Source: Norana najaformis (taxonomy: Eukaryota; Annelida; Clitellata; Crassiclitellata; Hormogastridae). Taken from it: a stretch of 64,000 nt of DNA. This document shows, one piece after another, positions 1-64,000 of the stretch (the stretch's first letter is position 1; every line of letters starts with the position of its first letter). The translations under genes were made by a program, and so were the position numbers. The stretch covers positions 10,223,983 to 10,287,982 of the forward strand of contig OZ029929.1 in assembly GCA_964023275.1 (NCBI GenBank), in the 5' to 3' direction. Below the pieces are notes generated by a model. The model saw only the letters and a list, made by a program, of their open reading frames with translations. It had not been told where the DNA came from and ran no database searches.

Positions 1-93
1 AGCAATATTCCACGTGAACACAAGCAACGACGTCAATTGATATGTTGACAAAGAGAAATCCTCCCTCTTTGTCAGCAATGGGATGAAGCATTC

Positions 94-3000
94 TTAGTCG
101 CATTGTCTTACACAGACGAGCTGGATGTTCATATTTTTTTCGTCTTGAACTGTTGCAATCCATTCGAACAGATCGTCGTCTTTCCAGAAATTGGGGTCGT
201 TTAAGACTTCTTCGAGAATATCCTGGAATCTAGAATTGATTTCATGAGTCAGCAGACACTGATCTGAGTTGAAGAAACAGTCAAAGGCCTCGTCATTCCG
301 ACCCTTGGCATCGTCTTTTGACTTCCTTCTCAGTTGAAAGTAGCCTTCATGACCCGACGGATGTGGAAGCACTTCGCACAGCTGGCTAAATTTAGTCAGT
401 TTAAGGTTATAGTCGAAGTCTGCTGAAACGATAATTTTAGTTTCTTCGTCGGCGCTTCCGACTAAAATTGGCTGACACTCAAATCGCCAATCCTTTCCCT
501 TTATTCTATGAGCCAAACGGTCCATGAAGTGTTTTAGTGGTGTTTTAAGCTGGCTTACGCTTCTGTTAAGGCGAATAAATTCGTTTTGGATCCATATTTT
601 CCAAATTGCTTCTTCTGACGACTCTTGACCGGAAGATGATTGGGAGCAAACTGTAATCGTGGAAGCAACTTTTTGCTTCGTTAATTCTCTCACATGAATG
701 TAGCGAAGCTTCTTGAGCGTGCTACATGTGCTCATTGTGATTGGAAATTTTACAGCGTTGTTTTCGTCGATTCTCATCTGGTCTCGTAGTTGCTTAAGAT
801 CTCTAGGAGTATTTCCATATATGTCTTTTATATTTTCATTAGCTCCATAGTTGAGGAGCATATTATAATGATCATTCTCTTCTGCGTAATGTAAAGGGGT
901 TTTGCCGTAAATGTCAGTTGCAATTACGTTACAGCCCAGTTCCAAAAACACACTTACTACGTCGTCATATCCACTGTAGATGGCGGACGATGGCTTAACA
1001 CGGTAATGAAGAGGAGTTCTTCCTTTGTCATCTTTTACATTGGCTAACTGCCTAAAATTCACTTTTTCAGAGATAATTCTATATAATATTAAGTCGGCTC
1101 TTTTTTGTTCCAATTCTTTTTTGTCTGTCTTCACATCTTCAATGGCATAATATGAAGCCGAACAGATGATGATTCGATGCAAGGGACTTCGACTTCTCCG
1201 GTCAATTCTAACCGTATGGACTGGCCCTTCGTGTTTTGATTCGCGTAGACCTTGAATAGCGCCGCGATTCTCAAATTCGTTGAAAGTTGCCGTATTATTC
1301 CGCTTGGAGGACTTCACTGCCAAATCAATTATCGTGTTTCCTCTGAAGTCCAGGGCATTCACATTTGTTTTGTCAATACCTAACAACAATTTAAGCATTT
1401 CTTCTTCAAATCGAATTGTTTTCTTATCGTGTACAAGGTTCGTCACCAATCTATCAATTGATTTGTATGGATTCACAGACTGCAATTTCCAGGTAGCCTT
1501 ACCCCATTTGCGAATCTCAAAGGGTGCTACTAGAAATTCGTTGATATTCAATTTTCGCCTATGAAGCCGAATGCGGCAGAAATGCAAATCATACCAGTTC
1601 CTATTTAGGTGATAGTTAGCTTCATGCGAGGCAGTTGATCCGTAGTAGTCATGAAAATTCACCGACGCTTTATTGTTCAGCAGCAGCTTCACTACTTCGA
1701 GATGCTGCCCTTCAGCCGCTTTAATCAAAGCAGTTCCTTCACGTAGAGCTCTTGCGTCCAAATCGAGTTTCATTCTCGATTTGTGCTGCCAGTCGAGCAA
1801 GAATTGAACAGCGTGACGACAACCCCTTTGGGGTGCAATGATCGAAGCTGTTTCGCCATCAGAAGTTTTTGTGTTTATGTCTGCACGTTTCTCTAACAAC
1901 AATTTTGTTATATCATCTATAGGTTCAATGTGAAAAAGTCTCTTTCTCGACTTTTTAATGCAGTGATCGTGAAACCTTTTTCCGCATATTTCCAGCACTT
2001 CGTGAAGTGGACTGTTTAGTACCTCACCTAGATAATTTACGTTGAAACTGTCAGACTTCACAAGAACTTCTACAATTTTTTTAATATTTTTCCATTTATT
2101 ACCGTAAGTTTTACCAAAAGTAACAGGCTGTACGATTGCCTCTTTTAAGCAACGAAAGCTGTCTCCAACAAGCTTATCTGAATATACATATTGTCCTCTA
2201 TTGAGCAACATCTCAACCATTTTTGGTTGAATGGAACGCGCTGAAAGTTCGAGAGCAGTACATCCATCTGATTGTTTCATTATCTCCAGAGGCGTGTTTG
2301 CCTTTGCCCAAACTCTTCCAGCAGATACGCATCGACCATCGCACTTCCTAAGTTTGAATGGCTCGATGTCCTTCGTTTCAACCAAGTACCTGACATTCTC
2401 TTGAGGTTTGTACCTGTTTTCTGTGAATTTTTCAGAGGTCATGCAGCGGTGCTTTAAAATAGCGTTAACAACCTCTGTATGACCTTTTTCGACGGCAACG
2501 TGTAATAAGGTCTCTCCATAATTGATCGTTCCGAAATCCGAAATACGGCGATGCAATAACTCATTTACAACTTGTGCGTAGCCATGCTCAGCAGCAAGGT
2601 AAGAACGTGTCATCCAATCTTGTTTCATGACGGTAGCATGGTTGTCCAGTAAAATAACAACACTGGAAGTGTGACCATTTAAGACGGCGAAATCAAGTGG
2701 AGTGGCTTTTAATTTGTTGCACTCATTAACAGCCGCACCGTGACGTATCAAGGCCTCTGGAACATTTTTATGACCCTTATTAGACGCAAGATGAGGTGGA
2801 ATCAATTTGACGTTGTTGCAGTCATTAATAGCCGCACTCCAACATATCAAGTCGTCTACAGTTTCTTTATGGCCGTGTTTAGACGTCACATGAAGCGGCG
2901 TCTGATCGAATCCGTTTCTAAAGCCAACCCTCGAATTTTTACTTAGTAAAAGATCGACAACATCTTGGTGGCCGACTGAAGCCGCATATGTTAAAGGAAT

Positions 3001-3666
3001 GATTTCCTGTGCGTCCACTGCATTGACATCAGATCCGTTAGATTGCATCAGCAAACGCCTGTCAACCTCAACAAGAGCATCTTTAGCTGCAAGGCGAAGC
3101 GGACTAGGACCACGTTCTTCTTCCTCATTGACATCCTGTACATCTTCCTCCTTCTCGTTCTCCTCCTCGTCCTCCTCCTCGTTCTCATCCTCTTCCTCTT
3201 CCTCCTCTTCTCCCTGCTCCTCCTCTTCTTCTTCGTCCTCAGTCTGCTTGTCCCCATCGACCTTATCTTCGTTCTCCTCGTCGTCGTCGTCGTCGTCGTT
3301 CTCTTCATACTGTAGATGAGTGTACTTCTTTACGTCGACTGCATTGATATCAGATTCGACAGATTCAATCAGCAAACTCCTTTCAACCTCGACAAGACCA
3401 TCTTTAGCTCCAAGGCGAAGCGGACAAGGATCTCGTTCTTCTTCCTCATTGACATCCTGTACGTCCTCCTCCTTCTTGTTCTCCTCATCGATCTCTTCCG
3501 CTTCCGCTCCACGCTCCTCCTCCTCCTCCTCCTCTTCGTCCTCATCTTCCTCGTCCCCATCGACCTCATCTTCGTTCTCCTCCTCATCCTCCTCATCCTC
3601 CGCATACTGTAAATGAATGTATTTCTTTACGTCGACTGCATTGATATCAGATTCGACTGATTCCAT
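94..3666 (-). CDS. Ankyrin-repeat/cGAS-like (Mab-21) protein, type I paralogue A, C-terminal part, frameshifted
   Basis: The main open part of paralogue A is 1190 codons from the ATG at 3666. It opens with two ANK-plus-acidic units, then ANK repeats (recognisable TPLH and DVVDLLL cores) down to about nt 800, and then the NTase domain. The metal motif is G1070-S1071-x11-D1083-F-D1085, spaced as in human cGAS and in paralogues C and D. The frame ends early at 94: in a T7 run at 134-140 it departs from C and D. In the neighbouring frame the homology continues to base 1 and includes the expected I-S-I-D strand (third acidic residue), so the Mab-21 C-terminal half lies beyond the window. The upstream part of the gene is broken by the tandem array at 3617-6563. 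What I see is a large conserved coding region. Whether A is a pseudogene or is altered by assembly error in a homopolymer cannot be settled here. Confidence 0.8.
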   Translation of the reverse strand: MESVESDINAVDVKKYIHLQYAEDEEDEEENEDEVDGDEEDEDEEEEEEEERGAEAEEIDEENKKEEDVQDVNEEEERDPCPLRLGAKDGLVEVERSLLIESVESDINAVDVKKYTHLQYEENDDDDDDEENEDKVDGDKQTEDEEEEEEQGEEEEEEEDENEEEDEEENEKEEDVQDVNEEEERGPSPLRLAAKDALVEVDRRLLMQSNGSDVNAVDAQEIIPLTYAASVGHQDVVDLLLSKNSRVGFRNGFDQTPLHVTSKHGHKETVDDLICWSAAINDCNNVKLIPPHLASNKGHKNVPEALIRHGAAVNECNKLKATPLDFAVLNGHTSSVVILLDNHATVMKQDWMTRSYLAAEHGYAQVVNELLHRRISDFGTINYGETLLHVAVEKGHTEVVNAILKHRCMTSEKFTENRYKPQENVRYLVETKDIEPFKLRKCDGRCVSAGRVWAKANTPLEIMKQSDGCTALELSARSIQPKMVEMLLNRGQYVYSDKLVGDSFRCLKEAIVQPVTFGKTYGNKWKNIKKIVEVLVKSDSFNVNYLGEVLNSPLHEVLEICGKRFHDHCIKKSRKRLFHIEPIDDITKLLLEKRADINTKTSDGETASIIAPQRGCRHAVQFLLDWQHKSRMKLDLDARALREGTALIKAAEGQHLEVVKLLLNNKASVNFHDYYGSTASHEANYHLNRNWYDLHFCRIRLHRRKLNINEFLVAPFEIRKWGKATWKLQSVNPYKSIDRLVTNLVHDKKTIRFEEEMLKLLLGIDKTNVNALDFRGNTIIDLAVKSSKRNNTATFNEFENRGAIQGLRESKHEGPVHTVRIDRRSRSPLHRIIICSASYYAIEDVKTDKKELEQKRADLILYRIISEKVNFRQLANVKDDKGRTPLHYRVKPSSAIYSGYDDVVSVFLELGCNVIATDIYGKTPLHYAEENDHYNMLLNYGANENIKDIYGNTPRDLKQLRDQMRIDENNAVKFPITMSTCSTLKKLRYIHVRELTKQKVASTITVCSQSSSGQESSEEAIWKIWIQNEFIRLNRSVSQLKTPLKHFMDRLAHRIKGKDWRFECQPILVGSADEETKIIVSADFDYNLKLTKFSQLCEVLPHPSGHEGYFQLRRKSKDDAKGRNDEAFDCFFNSDQCLLTHEINSRFQDILEEVLNDPNFWKDDDLFEWIATVQDEKNMNIQLVCVRQCD

Positions 3667-6563
3667 CACCAAACTCCTTTCAACCTCGACAAGACCATCT
3701 TTAGCTCCAAGGCGAAGCGGACAAGGATCTCGTTCTTCTTCCTCATTGACATCCTGTACGTCCTCCTCCTTCTTGTTCTCTTCTCATCGATCTCTTCCGC
3801 TTCCGCTCCACGCTCCTCCTCCTCTTCGTCCTCATCTTCCTCGTCCCCATCGACCTCATCTTCGTTCTCCTCCTCATCCTCCTCATCCTCCGCATACTGT
3901 AAATGAATGTATTTCTTTACGTCGACTGCATTGATATCAGATTCGACTGATTCCATCACCAAACTCCTTTCAACCTCGACAAGACCATCTTTAGCTCCAA
4001 GGCGAAGCGGACAAGGATCTCGTTCTTCTTCCTCATTGACATCCTGTACGTCCTCCTCCTTCTCGTTCTCCTCATCGACCTCTTCCGCTTCCGCTCCACG
4101 CTCCTCCTCCTCCTCCTCCTCTTCGTCCTCATCTTCCTCGTCCCCATCGACCTCATCTTCGTTCTCCTCCTCATCCTCCTCATCCTCCGCATACTGTAAA
4201 TGAATGTATTTCTTTACGTCGACTGCATTGATATCAGATTCGACTGATTCCATCACCAAACTCCTTTCAACCTCGACAAGACCATCTTTAGCTCCAAGGC
4301 GAATCGGACAAGGATCTCGTTCTTCTTCCTCATTGACATCCTGTACGTCCTCCTCCTTCTTGTTCTCTTCTCATCGATCTCTTCCGCTTCCGCTCCACGC
4401 TCCTCCTCCTCCTCTTCGTCCTCATCTTCCTCGTCCCCATCGACCTCATCTTCGTTCTCCTCCTCATCCTCCTCATCCTCCGCATACTGTAAATGAATGT
4501 ATTTCTTTACGTCGACTGCATTGATATCAGATTCGACTGATTCCATCACCAAACTCCTTTCAACCTCGACAAGACCATCTTTAGCTCCAAGGCGAATCGG
4601 ACAAGGATCTCGTTCTTCTTCCTCATTGACATCCTGTACGTCCTCCTCCTTCTCGTTCTCCTCATCGACCTCTTCCGCTTCCGCTCCACGCTCCTCCTCC
4701 TCCTCCTCCTCTTCGTCCTCATCTTCCTCGTCCCCATCGACCTCATCTTCGTTCTCCTCCTCATCCTCCTCATCCTCCGCATACTGTAAATGAATGTATT
4801 TCTTTACGTCGACTGCATTGATATCAGATTCGACTGATTCCATCACCAAACTCCTTTCAACCTCGACAAGACCATCTTTAGCTCCAAGGCGAATCGGACA
4901 AGGATCTCGTTCTTCTTCCTCATTGACATCCTGTACGTCCTCCTCCTTCTTGTTCTCTTCTCATCGATCTCTTCCGCTTCCGCTCCACGCTCCTCCTCCT
5001 CCTCTTCGTCCTCATCTTCCTCGTCCCCATCGACCTCATCTTCGTTCTCCTCCTCATCCTCCTCATCCTCCGCATACTGTAAATGAATGTATTTCTTTAC
5101 GTCGACTGCATTGATATCAGATTCGACTGATTCCATCACCAAACTCCTTTCAACCTCGACAAGACCATCTTTAGCTCCAAGGCGAAGCGGACAAGGATCT
5201 CGTTCTTCTTCCTCATTGACATCCTGTACGTCCTCCTCCTTCTCGTTCTCCTCATCGACCTCTTCCGCTTCCGCTCCACGCTCCTCCTCCTCCTCCTCCT
5301 CTTCGTCCTCATCTTCCTCGTCCCCATCGACCTCATCTTCGTTCTCCTCCTCATCCTCCTCATCCTCCGCATACTGTAAATGAATGTATTTCTTTACGTC
5401 GACTGCATTGATATCAGATTCGACTGATTCCATCACCAAACTCCTTTCAACCTCGACAAGACCATCTTTAGCTCCAAGGCGAATCGGACAAGGATCTCGT
5501 TCTTCTTCCTCATTGACATCCTGTACGTCCTCCTCCTTCTTGTTCTCTTCTCATCGATCTCTTCCGCTTCCGCTCCACGCTCCTCCTCCTCCTCTTCGTC
5601 CTCATCTTCCTCGTCCCCATCGACCTCATCTTCGTTCTCCTCCTCATCCTCCTCATCCTCCGCATACTGTAAATGAATGTATTTCTTTACGTCGACTGCA
5701 TTGATATCAGATTCGACTGATTCCATCACCAAACTCCTTTCAACCTCGACAAGACCATCTTTAGCTCCAAGGCGAATCGGACAAGGATCTCGTTCTTCTT
5801 CCTCATTGACATCCTGTACGTCCTCCTCCTTCTCGTTCTCCTCATCGACCTCTTCCGCTTCCGCTCCACGCTCCTCCTCCTCCTCCTCCTCTTCGTCCTC
5901 ATCTTCCTCGTCCCCATCGACCTCATCTTCGTTCTCCTCCTCATCCTCCTCATCCTCCGCATACTGTAAATGAATGTATTTCTTTACGTCGACTGCATTG
6001 ATATCAGATTCGACTGATTCCATCACCAAACTCCTTTCAACCTCGACAAGACCATCTTTAGCTCCAAGGCGAATCGGACAAGGATCTCGTTCTTCTTCCT
6101 CATTGACATCCTGTACGTCCTCCTCCTTCTTGTTCTCTTCTCATCGATCTCTTCCGCTTCCGCTCCACGCTCCTCCTCCTCCTCTTCGTCCTCATCTTCC
6201 TCGTCCCCATCGACCTCATCTTCGTTCTCCTCCTCATCCTCCTCATCCTCCGCATACTGTAAATGAATGTATTTCTTTACGTCGACTGCATTGATATCAG
6301 ATTCGACTGATTCCATCACCAAACTCCTTTCAACCTCGACAAGACCATCTTTAGCTCCAAGGCGAAGCGGACAAGGATCTCGTTCTTCTTCCTCATTGAC
6401 ATCCTGTACGTCCTCCTCCTTCTCGTTCTCCTCATCGACCTCTTCCGCTTCCGCTCCACGCTCCTCCTCCTCCTCCTCCTCTTCGTCCTCATCTTCCTCG
6501 TCCCCATCGACCTCATCTTCGTTCTCCTCCTCATCCTCCTCATCCTCCGCATACTGTAAATGA
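3617..6563 (-). repeat. 590-bp higher-order tandem array coding for ANK + acidic spacer units
   Basis: Ten monomers start at 3617, 3907, 4204, 4497, 4794, 5087, 5384, 5677, 5974 and 6267, with the next unit at 6564. Lengths alternate 297 and 293 bp (290 for the first), so the real unit is a dimer of about 590 bp. More diverged units lie at about 3316 and 3010. On the minus strand each monomer encodes one ANK-like segment (CPLRLGAKDG, LVEVERSL, SDINAVD) followed by about 50 Glu/Asp residues. Every 293-bp monomer carries the same 2-bp insertion (cgatgagAAgagaac on the coding strand) and is 6 bp shorter in the Glu run, so the ORF is cut into pieces of about 198 codons (3666-4259, 4253-4849, 4843-5439, 5433-6029). 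The near-identity of the dimers indicates recent unequal exchange or gene conversion. Paralogue D has only a couple of such units. Confidence 0.93.
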
Positions 6564-7018
6564 ATGTATTTCTTTACGTCGACTGCATTGATATCAGATT
6601 CGACTGATTCCATCAGCAAACTCCTTTCAACCTCGACAAGACCACGTTCAGCTGCAATGTAAAGATGACTAGGAACTTGTTTTACTTGTTCCTCATTGAC
6701 ATCCTGATCGTCGTCCTCCTCGTTCTCCTCCTTGTCCTCGTCCTCGTCCTCGTCATCCTTGTTGTCGTCTTCCTCGTCGTCCTCCTCCTCGTCGTCGTCC
6801 TCATCCTGCTCGTCCTCGTCCTCCTCCTCCACCTCTTCATTGATGATTACCTCGCGATTATCATACATTTCAGTTGGTTCTTCGCCGTTAGATGTAGTGC
6901 ATGTCTGTTCGCTAGTTTCGGATCCATCTGATTCAACACACAGTTTCGGCATCAGATTTACTGTACTTTGCATCAGATTAGCGATGCATTTCAACAATTG
7001 AGTATGCTTTGTCGACAT
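6023..7018 (-). CDS. Type I paralogue A, N-terminal fragment (acidic)
   Basis: The first open segment of paralogue A has 331 codons from the ATG at 7018. A short N-terminal stretch (SDGSETSEQ, TCTTSNGEEP) aligns with the N-terminus of D. It is followed by a long Glu/Asp tract, an ANK-like piece and the first acidic array units, and it stops in the first frameshifted monomer. Relative to D, the 5' part is 2 nt shorter around codon 30, so A reaches the shared frame from a different upstream frame. The ATG that begins the family in D is conserved in A at 7079 but leads to a stop after 16 codons. The fragment is clearly homologous; its expression as a protein is doubtful because five frame breaks separate it from the NTase part. 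Confidence 0.6.
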   Translation of the reverse strand: MSTKHTQLLKCIANLMQSTVNLMPKLCVESDGSETSEQTCTTSNGEEPTEMYDNREVIINEEVEEEDEDEQDEDDDEEEDDEEDDNKDDEDEDEDKEENEEDDDQDVNEEQVKQVPSHLYIAAERGLVEVERSLLMESVESDINAVDVKKYIHLQYAEDEEDEEENEDEVDGDEEDEDEEEEEEEERGAEAEEVDEENEKEEDVQDVNEEEERDPCPLRLGAKDGLVEVERSLVMESVESDINAVDVKKYIHLQYAEDEEDEEENEDEVDGDEEDEDEEEEEERGAEAEEIDEKRTRRRRTYRMSMRKKNEILVRFALELKMVLSRLKGVW

Positions 7019-7500
7019 CAGCTCCGTTTTATGTTTCTCCAGAATCAGCCGCAGTTTGTGTCGTTGATAATTTGCTCATTATTGTGCCATTCAGCAAATA
7101 CAGCGGATGATCACAGCCATGTGTTCTTGGTTTTCCTATGCTGCAAAATAGACAACACAATTATGATTTAACAGATGAATGTATAAAAAATTAAAAAGTA
7201 AATGTCGTAGTGACTGTTGAATTGAATAGGATGGAACAAACTTTTCATTGGGTTTTATGGCTCCATCAATACTTAATCAACCGCAAGTTTGCTTTACTGA
7301 TTATTACTTCGAACACATTGGTGAACGCCAACGTAATAGGAATGGACCACTGTGCCATACAATCTGTTTTGGATTTCAACTTTCACTAATTCAATGTTTC
7401 CTAACCTGAACACAGATTAGTTACGCAACAGTGATTCGCATTCTTTGGAATGGCATCGACCCCACTAGGAAGAGGTTAAAATGAAATTTAGTGTAAAGCA
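7019..7500 (-). promoter_or_regulatory. Conserved type I upstream block (A copy)
   Basis: About 480 bp directly upstream of A is clearly alignable with the upstream flanks of C (28770-29330) and D (51200-51680). Shared landmarks include tatgatttaacag, tgactgt.gaattgaatag, and the segment around ttctttggaat and catcgac. Conservation across three paralogues outside coding sequence fits a 5' UTR plus promoter, but shared ancestry of the duplications could also explain it. It contains the short ATG-led frame at 7029-7079 (16 codons), which lies just upstream of the main ATG. Confidence 0.4.
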
Positions 7501-7539
7501 AACTCCTTCCTCTTTACCTTATCTCTCTTCCAATTTCAA

Positions 7540-8830
7540 ACACCATCCATCGCGGCCGTCCGGCTGTCTGCCTGCCCGACTCCGGCATCTTCAACTGGAA
7601 CCGAACATTTTCGAGATTACGATAGAACTGGTCACTCTCATGGAAGCAACACATCTATTTCTCCCCTTCTTCTTCATAACTCTCTCTCCGCTCCAGTACT
7701 AAGCAGCATCCACCATAGCTGCGACGCTGCCTCTCCGCCTGACCTTTGGATCTTGATCTGGAACGGAACCCTTTGACTTTCGATTTTGTTTTGACTGAGC
7801 TCCTATGAATAAGCTGGTTCCTGCGCCTTAGCTTTCGTTGGGTGCTGTAGAAATCTTGAGATTACGATTACTAGATTATGATAGAACAAAAGTCACTCTC
7901 ATAGAAGCAACGTATCGGTTTCTCTAGCGGCACATCTTGGTTATAGATACTGCCGCCGCCCCACCGCGTCCCCAGCCTCAGTTTGGTGCCCTGTCAGTGC
8001 ATACACAGCCCACATGAGGGGCTCGCAGCCCAAGCCAGCCGCTGGCGGCTTGAATTCACCTGGGTTTACCCATGTCCACAGAAGCCACCCTACAGCCCCC
8101 TACAGCTTCCCTCCCCGAGCGTCGCAGTACTTTGTCGAAACGAAAGTGTCAGCTTCCGTTACAGCGAACAAAGTAATTTTGTGACGACCGAGACGCATAA
8201 CCCTCTCCCGTTATTAATACGCTTACATATATAGCAGGGCAGTATGGCATGCCGATGGAGCCAATAGTGGAATTAACCCTTGACTATCGAATACCCTCAA
8301 TAAGAACCTCTTGTATGAGGTATATGAATATCTTGTGTTATATAAACAGACCACCATAGGCGGCAAAGCAATATGGGCGAGGAACACATCAACGTGTATG
8401 GCTAACACCAGGCCAAAGGGTTACATGCTGCAGAAGCTGCATTGCCGAGTATTGTTGGTGCCATCGTGTCACTATCTAATAAGTTATCTTTTGTTATCGC
8501 GAGACAAGCGCCCCCACTTTACAGCCACAAAGAATACACAGAAATATAATACAAGGTCATGCAACAATGAAAAAATCAGTCCGAAAGTCCAAAAAATTGT
8601 TATAGTTAAAAAGTTCGTAATACACCGGGGAGGGCTAGGCTCCCACACCCTGCCACGCGTGTGGGGTGCGAGTCCTGGCAGAGTGTCGTTTTGCATGTTA
8701 TGTGGAGTGCAAATGCGTACATGAAACTAATCCGTGCCGAAAAACCGGGATGAAGTGTTTATAAAAGCACTAGGGGCGCTGTTGCAGTTTCTCAAGATTT
8801 GCATTAGGGAAAGGCGTGGCATATGGTTAG
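7540..8830 (+). repeat. Dispersed repeat block, inverted partner of 35.55-36.74 kb
   Basis: About 1.1 kb from about 7660 is the reverse complement, diverged by substitutions and small indels, of 35550-36740. Shared landmarks are the GC-rich stretch around 8000-8100 (cccacatgaggggctcgcag), the cataaccctctccc segment near 8200 and the ttgcactccac region near 8700. The inner end is a LINE-type 3' end (about 7738-7880, closing with gctgtagaaatcttgagattacg); a partial second one lies at about 7550-7640. Open frames of 60-137 codons here, including 8311-8724, show no recognisable domain and are not called as genes. Confidence 0.7.
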
Positions 8831-8847
8831 GCCTCAACGCTTCTTCT

Positions 8848-9489
8848 TTATGTTCTCTGCCCCCCGGCAGGTTCGTATGTCCAATGCCGCCATTTTTCTC
8901 TGTTCTGTGCCTCTCTCTTCAGTCCACTGTATCCCTCCTCTGTCATCATCCAGTCCAGCATCATTGCTCTTGGTCTGCCTCGTGTTCTCTTTCCTTCCAT
9001 TCTTCCCTCGATGATGTCTTTTAGTAGGGTGTCACTTCTCAGGATGTGGCCTATCCATTTTCTCTGTCTTCCGCGTATGGTGCCTATCAAGGATCTTTTT
9101 TCCTCTACCAGTTGTAATATCTCTTCATTGGTTCTTCTCTCCTTCCAGCTGACTCTCTCCATTTTACGCCAAATCCACATCTCGAAGGCCTCCAGTCTTT
9201 TAATGTCGTCCATCCGCATTGTTCACGTCTCTGAGCCATACTGGACGACACTCCATACCAGTGTTTTAACCATTCTCTTTTTGAGTTTCCTGCTTAGACT
9301 GCCTCTGAGCAGCTCCCCTCTTTTATAAAATGCATCCTTTCCCATTGCTATTCTTCTTTTTATTTCCACTTGGCACCTTGCATCGTCCGTAACCATACTT
9401 CCCAGATAGCAGAACTTCTCCACTCGTTCCAATTCTTCTCCGTTTAATGTAATCTTTACTTCCTTTTCATTTCCTTTGCTTACCCTCAT
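8848..9489 (-). pseudogene. Non-LTR retrotransposon reverse transcriptase, C-terminal fragment
   Basis: Two minus-strand frames, 9223-9489 and 8848-9219, lie in the same phase and are separated by a single in-frame stop at 9223-9225 (YGSET-stop-T, where family members carry Trp). The sequence has hallmarks of the region after the RT domain of RTE/craniofacial-development-protein-2-like LINEs: FCYLGSMVTDDARC, then [19 protein letters not shown], then [11 protein letters not shown] and RTRGRPR. There is no catalytic RT motif in the fragment, so it is a 5'-truncated, inactive copy. It is unrelated to the host genes. Confidence 0.85.
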
Positions 9490-9542
9490 GACCTTTGTTT
9501 TCTTTACGTTTATTTTTTTTTAACGCTACGGTTATGAATTCC

Positions 9543-9712
9543 AAACACCCCTTATCGTAGCTGCCTGCCTGCCTCTCTGCCTCCCTGCCTCCCTGCCTCC
9601 TTGCCTCCCTGCCTGCCTGCCTGCCTGCCTGATTGACTGACTCTTGGGTTTTGGCCTGGAACCGAACCCTTTTGTTGGGCGCTGTAGAAATCTCGAGTTT
9701 ACGAATACGTTT
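9543..9712 (+). repeat. LINE 3'-end fragment with expanded CCTG simple repeat
   Basis: A CTGC/CCTGCCTC run (9550-9635) is followed by the sequence ggcctggaaccgaaccc and the 3' terminus gcgctgtagaaatctcgag. This is the same terminus found at 7738-7880, 37983-38075, 42350-42520 and 55022-55180, and in reverse at several sites. The simple repeat appears to be an expansion of the family's own gcctgcctgac segment. Open frames of 85 and 62 codons over it are low-complexity artefacts. Confidence 0.7.
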
Positions 9713-9719
9713 ATTGCCA

Positions 9720-10568
9720 TGCACTACATACCCACAATAAAGAAAGGCGTGGCATAGGCCATAGGCAGCTGCTTGCTGAGATTAGCGAGCTGGTGGCGGT
9801 TCCACCAGCCAGGCTTGTAGAATCCTCCCACACACATACATACTTATCACCACTAAACAAACACAACACCTCCAAAATTCATCTTTTCTTTTTCACTTAT
9901 TTGATTCGCTCTATGATACAAATGTCTTTTTATCTGACAAGTCCTTGGATGAGCTTAACCCACTTTTTTAGTAACGCCTTGCATATGCATCCTTATTTCC
10001 AACCGATTTAAAACTTCCGGTTCTACAAACTTGTTGTGTCTTCGTTAATTCGTATTTTCTTCTTCATAAAGATATTTTCCGTGTTCTGTTTATTCATGCT
10101 TACTTTGATTGCTGAGCTTGTAACTATTTTAAATTAATATATCATATGACTAATTTACGGGAATATCGTCCTCTCAGTTAAGTGAATCCATATTTTTTTA
10201 TTTACTGTCCATCCTTGCACCAGTTCACCACATAGAAATTCTTTTATCATCATCCTTAGTTCAAATGGCTGAAAGACTAGCACAAACATATTATGTCTAT
10301 TTTCAAACTGCGATCGATAAAAAAACAAATGGTAGGCCTATAACTAATTTAATCTAATCTAATGACATCTAAATGTCTTAGCTGGCATGATTATACATTA
10401 GACTGAGTAATAGTATATGGTTAAACATTTCAGTGTGAACCGAAAGGATAAGTTGGATATAATAATCGTTGTTCCTAGACTATACGATGTATATTACCTA
10501 TTAGTTTATTATAGTTAATTATTACAGGTAATCATTCAGGGCTTTTCTGTGTTATTAACGGTGTTATG
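9720..10568. other. Intergenic stretch, nothing recognised
   Basis: AT-rich sequence between LINE debris and the hAT element. I see no domain-bearing frame, RNA gene or clear repeat. One TAGGCCTA octamer lies at 10333. Confidence 0.5.
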
Positions 10569-10576
10569 GTGTAGAC

Positions 10577-12870
10577 CAGGGACGGGCAACATACGGCCCG
10601 CGGGCCAGACCCGGCCCGCGACGGGATTTTGACTGGCCCGCAGACTGTTTCCGGTCGTACATGATAATGTGGCCCGCGGCCACATTCTGCCGCAATCTCC
10701 CACTACTTGCTTACTACGTCGCAGTAATAGTGACTGTTAGTTATTCTTTGGTTCTTTGTTTTCTTTCTGTTCTTGGTTCTTCGATTCTTTGTTTTCGGTT
10801 AGAATTAGATTTAGAATTTACAATAAAATTTTTACCATGGATTTTGCCAAGAAACGTAAAGTTGACAGCGAGTGTCGCGCATTTAACAAAGATTGGATGC
10901 CTAAGTACTTTTTCACAGAAGTCGGCAAGAAAGCAGTATGTTTGCTGTGCAGTGAAAGTGTTGCCGTGTTGAAAGAGTACAACATTAGCCGACATTATGC
11001 GACGAAACATGCAGGCTATGGCAGTACTTTATCAGCAGCGGAACGGCAAGCAAGAGCAACAGAACTGGACAGAAAACTTGTAAAGCAGCAGAATGTATTC
11101 GGAAAAGCCAAAGTAGCCCAGAAAGCTGCTACTCATGCCAGCTTTGTGGTCGCATACAACATTGCTAAGCACAGCAAATCGTTCTGTGATGGTGAATTTG
11201 TCAAAAAATGCATGCTCGATGTAGCTGATCAAGTCTGTCCAGAACAAAGAAAGAAGTTTGAAGAAGTCAGTTTGTCGAGAAGAACTGTGGCTCGCCGCAT
11301 TGAAGCAATTGGTGAAGACCTGACATCACAACTGAAAGGGCGTGTACCTTCATTTCAGCTGTTTTCCTTGGCATTGGATGAAAGCACTGACATCGCTGAC
11401 ACTGCACAGTTGCTCATCTTTGTACGAGGCATTTCAGAAAACTTTGAAATCACAGAAGAATTGCTGTCAATGGAATCAATGAAAGACACTACTACCGGGG
11501 AAGATATTTTTGAATGTGTGGAAAATGCCATGCATACAATGCAATTACCATGGCAGAAAATGGCCAGTGTTACTACGGATGGTTGTCCATCTTTGACAGG
11601 AAAGAAAGTTGGTCTACTGAAGAGACTGGGTGACCGTGTTGCAGAGGTCGATAGAACCAGGGAGCTGATATTTCTACATTGCATAATACACCAGGAAGTG
11701 CTATGTAAAAGTGTGCTTGACATGAAACATGTTGTGGATCCAGTTGTGAAAATTGTTAATTTCATCAGGGCGAGAGGTCTAAATCACAGACAGTTTATCA
11801 CACTTCTGGAAGATTGCGGCTCGGATCATAGTGATGTTTTGTATCATACCGCTGTACGCTGGTTGAGTTTGGGGAAAGTTCTGAGACGTGTCTGGGGCCT
11901 GAAAACGGAAATCTTACTGTTTTTGGAGATGAAAGGGAAAGATACAGAATATCCTCAACTCAGAAAATCCGAATGGCTGTCAGATCCGGCGTTTGCAGTT
12001 GATCTCTTTGAACATATGAATGAATTGAACACCAGACTTCAAGGGAAGGGCACTTTTGCTCACGAAATGTACTCAACAGTGAAGGCATTCAGGGTGAAGC
12101 TAAAACTGTTTTCTCGCCAGCTCAGTCAGAATATCACAACACACTTTCCAACACTCGAAACTATGGCACCCCAGATGATGTCAACTGAGAAGTACACCAA
12201 TATGATATCTGCACTAGACAATGAATTTGCTCGTCGTTTTGCGGACTTCCAGAAACTTGCTGCTGAGTTTGATATCTTGTCATCACCGTTTACAACTGAC
12301 TTTGAAAAGGTGCCGGATGCTCTACAGCTGGAATTGATTGATCTGCAGTGTGACTCTACCCTGAAAGAGAAATTCCAATCTGAAAGCATTGACAAATTTT
12401 ATGCGTCACTGAATGAGTCCAAGTTTGCCAACCTGAGAAAGATGGCCATGAAACTACTTGTTCTGTTCGGGTCTACATACATTTGCGAGCAAACATTTTC
12501 GACCATGAACATTAACAAGACAAAGCTGCGTTCCAATCTAACTGATGTTCACGTGCAGTCTTTACTGAGGATTTCTACGTCCGACATGCAGCCAGAGTTC
12601 AAACAACTTGTTGACAACTTTGATCGACCACAGATGTCTCATTGACTTCAGCAGCTATTGAAGTATATTACGTTAAATTCATTAAATACTGTTTTTGGTC
12701 TCTATGCTTTAAACTTAAAGTTTACAAGTTTAAAGTTTACATTAAATACTATTTATTCCTTGCATAGGTGGATAAATACGCGATTAAGGTATCGATTCAG
12801 TAATCCGGCCCGCCAAGGACTTCATTTTCCCATATCCGGCCCCGCCGACTGGAGAAGTTGCCCACCCCTG
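10577..12870 (+). mobile_element. Complete autonomous hAT-family DNA transposon
   Basis: The 2294-bp element begins CAGGGACGGGCAAC and ends with the inverted GTTGCCCACCCCTG, giving 14-bp terminal inverted repeats with two mismatches. It is flanked by a perfect 8-bp target-site duplication GTGTAGAC at 10569-10576 and 12871-12878, the length expected for hAT. Just inside the ends are GC-rich ggcccgc-type subterminal motifs. It encodes one uninterrupted transposase. Perfect target-site duplication and intact ORF indicate a recent insertion. Confidence 0.96.
10837..12645 (+). CDS. hAT transposase (BED zinc finger; GTF2IRD2/ZBED-like)
   Basis: 602 codons from the ATG at 10837, chosen because its context is a good Kozak match (taccATGg) and the protein then begins MDFAKKRKVDSECRAFNKDW as in GTF2IRD2-like hAT proteins; the frame is open another 27 codons upstream. 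A BED-type zinc finger uses C35-x2-C38 and H53-x4-H58. The RNase-H-like transposase core shows LALDESTD (D181) and TTDGCPS (D248), with the hAT CxxH motif in LHCIIHQ. The C-terminal dimerisation region has LFGSTYICEQTFSTMN followed by LTDVHVQSLLRIST. No stops or frameshifts are seen, so it could be active. Its function is cut-and-paste transposition of the surrounding element; the antisense frames are shadows. Confidence 0.95.
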   Translation: MDFAKKRKVDSECRAFNKDWMPKYFFTEVGKKAVCLLCSESVAVLKEYNISRHYATKHAGYGSTLSAAERQARATELDRKLVKQQNVFGKAKVAQKAATHASFVVAYNIAKHSKSFCDGEFVKKCMLDVADQVCPEQRKKFEEVSLSRRTVARRIEAIGEDLTSQLKGRVPSFQLFSLALDESTDIADTAQLLIFVRGISENFEITEELLSMESMKDTTTGEDIFECVENAMHTMQLPWQKMASVTTDGCPSLTGKKVGLLKRLGDRVAEVDRTRELIFLHCIIHQEVLCKSVLDMKHVVDPVVKIVNFIRARGLNHRQFITLLEDCGSDHSDVLYHTAVRWLSLGKVLRRVWGLKTEILLFLEMKGKDTEYPQLRKSEWLSDPAFAVDLFEHMNELNTRLQGKGTFAHEMYSTVKAFRVKLKLFSRQLSQNITTHFPTLETMAPQMMSTEKYTNMISALDNEFARRFADFQKLAAEFDILSSPFTTDFEKVPDALQLELIDLQCDSTLKEKFQSESIDKFYASLNESKFANLRKMAMKLLVLFGSTYICEQTFSTMNINKTKLRSNLTDVHVQSLLRISTSDMQPEFKQLVDNFDRPQMSH

Positions 12871-12878
12871 GTGTAGAC

Positions 12879-13663
12879 TAATAAGTTATTTGTATTTGCA
12901 GGTATCACATATTTTTTTAGACATCACCTACTTACTTAAGTGCGTTAGATCAGTTCACATTAAACAAAACCCATCCACAAGCGAGTTTTACTTTCTTAGT
13001 CATATGTGTTAAGCACGTTAGGCATCCATTATATGCCTTCTCTATTCCGTATGTATTACACTGGCCAACAGAAAATTTTTTTTTTCTTGTTGCCTTCGGT
13101 TTTAGACCTGTTCTTGGGGTAATTTTGGGCGCTGATTCAGAAAATGTCATTGGATTGAGTGCATCAGGTCTAGTTTCTCAGATATCGTCGATTTTGTAAA
13201 GAAAACCCAGTCCACTCTTTAAACGATGTCTTTGACAAAACTAAAATGTCATAATAAGCTTTATTTATGGCTAATTTTAATTCTTGCTGATTCATATAAT
13301 GCCTACATCCTTATAATGTAAAATCAGCATATCTTGCCGCGTGCTGAGATATTGCTGATTCAACGAAATAACTATTCCGTAGCCTACAGCTTACTCAGCA
13401 CTAAATTCATGGCCTCATTTAGAATTTATTTGTGCTTATACAGCGTTACATGGTTTCGAACTATGTAAATAGATTATGCTGAAGTCAGCATTTATAGCCT
13501 ATATAAACCGCCTCCTGAAAGCTAGAGCAGCCGCAGTCGTCTTAGGGCATATTAAGAGTTGGTCGCAAGAACAATCTGTGAATGTGAGCATTAAATAACT
13601 ACATGTTCTTACTATTTTTTAGGTTAGTCATTTAATTCCTCAGATGCGAAGATCCTTAAGGTT
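12879..13663. other. Intergenic stretch, nothing recognised
   Basis: AT-rich sequence between the hAT element and the next transposon-like gene. I see no supported gene. It ends with a T-rich run and TTAG just before the ATG at 13664, which could be a splice acceptor or the 5' region of that gene. Confidence 0.45.
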
Positions 13664-15366
13664 ATGGCTACTTCCAGACGGAGCTGCATTAACCATCCAG
13701 ACATATTCTGCTACATTTTTGGGGAATACACACTAAAAGCAAACAGGAAACCGATTTCTGAGTTTGTAAAAAGAGCATATGTAGGTTATTTTGGTGTCAA
13801 ACTTGGAGATCAAGATAAGCAATGGGCTCCTCATACAGTATGCAAAACTTGTATTGAACAATTGCGCCACTGGACAATTGGAAAGAGAAGCTGCCTGAAA
13901 TTTGGTGTACCGATGGTTTGGAGGGAACAGATAAACCACTTCGACGACTGTTACTTTTGTATGGTTAATATCATAGGCATCAATCGAAATAATCGTCACA
14001 AGTTGTCTTACCCTGATAAACCTTCAGCCAGGAGACCTGTTCCGCATTCGGATATTGTACCAGTTCCACCTTTTCGCGAACTACCTCAGCTCTCAGACGA
14101 TGACACTTGCATGTCCAATATCGGACAAGATGACGAAAGTGAAGAAAGTGGGGCAGTGACAGTGATTTCCAATCAACTTCACACAGTGAACGTTTTGACC
14201 AAAAAGAGTTGAGTGATCTGATCAGGGACTTAAATCTTTCCAAAGAGTCCTCTGAATTGCTTGCGTGCAGACTAAAGGAAAAGAATGCACTTCAGCCTGG
14301 AACGAAAATTACAATTTATAGAAACAGAGAAAAGGATTTGCTGCCATTCTTTACCGAAGACAACAACCTAGTATTCTGTAATGACATCAGCAACTTATTG
14401 AAGAAAATTGGTCTGTCGGATTACAGCCCAGATGAGTGGCGTCTTTTTATCGACAGTTCAAAACGTAGTCTGAAATGTGTGCTTTTAAATAACGGCAACA
14501 AATTTGGTTCTATTCCAATCGGTCACTCCACCAGGATGAAAGAAGAGTACAATGCCATCTCTTTAGTACTGGAAAAGATAAAATACAAAGAACATCAATG
14601 GGTAATTTGTGTAGACTTGAAGATGGTAAATTTCCTCCTTGGTCAACAAAGTGGCTACACAAAGTATCCCTGCTTTTTGTGTCTTTGGGACAGTAGATCC
14701 AAGCATGAACATTGGACAAGAAAAGATTGGCCTTCGAGGAAAGACATGGTGGTTGGAGCTCAAAATGTAATCAAGGAATCTTTGGTGGCACGAGATAGGA
14801 TCATACTGCCACCACTACATATAAAGCTAGGCCTGATGAAACAATTTGTCAGGACTTTGAATAAAGAAGGTTCATGCTTCGAATACATAGTACACAAGTT
14901 ACCAGGAATTACAATGGAAAAATTGAAGGCTGGAATCTTCGATGGTCCACAGATCAGGCAACTTATGAATGACCCACTTTTCATACCATCAATGAATGAA
15001 ATCGAATCTTGTGCCTGGTCTTCCTTTGTTCTTGTAACTAAAAATTTTCTTGGCAACAAGAAGGCAGACAATTATGCACAACTAGTAGAGGATATGCTTC
15101 TTCATTTCAACAAGCTTGGCTGCAACATGAGCATTAAAGTCCATTATCTCCACAGTCACTTAGATCGCTTTCCAGAGAATCTTGGTGACTTCAGCGAAGA
15201 GCAAGGTGAAAGATTTCACCAAGACATCAAAACAATGGAAAATCGATATCAAGGAAGATGGGATGCACACATGATGGCAGACTATTGCTGGAATATTATG
15301 CGCGATTGTTCCGGCAGATGCCACACTCGGAAATCGTACAAAAGTAGCTTCTTCGGTGTCGAATGA
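13664..15366 (+). pseudogene. Uncharacterised multicopy (transposon-like) protein, one frameshift
   Basis: Two frames, 13664-14212 and 14209-15366, form one protein interrupted by a single 1-nt loss near the g-run at 14150-14153. After the break the second frame resumes with SDSDFQSTSHS and FDQKELSDLIRDL. The N-terminal part has two Cys pairs (VCKTC, CYFC) and the motif GDQDKQWAPHTVCKTC; the C-terminal part has LFIDSSKRSLK, LLGQQSGYTKYPCFLC, LPPLHIKLGLMKQFV and EEQGERFHQDIKTMENRYQG ending MMADYCW. From memory, near-identical proteins of unknown function recur in many copies in arthropod and other invertebrate genomes, which points to a mobile element, but I see no terminal repeats. Antisense fragments of the same family lie at 17432-17599 and 56727-56894. 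Confidence 0.75.
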
Positions 15367-15682
15367 CTTGAAATTTTTATAACAAACTTGTTCTGTTTGG
15401 TATCATATAAGTACAGTTTCAGGTACTACCATTTTCTTTTAAGTATTTGTATTATTATGTTTATTTAGTGTATCACATAATAAATTGAGCACTACATAAT
15501 TATAGCTATAGCCTTATGTTTTATGGGCGAGCAGAGGCAAGGACTGGTATATGGCATAATGTTCTATATCTCGAAAACTAGACCTGCTGTGAGAAAACTG
15601 GTGCCTTTTCTGGAATCAGCAGGTCAAATATACCCAGAAACAGTTCTAACATTTGAGGCAACAAATTATGTGTTGGCCAGTG
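15367..15682. other. Intergenic stretch, nothing recognised
   Basis: AT-rich 3' flank of the transposon-like gene with possible AATAAA-type signals (aataaattgagc near 15480). No supported gene. Confidence 0.4.
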
Positions 15683-15950
15683 TAATGAACTCATACTTGC
15701 AGGCTTGTTCAGCTATTTACATACCAATCACTCCGCTCAACCCACTCCTCTTAGGCTCTTAGCCATAGCTGCCTCATCCCTCTGGAATAAGCTCCTGACA
15801 ATTTTGACCCATCAGACCAGCTGACCAACATTTTTTCTTCCCTTGCAATATCTGCGCAGGTCTTTCACTCAAAAGTGAAAACTCTCTTCTTTCACAATTC
15901 TATTCTGATTCCTCTTCTTCCCCTTTTTTGTTCTGCAGATTCATTTCAGC
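15683..15950 (+). repeat. LINE 3'-terminal coding tail (duplicated at 54.46 kb)
   Basis: Degenerate coding sequence for the C-terminal tail of a CR1/L2-like LINE ORF2 (reads like AASSLWNKLL, then a segment resembling FHSKVKTLFF). It marks the left limit of the large B/E segmental duplication: aatgaactcatacttg occurs here and again at 54461. Confidence 0.65.
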
Positions 15951-15951
15951 A

Positions 15952-16170
15952 ATCGGTAAATGCGAAAGCCAAGAATCCTCTCTGCGTGAGGGTAACCGGT
16001 TCGCGTCTCGGTCGTGGCTTACTTAGGAGATTTAAATCCCGGGCTGATACGGACCGTGCAAGGGGATCTTAAATGGCGTGGCGCCATTTCGGGCAGCAGT
16101 GGTGAATGATCTCACCCGATAAATTCATTGCCAAATGACCAGGGTCGAGGCCATACAGTCGCCATATAAA
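15952..16170 (+). repeat. tRNA-derived SINE family, copy 1
   Basis: Copies also lie at 54775-54995 (+), 53255-53480 (+) and 52025-52225 (-). All share an RNA polymerase III B-box-like ccggttcgcgtc, then a body with cttaaat.gcgtg.cgcc, gggcagc.gtggtga and gatctcaccc. The A-box-like half (ttggttaaagcg) is best preserved in the 53255 copy. This copy is chimeric with the LINE tail just upstream. Confidence 0.75.
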
Positions 16171-16195
16171 ACCTATGCATTTACATTTTACATTT

Positions 16196-16640
16196 AACCG
16201 TTTGACTGCCTTCTTGCCTGGCTGTTCTATCTTGACCCGGAACCGATTTTTTCCTGCCAGGTCAAGATTCAGAAGTCAGACAGGCAGACAGTCGGAAAGA
16301 GGATGGTGCTTGAAATTGGAGTGAGAAGAGAGAAATGGGTAAGCAGAAAAATCTGGATAAGATTTTGGGAAAATTAATGTTTTCAGTTTTGAGTGAAAGA
16401 CCAGCGCAAAAATTGCAAGAGTTGAGAGTGTTGGTGAGTTCGTATGATTGGTCAGATAATTGTCGGAGTTCGTGCAGGAGTCTCTTCCAGAGGGGTTTCA
16501 TAATAGGCCTACAGCGATTGATTTCGTAGACGTGTGTTCTTAACGAGTTTAAGTGGAGCAGCCCACATTTGCACGATTTTCGGTTCTCTACAGACTGAAT
16601 CCGAACACAGTAACAACTAGGAGGGCGTGGCAATGATGGT
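16196..16640 (-). repeat. Head-to-head LINE 3'-end fragments
   Basis: A short plus-strand fragment (tcttgacccggaaccg) meets a minus-strand fragment (ggtcaagattcagaagtcag), making an imperfect palindrome near 16240-16275. The minus-strand part reads into an ORF2 tail (KPLWKRLLHELRQLSDQSYE, followed by FCAGLSLKTEN) and matches 55590-55870. Confidence 0.65.
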
Positions 16641-17431
16641 TATGATAATATAATGTGCTGTACTGAAGGGGATTTCCAAGGCTGATATGACAGGCAGGAA
16701 ACATTCTTGGGATTTCCAATCATGGGCTGATGGCATCAGTAACAACATTATAATAATTTCTTATTAGGATAATAGATATTAACATGACACTATGCATGGA
16801 ATTTTGTGGTACCCAGCTTGAATGAGCGAAAATCAAATGTATTTATACATATGAGTTATGAAACAAAAATTTGTGACCGGATGTTACTAACGTTCGAAAA
16901 AATAGTCTGCTACCAACAACGTAGCCTAGTAAGTTGAATTCTACTCTCAAAGCATCCACTCTACATAACCAAGTTTATCTTCACAGACGACGGTAGAAGG
17001 ATCCATTCTGTTCCGTATTCACTTAGGTCACAGTTACTGTATTGTATCTGACAAACCATAAAACTTTCAATCCAAATATCCTGAAGCAAAGATGCAATTG
17101 ATAATGATAACATTGGTCGGTCTACAAATTTGGCATTTTTTGTTTCTTTGATAATTTTATTTTTAAAATATCTTCCCTAAAGCTGTGAAAACAAAATGAT
17201 TTTAAAAAATTAATTAGCTCCAGTACTAAAGCTACGGGCTTAAGATTTTATTACGTATATGACGCTAAGCTAGATAGTCAGAAGGAAATTTTAAAGTAGA
17301 ACTTTACTAGAAATTTTATGAAACAATTAATTAAATTTAAAAACAGCACTTTCAAGTATTTGTATAATAGTTTTGAAAAATAATAAATAAATACCATTAT
17401 TATTTGGCTGAAAATACCTCCCCTTGTTGCA

Positions 17432-17599
17432 TTAGACAGTGCGTTTTTTCTTTGCCTGGCGCTTGTAAACTAATTCTGGAGCATCTGTCACCACAGTCAA
17501 GGTGTAGTCTGCTAACATAGCAGAACTCCAATTTCCTTGTTACCTGCTTTCCATTTCCGAGGTGTTCTGGTGGAAATGTTCGCTATGTTCACCCTTAAC
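17432..17599 (-). pseudogene. Fragment of the transposon-like family, antisense (B-side copy)
   Basis: Minus-strand reading gives EHSEHFHQNTSEMESR-stop and then QGNWSSAMLADYTLTV, matching ERFHQDIKTMENRYQG and MMADYCW of the 13.66-15.37 kb gene. It carries a nonsense codon where the E-side copy (56727-56894) has Cys. It is part of the duplicated upstream region of B and E. Confidence 0.7.
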
Positions 17600-17824
17600 C
17601 CTTCATAAAATTTGTTGAATTTGTAATGATAATTTACATTGCCACACCTCATTTTGCTTTCTTACTTTATGCGTATAGAACAGTAGCAAGAATACAACTA
17701 GTAAACAAAAGAACAAAATACATGAATTTTTTTCATAACCATGATATCTGTAGGCCTAAATATAATAACAAATTTGCATAGCGCTGCTCTTCAAGAAAAA
17801 CTCCTCAGAGGTGGTCCTAAATTG

Positions 17825-18010
17825 ACAAAGCCACAGTCAAACAGAAAGGGTTTTAAACACTTACGGAAACGAGGCAAAGGAGTCCATGTCGGAGGTTGCT
17901 AGGCAACCTAATATTACAAAAAGATGGACAAACCACAGCGGAGCTTATACGCGGCACTGAAGCATGGACAACCAGGTCATTTATCACAGCAGAGCGAAAG
18001 ATTCTGCGGC
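17825..18010 (+). promoter_or_regulatory. Strongly conserved upstream block with RFX X-box-like site (B copy)
   Basis: About 175 bp here match 57118-57296 with a single substitution, while the sequence on either side is visibly more diverged between the two duplicates. It contains GGTTGCTAGGCAACC (17894-17908), an inverted repeat that resembles an RFX/X-box site, and an AACCACA motif (Runx-like). It lies 220-400 bp upstream of the B start and could be a promoter, a non-coding first exon or a small RNA. Function is inferred. Confidence 0.5.
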
Positions 18011-18227
18011 AGGAATGGATGAGACTGAGATACATACAAATGTAGCTCACTGAGATAAGCTGTAGCACTGCTTGAAAGATAACATCTATATGTCATTTAT
18101 ATAAGAATTTCAGAGAGTGTTATAATGCTTAATGTGTTTTGTGTTTTTGAAGTTGTAGCGAAGACAGAATAACGAGCATTAGAGCTTGGTGAAGTAACTT
18201 GGGTTAAAACCCAGAATCGGAGCTCAA

Positions 18228-21200
18228 ATGATGGATTCACATACAAATATTCGAATTACCCGTCCGCATAATAGTCTAAATACCCTTCTGCACCATACAT
18301 ATAGAGTTACACATACAGATTCAGATACTCTAAGTACTCCTCTGCACGTTGCGGCTCGAGATGGTTGCCTAGACGAAGTGACGACGTTGCTACAGACCAA
18401 AACGGACGACGTTAATGCACAGGACAGAGATGGCAGGACTCCACTACATCTCGCCGTTGAAAATCGTCACACACGTATTGCTGAGATGTTGCTGAAACAT
18501 GGGGTGAATACTCTCGCCAAAGACCTATATGAACATACACCGTTTTATTTGGCAGCAACAAAGGGGTTTGCAGAAATTCTTCAGATGATGTTACATTTCG
18601 CTGAAAATGCTGATAATGATCAAGACCTTGGCAGTTACCAGCCTACAGAGCCTTCTATGACAATTCGAACTCCTAAACGACATGACCTTAATCTGAATGT
18701 CGAGTCTGAAATCCCAGTTATGCAGCAAGATTCAAGAGCGTCAGAACGTGCATTCCGGTGTGCAACGCCAGGAACTCAGAACTGCCAGATGAGACCTGTA
18801 GATGTACAGTATGATGTAGTTTCATACGAAGATGATGGCATTCTGTCGATCAGGGTGACTGTTTGCAAGAAAGATCAACTGTCCGACATGCTAAACCGTG
18901 AGTGTTATAATGCTCTTCTAGGTGCCGTAAGCGATAGTAACATCGAATCAGTTAAGACACTGGTAGAAAGCGATCTAATCAATGTGATGAACGGTGATGG
19001 GTTCACTGCACTACATGATGCAGTGCGGACTATCGATATCATGGAAATATTCTTAAACTCTGGTAAGTTCAACGTGAATGCCCTCTCTTATAATTCTGAA
19101 ACATTTCTGTTTCGTGCTATCAACCACAAATATAATCAAGATTTTTCAGGAAAAGTCCTTACCGAAATTGAGAAAAAGGATCGAAATGTACTGTTGTTAC
19201 TTTTGAAACACAAAGCAGACATAAACGTGAGGAACTCAAAAGATGAAACTGCTTTGATAAAGGCAGCAGAGTGTGACTGCGATCACATCGTTCGGCTTTT
19301 TATAGACTGGTCAAAAGAAACTGGCATAAATGTAGATCTCAATGCCAGAGATTTTCTTGGTGAGACTGCATTAATAAAAGCAGCCAAACAGCGAACCCCA
19401 CAAACAGTGAAAATACTTTTGGATGCTGGCGCTTCAGTCACTTTAGCAGATTATCGTGGATACACAGCGTTGCATGCCGTCTGCTATGAAGAACTTAATC
19501 ACCGCAGTTGGATCAATTTACGTCACATATGGAAAGAACTATGCGAAGAACACCTGGGATATTACTTTCAAATAGCTAAACTAACAGAGAAGCTGTACCA
19601 ATCTTTTTATAAAAAATCGAATCCCTGTTTAAGCTCTCTATTGAAAGAACTTCACGTTGAAAACCTTCCAGATCGCGATCTAGCAGATGTGATAGGAAAA
19701 CTTCCTATCACGAATGTTCCACAAATAATTGCATACTGTTCAACAGAAAGCGAAGAGGAATTAAATAAACACAGAACTGTAGAACTCCTTCTTAAAAACG
19801 AAGATATTGACGTAATTGCTGCTGACTTCAGAGGTAATACGCCGCTTGACCTGGCCCTTAAGTCAGGAGTGAAAACAAAACCTTGTACGATAGAAGCACT
19901 CAAACAACAAGGAGCCACTTGTAGCACATTTTCACACACACAACAGAATGCAAACTTCAAAATACGAGAAGGTGTAATAGACAAAAAAGGAGGATCAACT
20001 TTCCATCTTCTAGCCATTGGTAACAGATATAGGCGATATGAGAAATACGAAAACAGAGAATTAAAACAAATTTTTGTTGAGGTACATATACGCCCACACT
20101 GGTCAGATAAGTCAATAATATACGGAGAAGATATACGATTGTACGAAGTGCTTGACAGCATTCACTGTTTCTCCCAACTCCAAAGAAATGCGTGTCATCA
20201 AATCCTCCAGATCAAAGACAACCACGGTAGAACCGCCTTGCATGTAGCTGTAATGTCAATGTCTAACTCCTTGAACAGGTACCTGACAAAGACATTTGGT
20301 TCATGGTATATATTGCGGCTCTAGTACTAAGCATGAGCAGTGACGTCAACGCCACTGATAAATACGGAAGAACGCCGCTACACTACTCTTCGCATCAATT
20401 AGTCACAAAACTTTTAATTGAAAATGGCGGAAACAAAGACATTAGAGATATAGATGGAAAAATTGCAAATGAAATGGTACAAATGAGAATGGAGGAAGGT
20501 ATGACTTTTGAAAATGCTCAGCGTGGAATCACTGATGCTGTACGAGAGATTGAGTATTCAAATACAATATTTTTCATAGATCGGATCTTGCTGAATTGTT
20601 ACATACTGATTCATCTTTGCTAGAATCGATGAATTTTCAATACAAAATTTTTCCACAATCTTCAGACAAAAAATCAGAATACGCAAAAGAAATCGTTAGC
20701 ACCATATGGAATGAAGAAAAATATGCAGATCGCAATCCAATGTCAAATCTTCTTCAAACAGAAGTCAATAACTTTGTCAACCGAATGATGGATGGAATTT
20801 AAAAATATGATCCAAGGTTCGAATGTCGACCAATATTTGTTGGAAGCGCCTTCGAAGGAACGAAAATTGATTTCCCAGATGAATTTGATTTTGATCTAGT
20901 TCTGACAAATTTTAGCGAACTGTGTAAAGTTTATCCGTCGCCCGTTCTCCCAAGTGGTTTTGTAAAAGGAAGAGAAGGGAAGAACATACTACAAACCAAA
21001 TGTTCGATGATTTTTTCAACTCGGAAGGTATTCTCTTAACAAACAGAGTCAATACCAGTTCATATTAGCTCTTAACGAAGTATTTTTTGATCCGAGGTTT
21101 CTGGGAAATGAAGATCTGTTTGAAATAGCCTGGCAATGTGATTGCGACTTCGGCGGTACTATGACTATTAGCAATAAACAGTTTAGACTCTGTACGTATC

Positions 21201-22100
21201 TGAGATTGACTCTAAATCGGCTGCCTGATGGAAACTACTTTTTCAAAGAGATATCCATCGACATTGTTCCTTGCATTCACATAAGTGGTTGGTGGCCAGA
21301 GGAAGCAGTAGCAGACTTTAGAAAGGACATAAAAGTGGACGGTTGCAATTTGGTATTTGATCAACCATATCGCTACTATCCGTGGATTCCGTTCACTAAT
21401 CCGTGTGCTAGGATTCCGTTTGCACCAGCAGAAAGCCGAATTATCAAAGAGAGTAATCAAATAATAAAAGCAGCTTATGTTATGTGGTAGTGAAACAGTT
21501 GATCAAGAACATTCCAGAGCATGAAACTTATATATTGAAGATGAGCGTTTTACATTGCAACGAAGCATTGGATCAGCTACATGCAAAACAAAACGGCCGT
21601 ATTGAAGAACTCCAATTCTGGGTGGAAAAATTACTGAAATGTTATCTTGGCTTTAAGTTTCGAAAATTCTGTCCGTGTTATATGATGCCTTCTTTCATTT
21701 TACCGATCGACCGATATCCTGAATCGAAACATATTCAGGCGCTTTACTCTGGAATCACAACATGGCATAAGTTGATTTACCAACTGAATCAACTCAATTT
21801 TCCAACTGAGTATAGTCTTGAACTTCCAAAGCCTCAATCTTTTGTGGATTGCTTCGACAGAGAAGAACTACTGGAAGAGCTAGCTACTCCTCTTTCAAAC
21901 TCTAGACGGTCCCACGTAATGCACTTGCTGTCTAAATTCCCTCTCTTCTCTCAGAAGGAAACTAATGAGCCAACAGATAAAAATAAAAAGGAGAGAATTT
22001 GAATGAAGAGGAAGCAGAAGAGGAGGAAGAAGAGGATGATGAAGAAGAAGAGGTGGAGGAAAAAGGAAATGAAACTGTTCATTCCTGCTTAATGTGTATA
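18228..22100 (+). pseudogene. Ankyrin-repeat/cGAS-like protein, type II paralogue B (pseudogene)
   Basis: Close relative of E. A 698-codon frame from the ATG at 18228 (a second ATG follows at 18231) covers the ANK part, with LHVAARDG, TPLHLAVEN and DETALIKAAE repeats. It is then broken: frameshifts near 20290 and 20570, a TAA at 20800-20802 (where E has AAG), further shifts and small deletions near 20965, 21030 and 21480, and a shift near 21995. Even so, the NTase motif G-S-x11-E-F-D is intact in sequence near 20845-20890, the I-S-I-D strand is present in 21161-21490, and the Mab-21 C-terminal CYMMPSF segment is present. The acidic tail survives in another frame up to about 22100. At least six lesions make a functional protein very unlikely. 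Confidence 0.9.
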
Positions 22101-22354
22101 AGCTTTTCATTTGTATCTCAGGTTGTCTAACGCTTAGTGCGATATGAGTTAAAGAAAGGAAATCAGATTTAAGCAGAGTAGCAGTCCTTTAAGCTAGCAA
22201 AGAGAACCAGCCGAAGGTAGGAAGCGTTATCGACTTCATCTCCAAGCTTCGGCATATGGAGTGGGGGTCGCCACCTAATCTTTCCACTGACAGTGTGCAG
22301 TCAATGTCCTCATTTTAGCTGAGTTGGCTAAGGGCGCATGTGAACCATAAATCT

Positions 22355-22445
22355 TGAAATGTCTTTCAGCCAAGGCCAAAATTTAAACCCTCAGCTTCTG
22401 GGTTGACAGTCCAATACGCCAACCACTAGACTATCGCGCACCATC
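22355..22445 (-). repeat. tRNA-Asp-like pseudogene/SINE head (B-side copy)
   Basis: The minus strand carries tagtctagtggttgg (A-box-like), an anticodon-loop-like ctgtcaa and gggtttaaat (degraded B-box). It matches 62040-62125 in the duplicated partner. The acceptor stem does not pair, so it is not called as a tRNA gene. Confidence 0.55.
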
Positions 22446-22739
22446 GGATAAATAAGATGATCATTAATTGCACTTTGCATAGTTTTTATTAGCTCGGCTG
22501 AATTAATTACGCAGGCTACCACAAGTGCGGATGTTTCCATAGTTAGCTTTTCCCGAGCTCTTACGGGCATGGGGTGTGGTAATAATGAATTATTGAATAG
22601 GTACAAACACTTCATGCTACAAACAGAACAAAATTTTGCTCAGGAAGCCTGAAAAGTTAAAAAGAGTACATTTTAGGACAACACAGAAAGAACAGATATG
22701 TAGGCGGCACACTTTAAAACGTTGCTGATGAGACAGGTG

Positions 22740-22740
<1 letters not shown>

Positions 22741-22816
<76 letters not shown>
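22741..22816. repeat. (TAA)n microsatellite
   Basis: About 25 uninterrupted TAA units, followed by a mixed gatgat/aat tract. A corresponding run occurs at 62425-62490 in the partner duplication. Confidence 0.97.
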
Positions 22817-22817
<1 letters not shown>

Positions 22818-22849
22818 GTGATGATGAGGATGATGATGATAATAATGAA

Positions 22850-23660
22850 GTAAGCAAAGGTTTCGGGATAAGGAAGGATTTACAAGAATCTAGGCTGTCA
22901 AAGCATTATTTGAGAAGTGAAGTTGTAATGTAAATGGACATCTCCAAAATTTCTCAGCGCCACAGAGAAGTCGCGTCAGGGAGACCAGCTCATTCACCGG
23001 CGCTATATCAATTCAAGACCGCAAGAGCCAGGTTGTTTGGTCAATTTCAGTGGCAAGTCAGAATCTGGGGGTCAAACCGGGGAGACAACATGGTGCTACG
23101 GTGGAAATCGTTGGTAATGGTGGTCACAGGTCAGTACAAGAGCAAAAGCAGGATAGGGTAGTTTGAAAAGTTTGGTTTTTACTTTTCAGTCTTGTGTGGA
23201 AGGCCGCAGGAGAGAAGGCAAGCGGAGGAGTTCTGCTATTGATGGGCGATAGAGGTGGATGAGCGAACTGGCGAGGACTCACGGAAGTTTGTTCCAAAGA
23301 GCTGGGGCCTCGTAGATTAAGGAGCAGTTGCAGAATTTGAGAGACGAGGAGATTGGAGGCCGAGTTAGAGACCAGGAGCATATTCTACCCAAACCATATC
23401 TTAGGTCTCAATCTAATCCTATCCTCAGATGCAAGTAAAGAAAAACTGACATTACACAAGACTGTACGCTATCAAATGACTGTCTTAGCGACTATTTATT
23501 CAACATCTAGTCTGCTCCTTCTACGCTTTCTCTCTTTCTTTCTCTCTCACTCTCCCTCCCTCGCTGCTTCTCTTTCTCCAGATTCTGCGAAGCTCGGTTG
23601 CCACTAAGGCTTCCGTGATGATTTCTAATAATACCAAGTAAATCCATATATGGACTCATA
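22850..23660. repeat. Right end of the B/E segmental duplication and flank
   Basis: 22904-23370 aligns with 62590-63050 (shared tttgttccaaagag, gtagattaaggagc-type segments). No gene is supported. 23400-23660 shows only a CT-rich run (23520-23580). Confidence 0.6.
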
Positions 23661-23785
23661 TATACAACACACATGACATATATGTGCAGCACATATATAT
23701 ATACAAAACGTTCACATATGCATTCAATATGCCCGAACTTCAATAAGAACCACACAAGAATATAATAATAACCAAGCAAGTAGTC

Positions 23786-23791
23786 TTTATT
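23786..23791 (-). terminator. Candidate polyadenylation signal for paralogue C
   Basis: AATAAA on the minus strand, about 520 bp past the stop of C. The whole 3' flank 23660-24310 aligns with the 3' flank of D (46180-46840), but the hexamer is changed in D, so use of the site is uncertain. Confidence 0.35.
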
Positions 23792-24310
23792 TGCATCTGT
23801 CAAGAGCGCAAGCATTACATTGCGTAGAAGAATTACATTCATTTAAAATAGTAATAACGCGAGCAAATATAATATAATAGATGGGCATGCACAATTAAAT
23901 ACAACTAAAGATACATCTATTCACAAAACTACTTCAAGTTGTTTAGATTTAATGGTGAAGCGGCTCATCATAAAAATCGAAGCCCAAATGCGCCTTTTTA
24001 GAATCTATCAAAAGATTAAGATTTCTGCATTTCCGCATTTCAACTTTAACACCATATGGGCTTGAGCTTACAGAGTGCATCTCTAATTTGCTTCATTTGA
24101 AGCTGCGCAATATAAATTTATGATTACATTTTAAAACACAATTCGGTGAGCTTTGATTCGACCGACTGCTCATAGAATTTCGCCATGCAGTTGCCAGAAA
24201 CTTCCCAAAAACCAAGATAACCACGAACAGCGCTCCAACAGTTGAACAAGAAACACATATCCAAATTCATCACCTTTCTGCTGACATACATTATCACATT
24301 AGAATTACAT

Positions 24311-27300
24311 TCAATACCTGGAACTACGAGAAGATAGCTTTCTAATAAATTCGTCCTTATCAAATTGTTTCCACAATGGATCATGATTCGCCCTAAGACT
24401 TCCTTTGACTTTGTTGTCTTTCTTTTGGAATACAGGTATGTCTACTGTAGCGTCATCTGGACATAAGTCCAGATAAATGTCATATGCCGCATCATAGGGC
24501 GCATGGTCTATGAATGGAATCTTGAAGTCTGAAGAAACATTCACCTCTTCCCCTTCGATGAATTGCAAAAATCTACGACTATCTTGCAGTTGTATCACTA
24601 TCTGTCTGAATGAGGGCATAAGGTAACAGGGATAAACGTCATGTCGACAAAACTCCGCGAAGCAAAACATGACCCTCTCGACCCAGAAGGCGAGTTCCTT
24701 TGGCGTAATTTTGTCTTCGTTTCGATCGTAAACTTTCTTTTTATTACGGGCATTGACAGCCTCCATGCAAAAGAGAAGACAAGTCTTCAACTGATAAGTG
24801 GTTCTCGGTTGATCACAAAGTATCATTTTGCAAACTATGTACGCTGCCTTTACTAAAGGCGAACTTTCTTTGATGATTCGACTTTCCACTGATGCAAATG
24901 AAATTCTAGCAAATGTTTCGGAAAATGGAAAGTAGTCAACACTCCTTGACATATTGAATTTGGGAAAGTAAAATTGAGCAACGCTTTGGCGGAAGTGATC
25001 ACGGAGATCCAATTGGCGTGGCTGATCAAAGACCAGTGTACAACCGCTTATTTTCACAGCAGGATTAATGCCAACTGGCAGCAAATCTCTTGGCCAACAA
25101 TCTTCCACGTTAACACAGGCAACGACGTCAACTGATATCTCGATAAACAGCAAGCCAGCCTCTCCATCGTCAATAGGATGAAGCATTCTTAGTCGCAATG
25201 TCTGACACTTACCAGCTGGATGGTCATATAGCTTTTCTTTTTCATCTGTTAGAAACCAATCGAACAGATCGTCGTCTTCCCAGAAATTTGGATCGTTTAA
25301 GACTTGTTCGAGAATATTCTGGAATCTAACATTAACTTCATGAGTCAGCAGACACTGATCTGAGTTGAAAAAGCAGTCAAAGGCCTCATCATTCCGACTC
25401 TTGGTATCGTCTTTTGACTTTCGTCTCAGTTGAAAGTAGCCTTCAAGACCCAACGGATGAGGAAATATTTCGCAAAGTTGGCTAAATTGAGTTAGTTTCA
25501 AGTTATAGTCGAAGTCTGTGGAAACGGCAACTTTTGTTTCTTCCTCGGCGCTTCCGACTAAAATCGGCTGACATTCAAATCGCCACTCCTTTTCCTTTAC
25601 ACTATGAGCCAAACGGTCCATGAAGTGTTGTAGTGGTGCTTTAAGCTGGCTTATGCGTCTGTTAAGGCGAATAAAGTCGTATTGAATCCATATCTTCCAA
25701 ATTGCTTTTTCTGACGATTCTGGAGAGCGAGATGATTGGGAGTAAATTTTAATCGTGGCAGCCAGTCTTTGCTTCGTTAATTCTGTCACATGATTAGTGT
25801 AGAGCGCCCTGGACGTGTAAAGGCTGCTCATTCTGACTGGCAATTTATTTGCGATGTCTTCCTTGATTGGCACCAAATCTCGTAGTTCCTTAAGTTTTCT
25901 AGGAGTATATCCGTATTTGTCTTCTGCGTGTTCATCACCTCCATTCTCGAGGAGCAACTTGTAATAATATTTTTCTTCTGCGTAATGTAAAGGGGTTTTG
26001 TCGTAAGTGTCGGTTGCATTTACACTAGAGCCTAGTTCTAGTAGCAACCTTACTAGAGGGTAATATTGCTTGTTCCGGTCACGTGGCATGACAGCATAGT
26101 GAAGAGCAGTTCTTCCTTTGTCATCTATTTCATTGGCTAAATGCCTGAAATTCTCTTTTTCAAAGTGAATTCCATCTACATTTAAGCCAAATCTTTCATG
26201 ATCCAGTTCTCTTTTGTCTGCCTTCATATCTTTAATGGCATAATTTGAAACACCAGAGATGATGAGTCGATGCGCGGGAGTTCGACGTCTCTCGTCAACT
26301 CTAACAATATGGACTGGCTCTTCATCTTTTGTTTCGCGTAGGTTTTGAATAGCGCCACGATTCTCAAGTTCGTTGAAAGTTGCCGAATTAATTTGCTTGG
26401 AAGACTTCAGTGCCAAATCAAGTGGCGTATTTCCTTTAAAGTCCACAGCATTTACATTTGTTTCGTCAATATCTAACAACAATTTAACTATTTCTTCTTT
26501 AGATCGAGGAGTTTTCTTTGGTGTTTCTTTTCCTATCTTTACAATTTGTTTGCATCGATTCGATTCCCTGGTAATCGTAATCCATTTGCGAGTCTCACGA
26601 TATTCTTTGACTTCCATCTCTGATTCATCAATTGATTCCGTTGTTTTCAGTGTCAGCGATATCCTGAAACGCCTGTTGCTAATCTCAAGACATTCTTCGA
26701 TGTCCAAGTTTCCCTCACGAAGCCGATTGCAGAAGAAATCAAAATTTAACCAGTTCCTATTTGGCTGATAGACTACTGCATGCAAGGCTGTAAATCCGTA
26801 ATAGTCTTGAAGATTAACGGAAGCTTTATTGTTCAGAAGCAGCTGCACTACTTCGACATGATGCCCTTCAGCCGCTTTAATCAAAGCAGTTGCTCCATAT
26901 TGATCTCTTGCGTCCAGATCGAGTTTCATTCCCGATTTGTGCTCCCAGTCTAAGAAGGTTTGAACGGCGTGAAAACAGCCCCTTTCGGAAGCAATGATCA
27001 AAGCTGTTTCGCCATCATCATTTTTCATGTTGAAGTCTGCGCCTTTCTCCAACAGCAACTTTATTATATCGTCTATAGTCTCAATCTGCAAAAGTCGCTT
27101 TTCAAACATTTCAAAAAGGTAATAGTAAGAACAATTTTCGCATATTTGTAGCACTTCATGAAGTGGAGTGTTTAATTTCTTGCCCTGATAGTTTACATTG
27201 AATCTCTCCGATGTCACAAGAACTTCTGCAATTCTTTTAATATTTTTGTATTTATTAGCGTCAATTTCATCAAAAGCATCAGGCTCTACCAATGCCTTTT

Positions 27301-28753
27301 TTAAGCAACGAAAGCTGTTTCCAACATGCTTCTCTGAATATACACTTTGGTCTCTATCAAGCAACATCTCAACCATTTTCGATTGGATGGAGCGCACTGC
27401 CAGTTCGAGTGCAGTGTATCCATCTGAGTCTCTCATTATTTCCAGAGGCGTTTTTGTTTCTTTCCAAAATATTTCAGCAAATACGCAACGACCATCGCGC
27501 TTCCTAAGTTCGAATGGCTCGATGTCCCTCTTTTCAACCAACTTACTGACATTCTCTTGCCGTCTGTACAAAACTTCTTTGAATTTTTCAAAAGTCCTGC
27601 GGCTGTGCTTCAAAATAACTTTAACAACCTCTGTATGACCCATTTCGACGGCAACATGTAATGGTGTCTTTTTATTATCGAACAATATAAAATCAGAAAC
27701 GCCGCGATTCAACAATTCATCTACGACTTCTGCATGACCATTCATTGATGCGAGGCAAAAAGGTGTCAACCAATCTTCTGTCATGTCGGTGGCATGGTTG
27801 TCCAGTAAAGTCACAACACTGGAAGTGTGACCATTTTGGGCGGCTAAATGAAGTGGAGTCATATTGTCGTTGCTGCACTCATTAACAGTTGCACCGTGAC
27901 AAATCAAGGCCTTTAAAATTTCTGTATGGCCCTTTTCAGACGCCAGATGAAGTGGAGTCATATTGAATTTGTTACATTCATTAACAGCCGCATGGTGGCT
28001 TATCAAGACTTCTACAATTTCTTTATGGCCGTTTTCAGACGCCAGATGAAGTGGAGTCATATTGAACATGTTAAATACATTTACAATCGCATCGTGACCT
28101 ACCAAGGTCTCTACAATATCTTTATGGCCGTTTATAGACGCCAGATGAAGTGGAGTCATATTGAATCTGTTAAATACATTTACAATCGCATCGTGACCTA
28201 CCAAGGTCTCTACAATTTCTGTATGGCCCTCTGCAGATGCCAGATGAAGTGGAGTCATATTCAATCTGTTACGCTTATTAACAGCCGCACCACAACGTAA
28301 CAAGGCCTTAGCAATTTCTGTATGGCCCTTTTCAGACGCCAGATGAAGTGGAGTCATATTGAATTTATTACATTCATTAACAGCCGCATGGTGGCTTATC
28401 AAGACTTCTACAATTTCTTTATGGCCGTTTTCAGACGCCAGATGAAGTGGAGTCATATTGAATCTGTTACATTCATTAACAGCCGCACGGTGTCGTATCA
28501 ATACCTCTACAATTTCTTTATGGCCGTTTTCAGACGCCAGATGAAGTGGAGTCATATTGAATCTGTTACATTCATTAACAGCCGCATGGTGTCGTATCAA
28601 TACCTCTACAATTTCTTTATGGCCGTTTTCAGACGCCAGATGAAGTGGAGTCATATTGACGTCGTTACATACATTAACAGCCGCCCTCCAATATATCAAG
28701 GTCTTTAAGCCTTGTTTATGACTGTTTTCAGACGCCGGATGAAGTGAAGTCAT
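24311..28753 (-). CDS. Ankyrin-repeat/cGAS-like (Mab-21) protein, type I paralogue C, intact
   Basis: 1480 codons from the first in-frame ATG at 28753, uninterrupted and apparently one exon. Residues 1-395 are about twelve tandem 33-residue ANK repeats (TPLHLASENGHKEIVEVLI type). More ANK repeats lie at roughly 470-500, 620-720, 790-815 and 865-935. The NTase domain spans about 1030-1400: a spine helix (HFMDRLAHSVKEKEW), then G1067-S1068-x11-D1080-F-D1082, then D1209 in EISVDVVACV, matching the three metal-binding acids of cGAS. The Mab-21 C-terminal lobe shows ARISFASVESRIIKE, YQLKTCLLFCME and CYLMPSFR. No cGAS zinc-thumb is evident. Unlike A and D there is no N-terminal acidic region; the ATG conserved in all three (28847 here) leads to a stop after 24 codons. 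Likely an active nucleotidyltransferase, possibly a cGAS-like receptor; ligand and product are unknown. Confidence 0.92.
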   Translation of the reverse strand: MTSLHPASENSHKQGLKTLIYWRAAVNVCNDVNMTPLHLASENGHKEIVEVLIRHHAAVNECNRFNMTPLHLASENGHKEIVEVLIRHRAAVNECNRFNMTPLHLASENGHKEIVEVLISHHAAVNECNKFNMTPLHLASEKGHTEIAKALLRCGAAVNKRNRLNMTPLHLASAEGHTEIVETLVGHDAIVNVFNRFNMTPLHLASINGHKDIVETLVGHDAIVNVFNMFNMTPLHLASENGHKEIVEVLISHHAAVNECNKFNMTPLHLASEKGHTEILKALICHGATVNECSNDNMTPLHLAAQNGHTSSVVTLLDNHATDMTEDWLTPFCLASMNGHAEVVDELLNRGVSDFILFDNKKTPLHVAVEMGHTEVVKVILKHSRRTFEKFKEVLYRRQENVSKLVEKRDIEPFELRKRDGRCVFAEIFWKETKTPLEIMRDSDGYTALELAVRSIQSKMVEMLLDRDQSVYSEKHVGNSFRCLKKALVEPDAFDEIDANKYKNIKRIAEVLVTSERFNVNYQGKKLNTPLHEVLQICENCSYYYLFEMFEKRLLQIETIDDIIKLLLEKGADFNMKNDDGETALIIASERGCFHAVQTFLDWEHKSGMKLDLDARDQYGATALIKAAEGHHVEVVQLLLNNKASVNLQDYYGFTALHAVVYQPNRNWLNFDFFCNRLREGNLDIEECLEISNRRFRISLTLKTTESIDESEMEVKEYRETRKWITITRESNRCKQIVKIGKETPKKTPRSKEEIVKLLLDIDETNVNAVDFKGNTPLDLALKSSKQINSATFNELENRGAIQNLRETKDEEPVHIVRVDERRRTPAHRLIISGVSNYAIKDMKADKRELDHERFGLNVDGIHFEKENFRHLANEIDDKGRTALHYAVMPRDRNKQYYPLVRLLLELGSSVNATDTYDKTPLHYAEEKYYYKLLLENGGDEHAEDKYGYTPRKLKELRDLVPIKEDIANKLPVRMSSLYTSRALYTNHVTELTKQRLAATIKIYSQSSRSPESSEKAIWKIWIQYDFIRLNRRISQLKAPLQHFMDRLAHSVKEKEWRFECQPILVGSAEEETKVAVSTDFDYNLKLTQFSQLCEIFPHPLGLEGYFQLRRKSKDDTKSRNDEAFDCFFNSDQCLLTHEVNVRFQNILEQVLNDPNFWEDDDLFDWFLTDEKEKLYDHPAGKCQTLRLRMLHPIDDGEAGLLFIEISVDVVACVNVEDCWPRDLLPVGINPAVKISGCTLVFDQPRQLDLRDHFRQSVAQFYFPKFNMSRSVDYFPFSETFARISFASVESRIIKESSPLVKAAYIVCKMILCDQPRTTYQLKTCLLFCMEAVNARNKKKVYDRNEDKITPKELAFWVERVMFCFAEFCRHDVYPCYLMPSFRQIVIQLQDSRRFLQFIEGEEVNVSSDFKIPFIDHAPYDAAYDIYLDLCPDDATVDIPVFQKKDNKVKGSLRANHDPLWKQFDKDEFIRKLSSRSSRY
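27830..28745 (-). repeat. 99-bp tandem repeats coding for ANK units in paralogue C
   Basis: Nine to ten near-identical 99-bp units, recognisable on the plus strand by gaagtggagtcatattg recurring every 99 bp. Each is one ANK repeat. Repeats 4 and 8 are identical in protein, 5 and 9 are similar, and 6 and 7 are near-identical, which indicates block duplication inside the array. Confidence 0.93.
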
Positions 28754-28769
28754 ATTGACGTTGTTACAC

Positions 28770-29330
28770 TCACTAGCAGCCGATATCAGCTGGGTTTTGG
28801 ATTTCTCCAGAATCAGCCGCAGCCTGTGTTGTTGATAATTTGCTCATTAATTGGTGATTCAATGTGCCATTCAGCAAATACAGCCAATGATCACAGCCAA
28901 GTGTTCTTGTTTTTTTATTTACTGCAAAAAAAGAGAACACGCGTTTATGATTTAACAGAGAAATGTATAAAAATTAGATACTAAGTGTCGTAATGACTGT
29001 CGAATTGAATAGGTACGCTGATGTAACAATGTTTTTATTGCTTTTTGGCTCTATCATTACTTAACCGACCGCAAGTTTGCCTTACGGATTGTTACTTCGA
29101 ACGCAGTGGTGAAGGCCAACGTATTAAGTACGGACCACTGTGCCACATACTCAATCTGTTTTGGTTTTCAACTTTCACAAATTTAAAGTTTCATTACTTC
29201 CAAACAGATTCTGTCACGAAATAGTCATTCAGATTCTTTGGAATAGCATCGACACCCCACAATGAAGAGGCTAATATCAAACGTATTGTAAGGTAACCGT
29301 TCATATATTAGTACAGCCTCTATTTACGTT
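28770..29330 (-). promoter_or_regulatory. Conserved type I upstream block (C copy)
   Basis: Aligns with the upstream flanks of A and D (shared tatgatttaacag, ccgcaagtttgc, gaccactgtgcc, gattctttggaat, taaccgttcat). It includes the conserved ATG at 28845-28847 that heads a 24-codon frame (28773-28847) overlapping no other gene, possibly a uORF or a decayed N-terminus. Confidence 0.4.
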
Positions 29331-29340
29331 TTTCTTCAGG

Positions 29341-31420
29341 GAAGGCTACAGATGATGAAATTGTTCGACACGCGTATCGGTCAACATGCCGCAACGCCAA
29401 CAAACTCATCAACAAATCACACCGACAATATTACAGTGACACCATATCGGAAAAGCCTAACGGATCTCGTTAACAGTGGTCAGCAGTAAAGGATGTACTG
29501 CACTCCACGACACCGTCTGAGGTGTTACCGACCGAAGAATGTCAGAAACGCTGTGCCTCGTTCTCAGACTTCTTCATAAATAAGATCAAGTCGATAAAAG
29601 TATCAATCGTCAAGCAACTGTCCGGACAACCCAGAGACCCTCTTGCATCAGATAGGGACCATGTCGGCACACATCTCGATGACCTCAGACCTGCGGATGT
29701 TGCGGAAATCTTCAAGCTACTTTCTTCCTTACCGGGAAAATCATCTCCGATGGATGCTTTCCTATTGTCTTTGCTAAAGTTATGTGCAGACGTGTTCACT
29801 CCAATCATCGTTCGTCTCTGCAACTTGTCTTTTAGCTGCGGGCAGTTTCCAGCCTGCTACAGATCCGCCTCTGTTATCCCTCTGCTGAAGAAGGAAAGGA
29901 ATCTCAACTTGCATTCTCTGTAACAAATATTGGAGCGTGTCTTTCTTGCTCACCTTTTGTCGCACATCAGTAGCTCCTATAATTTTAACACTCATCTGTC
30001 AGCTTACCGTGAGTATCAAGCGACTGAAACGGCTTTACTGAAGATCCTTGATGATGTCTACACTGCTTCAGGACGACATCAACCCACTCTGCTTATCGGC
30101 CTCAACCCCTTCGCTGTTTTTTATACGATCGACAAACCAACACTCATCGCCAGGCTGCAGAAGACATTCGGCATCAACGGTGTTGCGTTGGATTGGATTT
30201 GCAGCTACCTGTCGGACCGGTCACAACATGTCAGCATTGGATCGTCAAGGTGGAGTCGTCTACCTTCGAATACGGTATCCCACGAGGATCGGTCCTTGGC
30301 CCGATTCTTTTACACGTTGTATGTGGCTCCAGTCGCTGGCGTCATTTCCGAACACGGCATCAATTCCCACCAATATGCCGATGACATCCAACTGTACATA
30401 GCGCTCGATCACATTGACTCCGACACCAGCAATCTAACACGATATTCTGAAGCAGTACGCTGCTGGTCTAACTAATAGAGTGTGCCTAAATCCAAAGAAG
30501 CCTGAAGTCATCGCACTTGGCACTTCCTCATCAATAAAATCAATCGTGGATCTAAAAAGAGTCCACATTGCAGGTGCGAATATCTCACTATCAGGAACGT
30601 TTGAGAATCTCGGAGTAACATTGGACTCTAAAATAACATTCAACCAGCGTGTCGCCGTTATCTGCAAGGCTTCATCTTTCCACATAAAGGCCATGCGCCA
30701 TATTCGATCGTGCTTGCCCCCGGAACTTATGATGACAGTCGCTTGTAGTGTAGTCAGGGCAAAACTCGACTATTGTAATTCCCTTTTACGGCACTACGAA
30801 CTTCAACATTGCCAAACTGCAACGCGTCCAGAACTCATTAGCCCGACTAGTGACAGGAACCCGCAGGTTTGGTCACGTCACTCCTATACTCTCATAGCTA
30901 CTTTGGCGACCTGTCAGCACCAGAATCACTTACAAGATAGCGGGTACAGTCAGTGCTAAACTCTGCTGCCCGCCTCATCTATGGTCGGACACCATTCAAT
31001 CACATCATTGATCTGCTGCGCGACAACCTGCACTGGTTGCGCGTTCCTCAGCGGATCACCTACAAACTGTGCCTAATCACATACAACGCTCTTAACGGTC
31101 TTCTACCAGACTATATATCCGACTTCTGTATTCGAACAGCCGACAACCAGAACACATATCGGCTATGGTCCTCCTCGAGGAATCAACTGCATGTCCAGCG
31201 TCTTCCATGAAGTTCGGCGAACGTTCCTTCACTGTCGCCGGACCCATTGCGTGGAACAGTCTTCCTGACAATGTGACGAATGCCCCATCCCTGGACACAT
31301 TCAAGTCACGACTCAAGACACAACTCTTTAAGATATCCTATGACTGTAGTTGATTTTTGAACCCATGTACAGCGCCCTTTTCTTCGGCCTCGGCTGTGCT
31401 ACGGCGCTATATAAATTGTC

Positions 31421-31504
<84 letters not shown>
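29341..31504 (+). mobile_element. CR1/L2-like LINE, 5'-truncated and inactive
   Basis: Plus-strand remnants of one ORF2 run from AYRSTCRNANKLI to the 3' end. The frame is broken by a stop near 29470 and shifts near 29925, 30290, 30475 and 30950. RT motifs are recognisable: ASVIPLLKK, then a degraded first catalytic block (LNPFAVFYTID where LDLSAAFDTID is typical, so the catalytic Asp is lost), PRGSVLGPI, and an intact YADD at about 30373-30384. After RT come GVTLDSKI, FHIKAMRHIR and the typical LHWLRVPQRITYKLCLITYN tail. The element ends gcgctatataaattg followed by (ATT)n at 31421-31504. The endonuclease region is missing. Confidence 0.9.
31421..31504. repeat. (ATT)n microsatellite, LINE 3' tail
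   Basis: About 28 ATT units directly after the LINE 3' end, typical of CR1/L2-like termini. Confidence 0.97.
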
Positions 31505-31800
31505 GCTCTCCTTACACGTAAGGCTCTCAACCAATCAACCTGGTTATCTGTCATCGTCCATAAAGCGCTGGCAGCCATCCAGATCTCTGCGTTCGGCAAC
31601 ACAAAACCCTTAGTCTCTTCCTGACATCCGAGACTATCGGTCTGAATTCTCCAGACTCGGATTCAACAATTCTGCGACGGTCATCTGAAACAGTCTTCCT
31701 GTTCGAATTACTCACAACAACGTCTCGCTAGACATATTCGTAAAGCGGCTTAAGACCTATTTGTACTGTCTTGCTCTTGTTGTCTGACCGAAGTGATTCA
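31505..31800 (+). repeat. Second LINE coding-tail remnant
   Basis: Reads SRLGFNNSATVI, a stop, NSLPVRITHNNVSLDIFVKR, then LKTYLY, the common C-terminal tail of LINE ORF2 proteins. No other coding signal. Confidence 0.6.
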
Positions 31801-31899
31801 CCTACGCCGACGATTTCTCGCCCAGCTGATGGACACATGGCGTGTTAACAAATGTCTTACTTACTAACTTGCTTGCTTATCCAGCACACCTCTGATATA

Positions 31900-33245
31900 T
31901 TTTGCAAATTTTGGAATTTTCTGCGACGTTTAGAGATCTCCACGGGTTTGTTCCTGGTCCGTCTGCTCCTTGATGTCTACTTGAGGTACCAATTGGCGCG
32001 GTGAACCATATTCAACACTCTTGCCTCCAATTACTGCACAGTTCGCGGATCAAAGGTTGTCGTCGGTGTGTTTTCTGGCGTATTTATTGTGATGAATCTT
32101 TGGCGTTTTCTCTGTTTCTGTATAAGTCGACATTATACGGATGTACTTTCGAGTATTGCAGTGAAACGGATGAGTGGGTTGGCATATTCAGTCGATGGAA
32201 GTTTCTCTTCAGTCAATGGGAGTTTCTCTTCAAATGCCTATTTTTTACATTCCGATTTCCGCCGTTATACCGGTTCTTTCGATGATGATTCTCTGCGCAA
32301 GACGGAAGCAAAGGTGAGCAATCGCCCCTATACCGACCGGCGATGATGATTTCACAAGAGTCGAAGTCTTCTCTTCTCCGTCCAACCATGAAGACTTAAC
32401 AAAAGCGTCGGTGTTTATCGCTGCCTCCGTCTTCATCTCCCAGTTTCCGATGGTTTGTTATGAACTACTTCAAGATTTTCAATATTGGGAAATCACTTAC
32501 TTCATCGATATGCAAGTATATAAACTATATTTTCCACTGGAACTTACCCGTGCTCACCTTATTGTCGGACCAGTGTTATGTCTTACTATCATTATCAAAC
32601 ATTTGCGACAGGAACTGAGGTCTTTGATGTGTGATATGCCTAGATGTTGCCAAGGAATAACCTGCTATAGAAACCTTGAAGAAAACGAGAACATCAGTCT
32701 GTCCCTGGAAGCCATTCAGAACATTTCAACTCCCTATGTTCGAGATGAATAATTAGGACTACTATTAATAGAACCATCGTTTAATATATGCAACAGTGAG
32801 ATAAAGAAGGCTTTGTTTAGAAGGCTTTGTTACGCTTATTGAACGGATAAAGGCGGAATATGAATCTACTTTAAATATCTATAAATCTACTTCAATCATT
32901 AGAAAATTGCATTTTTAGAAACTTTAAGAGGTATAAACTTATTTGTTGAAATGAATAGGCCCACGGTAGACATTAACTCTTCGTATTGCTATAAGCTTTC
33001 TTATTCATTTGACTTTTTAACTAACCGATTTCTTAATATTCTGGACAATGATGATTTCTAGAAGAAGGCAGAAGAAAGTGATTAATACGACTGGAATAAA
33101 CTTTTGCTTTTAAATTAGTGTGCATGAAATCTTTATTGTTAGCCCTATTTTAATTTAAAAAGGTCACAGGTAGCTGCGCCTTAAAGGCAACGATTTAGAA
33201 AAGCATTTAATTAAACGCGTTTGCACGTACACGGCTTCTGGCTTG
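31900..33245. repeat. Local duplication block (partner 45.60-46.12 kb) with orphan ORF
   Basis: 31900-32030 and 32875-33245 align with 45605-45740 and 45755-46120, so the roughly 840 bp between them is extra in this copy. That segment holds an open frame 32450-32752 (100 codons from ATG; open upstream to 32318) with hydrophobic stretches (LIVGPVLCLTIII) but no recognised domain. I do not call it a gene. Confidence 0.5.
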
Positions 33246-33249
33246 AAAT

Positions 33250-35260
33250 CGTTCTGATTTGAGGTCGTTGCTTCACGGCAGAACAATGCAGTTGTGTTAA
33301 AAGCTGTGCAGACAAGTTTCTCAAAAAATATCTAACGCATCAAGAGGTGATGAACATTAAAAGAATATAAACTGATTTGCTGAAATAAGCTTATGAGTTG
33401 GCGTGCACAAATCCTGGTCATAAAGTAATTCGGCTGTTTGGAGAATTGCGACTAGCTCGGCCAGCATCGATGTTATATATGCAAAATGATGTAATATAGA
33501 GACTCAGCATTTTAAATAGATCCAAGTCTGGTCTTGCTTCAGTGACTAGTGTGCGTATACAAAATTCAAAGCCTACGAGTGGACCAGTCGTAAGTCAGAA
33601 ATTCGAGCACATCAATAAATCTGAGTAAGTGGAAACAACGCGTTAATTAGCAAGAACATATATATAAAACATACATATATGTTACATGCATATATGTGCA
33701 TAAACCGCTGCCACGTTCTATATACCTGAAAGGCAAATTGCGTGTTAGGAAGGCAGAGTCGGAGTTTAAATAGAAGGCAAGTTGTTGAAAAGATTAAATG
33801 CTAGGTTATATGATAACGAAGCATATTATTTGATGATTCTGCAAATGGTTTTAACCAGAGCAAGATTATCAGTGCTTTGGTGGCACAGTGGCCAATCGCT
33901 AATGCGTTTCTCTTTAACCTCAGCATCTCAGGTTCCTAGATGGATGCTTCAAGTCAAATTAGCATTTCGTTTTTGAGTCGTGTGACAATGCTACCCAAAG
34001 TCAAGAAAAGGTTTCCCATATTTGCCGTGTTATCAGTCAAAATATTCTCCAAGCCCAGGATCCTGTCTGTAAGTACGATGAATGGAGCATATAATAAATG
34101 AGCGATTGTTTTCTTGCCTAAGTTGAGGTACCACTCACTCCGTTGGCTTGGATTTCGGTGTCCAGCCAGAAGATGTACCTGTTTTAGAATGCAAGAAATT
34201 CAGGTTATCTCCTGGAGATGCAATACGATGCTGGAAGATGCATTTAAGTGAAGCAAAATGGAGCCAAATTGCTACTGATCAAGACCTGGAGAGCAATTTG
34301 ATAGATCTATTAATCGCATATTTCCTATTACCCCGTCATTTGGCAAATATTGTGTATGATTTGTGAGTGTTAATGAATAACTGCACAGGAGGCAGTATGG
34401 TCTTAGGAAACATTTAACTTTATGGAAATACTTTACTTTGTTGACGTTGTTGAAGCAAATGAACTGAAGAGGAAAGATATACTGATGAAAACTGTTTGTA
34501 TTGATCTAAAGATTTTGTTGCAGTTAATCGCCATATACAGTGCCTATAACTTGTTTGGTACATGAAGACTTATGTATCTTATCACAATGGTTTATATTTT
34601 AATTAATTGTTGTACTTAAATAAGTCTAATTACCTGTATTTGTTGTGATCTAGTTTAAGATGAAACGCTTCCTCTCATAGCTTAACGGTTTGCGTGGATG
34701 TGCAGATAGACTGAATGGTCGACCGTCGATTAAATTCCTCAGTGTTAAAATAAGTCCCTATTAAAGTTTGATATAGAAAGACTTTTAGCGATTTTAGCAT
34801 CAATATGCCAGTGAAAATAAATTTCATTTCATTTTATTTATTGCTCTCAAAAACAACAGCATAAAATATAGTGCATGTGAGATACAACAGGCATACCCAG
34901 AAACATATGTATTTCTTATTTGGGCCGCCTATGTCGCACGCCATGCAATTTGAAATGACGAATAATCAACTTAGTAAGTACAGTCCAACTGTACTTAAAC
35001 AGAACCAAAAAAATAAACTAACCAAATAAATTTATTCAGTGTGTACGTACATCGATAAAATTACAGACCTAATCTCATCTCATATGTATTAAGACAAGCA
35101 TTGGACATGGCAAACGATCGGGCATGTATGTGCAGAAACAACGAATAGCAAGTGTTTCGGGCGACAGAGGTTCTGTTTCTAAATCAGTGGTCTGATATGA
35201 CTAGTCCCGCCACTAGAGACTTTTTCGCCCTTCCGTCACCTCAACCTTAAAATTCTTAAT
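33250..35260. other. Intergenic stretch, no supported gene
   Basis: AT-rich. A 72-codon frame at 34148-34366 starts with TTG, not ATG, and has no recognised domain. Nothing else stands out. Confidence 0.4.
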
Positions 35261-35264
35261 CGCT

Positions 35265-35570
35265 CCATAAATTCATGGCTGCCCACCCCTCTGGAATAAA
35301 CTCCCGCCAGAATTACGACAATTATATGACCCATCACACAATATCACCAATACTTCTTCCTTTGCAATATCTGCGCAGGTCTTTCAAATCGTAAACTCGA
35401 TTTCTACAGCGCCCAACGAAAGCTAAGTCGCAGGAGCCAGTTTATTCACAGGGGCTCAATCAAGAAAAAATCGTTTGGCAAGAAGGGTTTGGTTCCAGGT
35501 CAAGATCCTACAGTCAGACATATGACTGTGGTGGGTGGTGTTTGGAATTGATAGCCTTAGCGTAAATGTG
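35265..35570. repeat. Abutting LINE fragments
   Basis: 35270-35375 is a plus-strand ORF2 tail (reads PLWNKLPPELRQLYD). 35385-35560 is the minus-strand 3' end of the dispersed LINE family (gatttctacagcgcccaacg, aagctaag, gttccaggtcaagatcc). Confidence 0.65.
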
Positions 35571-36740
35571 TACATCCTATACCACACCTTTTCCCTAATG
35601 CAAATCTTGAGCAACTGCAACAGCTCCAATAGTACTTTTGTGAATACTCTTCTTGCCCGTTTTCTGGCACGGATTAGCTTCGTGTACGCATTTGCACCCC
35701 ACGTGGCATGCTAAACGACACTCTGCTAGGACTCGCACCCCACACATGCGGAATTGGTGTGGTAGTCTAGCCCCTTCCCACCTGAATTATGAACTTTTTA
35801 ACTATAAATTTTTTTTTGACTTTCAGACTGATTTTTACATTGTTCTATGACCTCATATTATATTTCTGTACATGTATTGTTGTTGTAAAATGTGGAATCT
35901 TGTCTCGTGCTAACTAAAAATTACTTAATTAGGTAGTGGTACAATGGCGCCAACAATACTGACAATGCAGCTTCTTCCGCAAGTAAGCCTTTGGTCTGGT
36001 GTTTGCCATACACGTTGTTTTGTTCCGCGCCCATATTGCTTTGCCGTCTATGGTGGTCTGTTTATTTCACACCACAAATGCATATACCTCATACAAGAGG
36101 TTCTCATTGAGGGCATTCGCTAGTCAAGGGGTAATTCCCAAATGTTTGGCCTTATCGGTGTGCCTTACTGCCCTGCTATGTATTATGTAAGCATATTTAT
36201 AAGGGGAGAGGGTTATGCGTCTCAGTCATCACAAAATAACTTTGTCCGCTGTAACGGAAACTGATACTTTCGTTGCGACAAAGTTCCGCGACGCTCGGGA
36301 AGGGAAGCAAGGAGGGAGACGGCAGTGGTGGATCCTTCTGTGGCCATGGGTAAACCCGGGCGAATTCAAGCCTCCGGCGGCTAGCTCGGGCTGCGAACCC
36401 CTCATGTGGGCTGTGTATGCACAGAGAGGGCACCAAACTAGGGCTGGGGACGCGGAGGCAGCGTCTATATGCAAGATATGGCGCTCAAGAAACCGATGCG
36501 TTGCTTCCATGACAGTGACTTTTTTCTATCGTAACCTCGAGATTTCTACAGCGCCCAACGAAAGCTAAGGTCCATGAATCACCCTATTCATAGGGCTCAG
36601 TCAAAACAAAATCGAAAGGCAAATAGGGTTCGGTTCCAGATTAAGATCCAAAGTTCAGGCAGAGAGACAGCGTGGCAGCTACGGTGGGAGGTGGTTAGTA
36701 TTGGAGCGGAGGGAGATATAGGAAGAAGAATGGAAGAAAC
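35550..36740 (-). repeat. Dispersed repeat block, inverted partner of 7.66-8.8 kb
   Basis: Reverse-complement match to the block at 7660-8830, ending in a LINE-type 3' end (about 36525-36740). A further short copy of that end follows at 36745-36810. No gene. Confidence 0.7.
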
Positions 36741-36839
36741 AGATAATCTCGAGATTTCTACAGCGCCAACGAAAGCTAAGACGCTGGAACCAGCTTATTC
36801 TTAGGCGCAAAAGCCAACGACTCGGTGACTGAGGGATTC

Positions 36840-37960
36840 CTGTTGAGGTTTTTGCTGGACGAATGTTGCTTTCTCTTTCTCTTTGATACATAATCACACT
36901 CTGAGTCACTGTATTTATCAGCTGCGTTTTACTGTTACTGCTTAACTCCAATTATACAGAAATGAACAGAATTTCCATTTCTTTAATGCTCTGTTATGGC
37001 ATGGTTTTAAACTTTTCAGACTCTGTCTCATTACCTTTCAGTTCCATTTTCTGTGTTGAAATTGTCGAAAGCTAATCTATAATATTTAAACCAATAGAAA
37101 TTACAAATTTACTAGCAAGAGAGCCATACCCAAGCTAGATCTTCAATTTACCAAGTAGATGACCAATTGAAGGTAAAACGACATACTGGGTGAAAGTTCA
37201 AAAGGCCTGTGGAACCGTTGAATTTACATAAAATTGCAATTTTTTTTATTCTTTTACCTATTGGAATTATTTGACACCTTCCAGTGTTCAAAAAGTGAAA
37301 TTTAAATTTTTAACCATACAAGTGTGGCCACCCTGATGCACAAATGCAAAAGAACACACTTTGTGAAAATCAAACTTCGGTTTGGTCCTAAAATTCCCCA
37401 TGAGACAAGTCAATTATTATTGAGCCTGCACTGCATATTTATTACTATATTTGAAAACATTATGACTTAGCGCCAATTGCGTGTGGAGAATTTTACTCGA
37501 GGTCCTCGTGTAGTGAGTTTCCTAGACTGAACATTTCTAAGACTGAACATGTAGTCTCCGTATTACACGTATTACTCAGTATTCAACATAGTAATTTCTT
37601 ATCATAGCATACAACGCCTAATAAATAAATCAGCCAACCTTTTGATTTTTGGCGGAAATCTAGCCTTCAGATACAGAGTCTGCACATTGAAATCTTTCCT
37701 TTTGGGACGGTCATTCTGCGACTGCCTTTGCTCCTCAACTGTCTATGCGAACCAATGTTGTTGGAAGCGCTAGTTTTACAAGATCGCAGAGGCCACAACA
37801 GCTAAAAGTTAGAAGTATTTGTACTTGAACAATCCTTTCATACCGAAAATAACGACGCAAATTTATAAAATCAATGAAACAATGGCTATAAGAACTTTTT
37901 TGGGATTTCTTATAACCTGGTAACCACGGAAAACCCATGCGCTGGAAATTTCCTGCAAAA
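36840..37960. repeat. Duplicated non-coding block (partner 52.69-54.10 kb)
   Basis: Shared landmarks are gaatgttgctttctctttctct at the left, tttttggcggaa in the middle and gatttcttat near the right. The last about 220 bp occur a third time at 42536-42760. No domain-bearing frame. Confidence 0.6.
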
Positions 37961-37982
37961 CTGCCTCTATCACTATATATTT

Positions 37983-38900
37983 TAGTTTTGACTCAGAGTC
38001 TATGAATAAGCCTGTTTCTGCAACTTAGCTTTCGCTGAGCGCTGAAGAAATCTCGAGTTTACGATTACGACAAAGATAAATATCACATCGTTTTATTCAT
38101 GTATAGATTCAGAAAACAAAGTTTTACTGTAAATCTTGACAGCCTAGAGCCACTTCTGTCAGAATTCCATGGCCATCACACGGGATCCTGCAATGAATAC
38201 CGAAAAGGCGTTTCTCAAAAATGTCCGACAGTTTTCCATTCTTCTTATTGACGTTCTCTATTGATTTGGTTGATCATGGAACTCACCAGTTTGCTATTTT
38301 ATGTAAAAGTAAATTAGAACTTCATGTGGTAGGCACAAGATACTGTTTTTTATACCATTACTGTTCCTTCGTTGACTTCGAACTTTGTAGACTTGTGTTC
38401 ATGCCGAGTCTAAGTGGAGTAGCTCACAGTTAGGCGAATTTCTGTGCTGCGATAGATTGAATCCAGACACAATAACAACCAGGAGGGGAGGCAGTGATGG
38501 TTATGATGATGAAAGAGCAAAGTGCTGTACTCATAGGGATTTCCAAGGTTGATATGACGGAATGGAAACATTCTTACGAATTCCCATCACAGGCTCATGG
38601 CGTGAATAACAACATTACAATAATTTCTTTTTAGGATAATCGGAAACTTGAGATTTCTATAGCATCCAACGAAAGCTAAGTGATGGGAACATGCTTATGC
38701 ACAGACACTCAATTAAAGAAAAAATCGATTGACAAGAATAGTTCGGGTCCAAATCAAGATCCAAGACTCAGGCAGGCAGTCAGAAGGCCTCGGTGGGTGG
38801 TGTTTGAAATTGGATCTGATTACAGGATAATAGATATTAACATAATACGATGCATGTAATTCTATAATATGCAGCTTGACTGAGAGAAAATGGATTGTAT
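37983..38900. repeat. LINE 3' ends and linked repeat segments
   Basis: 37983-38075 (+) and 38640-38815 (-) are 3' ends of the dispersed LINE family. 38395-38640 aligns with 55855-56090 and 16540-16760 (gggatttccaagg, tgatatgac). No gene. Confidence 0.6.
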
Positions 38901-41035
38901 GTGAGTTGTGAATCGCTCATCTGTGGCCCTATATTGCTCACATTCCCTCATGAAAGTTGCAAATTCTCTGTTCCTCTATTCTTTCTCTCGTTCAATTTTT
39001 GTACCCCAGTAAAGTTTTAGCAGATGTCAACTTACATCTGGAACGCATCTGGTTCGTCTCATTATCATGCAACAGAGACTTTCCTTCAAGCAAATCATTA
39101 GCAGGAGTCAAGGCTGTTCTAAGGTGAACTGTTACATATTTTGTCTAACAAAACTGAAGACAAGTATGGATAGATGTTCTTGTCGCGAAGATATGGAAAA
39201 CGATACGCCGCCTAACAATCATTTCGACAAGGTGGGAGGAACCATATGTCTACGTGAGAAAGAACAGGCTAATAACACTCATCACCCCAATATGCAATTT
39301 CTCTTCTTTCTAATAAACCCTTTAACAACGGTCAGGTTCAGAGGTTAACGGGAAAAAACGTTGTTTTCTAATTACAAGATGCAAGTAAACAATATAACAG
39401 ATACAAGTGTAGGCTGTAATGCCAATACATAACGAGGCCATAGAAATTCAGATTTTCATAAGCAGGGCTCAAGATTGGAGTAACGGGCTGGGTAGTAGGC
39501 CGAATACATGTTTTCAACAGACTATATACGATATTGAGACGGAGAGACAGCATCTATAACAGTATGTTATTTTGTAAAATGAATGGAATCGCAAAATTCG
39601 TAATATGTAGTATTTTAATGGATTACAATGAGGTTTCATGTTGTATTCCGGCCCTAGTTTGGGTCTTCCGTCCCAGCACATCAAACAACGGGGGTCATGG
39701 TCCCACCCCTACATCCGCCATTGGTGTCTTAGACTCTCTTATCGATACATATCACACCTGCTGTTCGTTTTCCACACTAGTTTTATGTATCTAAACGTAT
39801 CCGCTGCAAGCTTGCACTTTGTATGAACAAAGCTAGCACACCTCATATACAAAGAGCATGCAAATCATTCACCATCCTAGATATCATCGCTGGTTACATC
39901 CTGTAGCTCTGTTAAAAGTCGTTCCTGTCTTTAGTCAGCATCTTCCGGAAAGTATGTTGTTCCTTGTGTCCTGGTGACGTCTTGTCTTTGGCAGACGTCC
40001 ATTTACAGTTGCTAGTCCGTCCATCTGGAACTCTATACCTTATCATGTTCACAACTCTCTTACAGTGAATCTCCTTCGATCAAAACTATCTATTTGTGGT
40101 TCTTAGTGTTTTAGTTGCCCAACTACAATTTGCTTCTCTAAAATTTTAAGGAGGGCATTATGAAATTACCGTCTCATTGTATTGTAGGCGTATGTATACA
40201 TCTGGGCATTTATTTAACGCCTGTTAAAGACATCTGAATGTCTTATCTCTTGTTGCTGTCATAAGCAAAGAAAATATAGTACTCAGGCTCTATAGATTTA
40301 GCACACAAGACTGTAACATTATGAGTTAGCTAGTTAGAGCTTGATTGCCAATCGAATCCCTTCCGCTACGCTAATGTTCCAATCGCTAACACGTCTTGCT
40401 TTTGATCATTTGAAGGCACTCAATTAATTGATCATATGCTGTCTCGAATGAATGCAGGATACCTGCCCATTTATTACTCGCTTGTGACGCGGAAGTCCAA
40501 TCAGCAATGGCCTCGCCTCGTTATCTAACGATTGTGAGTACAGGTATGCTGAGCAAACTCTTCGTGACCTACGGCAAGTTGTTCACGCACGACTGCCTCT
40601 GCTACCAAATAGCAGAATTGGAACCACCTTTGGCTGGAGGCAAAAAATGTTGTGCATCTGAAGGAACGTTGAAAAAGTATGTAGTCATATTAGCTGATCT
40701 CTGAGTCTGTTTGATCGCCAAATGGCTGCGATATTGCTTGGCCCAGCGCTAACCGGTATGTCTGCCCTCATTGTAAAGCTAGCGCTGGTCACTGAAGATG
40801 TAAACATTACAATAGAAAAAGAGAGGAATTTGACTGTGAGTCTGTGATCGATGTTGTGTAAGGGCTTGGCTGTACATTTCAAAAACCTGCGGACTAATGG
40901 TTGTATCAAGCATGCAATAATCCATATCAAGATCACTTCATGGTCTGCGGGAAATGAAATCCAGAAGAAGCAGGAAAAAATTGACGCATTAACTATTGAA
41001 CAAACCACTGTATGCATGAGCACAAAGTTCGAGGA
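38900..41035. other. Intergenic stretch, no supported gene
   Basis: Several short ATG-led frames (39067-39348, 40507-40704, 40723-40854 with an in-phase continuation to 41072) have no recognised domain. The last could be a decayed gene fragment: it stays open on both sides of one TGA at 40852-40854. Confidence 0.35.
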
Positions 41036-42280
41036 AAAGACTGTCATTGCAAGTACGCCAAGGATCGCTTAAAAATAGAAACTGGGAGCACATGAACTTC
41101 ACTTTTTAAAGTAATGTCAGCGAACAATAAACACTAATGTATATAGACACTATATGTCTGATAATGGGAGGGCAGTTTAACATGCACTTGTACAGCTATA
41201 TGCACAAGTCCAGATTTCTGTCCGGTTATTGGCTTAAGTGTTCGTCTTTTATTTTCAGACATCTATGTCTATAAACAATCTAACAAAGTCCGTATTTTAT
41301 ATTGATACAAATTGCTTTTAATAGATTCTCAAATGGTAACACTGTCATCCTTCGGGCTTAAAAGCAAGGCATCACGATTAATCTATCATTGGAGGCCCCA
41401 CGCTGTCAACTTTAATAGCCTTCTTACATATTGTGGACTGGTATAGTCGGTCGTCGGATGTTCGTTCGTTTCTCTGTTCACTTTTCAGTAAGCTAACATT
41501 CTTTAATATTTTCATCATCTTTGGTTAAGGTTAGATATTAGCTCGTTTGTTAGGCGCCTGTATAACAAATAGAGCAGTGAGGCGTGGCAACAGGCAAACT
41601 GCCTTTCGCTGAAGTAGCTCATCAATATTTAACAGTTAGAGCATCCAATGTGACTGGCTTCAGATGTCATCAAAATATATGGCAGTGAGAGAAACCACAG
41701 TCAAATGTAGCATCTGTGCGTCATTATACTCAAATATTTGCCACAGCGATGTGGCGTGAAATAACATTGCGCGAGGTTATAGTATTATATTATACACGCT
41801 ACGATGTTATCTGAAATATCACTGGTCTTAAGCAGACGGCGTTTTTAAGAGCATGGAGCAATATGGCGTCATTTTATCGTTTTAATTATGGGTTTGAGGG
41901 GGAATCCGATATTACTATCCCTATCAAATTTGGCTTGATTGCAGATTTGACAAATATTATGCATACATACATGAACGCATATTTACTTTCACATATAGGT
42001 CTCCATTCGTACGCTTTAATAACCAGCAAAGCCTACTATGACACCAAGAGATACTTGGAAGAAAGCAACTTACCTAGACATTAAATTATTCGATAGCTAA
42101 CGAAGTGTAGTGGTATGTTTTACTTTCAGTTTTATCTTGGAAACGTCTTCATTTGGCCTACAAATTTCTTTGCAAAATATTCGACATCTCGATGTTCTTT
42201 GTTACAGCAAAATGGCGCAATGAGGTATTTGTAGGGATATAAGTTTCACAAGTCATCGCAAAAGTGTAACACTAAGGCTG
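41036..42280 (+). repeat. Tandem duplication, left copy
   Basis: Aligns with 42770-43985 plus 44937-45160. It contains a 73-codon ATG frame at 41863-42084 (ATG in aatATGgcgtc; starts MASFYRFNYGFEGESDIT). The ATG and first codons are kept in the right copy at 43886 but run into a stop soon after, so coding status is doubtful. Confidence 0.6.
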
Positions 42281-42349
42281 TTTTTCCACTTCCGTCAGAA
42301 TTCAGAGTTTCATGACCATCACGTGAGTTCCTGCAGTGAATACCGAAAA

Positions 42350-42520
42350 GGCACCATCCACCGTAGCCGTCCGACTGCCTGACTCCTGGCTCTTGACCTG
42401 GAACCTAACCCTTTTGCCTATCAATTTTGTCTTGACTGAGCGCCTGTGAATAAACTGGTTCCCGCGACTTGGTTTTCGTGGGGTGCTGTAGAAATCTCGA
42501 GATTACGATTACGATTGTGA
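42350..42520 (+). repeat. LINE 3'-end copy with (ATTACG)n tail
   Basis: Best-preserved 3' terminus of the dispersed family: cttgactgagcgcctgtg, then gctgtagaaatctcgagatt followed by acgattacgattg, a short hexamer tail typical of some non-LTR elements. Confidence 0.7.
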
Positions 42521-42769
42521 TTCTTATGATTATCCGCAACTCACCGCGCGAACCAGTGTTGGTAGAGGAGCGGATTTTACAAGAGTGCAGTGGGCACAAC
42601 CATTGATCGCTAGAAGTTAGTAGTATTTCAACAATCCTTCCATATGGATAAGGACGACGCGTTAATAAGATGTGAAAATGGATGTAAGAACTGTTTGGGA
42701 TTTCTTATGATCGGGTAACCACTGTAAACCAATGCGCTGGGAATTTCCCGTAGACTGCCTTAGAATATG

Positions 42770-45160
42770 TTGATGCTGAAAAGACTGTCAGTGCATGTAC
42801 ACCAAGAATCGCTTTAAAATAGAAATTGGCATAGCACGTGAACTTCACTCTTTAAAGTAATGTCAGCGAACAGTAGACAATATTGTGAATAGACATTACA
42901 TGTCTGATAACGGAAGGGCCGTTCAACATGTACTTAGTCAGCTATATACACAAGTTCAGATTACTGTCCGGCTATTGGCTATTGGCGTTTATTACCAGAC
43001 ATCTATGTCTATAAGGAGTCTAAAGTCCATGTCTTATATGAATATGAATTGCTTTTAAGAGATTCCAAAATGTTAACACTGTCAACCTTCTGGCTTAAAG
43101 ACCTTGCATCTATTAACAAATCGCTGGAGGCCCAAATCTAAGTCAACTTTATCCTTCTTACATGTGCCAGACTGGTATAATCGTTCGTCTCTCTGTTCAC
43201 TTTCAGTAAGCTGACCTTGATTTTTAACATAATATTATTCATCATGTTTGGTTAAGGTTAGATAACAGTTCGTTTATTAGGCGCCGGTTTAACAAATAGA
43301 GCAATGAGGCGTGACAAAGGGTTAAACTGTCTTTCGCGGAAGTAGTTTTTCAATATTTGACAGGGCATCCAATGCGACTGGTTTCAGTCGTCATTGAAAT
43401 ATATGGCAATGAGAATAACCACAGTCAAATGCAGCATCTCCTGGCACATTACTCCAGATTTCAAAATTACAGAGCATTAATATAAACTTCCAAGTTTAAG
43501 AATGGAAACTCTCAGCGCCTAACATCTGGTCTATTGCATGTGTCATTTGTATTGCCTTCCTGCAAACACTAATTTGTAAACTGCGAAATATTAAAACTAA
43601 TATTTGCTGTTTTATTACCAGAAACGTAAGTTGGTATTACAATTAAACTATACAAAATCTCTTTAACAAACCTCCGATAATATATGAGCTCAAACTTTCC
43701 TAAACGATGCAAACGCATAATATAGGCAACTACTCGCCGTTTTACCCAAACATTTGCCACAGCGAATGTGACCTGACCTTACATTGCGCGAGGTTAAAGG
43801 CCTAGCATGATATTATACACGCCACGATGTTATCTGAAATATAAATGGTCTTCAGCAGACGGCGTTTTAAAGAACATGGACCAAAATGGCGTCATTCTAT
43901 CGTTTAAAATACGGGTTCGTGGGGGAATCCGATATCACTATTTCTCCAATTTGGATTGATTGAAGATCTCGTCAACATTGGAAAAAGCTATCGACCTATG
44001 ACATTAACCTTTTCCACTCCTTAGGCCACTATAGTGGCCCGTTCAAATATGTCGTTCCGCTCCTCAGGCCACTATACTGCCCAATGCATTTCGATGCCTT
44101 ATTAACTATTCTGCTTCATTACCATTTCCATGGATGAAGCTATACAGGCAGTATTCCTGGCGTCAAATGTATCTCAAATGTCAGATACCGACTGTTGAGG
44201 TCGGTCGGCGACATTTGTTTACCCTGAGCATTCACTTCCAATTAGCTGACCAAGCCTATCCGCTTGGCTGCTGCATAGGTCTTGCATAGAACCGTGCCTG
44301 TATCTATATTTCAAAGGACACACTATCGGCTCATTAGTTATTGCATGGGCTGCCTTGTACAGGTAGTAGACATAGCTCAGTCCTAATTAGCTAAAAGGGC
44401 CATCCGTAAGTCTTGAATAGACCAGTCATACTGGCATTTCAAAGGCTAGCTTATCTGTTCATTTGCAACTAATTAGCTAAACACTATGAGACCATGCTTG
44501 CTGCATTCTGCATATATAGCTGTGTCAATGTTCAGTGCTTTCTGGTGCGTTACTGAGCTTATCTTAGTTATAGAATTTATGAGAAAGATGACGAAGCGTT
44601 TTCGTAGTGCTGATATTTATAGAAATTTTATGATCAATATTGGCCACCAAAGTGACCCAGTGGTCACTGACGGTAGCTTGTGAATTATCCCATAGATCGG
44701 TAAACATGTATCGCACGAGAGCCGTCAGCTAAATTGCTCCTCCTGGGCAGCTTCATACAAGTCTCATTCACGCGGTAGATAGGCTGCAAGTGTCACTTGT
44801 CACATTATTCAAATCCCATTCCGTTCTAAACCTCGGACAACAATAGAGAAGTTGGACGGTCAGAAGACGGTCAAGCGGTCAGTTATATTGGATCTGGAGG
44901 TGCTGTTATAAAAATTTTATTGGATTGGTAAATTAAAATATTCGATAACTGTTGAAGTGTATTAGCACGTTGTCCCTTAAGGTTTTATTTAGATAGTGAT
45001 ACGTCTGGATTTGGCCTACAACTTGTTTTGCAAATTGTCCGATATGTCGATATTCTTTGTTACAGCACCATGAATGGCGCACTGTGGTGATTGTATGGAT
45101 ATCAGTTTCACAAGTCACCAAAAAAGTTTAATGCTAAGACTGCGTTTGTTTTTGCATCTG
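42770..45160 (+). repeat. Tandem duplication, right copy, split by an insertion
   Basis: The alignment with 41036-42280 is interrupted exactly by 44008-44936. Confidence 0.6.
44008..44932. mobile_element. Probable piggyBac-like non-autonomous insertion at TTAA
   Basis: Absent from the left duplicate, which has a single TTAA (gacaTTAAatt). Here the sequence is bounded by TTAA at 44004-44007 and 44933-44936. Near the left end are two subterminal copies of the palindrome GGCCACTATAGTGGCC (44024-44039, and an imperfect copy at 44067-44081); a related GTGACCCAGTGGTCAC lies at about 44651. The terminal inverted repeats are weak (ccttttccactcc against tttaccaatcca), so one end may be damaged. A 65-codon frame inside (44486-44683) has no recognised domain. 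Confidence 0.55.
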
Positions 45161-45335
45161 TCCTTACTGGGGTGAGCAGGTGCACCGCCGCGGATACAAA
45201 AGTATGATTAAAGTTCTGGTGTGAAAATTATTCACAGTAGAGTGAATAATTGTCTAGTCTTTTAGTAGCTTTTTAAGGAAGTTGTTCAACCGCTTTCTGC
45301 AGCTGAGAAGTTCAATAGCTTATCCAACCGTAATC

Positions 45336-45539
45336 ATGAGCAAAGGGAATAAAAAAATGGCAGCTGACATAACAGAAGTTAACGAAATGAACAAACACAA
45401 ACACCTTTCTCTTTGGGACTTCCCGGAAGCACCGAGGGAAAGCGTAAGCAATAAGCAAATCATGGAGGAGTCTGTCCGCATGCTTTGCATTATCATCGGT
45501 GGATTCGTCAACATCTTGGCCTTTGCTGTTCTGATATAA
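45336..45539 (+). CDS. Possible small membrane protein, unrecognised
   Basis: 67 codons from an ATG in good context (atcATGa). The N-terminal two-thirds is polar and charged (MSKGNKKMAADITE, LSLWDFPEAP), and the last 20 residues form one hydrophobic segment (CIIIGGFVNILAFAVLI) that could be a tail anchor. It lies just left of a duplicated block and is not itself duplicated in the window. No family recognised; it could also be a first exon or chance. Confidence 0.3.
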   Translation: MSKGNKKMAADITEVNEMNKHKHLSLWDFPEAPRESVSNKQIMEESVRMLCIIIGGFVNILAFAVLI

Positions 45540-46149
45540 GTCGACTCTGGATTCAACACGAAGGATACATTCACTTGTTGGCAATCCTCGCTTTAAAGCT
45601 CCTCATAGTAAGAGCCGTCGATTTTCGAATTTTGGAATTTTCTGCGACATTTAGAGATTTCCACGGGCTTGTTCCTGGTCGGTCTGCTCCTTGATGTATG
45701 CCTGAGGTTTCAATTGGCTCAGGGAACAAGATTCATTATTCCTGCCTCTATAATCTACTCAATTTGTTAGAAGATTGAATTTTTAGAAACTTTTAAGGTG
45801 TATCAGCTTATTTGTTGAAATGTGTAGCCCCACGTTAGACATAAACTCTTCGTATTGCTATAAACTTCTTTTTCATTTGACGTTTTAACTAACCGATTTC
45901 ATAATATTATAGAGACATTACCGCTATATAACAGAATGCAAATATATTGCTACTGACCAGACAAATACGACTGGCATGAGCTTTTGCTTTTTAATTAGTA
46001 TGTAGGGTATATGCAAACTTCATTATTTGCCCGATTTAAATTCTATAAGGGCTCAAGTGGCTGAGCTTATAAGGATTAGAAAACCATTTAATTAAACGCG
46101 TTTGCATGTATGCCCACATGTGATCTGGCTAGAGATCGTTCTGACACAT

Positions 46150-46843
46150 ATAACTACTTATGTACAAAACAAATATACAACACGTTCACTGCTGCACAGA
46201 AATAGTTTAATATATAAAAATACGGGACATAGGCAAATACAATATTCCAGAACTTCATTAAGAACCATACAAGAATATAACTATAAGGAATTTAGTAGCC
46301 TGTATTTGTATCTGTCAAACGCACATGCATTACATTGTGTAGAACAATTATAGGCCTATACATTTTAAATAGTTATTTATAACACTAGCAAATGTAATAG
46401 ATGGGCATTCATAACTAAATATAACTAAATATCGATTCACAAAACTACCTTTAATGAGTTTAGAATTAATAGAATGCAGTGTTAATGATGTGAAACGGCT
46501 TGCAATTAAAATGGAATGCAAACTGCACCTCTTTAGAATCTACCGAATGACAACGATTTCTGTATGTCCGTATTTCAACTTTAACATCATTCAGACTGAA
46601 GCACATCAAGGACGTCTGTAATTTTTTTCTTTCAAAGCGGCTCTATCGAAATTTATGATTACAATTAAAATCACAATTCAGTGAGCCCTGATTAGACAGA
46701 CTGCTCATAAAATTTACCAAGAAGTTGGCAGAAACTTCACAAAAGCCAAGATGAGCACCAAAAACACTCCAAACAACGAATCATAGAAACATTCAATTTC
46801 GTCACTTTGCTACTGAAATCACATTATCACCTTAGAATAAAAT
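46150..46843 (-). other. 3' flank of paralogue D
   Basis: Aligns over most of its length with the 3' flank of C (23660-24310), for example cacaagaatataa..ata and taatagatgggcat. Probable 3' UTR plus downstream sequence; no gene. Confidence 0.5.
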
Positions 46844-49800
46844 TCATTGCCTGATACTGCGTGAAGATAGCTTTCTAATAAATTCTTCCCTATCAAATTG
46901 TTTCCACATTGGGTCATAATTGGCGTAAATGTAGGGGTAGTCGTAATTCCATTGGATTATAGGCATATCCAATGAGGCGTCATCTGGACATAGGGCCAGA
47001 TAAATGTCATAGACCGCAGAGTAGCAGAAGGGAATCTTAATGTCTGAAGAAAGGTTCACCTCATTCGCATCAATGAACTGCAAACATCCATAATTTTCAT
47101 TTATATGTTGCATTTCCAGTCTGAATGAGGGCATAAGGTAACAGGGATAAACGTCATGTCGAGAAAACTCAATGAAGCAAAACATGATCCTCTCGACCCA
47201 GAAGGCGAGTTCCGTTCGCGTAAATTTGTCTTCCTTTTGTGTTTTACTTCCACTTCTGGCATTGAGAGCCTCCATGCAAAAGAAAAGACAATTTTTCAAT
47301 TGATAAGAAGTTTTCGGTAGATCGGAAAGTATCATTTTGCAAACTATGTACGCTGCTTTTATTAAAGGCGAACTTTCTTTGATGATTCGACTTTCCACTG
47401 GTGCAAATGAAATTCTAGCAAATGTTTGGGAAGACAGACATCGAACAACCATTCGGTTGGAGCGACGAAAGCGTGGCCGATCAAAGACCAGTGTATAACC
47501 GTCTATTTTCACAGCAGGACAAATGCCAATTGGCAGGGAATCTCTTGGACAACAATCTTCCACGTTAACACAAGCAACGACGTCAATGGATATCTTAACA
47601 AAGAGAGAGCCACCCTCTCCGTCGTCAATGGGATGAAGCATTATTAGTTCCACTGTCTTACACAGACGAGTTGTTCGCTGATATTTCATTTCATCCATAT
47701 CTGCTACGATCCATTCGAACAGATCGTCAGCTTTAAAGAAATTAGGATCGTTTAAGACTTCTTCGAGAATAATCCTAAATATAGAATTGACTTCATGAGT
47801 CAGCAGACACTGATCGGAATTGAAGAAGCAGTCAAAGGCCTCGTCATTCCGATTCTTGGTATCGTCTTTTGACTTCCGTCTCAGTTGAAAGTAGCCCTCA
47901 GGACCCAATGGATGTGGAAACACTTCGCAAATTTGTCTAAATTTGGTCAGTTTAAAGTTATAGTCAAAGTCTGCTGAAACGATAATTTTGGTTTCTTCGT
48001 CGGCGCTTCCGACTAAAGTCGGCTGACACTCAAATCGCCAATCCTTTTCCTTTATACTATCAGCCAAACGGTCCATGAAGTGTTGTAGTGGTCTTTTAAG
48101 CTGGCTTACGCGTCTGTTAAGTCGAATAAATTTATTTTGGATCCATATATTCCAAATAGTTTCTTCTGACGAATCTTGACTGGAAGATGATTGGGAGCAA
48201 ATTGTAACTGTAGAAGCAACTTTCTCCTTCGTTAATTCTGTCACATGAATATTGCGAAGCTTGTCGGGCATGTTATAAGTTCTCATTCTGATTGGAAATT
48301 TCACAGCGTTGACTTCGTCGATTCTCATCTGGTCTCGTAGTTGCTTAAGATCTCTAGGAGTATATCCGTATCTATCTTTTTTACTTGCATTAGCTCCACA
48401 GCTGAGGATGAACATGTAATGATCATTCTCTTCTGCGTAATGTAAAGGGGTTTTGCCGTAAATGTCAGTTGCATTTACGCTACAGCCGAATTTTAGTAGC
48501 AGCTTTACTACCTTGTAATATTCACCAGTGATGGTGGAGCATTTCATAACATGGTGGTGAAGAGGAGTTCTTCCCTTATCATCTGTTACAGTAGCTAAAT
48601 TCCTAAAATTCTCTTTTCTTAAGTCGAATCTTTCACATTCCCGTTCTGTTTTACAAACAGGAGAGATGAGTCGATGCAAGGGACTTCGATCTCGTATGGT
48701 TTGAATAGCGCCACGATTCTGAAGTTCTTTGAAAGTTGCCGAATTCATTCGGTTAGACGGCTTCACTGCCAAATCAAGTGGCGTGTTTCCTTTGAGGTTC
48801 GTGGCATTCACATTTGCTTTGTCAATACCTAACAACAATTTAACTATTTTTTCTTTATAAACAGTAGTTTCATTTTCGTGTCCAATACCTTGTGATTTAT
48901 AGTCACCCTTCCAATCGCTAATCTGAAGATAATAGTTGATGCCATATTTTTGCTTTCGAAGCCCTTGGCAAAAGAAACTCAAATCAAGCCAGTTCCTACT
49001 TGGTTCAAATACAGCTGCATGCAAGGCAGTAAATCCATAATAGTCTTGCAGATTCACGGACGCTTTATTGTTCAGCAGCAGCTGCACTACATCGACATGA
49101 TGCCTTTCTGCCGCTTTAATCAAAGCAGTTGCTCCATAATGATCTCTTGCGTCCAGATCGAGTTTAACTCTTGATTTCTGCTCCCAGTCGAGCAAGATTT
49201 GAACGGCGTGACGACAGCCATTTTGGGAAGCAATGATCAAAGCCGTTTTGCCCTCATAATTTTTCATGTTGAAGGCTGCTCCTTTTTCTAACAGCAACTT
49301 TATTATAAAATCTATAGGTTGAATCTGCAAAAGTCCCTTTCTTGACTTCTTAATAAGGTAATTGTGAAACCATTTTGCGCATATTTTGAGCACTTGGAGA
49401 AGTGGAGTGTTTAGTAGCCTGCCCGGATAGTTTACATTGAATCTGTCAGACTTTATAAGAACTTCTGCGATTTTTTTAATTTTTTTGCATTTGATAGCGT
49501 CACAACAAGAACCTTTGAATGAGGATGTAAAGTAATGAAAGCTGTCTGTAAGATGCTCCTCTGAATATACACCTTGGTTTCTATCGAGCAATATCTCAAC
49601 CATTTCCGGTTGGACGGAAAGCGCTGCCATATCGAGTGCAGTCCATCCTTGTGATTCTCTCATTAACTCTAGAGGCGTGTTTTTTTCTGCCCAAACTATT
49701 CGAGCAGATAAGCATTGACCATTTCGCTTTCTAAATTCGTCTGTTTTGATGTTCCTGGTTTCAACCAAGCACCTGACATTTTCTTGAAGTTTGTACCCGT

Positions 49801-51253
49801 CTACTGTGAGTTTTAGAGAAGTCCTGCAGCTGTGCTTTAAAATAACTTTAACAACCCCTGTGTGACCCTTTTCGACGGCAACGTGTAATGGTGTCTTTCC
49901 ATCATCGAACGTTCTAAAATTCGAAATGCGCCGACGCAGTAACTCATCTACTACTTCTGCATGGCCATTCTTAGCTGCAAGGTAAAAAGGCGTTTCTTGA
50001 GATTGTTGGGTGACGTCGACGGTAGCATGGTTGTCCAATAAAATCACAACAATGGAAGTGTGACCACTTTGGGCGGCTAAATGAAGTGGAGTCATTTTGA
50101 CGTTGTTGCCCTCATTAACAACCGCACCGTGACATATCAAGGCCTCTACAATTTCTGTGTGGCCGTTTTTAGACGCCAGATGAAGTGGAGTCATATTGTC
50201 GCTGTCAACCTCATTAACAACCGCACCGTGACATATCAAGGCCTCTACAATTTCTTTATGGCCGTTTTTAGATGCCAGATGAACTGGAGTCTGGCCGAAT
50301 TCATTTATAGAGTCAACCCTTGAGTTATTACTTAGCAAAAGATCGACAACATCTTTATGACCGAGTGAAGCCGCACAGTGTAAAGGAGTGTTTTTCTTTC
50401 CGTCCGCTGCATTGACATCAGCTCCATTTGATTGCATCAGCAAACTCCTAACAGCCTCGAGATGACCATGTTTAGCTGCAAGGTGAAGCGTACTATGACC
50501 TCGTTCTTTTTCCTCATTGACATCCTGTACGTCCTCCTTCTCTTCGTCCTCCTCGTCCTCATCCTCCTGACCCTCGTCTTCCTCTTCGTCCTTCTCATCC
50601 TCCCCATCGTCCTTCTTCTTTTCCTCCTCTTCCTCCTCCTCCTCGTCATCATCCTCCGCAGAGTGTAAAGCAGTGTTTTCCTTTGCGTCATCTGCATTAA
50701 CATCAGATTCGGCTGATTGCATCAGCAAACTCCTAACAACCTCGACATGACCGCGTTCAGCTGCAAAGTGAAGTCGACTAGAATCTTGTTCTCCTTCCTC
50801 ACTAACATCCTGAACGTCCTCCTCCTCCTCAGCACTGGTCATTACGTCGTCCTGCTCGTCCTCCTCCTTGCCCTTGTCCTCTTCATCCTTGTCGTCGTCC
50901 TCCTCTTCGTCCTCGTCATCCTCCTCGTCCTCGTCCTCCTCCTCGTCTTTCTTCTCATTCTCCTCGAGATCCTCCTCTTGAGCATTGGTGATTATGTTGC
51001 GAATGTCATGCATTTCATTGGTTTCTTTACTATCAGTTGTCGTGCACGACGGTTCGCTAGCTTCGACTCCATTTGATTCAATATACATAGTTTCAGCATC
51101 AGATTCAGTGTACTTTGCATCAGATTTTCGGTGTATTTCAACAGTTGAGCTCGCTTTATTGCCAACAACGGCGTTTTGAGTTTCTCCAGAAGCACCCGCA
51201 GCGTGTGCTGTTAACAAATTGCTCATTATTGGGTAATTCAGTGTGTCATTCAT
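46844..51253 (-). CDS. Ankyrin-repeat/cGAS-like (Mab-21) protein, type I paralogue D, intact
   Basis: 1469 codons from the ATG at 51253. The ATG at 51226 (1460 aa) has a better context, and that codon is conserved in A and C, so it may be the true start. Order of parts: a short polar N-terminus, a Glu/Asp tract at about 95-155, an ANK piece (LHFAAERGHVEVV), a second acidic tract at about 195-245, then ANK repeats at about 250-470 with more at 620-970. The NTase domain has G1082-S1083-x11-D1095-F-D1097 and D1224 in KISIDVVACV. The Mab-21 C-terminal lobe has ARISFAPVESRIIKE, YQLKNCLFFCME and CYLMPSFR. No internal stop or intron is apparent. The three acids predict catalysis; a role as a nucleotide-second-messenger sensor is inferred from the cGAS/cGLR family. 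It lies head-to-head with E. Confidence 0.93.
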   Translation of the reverse strand: MNDTLNYPIMSNLLTAHAAGASGETQNAVVGNKASSTVEIHRKSDAKYTESDAETMYIESNGVEASEPSCTTTDSKETNEMHDIRNIITNAQEEDLEENEKKDEEEDEDEEDDEDEEEDDDKDEEDKGKEEDEQDDVMTSAEEEEDVQDVSEEGEQDSSRLHFAAERGHVEVVRSLLMQSAESDVNADDAKENTALHSAEDDDEEEEEEEEKKKDDGEDEKDEEEDEGQEDEDEEDEEKEDVQDVNEEKERGHSTLHLAAKHGHLEAVRSLLMQSNGADVNAADGKKNTPLHCAASLGHKDVVDLLLSNNSRVDSINEFGQTPVHLASKNGHKEIVEALICHGAVVNEVDSDNMTPLHLASKNGHTEIVEALICHGAVVNEGNNVKMTPLHLAAQSGHTSIVVILLDNHATVDVTQQSQETPFYLAAKNGHAEVVDELLRRRISNFRTFDDGKTPLHVAVEKGHTGVVKVILKHSCRTSLKLTVDGYKLQENVRCLVETRNIKTDEFRKRNGQCLSARIVWAEKNTPLELMRESQGWTALDMAALSVQPEMVEILLDRNQGVYSEEHLTDSFHYFTSSFKGSCCDAIKCKKIKKIAEVLIKSDRFNVNYPGRLLNTPLLQVLKICAKWFHNYLIKKSRKGLLQIQPIDFIIKLLLEKGAAFNMKNYEGKTALIIASQNGCRHAVQILLDWEQKSRVKLDLDARDHYGATALIKAAERHHVDVVQLLLNNKASVNLQDYYGFTALHAAVFEPSRNWLDLSFFCQGLRKQKYGINYYLQISDWKGDYKSQGIGHENETTVYKEKIVKLLLGIDKANVNATNLKGNTPLDLAVKPSNRMNSATFKELQNRGAIQTIRDRSPLHRLISPVCKTERECERFDLRKENFRNLATVTDDKGRTPLHHHVMKCSTITGEYYKVVKLLLKFGCSVNATDIYGKTPLHYAEENDHYMFILSCGANASKKDRYGYTPRDLKQLRDQMRIDEVNAVKFPIRMRTYNMPDKLRNIHVTELTKEKVASTVTICSQSSSSQDSSEETIWNIWIQNKFIRLNRRVSQLKRPLQHFMDRLADSIKEKDWRFECQPTLVGSADEETKIIVSADFDYNFKLTKFRQICEVFPHPLGPEGYFQLRRKSKDDTKNRNDEAFDCFFNSDQCLLTHEVNSIFRIILEEVLNDPNFFKADDLFEWIVADMDEMKYQRTTRLCKTVELIMLHPIDDGEGGSLFVKISIDVVACVNVEDCCPRDSLPIGICPAVKIDGYTLVFDRPRFRRSNRMVVRCLSSQTFARISFAPVESRIIKESSPLIKAAYIVCKMILSDLPKTSYQLKNCLFFCMEALNARSGSKTQKEDKFTRTELAFWVERIMFCFIEFSRHDVYPCYLMPSFRLEMQHINENYGCLQFIDANEVNLSSDIKIPFCYSAVYDIYLALCPDDASLDMPIIQWNYDYPYIYANYDPMWKQFDREEFIRKLSSRSIRQ

Positions 51254-51680
51254 CAAATACAAACAGTAATCACAACCAAGTATTCTGCTTCTTCATTTGC
51301 TGAAAAACAGTGCACAAGATTATGATTTAACAGAGAAATATTTTAAAGAATTATAAAATAAATGTGTTTGCGATTTGAATAGATACGCTGATGTTGCGAA
51401 CTTTTCATTGGTTTGCGTGGCTCTATTACTAATCGACCGAAAGTTCGCTTTACTGATTGTTATTTGGAAAATAGTGATGAAGGCCATCATATGGAAATCT
51501 GTGCCACACACAAAATCTGGTTTGGATTTCAACTTTCACTATTTCGATGTTTCATTACTTTAACACAGATTCATCTACGCAACAGTGATTTTATATTCTT
51601 TGAAATGGTATCGACATCCCACTGCAAAGAGGCTGAAATAAAATGTAAAGTAACCGTTCATTTTTTACAACCTCTATCAA
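51200..51680 (-). promoter_or_regulatory. Conserved type I upstream block (D copy)
   Basis: Aligns with the blocks upstream of A and C (tatgatttaacag, ggatttcaactttcac, taaccgttcat). It overlaps the first codons and probably covers the 5' UTR and core promoter of D. Confidence 0.4.
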
Positions 51681-51689
51681 TTTTAGTCT

Positions 51690-52020
51690 CTAGAGGCGTG
51701 GTCAGAGAAGCTGAGACAAATTTCGGATGAGCGCAAATTAGGAGGAGCAATCCAATGACCGGACAATCCTTTCACACGAATTACACGGCGTGACGAGTGT
51801 GTCGCTGTTACATGCACCGGGATTTGAAATGCAGACCCACAGGTGATAGGCAAATGCTATCATTCATACATGGTGTAGACAGTTACTAAGCATATATACT
51901 AATTACACTGTAGATTACTGATTAGTACCTCCTTCAGCGCCGCTGTCTAATTCGCAATTCCCATTGTAATTGCATTCAGAAATTCTAATGTACATTGTAC
52001 ATTGTAATGTAAATTGTACA
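51690..52020. other. Intergenic stretch, nothing recognised
   Basis: AT-rich, with a short tgtacattgtaatgta palindromic cluster at about 51990-52015. No gene. Confidence 0.35.
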
Positions 52021-52024
52021 TGTT

Positions 52025-52225
52025 TTTCTATAGCAACCGTGTGGCCTCTACCCTATCGGACGAGATCCGTCACCACAGCTACACGCCATTTAAAGTTCCG
52101 GTGCATGGACCGTGCTAGCCCGAGATTCAAATCTCCGAAATAAGCCAAGACCGGGATGCGAACTGGGGATCTTCTCGCACAGAGGCTTCCTTGGCGTACG
52201 CGCTTACAAATGTAGCTAAGTAGGC
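52025..52225 (-). repeat. tRNA-derived SINE family, copy 2
   Basis: Minus-strand copy of the family at 15952-16170; reverse complement reads cagttcgcatcccggtc, then ggagatttgaatct and ttaaatggcgtg. Confidence 0.65.
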
Positions 52226-52689
52226 CAAATAAACTAATCAGAGGCACTTTCTGCGCTAGTGTGACTATGTAAATGTCATTAGGCCTAACTAAGGACAAAA
52301 CATTCAGCCATTAGTATACATTACTCAGATAACAAAAATTCACCTGTGGCAAGCTCGCACTGACCAGCAAGCCCTTCCAACTAGATTCCCAACTAGAGTT
52401 GAAAAATGACATTTCAAAGCCATAACTGGTGACGCAAAAAAACGGTTAGTCGAATGTAGGACGCCACCCAGGCTTTCAAGGAGATCGAGGCGATTACCGT
52501 CTGTGACAGTGGCTCGATAGACCGGCTGCTGTCCTGAGTAGAATGAACTTGATTGACAGGCCCTTCATACGCGGCGCTGGCACAGGCTTGCTGCGCGACT
52601 GATTGAGCTCTTCAGGCAGCTGCTGGACGATATGGTCAAGGCCTGTGCGCTATACTATGTTCTATGCCTCGCCTTCCTCTATTTTGGCC

Positions 52690-54100
52690 TTGTAGTGCTG
52701 AGGTTTTTGCTTGATGAATGTTGCTTTCTCTTTCTCTCATATGTTAGGACACTCTGGGTCAGCTGTGTTTTATTGTTACTGATTAATTCCAGTTCCACAG
52801 CAATGGTTAGAACTTCCATCTCTTTATTGATCTCTCACAGTATGGTTTTCAGTCTCTGTCCACTACCTGTCAGTTCCATTTCTGTGTTGTAATTGCTGTA
52901 AAATTAATCTAGAATATTTAAATCAATAGAATTTTAAAGTTACTAGAAAAGGAGACATAGCTACGCTACATTTTCAATTCACCAAGTAGATGACCAAAGT
53001 AAGGTAAAACTTCCAGGGGCCGGTAAAACCACTGAATATTCTCCAATTTAGGCCGACATCAAATTGCACCTGGTTTATTATTTTATATTATACATTAGAC
53101 TTATTTAAACTTATGTTTAGACTTATTAGTCCTATTTTATATTATGTATTAGACTAATGTATAGTATATGGCATTATATGGCAAATTCTAGTGCTCAAAA
53201 ACTGAAACTTTAATTTCTACCGTAGCAGTGTGGACACCCTAATGAGCTGTTGGCCTTGTTAGCTACATTGGTTAAAGCGTGCGTCAAGGCGCCTCTGCGC
53301 GTGAAGAAGCCGGTTCGCGTCCTGACCGTAGCTTATCTAGCACGGTCCTTACACGAGGACCTTAAATAGCGTGACGCCCATTGAAACGGGCAGCGGTGGT
53401 GAAGGATCTCACCCGATTTTTTCATTGAAAATGAGCAGGATCGAGGACATACGGTCGCTATGGCAAAACGTGTATATTAAATATGCAAAAGAACATACTT
53501 TGTGAATATCAAATCTGGGCTTGCCTCTGAACTCTGAAATTCTTCATTTCACGCAGCCATTTTAGTATCGTGCCGGCACTGCCTATTTATTGCTATAGCT
53601 GATAACATAATGACAGCGTCAACTGTATGTGAAGAATTTTACTCAAGGTCTTCGTGCAATAAGCTTTCTGGACGTTGACGTGTTACGCGGAAAGCAATCA
53701 ACAAACATACTAATTTCTTATCATATCAGGCAACGCCTAATAAATAAATGTAGGTCTAACCTTTTGATTTTTGGCGGAGCTACAGACTTCAAATACAGAG
53801 TGTGCCTTTTCTCTTGAGACGGTCACTGTTTGAGACAATCACTCTGTGGCTGCATCGTCGGGAACTCACCGTGCGAACCATAGTTGGTACAGGCGCATTT
53901 TATTTCAAGAAGCGCAGAGATCACAACCAATGACCGCTAGAATTTAGTATTATTTATGCTTCAACAATGCTTTCATATGGAGAAGAACGATGCGGACTAA
54001 TGAGATTAATGTAAAAATGGATATAAGTACTATTTGCGATTTCTTATGATCTATTAACCACGGAAGACCAACGCGCCTGGAATTTCATGCAGGACTCTAT
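52690..54100. repeat. Duplicated non-coding block (partner 36.84-37.96 kb) with SINE insertion
   Basis: Matches 36840-37960 at both ends. The insertion of SINE copy 3 (53255-53480), absent from the partner, explains part of the extra length. Confidence 0.6.
53255..53480 (+). repeat. tRNA-derived SINE family, copy 3 (best A/B boxes)
   Basis: Has tagctacattggttaaagcg (A-box region) and ccggttcgcgtcc (B-box region) about 45 bp apart, then the family body through gatctcacccg. Confidence 0.7.
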
Positions 54101-54109
54101 TATTATGTA

Positions 54110-54770
54110 TTCTCTCTTCCGTCTCTTTCTCTGCTAAAACATCGCAAGCCTCTTCCCAATCATTCTCTTTCACTGGCGGAGTTCCACAAGGCTTCGTTCT
54201 TGGACTTCTTCTGTTCATCCTCTACGTTACCTGTTGTATTTTTCCTTCTTTATTGAATGGGCTGTCACAGCATATCACTACCCCACTCAGTTAGCTCATT
54301 AAAGCATCCTGTCAAATCTATGTTGGTGACAGTCAACTATTCATCTTTGTCTCTCCAAACTGTTTCACCGACAATATAGATAGGGCCTAAGCTTCTTCAT
54401 GTAGTTAAACTAATCTCCTCCTGGATGACTTGTAGTCTCCTGTACGTGAACTCATCTAATAATGAACTCATACTTGTAGGCTTCCTCAGCTGTTTACAAT
54501 CCAATCACTCCGCTCAACCCACTCCTCTTAGGCTCTTAGCCATAGCTGCCTCACCCCTCTGGAAGAAACTCCTGACAATTTTGACCCATCAGACCAGCTG
54601 ACCAACATCTTTTCTTCCCTTGCAATATCTGCGCAGGTCTTTCACTCAAAAATGAAAACTCTCTTCTTTCACAATTCCTATCCTAATTCCATCTCTTCCC
54701 TAAAACATTTCTATTCCGCAAAGCCTATCCTGATACCTCGTCTTCCTCTTTTTTGTTTTGCAGATCCATT
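54110..54770 (+). pseudogene. Degenerate LINE reverse transcriptase fragment
   Basis: Reads TGGVPQGFVLGLLLFILYVT at about 54172-54234, a degraded catalytic box YVGDSQLFI (from YADDxQL) near 54317, and an ORF2 tail from 54461 that matches 15683-15950. Several stops and shifts; inactive. Confidence 0.75.
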
Positions 54771-54774
54771 TCAA

Positions 54775-54995
54775 TCATCGGTAAATGCCAAAGCCAAGAA
54801 GCCTCTATGCGTGAGTGTAACCGGTTCGCGTCTCGGTCGTGGCTTATTTAGGAGATTTAAATCCCGAGTGATACGGACCGTGCAAAGGGATCTTAAATGG
54901 CGTGGCGCCCTTTCGGGCAGCAGTGGTGAAGGATCTCACCCAATAAATTCATTGCAAAATGACCAGGGTCGAGGCCATACAGTCGCTATATAAAA
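54775..54995 (+). repeat. tRNA-derived SINE family, copy 4
   Basis: Near-identical to copy 1 at 15952-16170, as expected from the segmental duplication. Confidence 0.75.
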
Positions 54996-55021
54996 CCTAT
55001 ACATTTACATTTTACATTTAA

Positions 55022-56130
55022 CCGTCTGATTGCCTTCTTGCCTGACTCTTCTATATTGACTCGGAAACGATCCTTTCCTGCCTACAGAGTTTGTTTTGAC
55101 TGAGTGCCTGTGAATAAGCTGGTTCGCGTGACTTAGCTTTCATTGGGCGCTGTAGAAATCTCGACTAGCGATTCAACTCTGTATGCCCTAGTCTACTTCT
55201 CAAGCAGGCGTTAGTGGGCTGGCTAATCCGAGCTTAGTGAAAGAATAAAATGGCGCTGTCATGATTCGTCGCAATCGACGAAGTTTTCAACGTCAGAGTG
55301 TTTAGGGACCGCCAAAATCCAGTCGACTCGTTCCAGGACGATGAAATTTATTATGCTGTTCCTTTTCGCAGTCATCAGTTGCTTTTAATTTGTCAGTGAA
55401 CCATGCAACTTGAACCGTATAGCTTCCTCTTGTCCTATCACCCAACACGCGCCGCACGTACATGAACATGGTTTGCATAATGGTAATCGCGAGATTTCTA
55501 CAGCGCAAAACGAAAGATAAGTCGCGGGAACCAGCTTATTCACAGGCGCTCAGTCGAATCAAAATCGTTAGGGAAAATGTTTTGGTTCCAGGTCAAGATC
55601 CAGAAGTCAGATAAGAGACAGTCGGAAGGGGATGGTGCTTGAAATTAGAGCGAGAAGAGAGAAATGGGTAAGAGGAAGAATTTGGATAAGGTTTTGGAAA
55701 AGTAATGTTTTCAGTTTTGAGTGAAAGACCAGCGCAAAAACTGCAAGAGTTGAGAGTGTTGGTGAGTTCGTATGATTGGTCAGATAATTGTCGCAATTAT
55801 GGTGGGAATCTATTCCACAGGGGTTTCATAATACGACGATTGATTTCGTAGACGTGTGTCCATACCGAGTCTAAGTGGAACAGCCGACAGTTGCACGAGT
55901 TTCTTTGCCGTGAAAGACTGAATCCAAGCACAATAACAACTAGGAAGGCGTGGCAATGATGATTATGATAAAATAACAATGTGCTGCAGTGAAGGGGATT
56001 TCCAAGGCTGATATGACGGGATGGAAACATTCTTGGAAATTCCCTTCGTAGGCTCGTGCCGTTAATGACAACATTATAATAATTTCTTATTAAGATAATA
56101 TATATAAGCATAATAGGATGCATGAAATGC
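55022..56130. repeat. LINE 3' ends in both orientations
   Basis: 55022-55180 (+) ends gcgctgtagaaatctcg. 55485-56120 (-) is the longest minus-strand copy and reads from an ORF2 tail (KPLWNRFPP-stop-LRQLSDQSYE) into the 3' end. 55850-56130 also matches 16530-16790 and 38395-38640. About 300 bp around 55190-55480 is extra relative to the B-side duplicate. Confidence 0.65.
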
Positions 56131-56726
56131 TATGGTATTTAGCTTGAATGAGCGAAAATCAGATGTATACATATGAGTTATATAACTTCCGTTTGTGGCC
56201 GGATGTTACTAACGTTCGAAAAAATAATGAGTCTACTACCAACAACGTAGCCTAATAAGCTGAATTCTACTCTCAAGGCTTCTATTTTACATAGCCAAGT
56301 TTTTCTTCACAGGGGACGGTAGGTGGATCTGTTCTGTTTCGTATTCATTTAGGTCACTGTTACTGCATCTGACAAACCATGAAACTTTCAATCCAAATAT
56401 CCTGAAGCAAAGATGCAGTTGATAACATTGGTCGGTCACCCAATTTGACATTGTCTTGTTTCTTTGATAATTTTATTTTTAAAATATCTTTTCCAATGCT
56501 ATGAAAACAAAATGACTTTAAAAATTAATTAGCTCCAGTACTAAAGATGCGGGTTTAAGATTTTATTACGTATACTACGCTAAGTTCGATAGTTAAAAGA
56601 AAATTTTAGAGCAGAAACAATTAATTAAATTTAAAAACAGCACTTCCAAGTATTTGTATAATATTTTTGAATAATAATAAATAAATACCAATATTATTTG
56701 GCTGAAAAATACCTGCCCTTATTGTA

Positions 56727-56894
56727 TTAGACAGTGCGTTTTTTCCTTGCCTGGCGCTTGTACTCTAAATCTGGGGCATCTCTAACCACAGTCAAGGTGT
56801 AGTCTGCTAACATAGCAGAACTCCAGTTTCCTTGACACCTGCTTTCCATCGCCGATGTGTTCTGGTGGAAATGTTCGCCATGTTCATCCTTAAC
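56727..56894 (-). pseudogene. Fragment of the transposon-like family, antisense (E-side copy)
   Basis: 55 codons open on the minus strand (VKDEHGEHFHQNTSAMESRC, then QGNWSSAMLADY) to a TAA at 56727-56729. Same family as the gene at 13.66-15.37 kb, truncated at the 5' side. Confidence 0.7.
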
Positions 56895-57104
56895 CCTTCA
56901 TAAAATTTGTTGAATTTGTAATGATAATTTATATTGCCACACCTCATTTTGCTTTCTTACTTTGTGCGTATAGAACAGTAGCATGAATACAAGTAGTAAA
57001 CAAATGAATAAAATGCATGAATGTTTTTGATAACCATGATATCTGTACGCCTAATTATAATAACAAATTTGCATAGCGCTGCTCTTCAAGAAAACCTCCT
57101 CAGA

Positions 57105-57300
57105 AGTGCTCCTAAATTAACAAAACCACAGTCAAACAGAAAGGGTTTTAAACACTTACGGAAACGAGGCAAAGGAGTCCATGTCGGAGGTTGCTAGGCA
57201 ACCTAATATTACAAAAAGATGGACAAACCACAGCGGAGCTTATACGCGGCACTGAGGCATGGACAACCAGGTCATTTATCACAGCAGAGCGAAAGATTCT
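57105..57300 (+). promoter_or_regulatory. Strongly conserved upstream block with RFX X-box-like site (E copy)
   Basis: Partner of 17825-18010, with one substitution over about 175 bp. The X-box-like GGTTGCTAGGCAACC is at 57189-57203, about 320 bp upstream of the E start codon. Candidate promoter or enhancer of the intact type II gene. Confidence 0.5.
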
Positions 57301-57525
57301 GCGGCCAGGAATGGATGAGATTGAGATACATACAAATGTAGTTCCCTAAGATAAGCTGTAGCACTGCCTGCAAGCTAGCTTACATATGTCATTTACATAA
57401 GAATATCAGACAGTGTTATAATGCTTAATGTGTTTGTGTTTTTGAAGTTTTAGCGAACATAAAACGACGAGCGTTAGAGCTTGGTGCAGTTTCTTGGGTT
57501 AAAGCCCAGAATCGGAGCTCATTTG

Positions 57526-60500
57526 ATGGATTCAGATGCAAATATTCGAAATACCCCTCTGCTTGACACAGATGCCGATACTCTGAGTACCCCTCTGCAC
57601 AATACATATGCAGATGCAGATACAATTAGGCCTACCCCTCTGCACGTTGCAGCTCGAGATGGTTGCCTAGATGAAGTGACGACGCTGTTACAGAGCAACA
57701 TTGACTACGTTAATGCAAAGGACAGAGATGGCAGGACTCCACTACATCTCGCCGTTGAAAATCGTCGTACACGCATTGCTGAAATGTTGCTGATACACGG
57801 GGCGAAATTTCACGCCAAAGACAAACGTAAGACAACACCGTTTCACTTGGCAGCAAGAAAGGGGTTTACAGAAATTGTTCAGGTGATGTTACATTTCGCT
57901 GAAAATTACGAACATGGCGAAAGTAAAGATAATAATCACGACCTCGGCAGTTACCAGTCTACAGAACCTTCTAAGACCATTCGATCTCAACGCATTCTGA
58001 AACGATATGATCCTCATATGCTTCACGAGTCTGAAGTCCCAGTTATCGTATTGGAGAAAATACTTACGTCGCACGACATAGTTATGCAGCAAGCTTCAAG
58101 AGCGTTTGAACGTGCATTTCTGTGTGCAACGCCAGGAACGCAGGACTACCAGATGAGACCTGGAGATGTACAGTATGATGTACTTTCATACGATGAAGAT
58201 GATGATGATGGTGACATTCTATCGATTAGGGTGACCATACGCAAGAAAGATCAACCACATTCCAACATGCTAAACTGTGAATGTTTCAAAGCTCTTCTTG
58301 CTGCCATGAAATCAAGTCACATCGAAGTACTTAAGACACTGTTAGAAAGCGAGCTAATAAACGGACATCAGATTAACTGCAGAGGGCTCACAGCACTACA
58401 TCTTGCAGTGGCTCAATCTTTCAACATCACAGAAATACTCTTAAACTCTGGTAAATTCAATGTGAATGCCCTTTCTTCTGAATTTGAAACACCCCTGTTT
58501 TTTGCTATAAAACAGCGATTTAATCAAGATATTTCTGAAAAAGACCTTGCCGAATTTAGGAAAAAGGATCGAAATGTAGTGCTGTTACTTTTGAAACACA
58601 AAGCAGACATGAACGTGAGGAACTCAAAAGATGAAACTGCCTTGATAAAGGCAGCAGAGTGTGACTGCGATCATATCGTTCAGCTTCTTATAGACTGGTC
58701 GAAAGAAACTGGCATAGGCATAGATCTCAATGCCAGAGATTTTCTAGGTGAGACTGCATTAATAAAAGCAGCCAAAAAGCGAAACCCACAAACAGTGAAG
58801 ATACTTCTGGATGCTGGCGCTTCTGTCACTTTAGCAGATTATCGTGGATGCACAGCGTTGCATACCGTCTGCTATGAAGCACTTAATCCATGGGATTGCA
58901 TCGATATATGTTACATCTTGAGAGAACTCTGCGAAGGACACCTGAAAATAAATCTTCGAGAAGCTACACTAAGTGAAAAGCTCCATCAATCTTTAGATGA
59001 AATATTGAATCCAGACGTATCTCTCTATTTACGCTACATGTGGAAAGAATTTCACGATAAAACCCTTACAGTTAGCGATCTAGCCGCTTCGATAGAGAAA
59101 CTTCGTATCACGAATGTTCAAGAAATAAGTGCATACTGTTCTACAGAAACCGAAGAGGAATTAAATAAACACAGAACTGCAGAACTCATCCTTAAAAACG
59201 GAGATATTGACGTGAATGCTGCTGACTTCAGAGGTAATACGCCGCTTGACTTGGCCTTTAAGTCGGGAGTGAAAATAAAAACTTGTACGATAGAAACACT
59301 CAAACAGCGCGGGGCCACTTGTCGCACATTTCGATACGCACAGCAAAATGAAAACTTTAAAATGCGAGAATGTGTGATAGACAAGAAAGGAGGATCAACG
59401 TTCCATCGTTTAGCCATTGCTCACAGATATAGACCAATTGTGTCCACCAAACATAACGAATATTTAAAATTCTACACAATGCTTGACAGCATTCGCTGTT
59501 TCTCCCAACTGAGAAAAAATGTATGTCGTCAAATCCTCGAGATCAAAGACAACCACGGTAGAACCGCCTTGCATAAAGCTGTAATCCTAAGGTCTCGCTC
59601 CTTGAATTCGTTAGATGAAGACGAAGACACTCGTTCGCTGATCGGTATTGCGGCTGTATTACTAAGCATGGGCTGTGACGTCAACGCCACTGATAACTAC
59701 GGAAGAACGCCGCTACACTACTCTACGTATCAGTATACAAAACTCTTCATTGAAAATGGCGGAAACAAAGACATTAGAGATGCAGATGGAAGAAGTGCAA
59801 TTGAAATGGCAAAAATGAGAATGGAGGAAGACATGATTTGTAAAAAGGATGAGCGTGGAATCGCTCAGAACATTACAGAAAAAATTGTTCGGATATCGGA
59901 TCTTATTGAATTATTACATATTGATTCATCTTTGATAGAATCAATGAATTTTCGATACGGAATTTTTCCATTTGTTTCCGAGGAAAAATCAAATTACTCA
60001 AAAGAGATCGTTTGCACCATATGGAATGAAGCAAACTACGCCAATCGCAATCCAATCTCAGATCTTCTTCAAAAAGAAATCAACAACTTTGTCAAAAGAA
60101 TGGTTGATGGAATTAAGAAATATGATCCAAGGTTCGAATGTCGACCAATCTTTGTTGGAAGCGCCTTCGAAGGAACGAAAATTGATTTCCCAGATGAATT
60201 TGATTTTGATCTAGTTCTGACAAACTTTAGCCAACTGTGTGAAGTTTATCCGTCGCCAGTCCTACCTAGTGGTTTTGTTCATCTTAGAAAAAAGCAAACG
60301 GAAGAACATACTATAAACCAGAAATTTGATGATTTCTTCAACTTGGAAGGTATTCTCTTAACAAACAAAGTCAATGCCCAGTTCAAATTAGCTCTTGGCC
60401 AAGTACTTGAAGATCCGAGGTTTCTACAAGATGAAGGTCTTTTCGAAATACACTGGCGATGTGATAACGACTACGATGATCTCAGGTCAAGTAGCAATAA

Positions 60501-61551
60501 ACAGTGTAGCCTGTGTACGAATCTGAGAGTGACTCTAAATCGACCGCTTGATGGAATCTACTTGTTCAAAGAGATATCCATCGACATTGTTCCTTGCATT
60601 CACATAGATGGTTGGTGGCCAGAGGAAGCATTAGCGGACATTAGGGAGGACCTAAAAGTGGACGGTTGCAATTTGGTATTTGATCAACCACATCGCAAGT
60701 ATCCGTGGATTCCATTCACAGACCCGTGTGCTAGGATTTCTTTTGCGCCAATAGAAAGCCGAATTATCAGAAACAGTAAACAAATAGCAAAAGCAGCTTA
60801 CATGGTAGGAAAACAGTTGATCAAGAAGAATCCTGGACATACTTATATATTGAAAACATGCTTTTTATATTGCAACGAAGCATTGGATTCGCAACATGCA
60901 AAACGGACTGGACGACCACCTTTCAAAGGCATTCCGGTTGACTACCTAAATTTTTTACACTCAGATTTATACAGGCCTGTTGAAGAACTTCAGTTCTGGG
61001 TGGAAAAATTACTGAAATGTTATCTTGACTTTAACCTTCAAGATTTCTGTCCGTGTTACATGATGCCTTCTTTCATTTTACCGATTGATAAATATCTTAA
61101 ATCGAATCATATTAAGTTACTTTCCTGTGAAGATTGTAACGATTGTAACAATTGTAATAATGAAAGGTTCAGTTTTATAACACACTATGAGCCGATTTAC
61201 CACCTGTATCATAGCATTTCTTCGACTGACACCGACTTAAGTCTTGAGCCTCCGGAGCCCGAGCCTCTTCTAGAACGCTTTGACAGAGAAGAACTAATGG
61301 AAAAGCTATCTACTCCTCTTTCATATTCTAGACGGTACCACACAATGCGCCTGCTGTCTAAATTCCCTCTCTACTCTCAGAACGAAAATGACGAGCAAAC
61401 AGATGGCAACAGGAAAGAGGAAGAAGATTTGGATGAAGAGGAAGAAGAAGAGGAGGAGGAAGAGGACGAGGAAGAATTTGCGGCATCTTTCGAAGAAGAC
61501 GATGTTAGTGATAATTATGGAAGCAGTTGGTTTAAACTTCGTTACCTGTAG
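57526..61551 (+). CDS. Ankyrin-repeat/cGAS-like (Mab-21) protein, type II paralogue E, intact
   Basis: 1341 codons from the first ATG in the frame (57526, ttgATGg); it matches the start of B. ANK repeats lie at about 37-135 (TPLHVAARDG, TPLHLAVEN), 254-460 (including DETALIKAAE), 551-585 and 677-758. The NTase domain covers about 800-1190: G878-S879-x11-E891-F-D893 and D1020 in EISIDIVPCI give the three metal-binding acids. The C-terminal lobe has ARISFAPIESRII, YILKTCFLYCNEAL and CYMMPSFI. A Glu/Asp tail at about 1302-1326 replaces the N-terminal acidic tracts of type I. No stop, shift or obvious intron. Predicted catalytic cGAS-like enzyme with an ANK sensor or scaffold part; biological role inferred. 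It lies head-to-head with D. Confidence 0.93.
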   Translation: MDSDANIRNTPLLDTDADTLSTPLHNTYADADTIRPTPLHVAARDGCLDEVTTLLQSNIDYVNAKDRDGRTPLHLAVENRRTRIAEMLLIHGAKFHAKDKRKTTPFHLAARKGFTEIVQVMLHFAENYEHGESKDNNHDLGSYQSTEPSKTIRSQRILKRYDPHMLHESEVPVIVLEKILTSHDIVMQQASRAFERAFLCATPGTQDYQMRPGDVQYDVLSYDEDDDDGDILSIRVTIRKKDQPHSNMLNCECFKALLAAMKSSHIEVLKTLLESELINGHQINCRGLTALHLAVAQSFNITEILLNSGKFNVNALSSEFETPLFFAIKQRFNQDISEKDLAEFRKKDRNVVLLLLKHKADMNVRNSKDETALIKAAECDCDHIVQLLIDWSKETGIGIDLNARDFLGETALIKAAKKRNPQTVKILLDAGASVTLADYRGCTALHTVCYEALNPWDCIDICYILRELCEGHLKINLREATLSEKLHQSLDEILNPDVSLYLRYMWKEFHDKTLTVSDLAASIEKLRITNVQEISAYCSTETEEELNKHRTAELILKNGDIDVNAADFRGNTPLDLAFKSGVKIKTCTIETLKQRGATCRTFRYAQQNENFKMRECVIDKKGGSTFHRLAIAHRYRPIVSTKHNEYLKFYTMLDSIRCFSQLRKNVCRQILEIKDNHGRTALHKAVILRSRSLNSLDEDEDTRSLIGIAAVLLSMGCDVNATDNYGRTPLHYSTYQYTKLFIENGGNKDIRDADGRSAIEMAKMRMEEDMICKKDERGIAQNITEKIVRISDLIELLHIDSSLIESMNFRYGIFPFVSEEKSNYSKEIVCTIWNEANYANRNPISDLLQKEINNFVKRMVDGIKKYDPRFECRPIFVGSAFEGTKIDFPDEFDFDLVLTNFSQLCEVYPSPVLPSGFVHLRKKQTEEHTINQKFDDFFNLEGILLTNKVNAQFKLALGQVLEDPRFLQDEGLFEIHWRCDNDYDDLRSSSNKQCSLCTNLRVTLNRPLDGIYLFKEISIDIVPCIHIDGWWPEEALADIREDLKVDGCNLVFDQPHRKYPWIPFTDPCARISFAPIESRIIRNSKQIAKAAYMVGKQLIKKNPGHTYILKTCFLYCNEALDSQHAKRTGRPPFKGIPVDYLNFLHSDLYRPVEELQFWVEKLLKCYLDFNLQDFCPCYMMPSFILPIDKYLKSNHIKLLSCEDCNDCNNCNNERFSFITHYEPIYHLYHSISSTDTDLSLEPPEPEPLLERFDREELMEKLSTPLSYSRRYHTMRLLSKFPLYSQNENDEQTDGNRKEEEDLDEEEEEEEEEEDEEEFAASFEEDDVSDNYGSSWFKLRYL

Positions 61552-62040
61552 TTACAGTATCAGTGGCCTACTCACACCTGTGACTGTGTGCAACGCCATT
61601 CGATGATCATTAGAATGATCCGAGTATTACATGTTTTTAATGTGTCTTCTGTACGAATAAAGTTGTTCGTTATACTAGTAGAAGAATCCCTTGTAGCAAT
61701 GCTGCCAATGAATTATGTTTTTCATGTATACGAAACCGTTCATTTTTTGCTCAATGTTTTTAACCTTTCCATTTGTATCAGGGATTGCCTAGCGCTAAGT
61801 GCAACATAAGTTAAACAAATGAAACCAGATTTAAGCAAAAAAGCCACAATTTAAGCTAGCCTGAAGAGCCAGCCATAGGTATGAATCGTTATCGACTTCA
61901 CTTTCTTAGCTTCGGCATATGGAGGTGGGTGGCCAGCCCTCTCCCTGGCCCCCTAATATTCCCACTGACAGTGTGCGGTCGATGTCCTCATTTTTAGTGA
62001 TTTCGCTAAGGGGTGCATGTGGACCATAAATTTCGAAATG
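61552..62040 (+). other. 3' flank of paralogue E
   Basis: Aligns in part with the 3' flank of B (22080-22350). A possible polyadenylation signal is the AATAAA in cgaataaagttg (about 61655). No gene. Confidence 0.45.
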
Positions 62041-62125
62041 TTTTTTTGCAAAGTCTGAGATTTGAACCCTCAAAATTTGGGTTGACAGCCCAACACTCTG
62101 ACCACTAGACTACCGCTCAACATCG
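62040..62125 (-). repeat. tRNA-Asp-like pseudogene/SINE head (E-side copy)
   Basis: Minus strand: A-box-like tagtctagtggtcag, a 5-bp anticodon stem around ctgtcaa (GTC anticodon position), and a T-arm with ggttcaaatct (B-box). The 7-bp acceptor stem does not form, so it is a tRNA-derived repeat, not a tRNA gene. Confidence 0.6.
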
Positions 62126-62424
62126 TATAAATAAGATGATCATTAATTGCACTTCGCATAGTTTTTATTAGCTCAGCTGAATTAATTACAAAGGACTCTA
62201 CTAGTGCGGATGTTTCCATAGTTAGATTTTTCAGAGCTCTTACGGGCATAGTGTCTGGTAATAATGAATTATTGAATAGGTACAAACATTTCATGCTACA
62301 AGCACACACAAAATTCAAGAAGCCTGAAAACCTTTTAAAGGAGTAGGGCCCACATTTTAGAACAACACTGGAAGAGCAGATATGTAGACGGCACACTTTA
62401 AAACGTTGCTGTGAGACAGGTAAC

Positions 62425-62425
62425 A

Positions 62426-62490
<65 letters not shown>
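62425..62490. repeat. (AAT)n microsatellite
   Basis: About 21 uninterrupted units; partner of the run at 22741-22816. Confidence 0.97.
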
Positions 62491-62493
<3 letters not shown>

Positions 62494-62589
62494 CAATATT
62501 TATAATAAAATAATGTAAAAAGCAGAGGAAAAGGTTGAGGGAAAAGTAATTTCACTAATGAAAGATTTATTAGGACCTAGGATATCAAA

Positions 62590-63050
62590 GCATTCTTTGA
62601 GATTGAAGTTGTAAATATAAATCTCTGATATTGCTCAGCGCTACACAGTAGCCACGTCAGAGGGACCAGCTCATTTACCGGCGCTATATCATATCAAATC
62701 CGTAAGAGCCAGGCAGTTAGGTCAGTTTCGGTGCCAGGGCAGAATCCGGCGGTCAAACCGGAGAGACAACATGGTGCTACGGTAGAAATCGTTGGTGATG
62801 GTGATCACGGGTTGGTAGAGGAGCCAAAGCAGGATAGGATAGGTTGAACAGTTAGGTTTTCAGTCTTGTGTGGAATGCCACAGAAGACAGGACAAGCGGA
62901 GGAGTTATCGTATTGACAGGCGAAGAAATGGGATGAGCGAAGGGGCGTAGGTCATTCGGAAGTTTGTTCCAAAGAGATGGCGCCGCGTAGATTAAGGAAC
63001 AGTTGCAGTATATGAGAGACAAGGAGACAGGAGGCCGAGATGGAGAAAGG
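62590..63050. repeat. Right end of the segmental duplication (E side)
   Basis: Matches 22904-23370. Similarity appears to end about 63050. No gene. Confidence 0.65.
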
Positions 63051-63059
63051 CATGAGGAA

Positions 63060-63600
63060 GAATGAGTAGATCGGGCAGTTGAATATTTGATAGACTAGAC
63101 ATCATTCCGCACTTGATATATTTGGTGTTCGATGGGTTTAGTCAAAGTCTGCGTATGATTTGTCTTGAATAACCAAACTCTTTGTAGAACTCTACATAGG
63201 GCGCTTCTGAGTAAATGAGACGCTATATAAATGCTCTGAAGGAAGGAAGGAAGTATTACTATCCTGGGTTATGTTTGTATAAAGAGTGCGTTTGTTCATT
63301 TGCCGCCTTGAAAGGCAACGCTTTACAAGCCTCTTATGACCACAGAACCGAAAGGAACGTTTTTCCAGTTTTTGCACTGAGGTTCTCGTCTCTGCTTTTC
63401 ACCAAAAGCTCCAATACCTCTAATCTAAATCTAATCTAATATAAACTAATGACTTATGTAGCGCCGTTATCATAATGTAGAGGTATCAATCGATGGTCGC
63501 TTCAAATAGTCACGAATCGCAATCCGTTGGAGAAGCACGGTAGGAATCCACTTTGTCAGGAACTCAGAAGGCAGGCTAAGGTGAAAAGCAAGTAACTTGT
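63060..63600. other. Intergenic stretch, nothing recognised
   Basis: Contains gacgctatataaatgc near 63218, resembling a LINE 3' end (compare gcgctatataaattg at 31407), and a short ggaagg run. No gene. Confidence 0.35.
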
Positions 63601-63609
63601 GGCGTATCT

Positions 63610-63700
63610 TCGTAATCATAATCGTAAACTCGAAATTTCTAAAGCGCTAGTTAAAAGCTAAGCCAGGGCACCGGCTTATTCATGAGCGTTGTGCCAAGTC
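63610..63700 (-). repeat. LINE 3'-end fragment
   Basis: Degraded minus-strand copy (cgtaaactcgaaatttctaa, gcttattcatgagcg). Confidence 0.5.
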
Positions 63701-63774
63701 AGTGGGGTTGCCAAAGAACCAAGTCGGGTTGCCAGTAGACCAGAGAAGATACGTCACATCTTAGCCACTTAGAT

Positions 63775-63990
63775 GATGATGAGTTCTCTGCCCGAAGGCA
63801 GGTCCATTGGCATTATGCCACTCGGGGATGAGATGAGTGAGGTGGTTTCCACTTGCCTTCCTCACAGACAATTGTGGGTGAGTAACTTGTCCAAGGTCGC
63901 TACGCAGTGGTTTGAGGCAGATTCTAACCCGCGACCCTCCGGTTACGAGACATCGATAATACCACTACACCACCGCGTCCCGCTAACTTA
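63775..63990 (-). repeat. tRNA-derived SINE, distinct family
   Basis: Minus strand begins gacgcggtggtgtagtggta (A-box-like), then gcgggttagaatctgc (B-box-like). The body includes gaccttggacaagttact, which resembles the conserved central domain of MIR/CORE-type SINEs. Single copy in this window. Confidence 0.6.
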
Positions 63991-64000
63991 GAGGCGCAAA

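Follow-up and report, generated by a model that had tools for sequence, protein, structure and literature searches.

A cluster of ankyrin-fused, cGAS-like nucleotidyltransferase genes in the annelid Norana najaformis

Do annelid genes that join long ankyrin (ANK) arrays to a cGAS-like nucleotidyltransferase (NTase) domain encode working enzymes, and what might such proteins sense? The window analyzed here is a 64,000-nt stretch of a Norana najaformis contig in which such genes recur. We consider it probable, with some reserve, that it holds a birth-and-death cluster of ankyrin-fused cGAS-like receptors, in which an active NTase would make a second messenger and the ankyrin arm would bind a protein and gate or place the enzyme.

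Layout of the locus

A tblastn search of the window with the C NTase domain as query located five NTase loci, A to E, with A matched in two pieces (2-720, minus strand) and B in three (20644-21696, plus strand). The cluster comprises five related genes in both orientations, two of which (A and B) are dead. Its features are as follows.

2..7075, minus strand: gene A, broken; acidic/ANK array of 11.9 units of ~297 nt in which a frameshift recurs; NTase frame interrupted near 136-205
18228..21999, plus strand: gene B, a paralogue of E whose frame is broken several times from ~20267 onward
24311..28753, minus strand: gene C, ANK array and cGAS-like NTase; ORF of 1480 aa from an internal ATG at 28753
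24314..25741, minus strand: C NTase domain, acids D1080, D1082, and D1209
~25516-25514, ~25510-25508, and ~25129-25127, minus strand: C codons for D1080, D1082, and D1209
26744-26923, minus strand: C residues 611-670, constrained ankyrin-core block (C-D omega 0.20)
27848..28782, minus strand: distal array of C, a 99-nt unit present 9.4 times and taken to encode ankyrin repeats of 33 aa
46844..51262, minus strand: gene D, acidic N-terminus, ANK, and NTase (ORF, Pfam)
46847..48196, minus strand: D NTase domain, acids D1098, D1100, and D1227
57481-61551, plus strand: gene E ORF, ANK and NTase; 57526..61551 from the ATG at residue 16, giving 1341 aa
59986..61320, plus strand: E NTase domain, acids E906, D908, and D1035
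~60196, ~60202, and ~60583, plus strand: starts of the E codons for E906, D908, and D1035

The five genes fall into two subfamilies, one of A, C, and D and the other of B and E. The C and D NTase domains are 70% identical (dS 0.29), and those of A and C are 77% identical over 182 codons; the ankyrin parts of B and E are 70% identical across 633 aligned codons (dS 0.27). NTase identity between the subfamilies is 37-38%, with dS saturated. The first-pass annotation had placed three intact proteins (C, D, and E; 1341-1480 aa) and two broken copies within 24311..61551. The long ORFs were recovered and the broken copies were found, but both of the latter (A at 2-7075, where the NTase runs off the window edge, and B at 18228-21999) lie outside that span, and "intact" calls for caution in the case of C, given its internal ATG.

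The D ORF spans 1472 aa from a TTG, and ATGs at residues 4 and 13 would give 1469 or 1460 aa; the start is likely the ATG at 51226 or 51253. Upstream of the ORF, C, D, and A align, and the D-type N-terminus meets a stop in C and A, so the long C ORF starts at the ATG at 28753. P0017, a relative from elsewhere, begins much like D (judged by eye), and D therefore probably keeps the ancestral start. A pyrimidine-AG tract resembling a splice acceptor, also recognized by eye, is common to the upstream regions of C, D, and A, and each of these ORFs may represent a large terminal exon, with another exon lying upstream of it. A truly intronless cluster was considered and dropped because of this tract.

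Other sequences are interspersed with the cluster. An open 629-aa frame for a hAT-type transposase (10756-12645, plus strand; Pfam zf-C2H2_12 and Dimer_Tnp_hAT) is possibly a recent mobile element, and two adjoining ORFs of 182 and 385 aa (13664-15366, plus strand) are possibly mobile-element genes, the 385-aa ORF having no Pfam match over the cut-off. Upstream of gene C, frame pieces resembling a LINE-type reverse transcriptase (29474-31504, plus strand; by eye) precede a perfect (TTA)28 tract.

The NTase domain and its predicted fold

Pfam searches matched both ankyrin models (best E-values 5.7e-118 in C, 2.1e-94 in D, and 2e-51 in E) and Mab-21 PF03281 (1.7e-7, 2.6e-5, and 2.1e-11, respectively), bearing out the proposed joining of long ANK arrays to a Mab-21/cGAS-like NTase. 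All three proteins have the architecture of an ankyrin-fused cGLR, with ANK repeats and the cGLR domain in one chain. The PF03281 score of D is marginal (24.8 bits against a cut-off of 24.1), A has a partial match below the cut-off, and the C-terminal Mab-21 domain PF20266 was not detected by Pfam in C, D, or E. The diagnostic motifs are GSAEEETKVAVSTDFD and ISVDVV in C, GSADEETKIIVSADFD and ISIDVV in D, and GSAFEGTKIDFPDEFD and ISIDIV in E. As first proposed, the first two metal ligands stand at the cGAS spacing (GS-x11-[D/E]-F-D) and a third Asp lies in the expected strand motif, I-S-[I/V]-D. In each protein the gap to the third acid is 126 and V precedes GS.

Profile searches of the PDB gave concordant results. 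Profile A4, whose scores are helped by the inclusion of two stand-alone relatives, matched the cGLR1 chain 8gjy at 1.8e-20 and MAB21L1 at 7.9e-7; a profile of C, D, and E alone found three chains (cGAS at 3.6e-5, 8gjy at 4.2e-5). The E domain as a single query returned 8gjy (3.4e-7), 7lt2 (4.8e-5), 8gjw (3.1e-4), a cGAS chain (0.041), and one further match at chance level, and the C domain as a single phmmer query returned no PDB chain up to E 1. The best 60 of 626 matches to profile A2 contained ankyrin-type chains, so that this search was uninformative for the NTase. In the A4 alignments to 8gjy, 7lt2, and cGAS, the GS loop, three acids, S-F-x3-E, and Y-x2-K line up, with profile positions 25-347 aligned to 8gjy. 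The [R]-x-S-F-x3-E motif occurs in 18 family proteins, R being present in 16, and Y-x2-K is invariant in the A4 alignment (seven sequences); the residues of both motifs are ones that we take to be nucleotide contacts in cGAS.

AlphaFold2 models of C (476 aa, 17 sequences; pLDDT 72.9, with 97 residues below 50) and E (445 aa, 13 sequences; pLDDT 80.5, pTM 0.84) are similar to known cGLRs and CD-NTases, and the cGAS-like fold that had been proposed is thus predicted for both. The best match was Cv-cGLR1 (8gjw, Crassostrea virginica), which in the C model scored 27.5 against 25.6 for human cGAS and in the E model ranked top with a Z equal to that of human cGAS; MAB21L1 (5eom) was also a structural match. 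Structural alignments to Cv-cGLR1 (346 long) took in 324-325 residues of the two models, nearly the whole domain, and homology extends across the NTase core and C-terminal helix bundle in these and in the A4 profile. In the E model, the strand predicted at model residues 71-78 contains E906 and D908, and that at 197-206 contains D1035; from the alignment to cGAS-fold structures, we infer that the three acids would meet in one site. Collectively, these results support the ANK-NTase fusion, the site, and, through the models of C and E, the predicted fold.

C, D, and E carry the features given for cGLRs by Li et al. 2023 (GS, [DE]h[DE] after 8-20 residues, and a third acid), and fall outside the literal wording (h[QT]GS; a 50-90-residue gap to the third acid) through the V before GS and the gap of 126. 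By hand count, solved members also exceed that gap (mouse cGAS ~93, 8gjy ~104, 7lt2 ~120), and 8gjy (KGS) and 7lt2 (GGS) both miss h[QT]GS; the Methods passage of Li et al. 2023 (PMC9980059) gives a looser G[S/G] and keeps X50-90. Because solved members miss the printed range, we did not treat it as defining. The proteins resemble human and mouse cGAS in predicted fold, GS-x11-ExD spacing, R-x-S-F-x3-E, and Y-x2-K, but lack the zinc-thumb pattern, are acidic, and have the longer third-acid gap (126 against ~93 in mouse cGAS, hand count). The likeness to Cv-cGLR1 and 8gjy includes a catalytic triad that lines up between 8gjy and the family profile, but identity in structural alignments is 15-20%, and acidic domains and an ankyrin arm set C, D, and E apart.

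The fusion had been called an unusual receptor design, which overstates the case. According to the architecture survey in Li et al. 2023 (PMC9980059), 87% of cGLRs consist of the enzyme alone and some have ankyrin or TPR modules, ankyrin-fused cGLRs being a listed class shown in the coral Stylophora pistillata; public protein sets hold further ankyrin relatives. C, D, and E are a clustered, divergent addition to this known kind and likewise combine a cGLR NTase with ankyrin repeats in a single animal protein. As the class is described there, they are set apart by lengths of up to 1480 aa with repeat-rich distal arrays, by acidic N-terminal stretches (in A and D), and by a two-orientation local cluster with two copies broken. 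What is new here is the local cluster, its broken copies, its repeat-unit arrays, and uneven constraint. A mollusc Mab-21/cGAS fusion, likewise a large multidomain immune-type protein, is described in the relevant passages of an eLife 2021 paper (PMC8195603) with HEPN, immunoglobulin, DED-TRADD-N, and TPR parts and without an ankyrin arm; the same passages suggest direct recognition by ankyrins in TRADD-N proteins. Where PMC13144350 speaks of ankyrin, it concerns Relish only. Within the portions of the open-licence PMC literature covered, no functional study of an ankyrin-fused cGLR was found.

Relatives, constraint, and repeat arrays

Searches of public protein sets with the E domain found nine ankyrin proteins, eight with a precomputed PF03281 match, and the C domain found one, P0017, without it. 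P0017 is the closest relative of C (1349-aa frame, 54% identical over the domain) and has no PF03281 match up to E 10. A C/D/E profile search gave nine relatives, one already in the earlier sets. P0024 and P0025 are stand-alone and carry PF20266, and P0018 has an ankyrin remnant at its start. In the A1 alignment (12 sequences), G81, S82, D96 (the second acid), and D223 (the third) are invariant, and either E or D occupies the position of the first acid. Across the family, a sample biased by selection for sequence similarity to the NTase domain, the GS segment is present in 20 of 23 proteins; among these the first acid is D/E in 19 and the second Asp is found in all 20. The exception, P0024, has K for the first catalytic acid, where the closely related P0025 has E. 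A third Asp was located in 19 family proteins and was not found in the truncated A. A viral or prokaryotic origin was also considered and set aside: scans with the C/D/E profile and two short patterns gave 202 pattern matches in viral_contigs and 231 in genome_contigs, none confirmed, which with two short patterns per scan is weak evidence of absence.

Constraint was uneven along the proteins. The C-D 60-codon windows C1074-1133 and C1104-1163, in the catalytic block around the first two metal ligands, had omega of 0.18 and 0.22, and the ankyrin-core window C611-670 was as constrained, with dN 0.07 against 0.08 in the catalytic block; this window lies mostly inside C548-663, the stretch matched by the E ankyrin core. 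Of 27 valued windows starting in the ankyrin part, 21 were at 0.5-1.4 and the others at 0.20, 0.35, 0.47, 0.49, 1.52, and 2.22, with four more yielding no value. Omega over the third acid was not low (0.97 and 0.58), some NTase windows exceeded 1 (1.24, 2.83), and values of ~0.7-0.9 held across much of the length. Replacements between C and D affected 17 of 96 codons in block C1060-1155 and 116 of 353 elsewhere in the domain, a block chosen after the window omegas were known and matched for paucity of replacements by 31 of 449 circular blocks. In B-E, the piece that includes GS-ExD shows 96% identity (dS 0.25) and omega of 0.06 (CI 0-0.27), although B is now broken; the three other B-E NTase pieces had omega 0.59-0.86. 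We read this pattern as selection that probably acts on the enzyme and on the ankyrin core, with other parts changing freely; the fast-changing parts may reflect relaxed constraint.

The arrays differ in their repeat unit. That of A (297-nt acidic/ankyrin unit, 11.9 copies, 95% matches, 3213-6720) shifts reading frame about every 590 nt, or two units, and for this reason seems to have expanded after the frameshift; such a near-identical array may be an assembly artefact. D has two 285-nt units. In the nine C repeats, the more variable positions (2, 3, 13, 14, and 33, and also 18, 22, 24, 25, 27, 29, and 32) spread beyond the positions through which ankyrin repeats usually bind, and overall values are 0.19 for pN and 0.32 for pS. 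With variable positions scattered and pN below pS, nothing points directly to diversifying selection, and positive selection on the repeat binding face was rejected as unsupported. In many relatives, a segment preceding the NTase matches the E ankyrin core (residues 331-470) at 36-48% identity, which suggests one ancestral ANK-NTase fusion; generic ankyrin similarity would also fit, and in P0012 other repeats match the E core at ~38%.

Ligand type and competing explanations

The NTase domains are acidic (Biopython pI 5.38 in C, 5.51 in D, and 5.54 in E), whereas nucleic-acid-sensing cGLRs have pI >8.5 by another program in the pertinent section of Li et al. 2023 (PMC9980059). Among 18 family segments, some truncated, pI was at most 6.3 in 15, near 7.2 in two, and 8.26 in one partial segment, with none above 8.5; the stand-alone P0024 and P0025 (6.35 and 6.73) were left out of this count. 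Such acidity argues against DNA or RNA sensing by the enzyme domains of C, D, and E. Non-nucleic-acid ligands are proposed for acidic active cGLRs in that section (PMC9980059), which leaves the question open. That the NTase instead senses nucleic acid directly, like cGAS and fly cGLR1, with an ankyrin arm that only localizes or oligomerizes it, seems to us unlikely, even with a predicted fold the same as in cGAS and Cv-cGLR1 and a segment before GS (the spine helix) slightly richer in K/R (9-10) than in D/E (7-8). Besides the pI values, the pattern H-x5-CC-x6-C, presumably the zinc thumb of cGAS proper, is absent from C, D, and E and from all 23 proteins examined, some truncated before that region, and by this feature C, D, and E fall outside cGAS proper.

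A pseudoenzyme, in which the cGAS-like fold, carried on an ankyrin scaffold, has a structural or adaptor role in the manner of developmental Mab21 proteins, is quite unlikely. The family does include Mab21L1-related proteins with a non-immune developmental role, as noted in Li et al. 2023 (PMC9980059), and MAB21L1 was among the structural matches. The triad is nonetheless kept in most relatives, constraint is strong around the first two ligands, [R]-x-S-F-x3-E and Y-x2-K are retained as given above, and the A4 profile scores 8gjy ahead of MAB21L1. Very improbable is a decaying cluster in which the long ORFs of C, D, and E have little or no function: A and B, two of the five copies, are broken, C is without the D-type start, and the high omega across much of the length could, with the broken copies, indicate relaxed selection, but open frames of ~4 kb are kept in D and E and P0017 keeps its long frame and similarity to C. 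The C-D NTase (CI 0.47-0.93) and the B-E ankyrin part (CI 0.53-0.86) have omega below 1, which is not clear for the C-D ankyrin core (CI 0.65-1.07).

In the favored reading of a birth-and-death receptor cluster, the C-terminal domain would most likely be a catalytically competent cGAS-fold nucleotidyltransferase making a nucleotide second messenger. The ankyrin arm would most likely bind a protein, be it from a pathogen, associated with damage, or a partner of host origin, and gate or place the enzyme; the cluster may have an immune role. A bolder version is doubtful but possible: a fast-evolving cGLR clade of protein-sensing second-messenger synthases, in which the ankyrin arm and not nucleic acid would control the enzyme and repeat duplication would rewrite the distal array while the catalytic and ankyrin-core blocks are held. 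If active, the acidic ankyrin-fused members would be good candidates for cGLRs answering non-nucleic-acid ligands, for which D and E are natural test proteins. A protein-sensing ankyrin cGLR clade, if real, would be the cyclic-nucleotide equivalent of immune receptors built on variable repeats.
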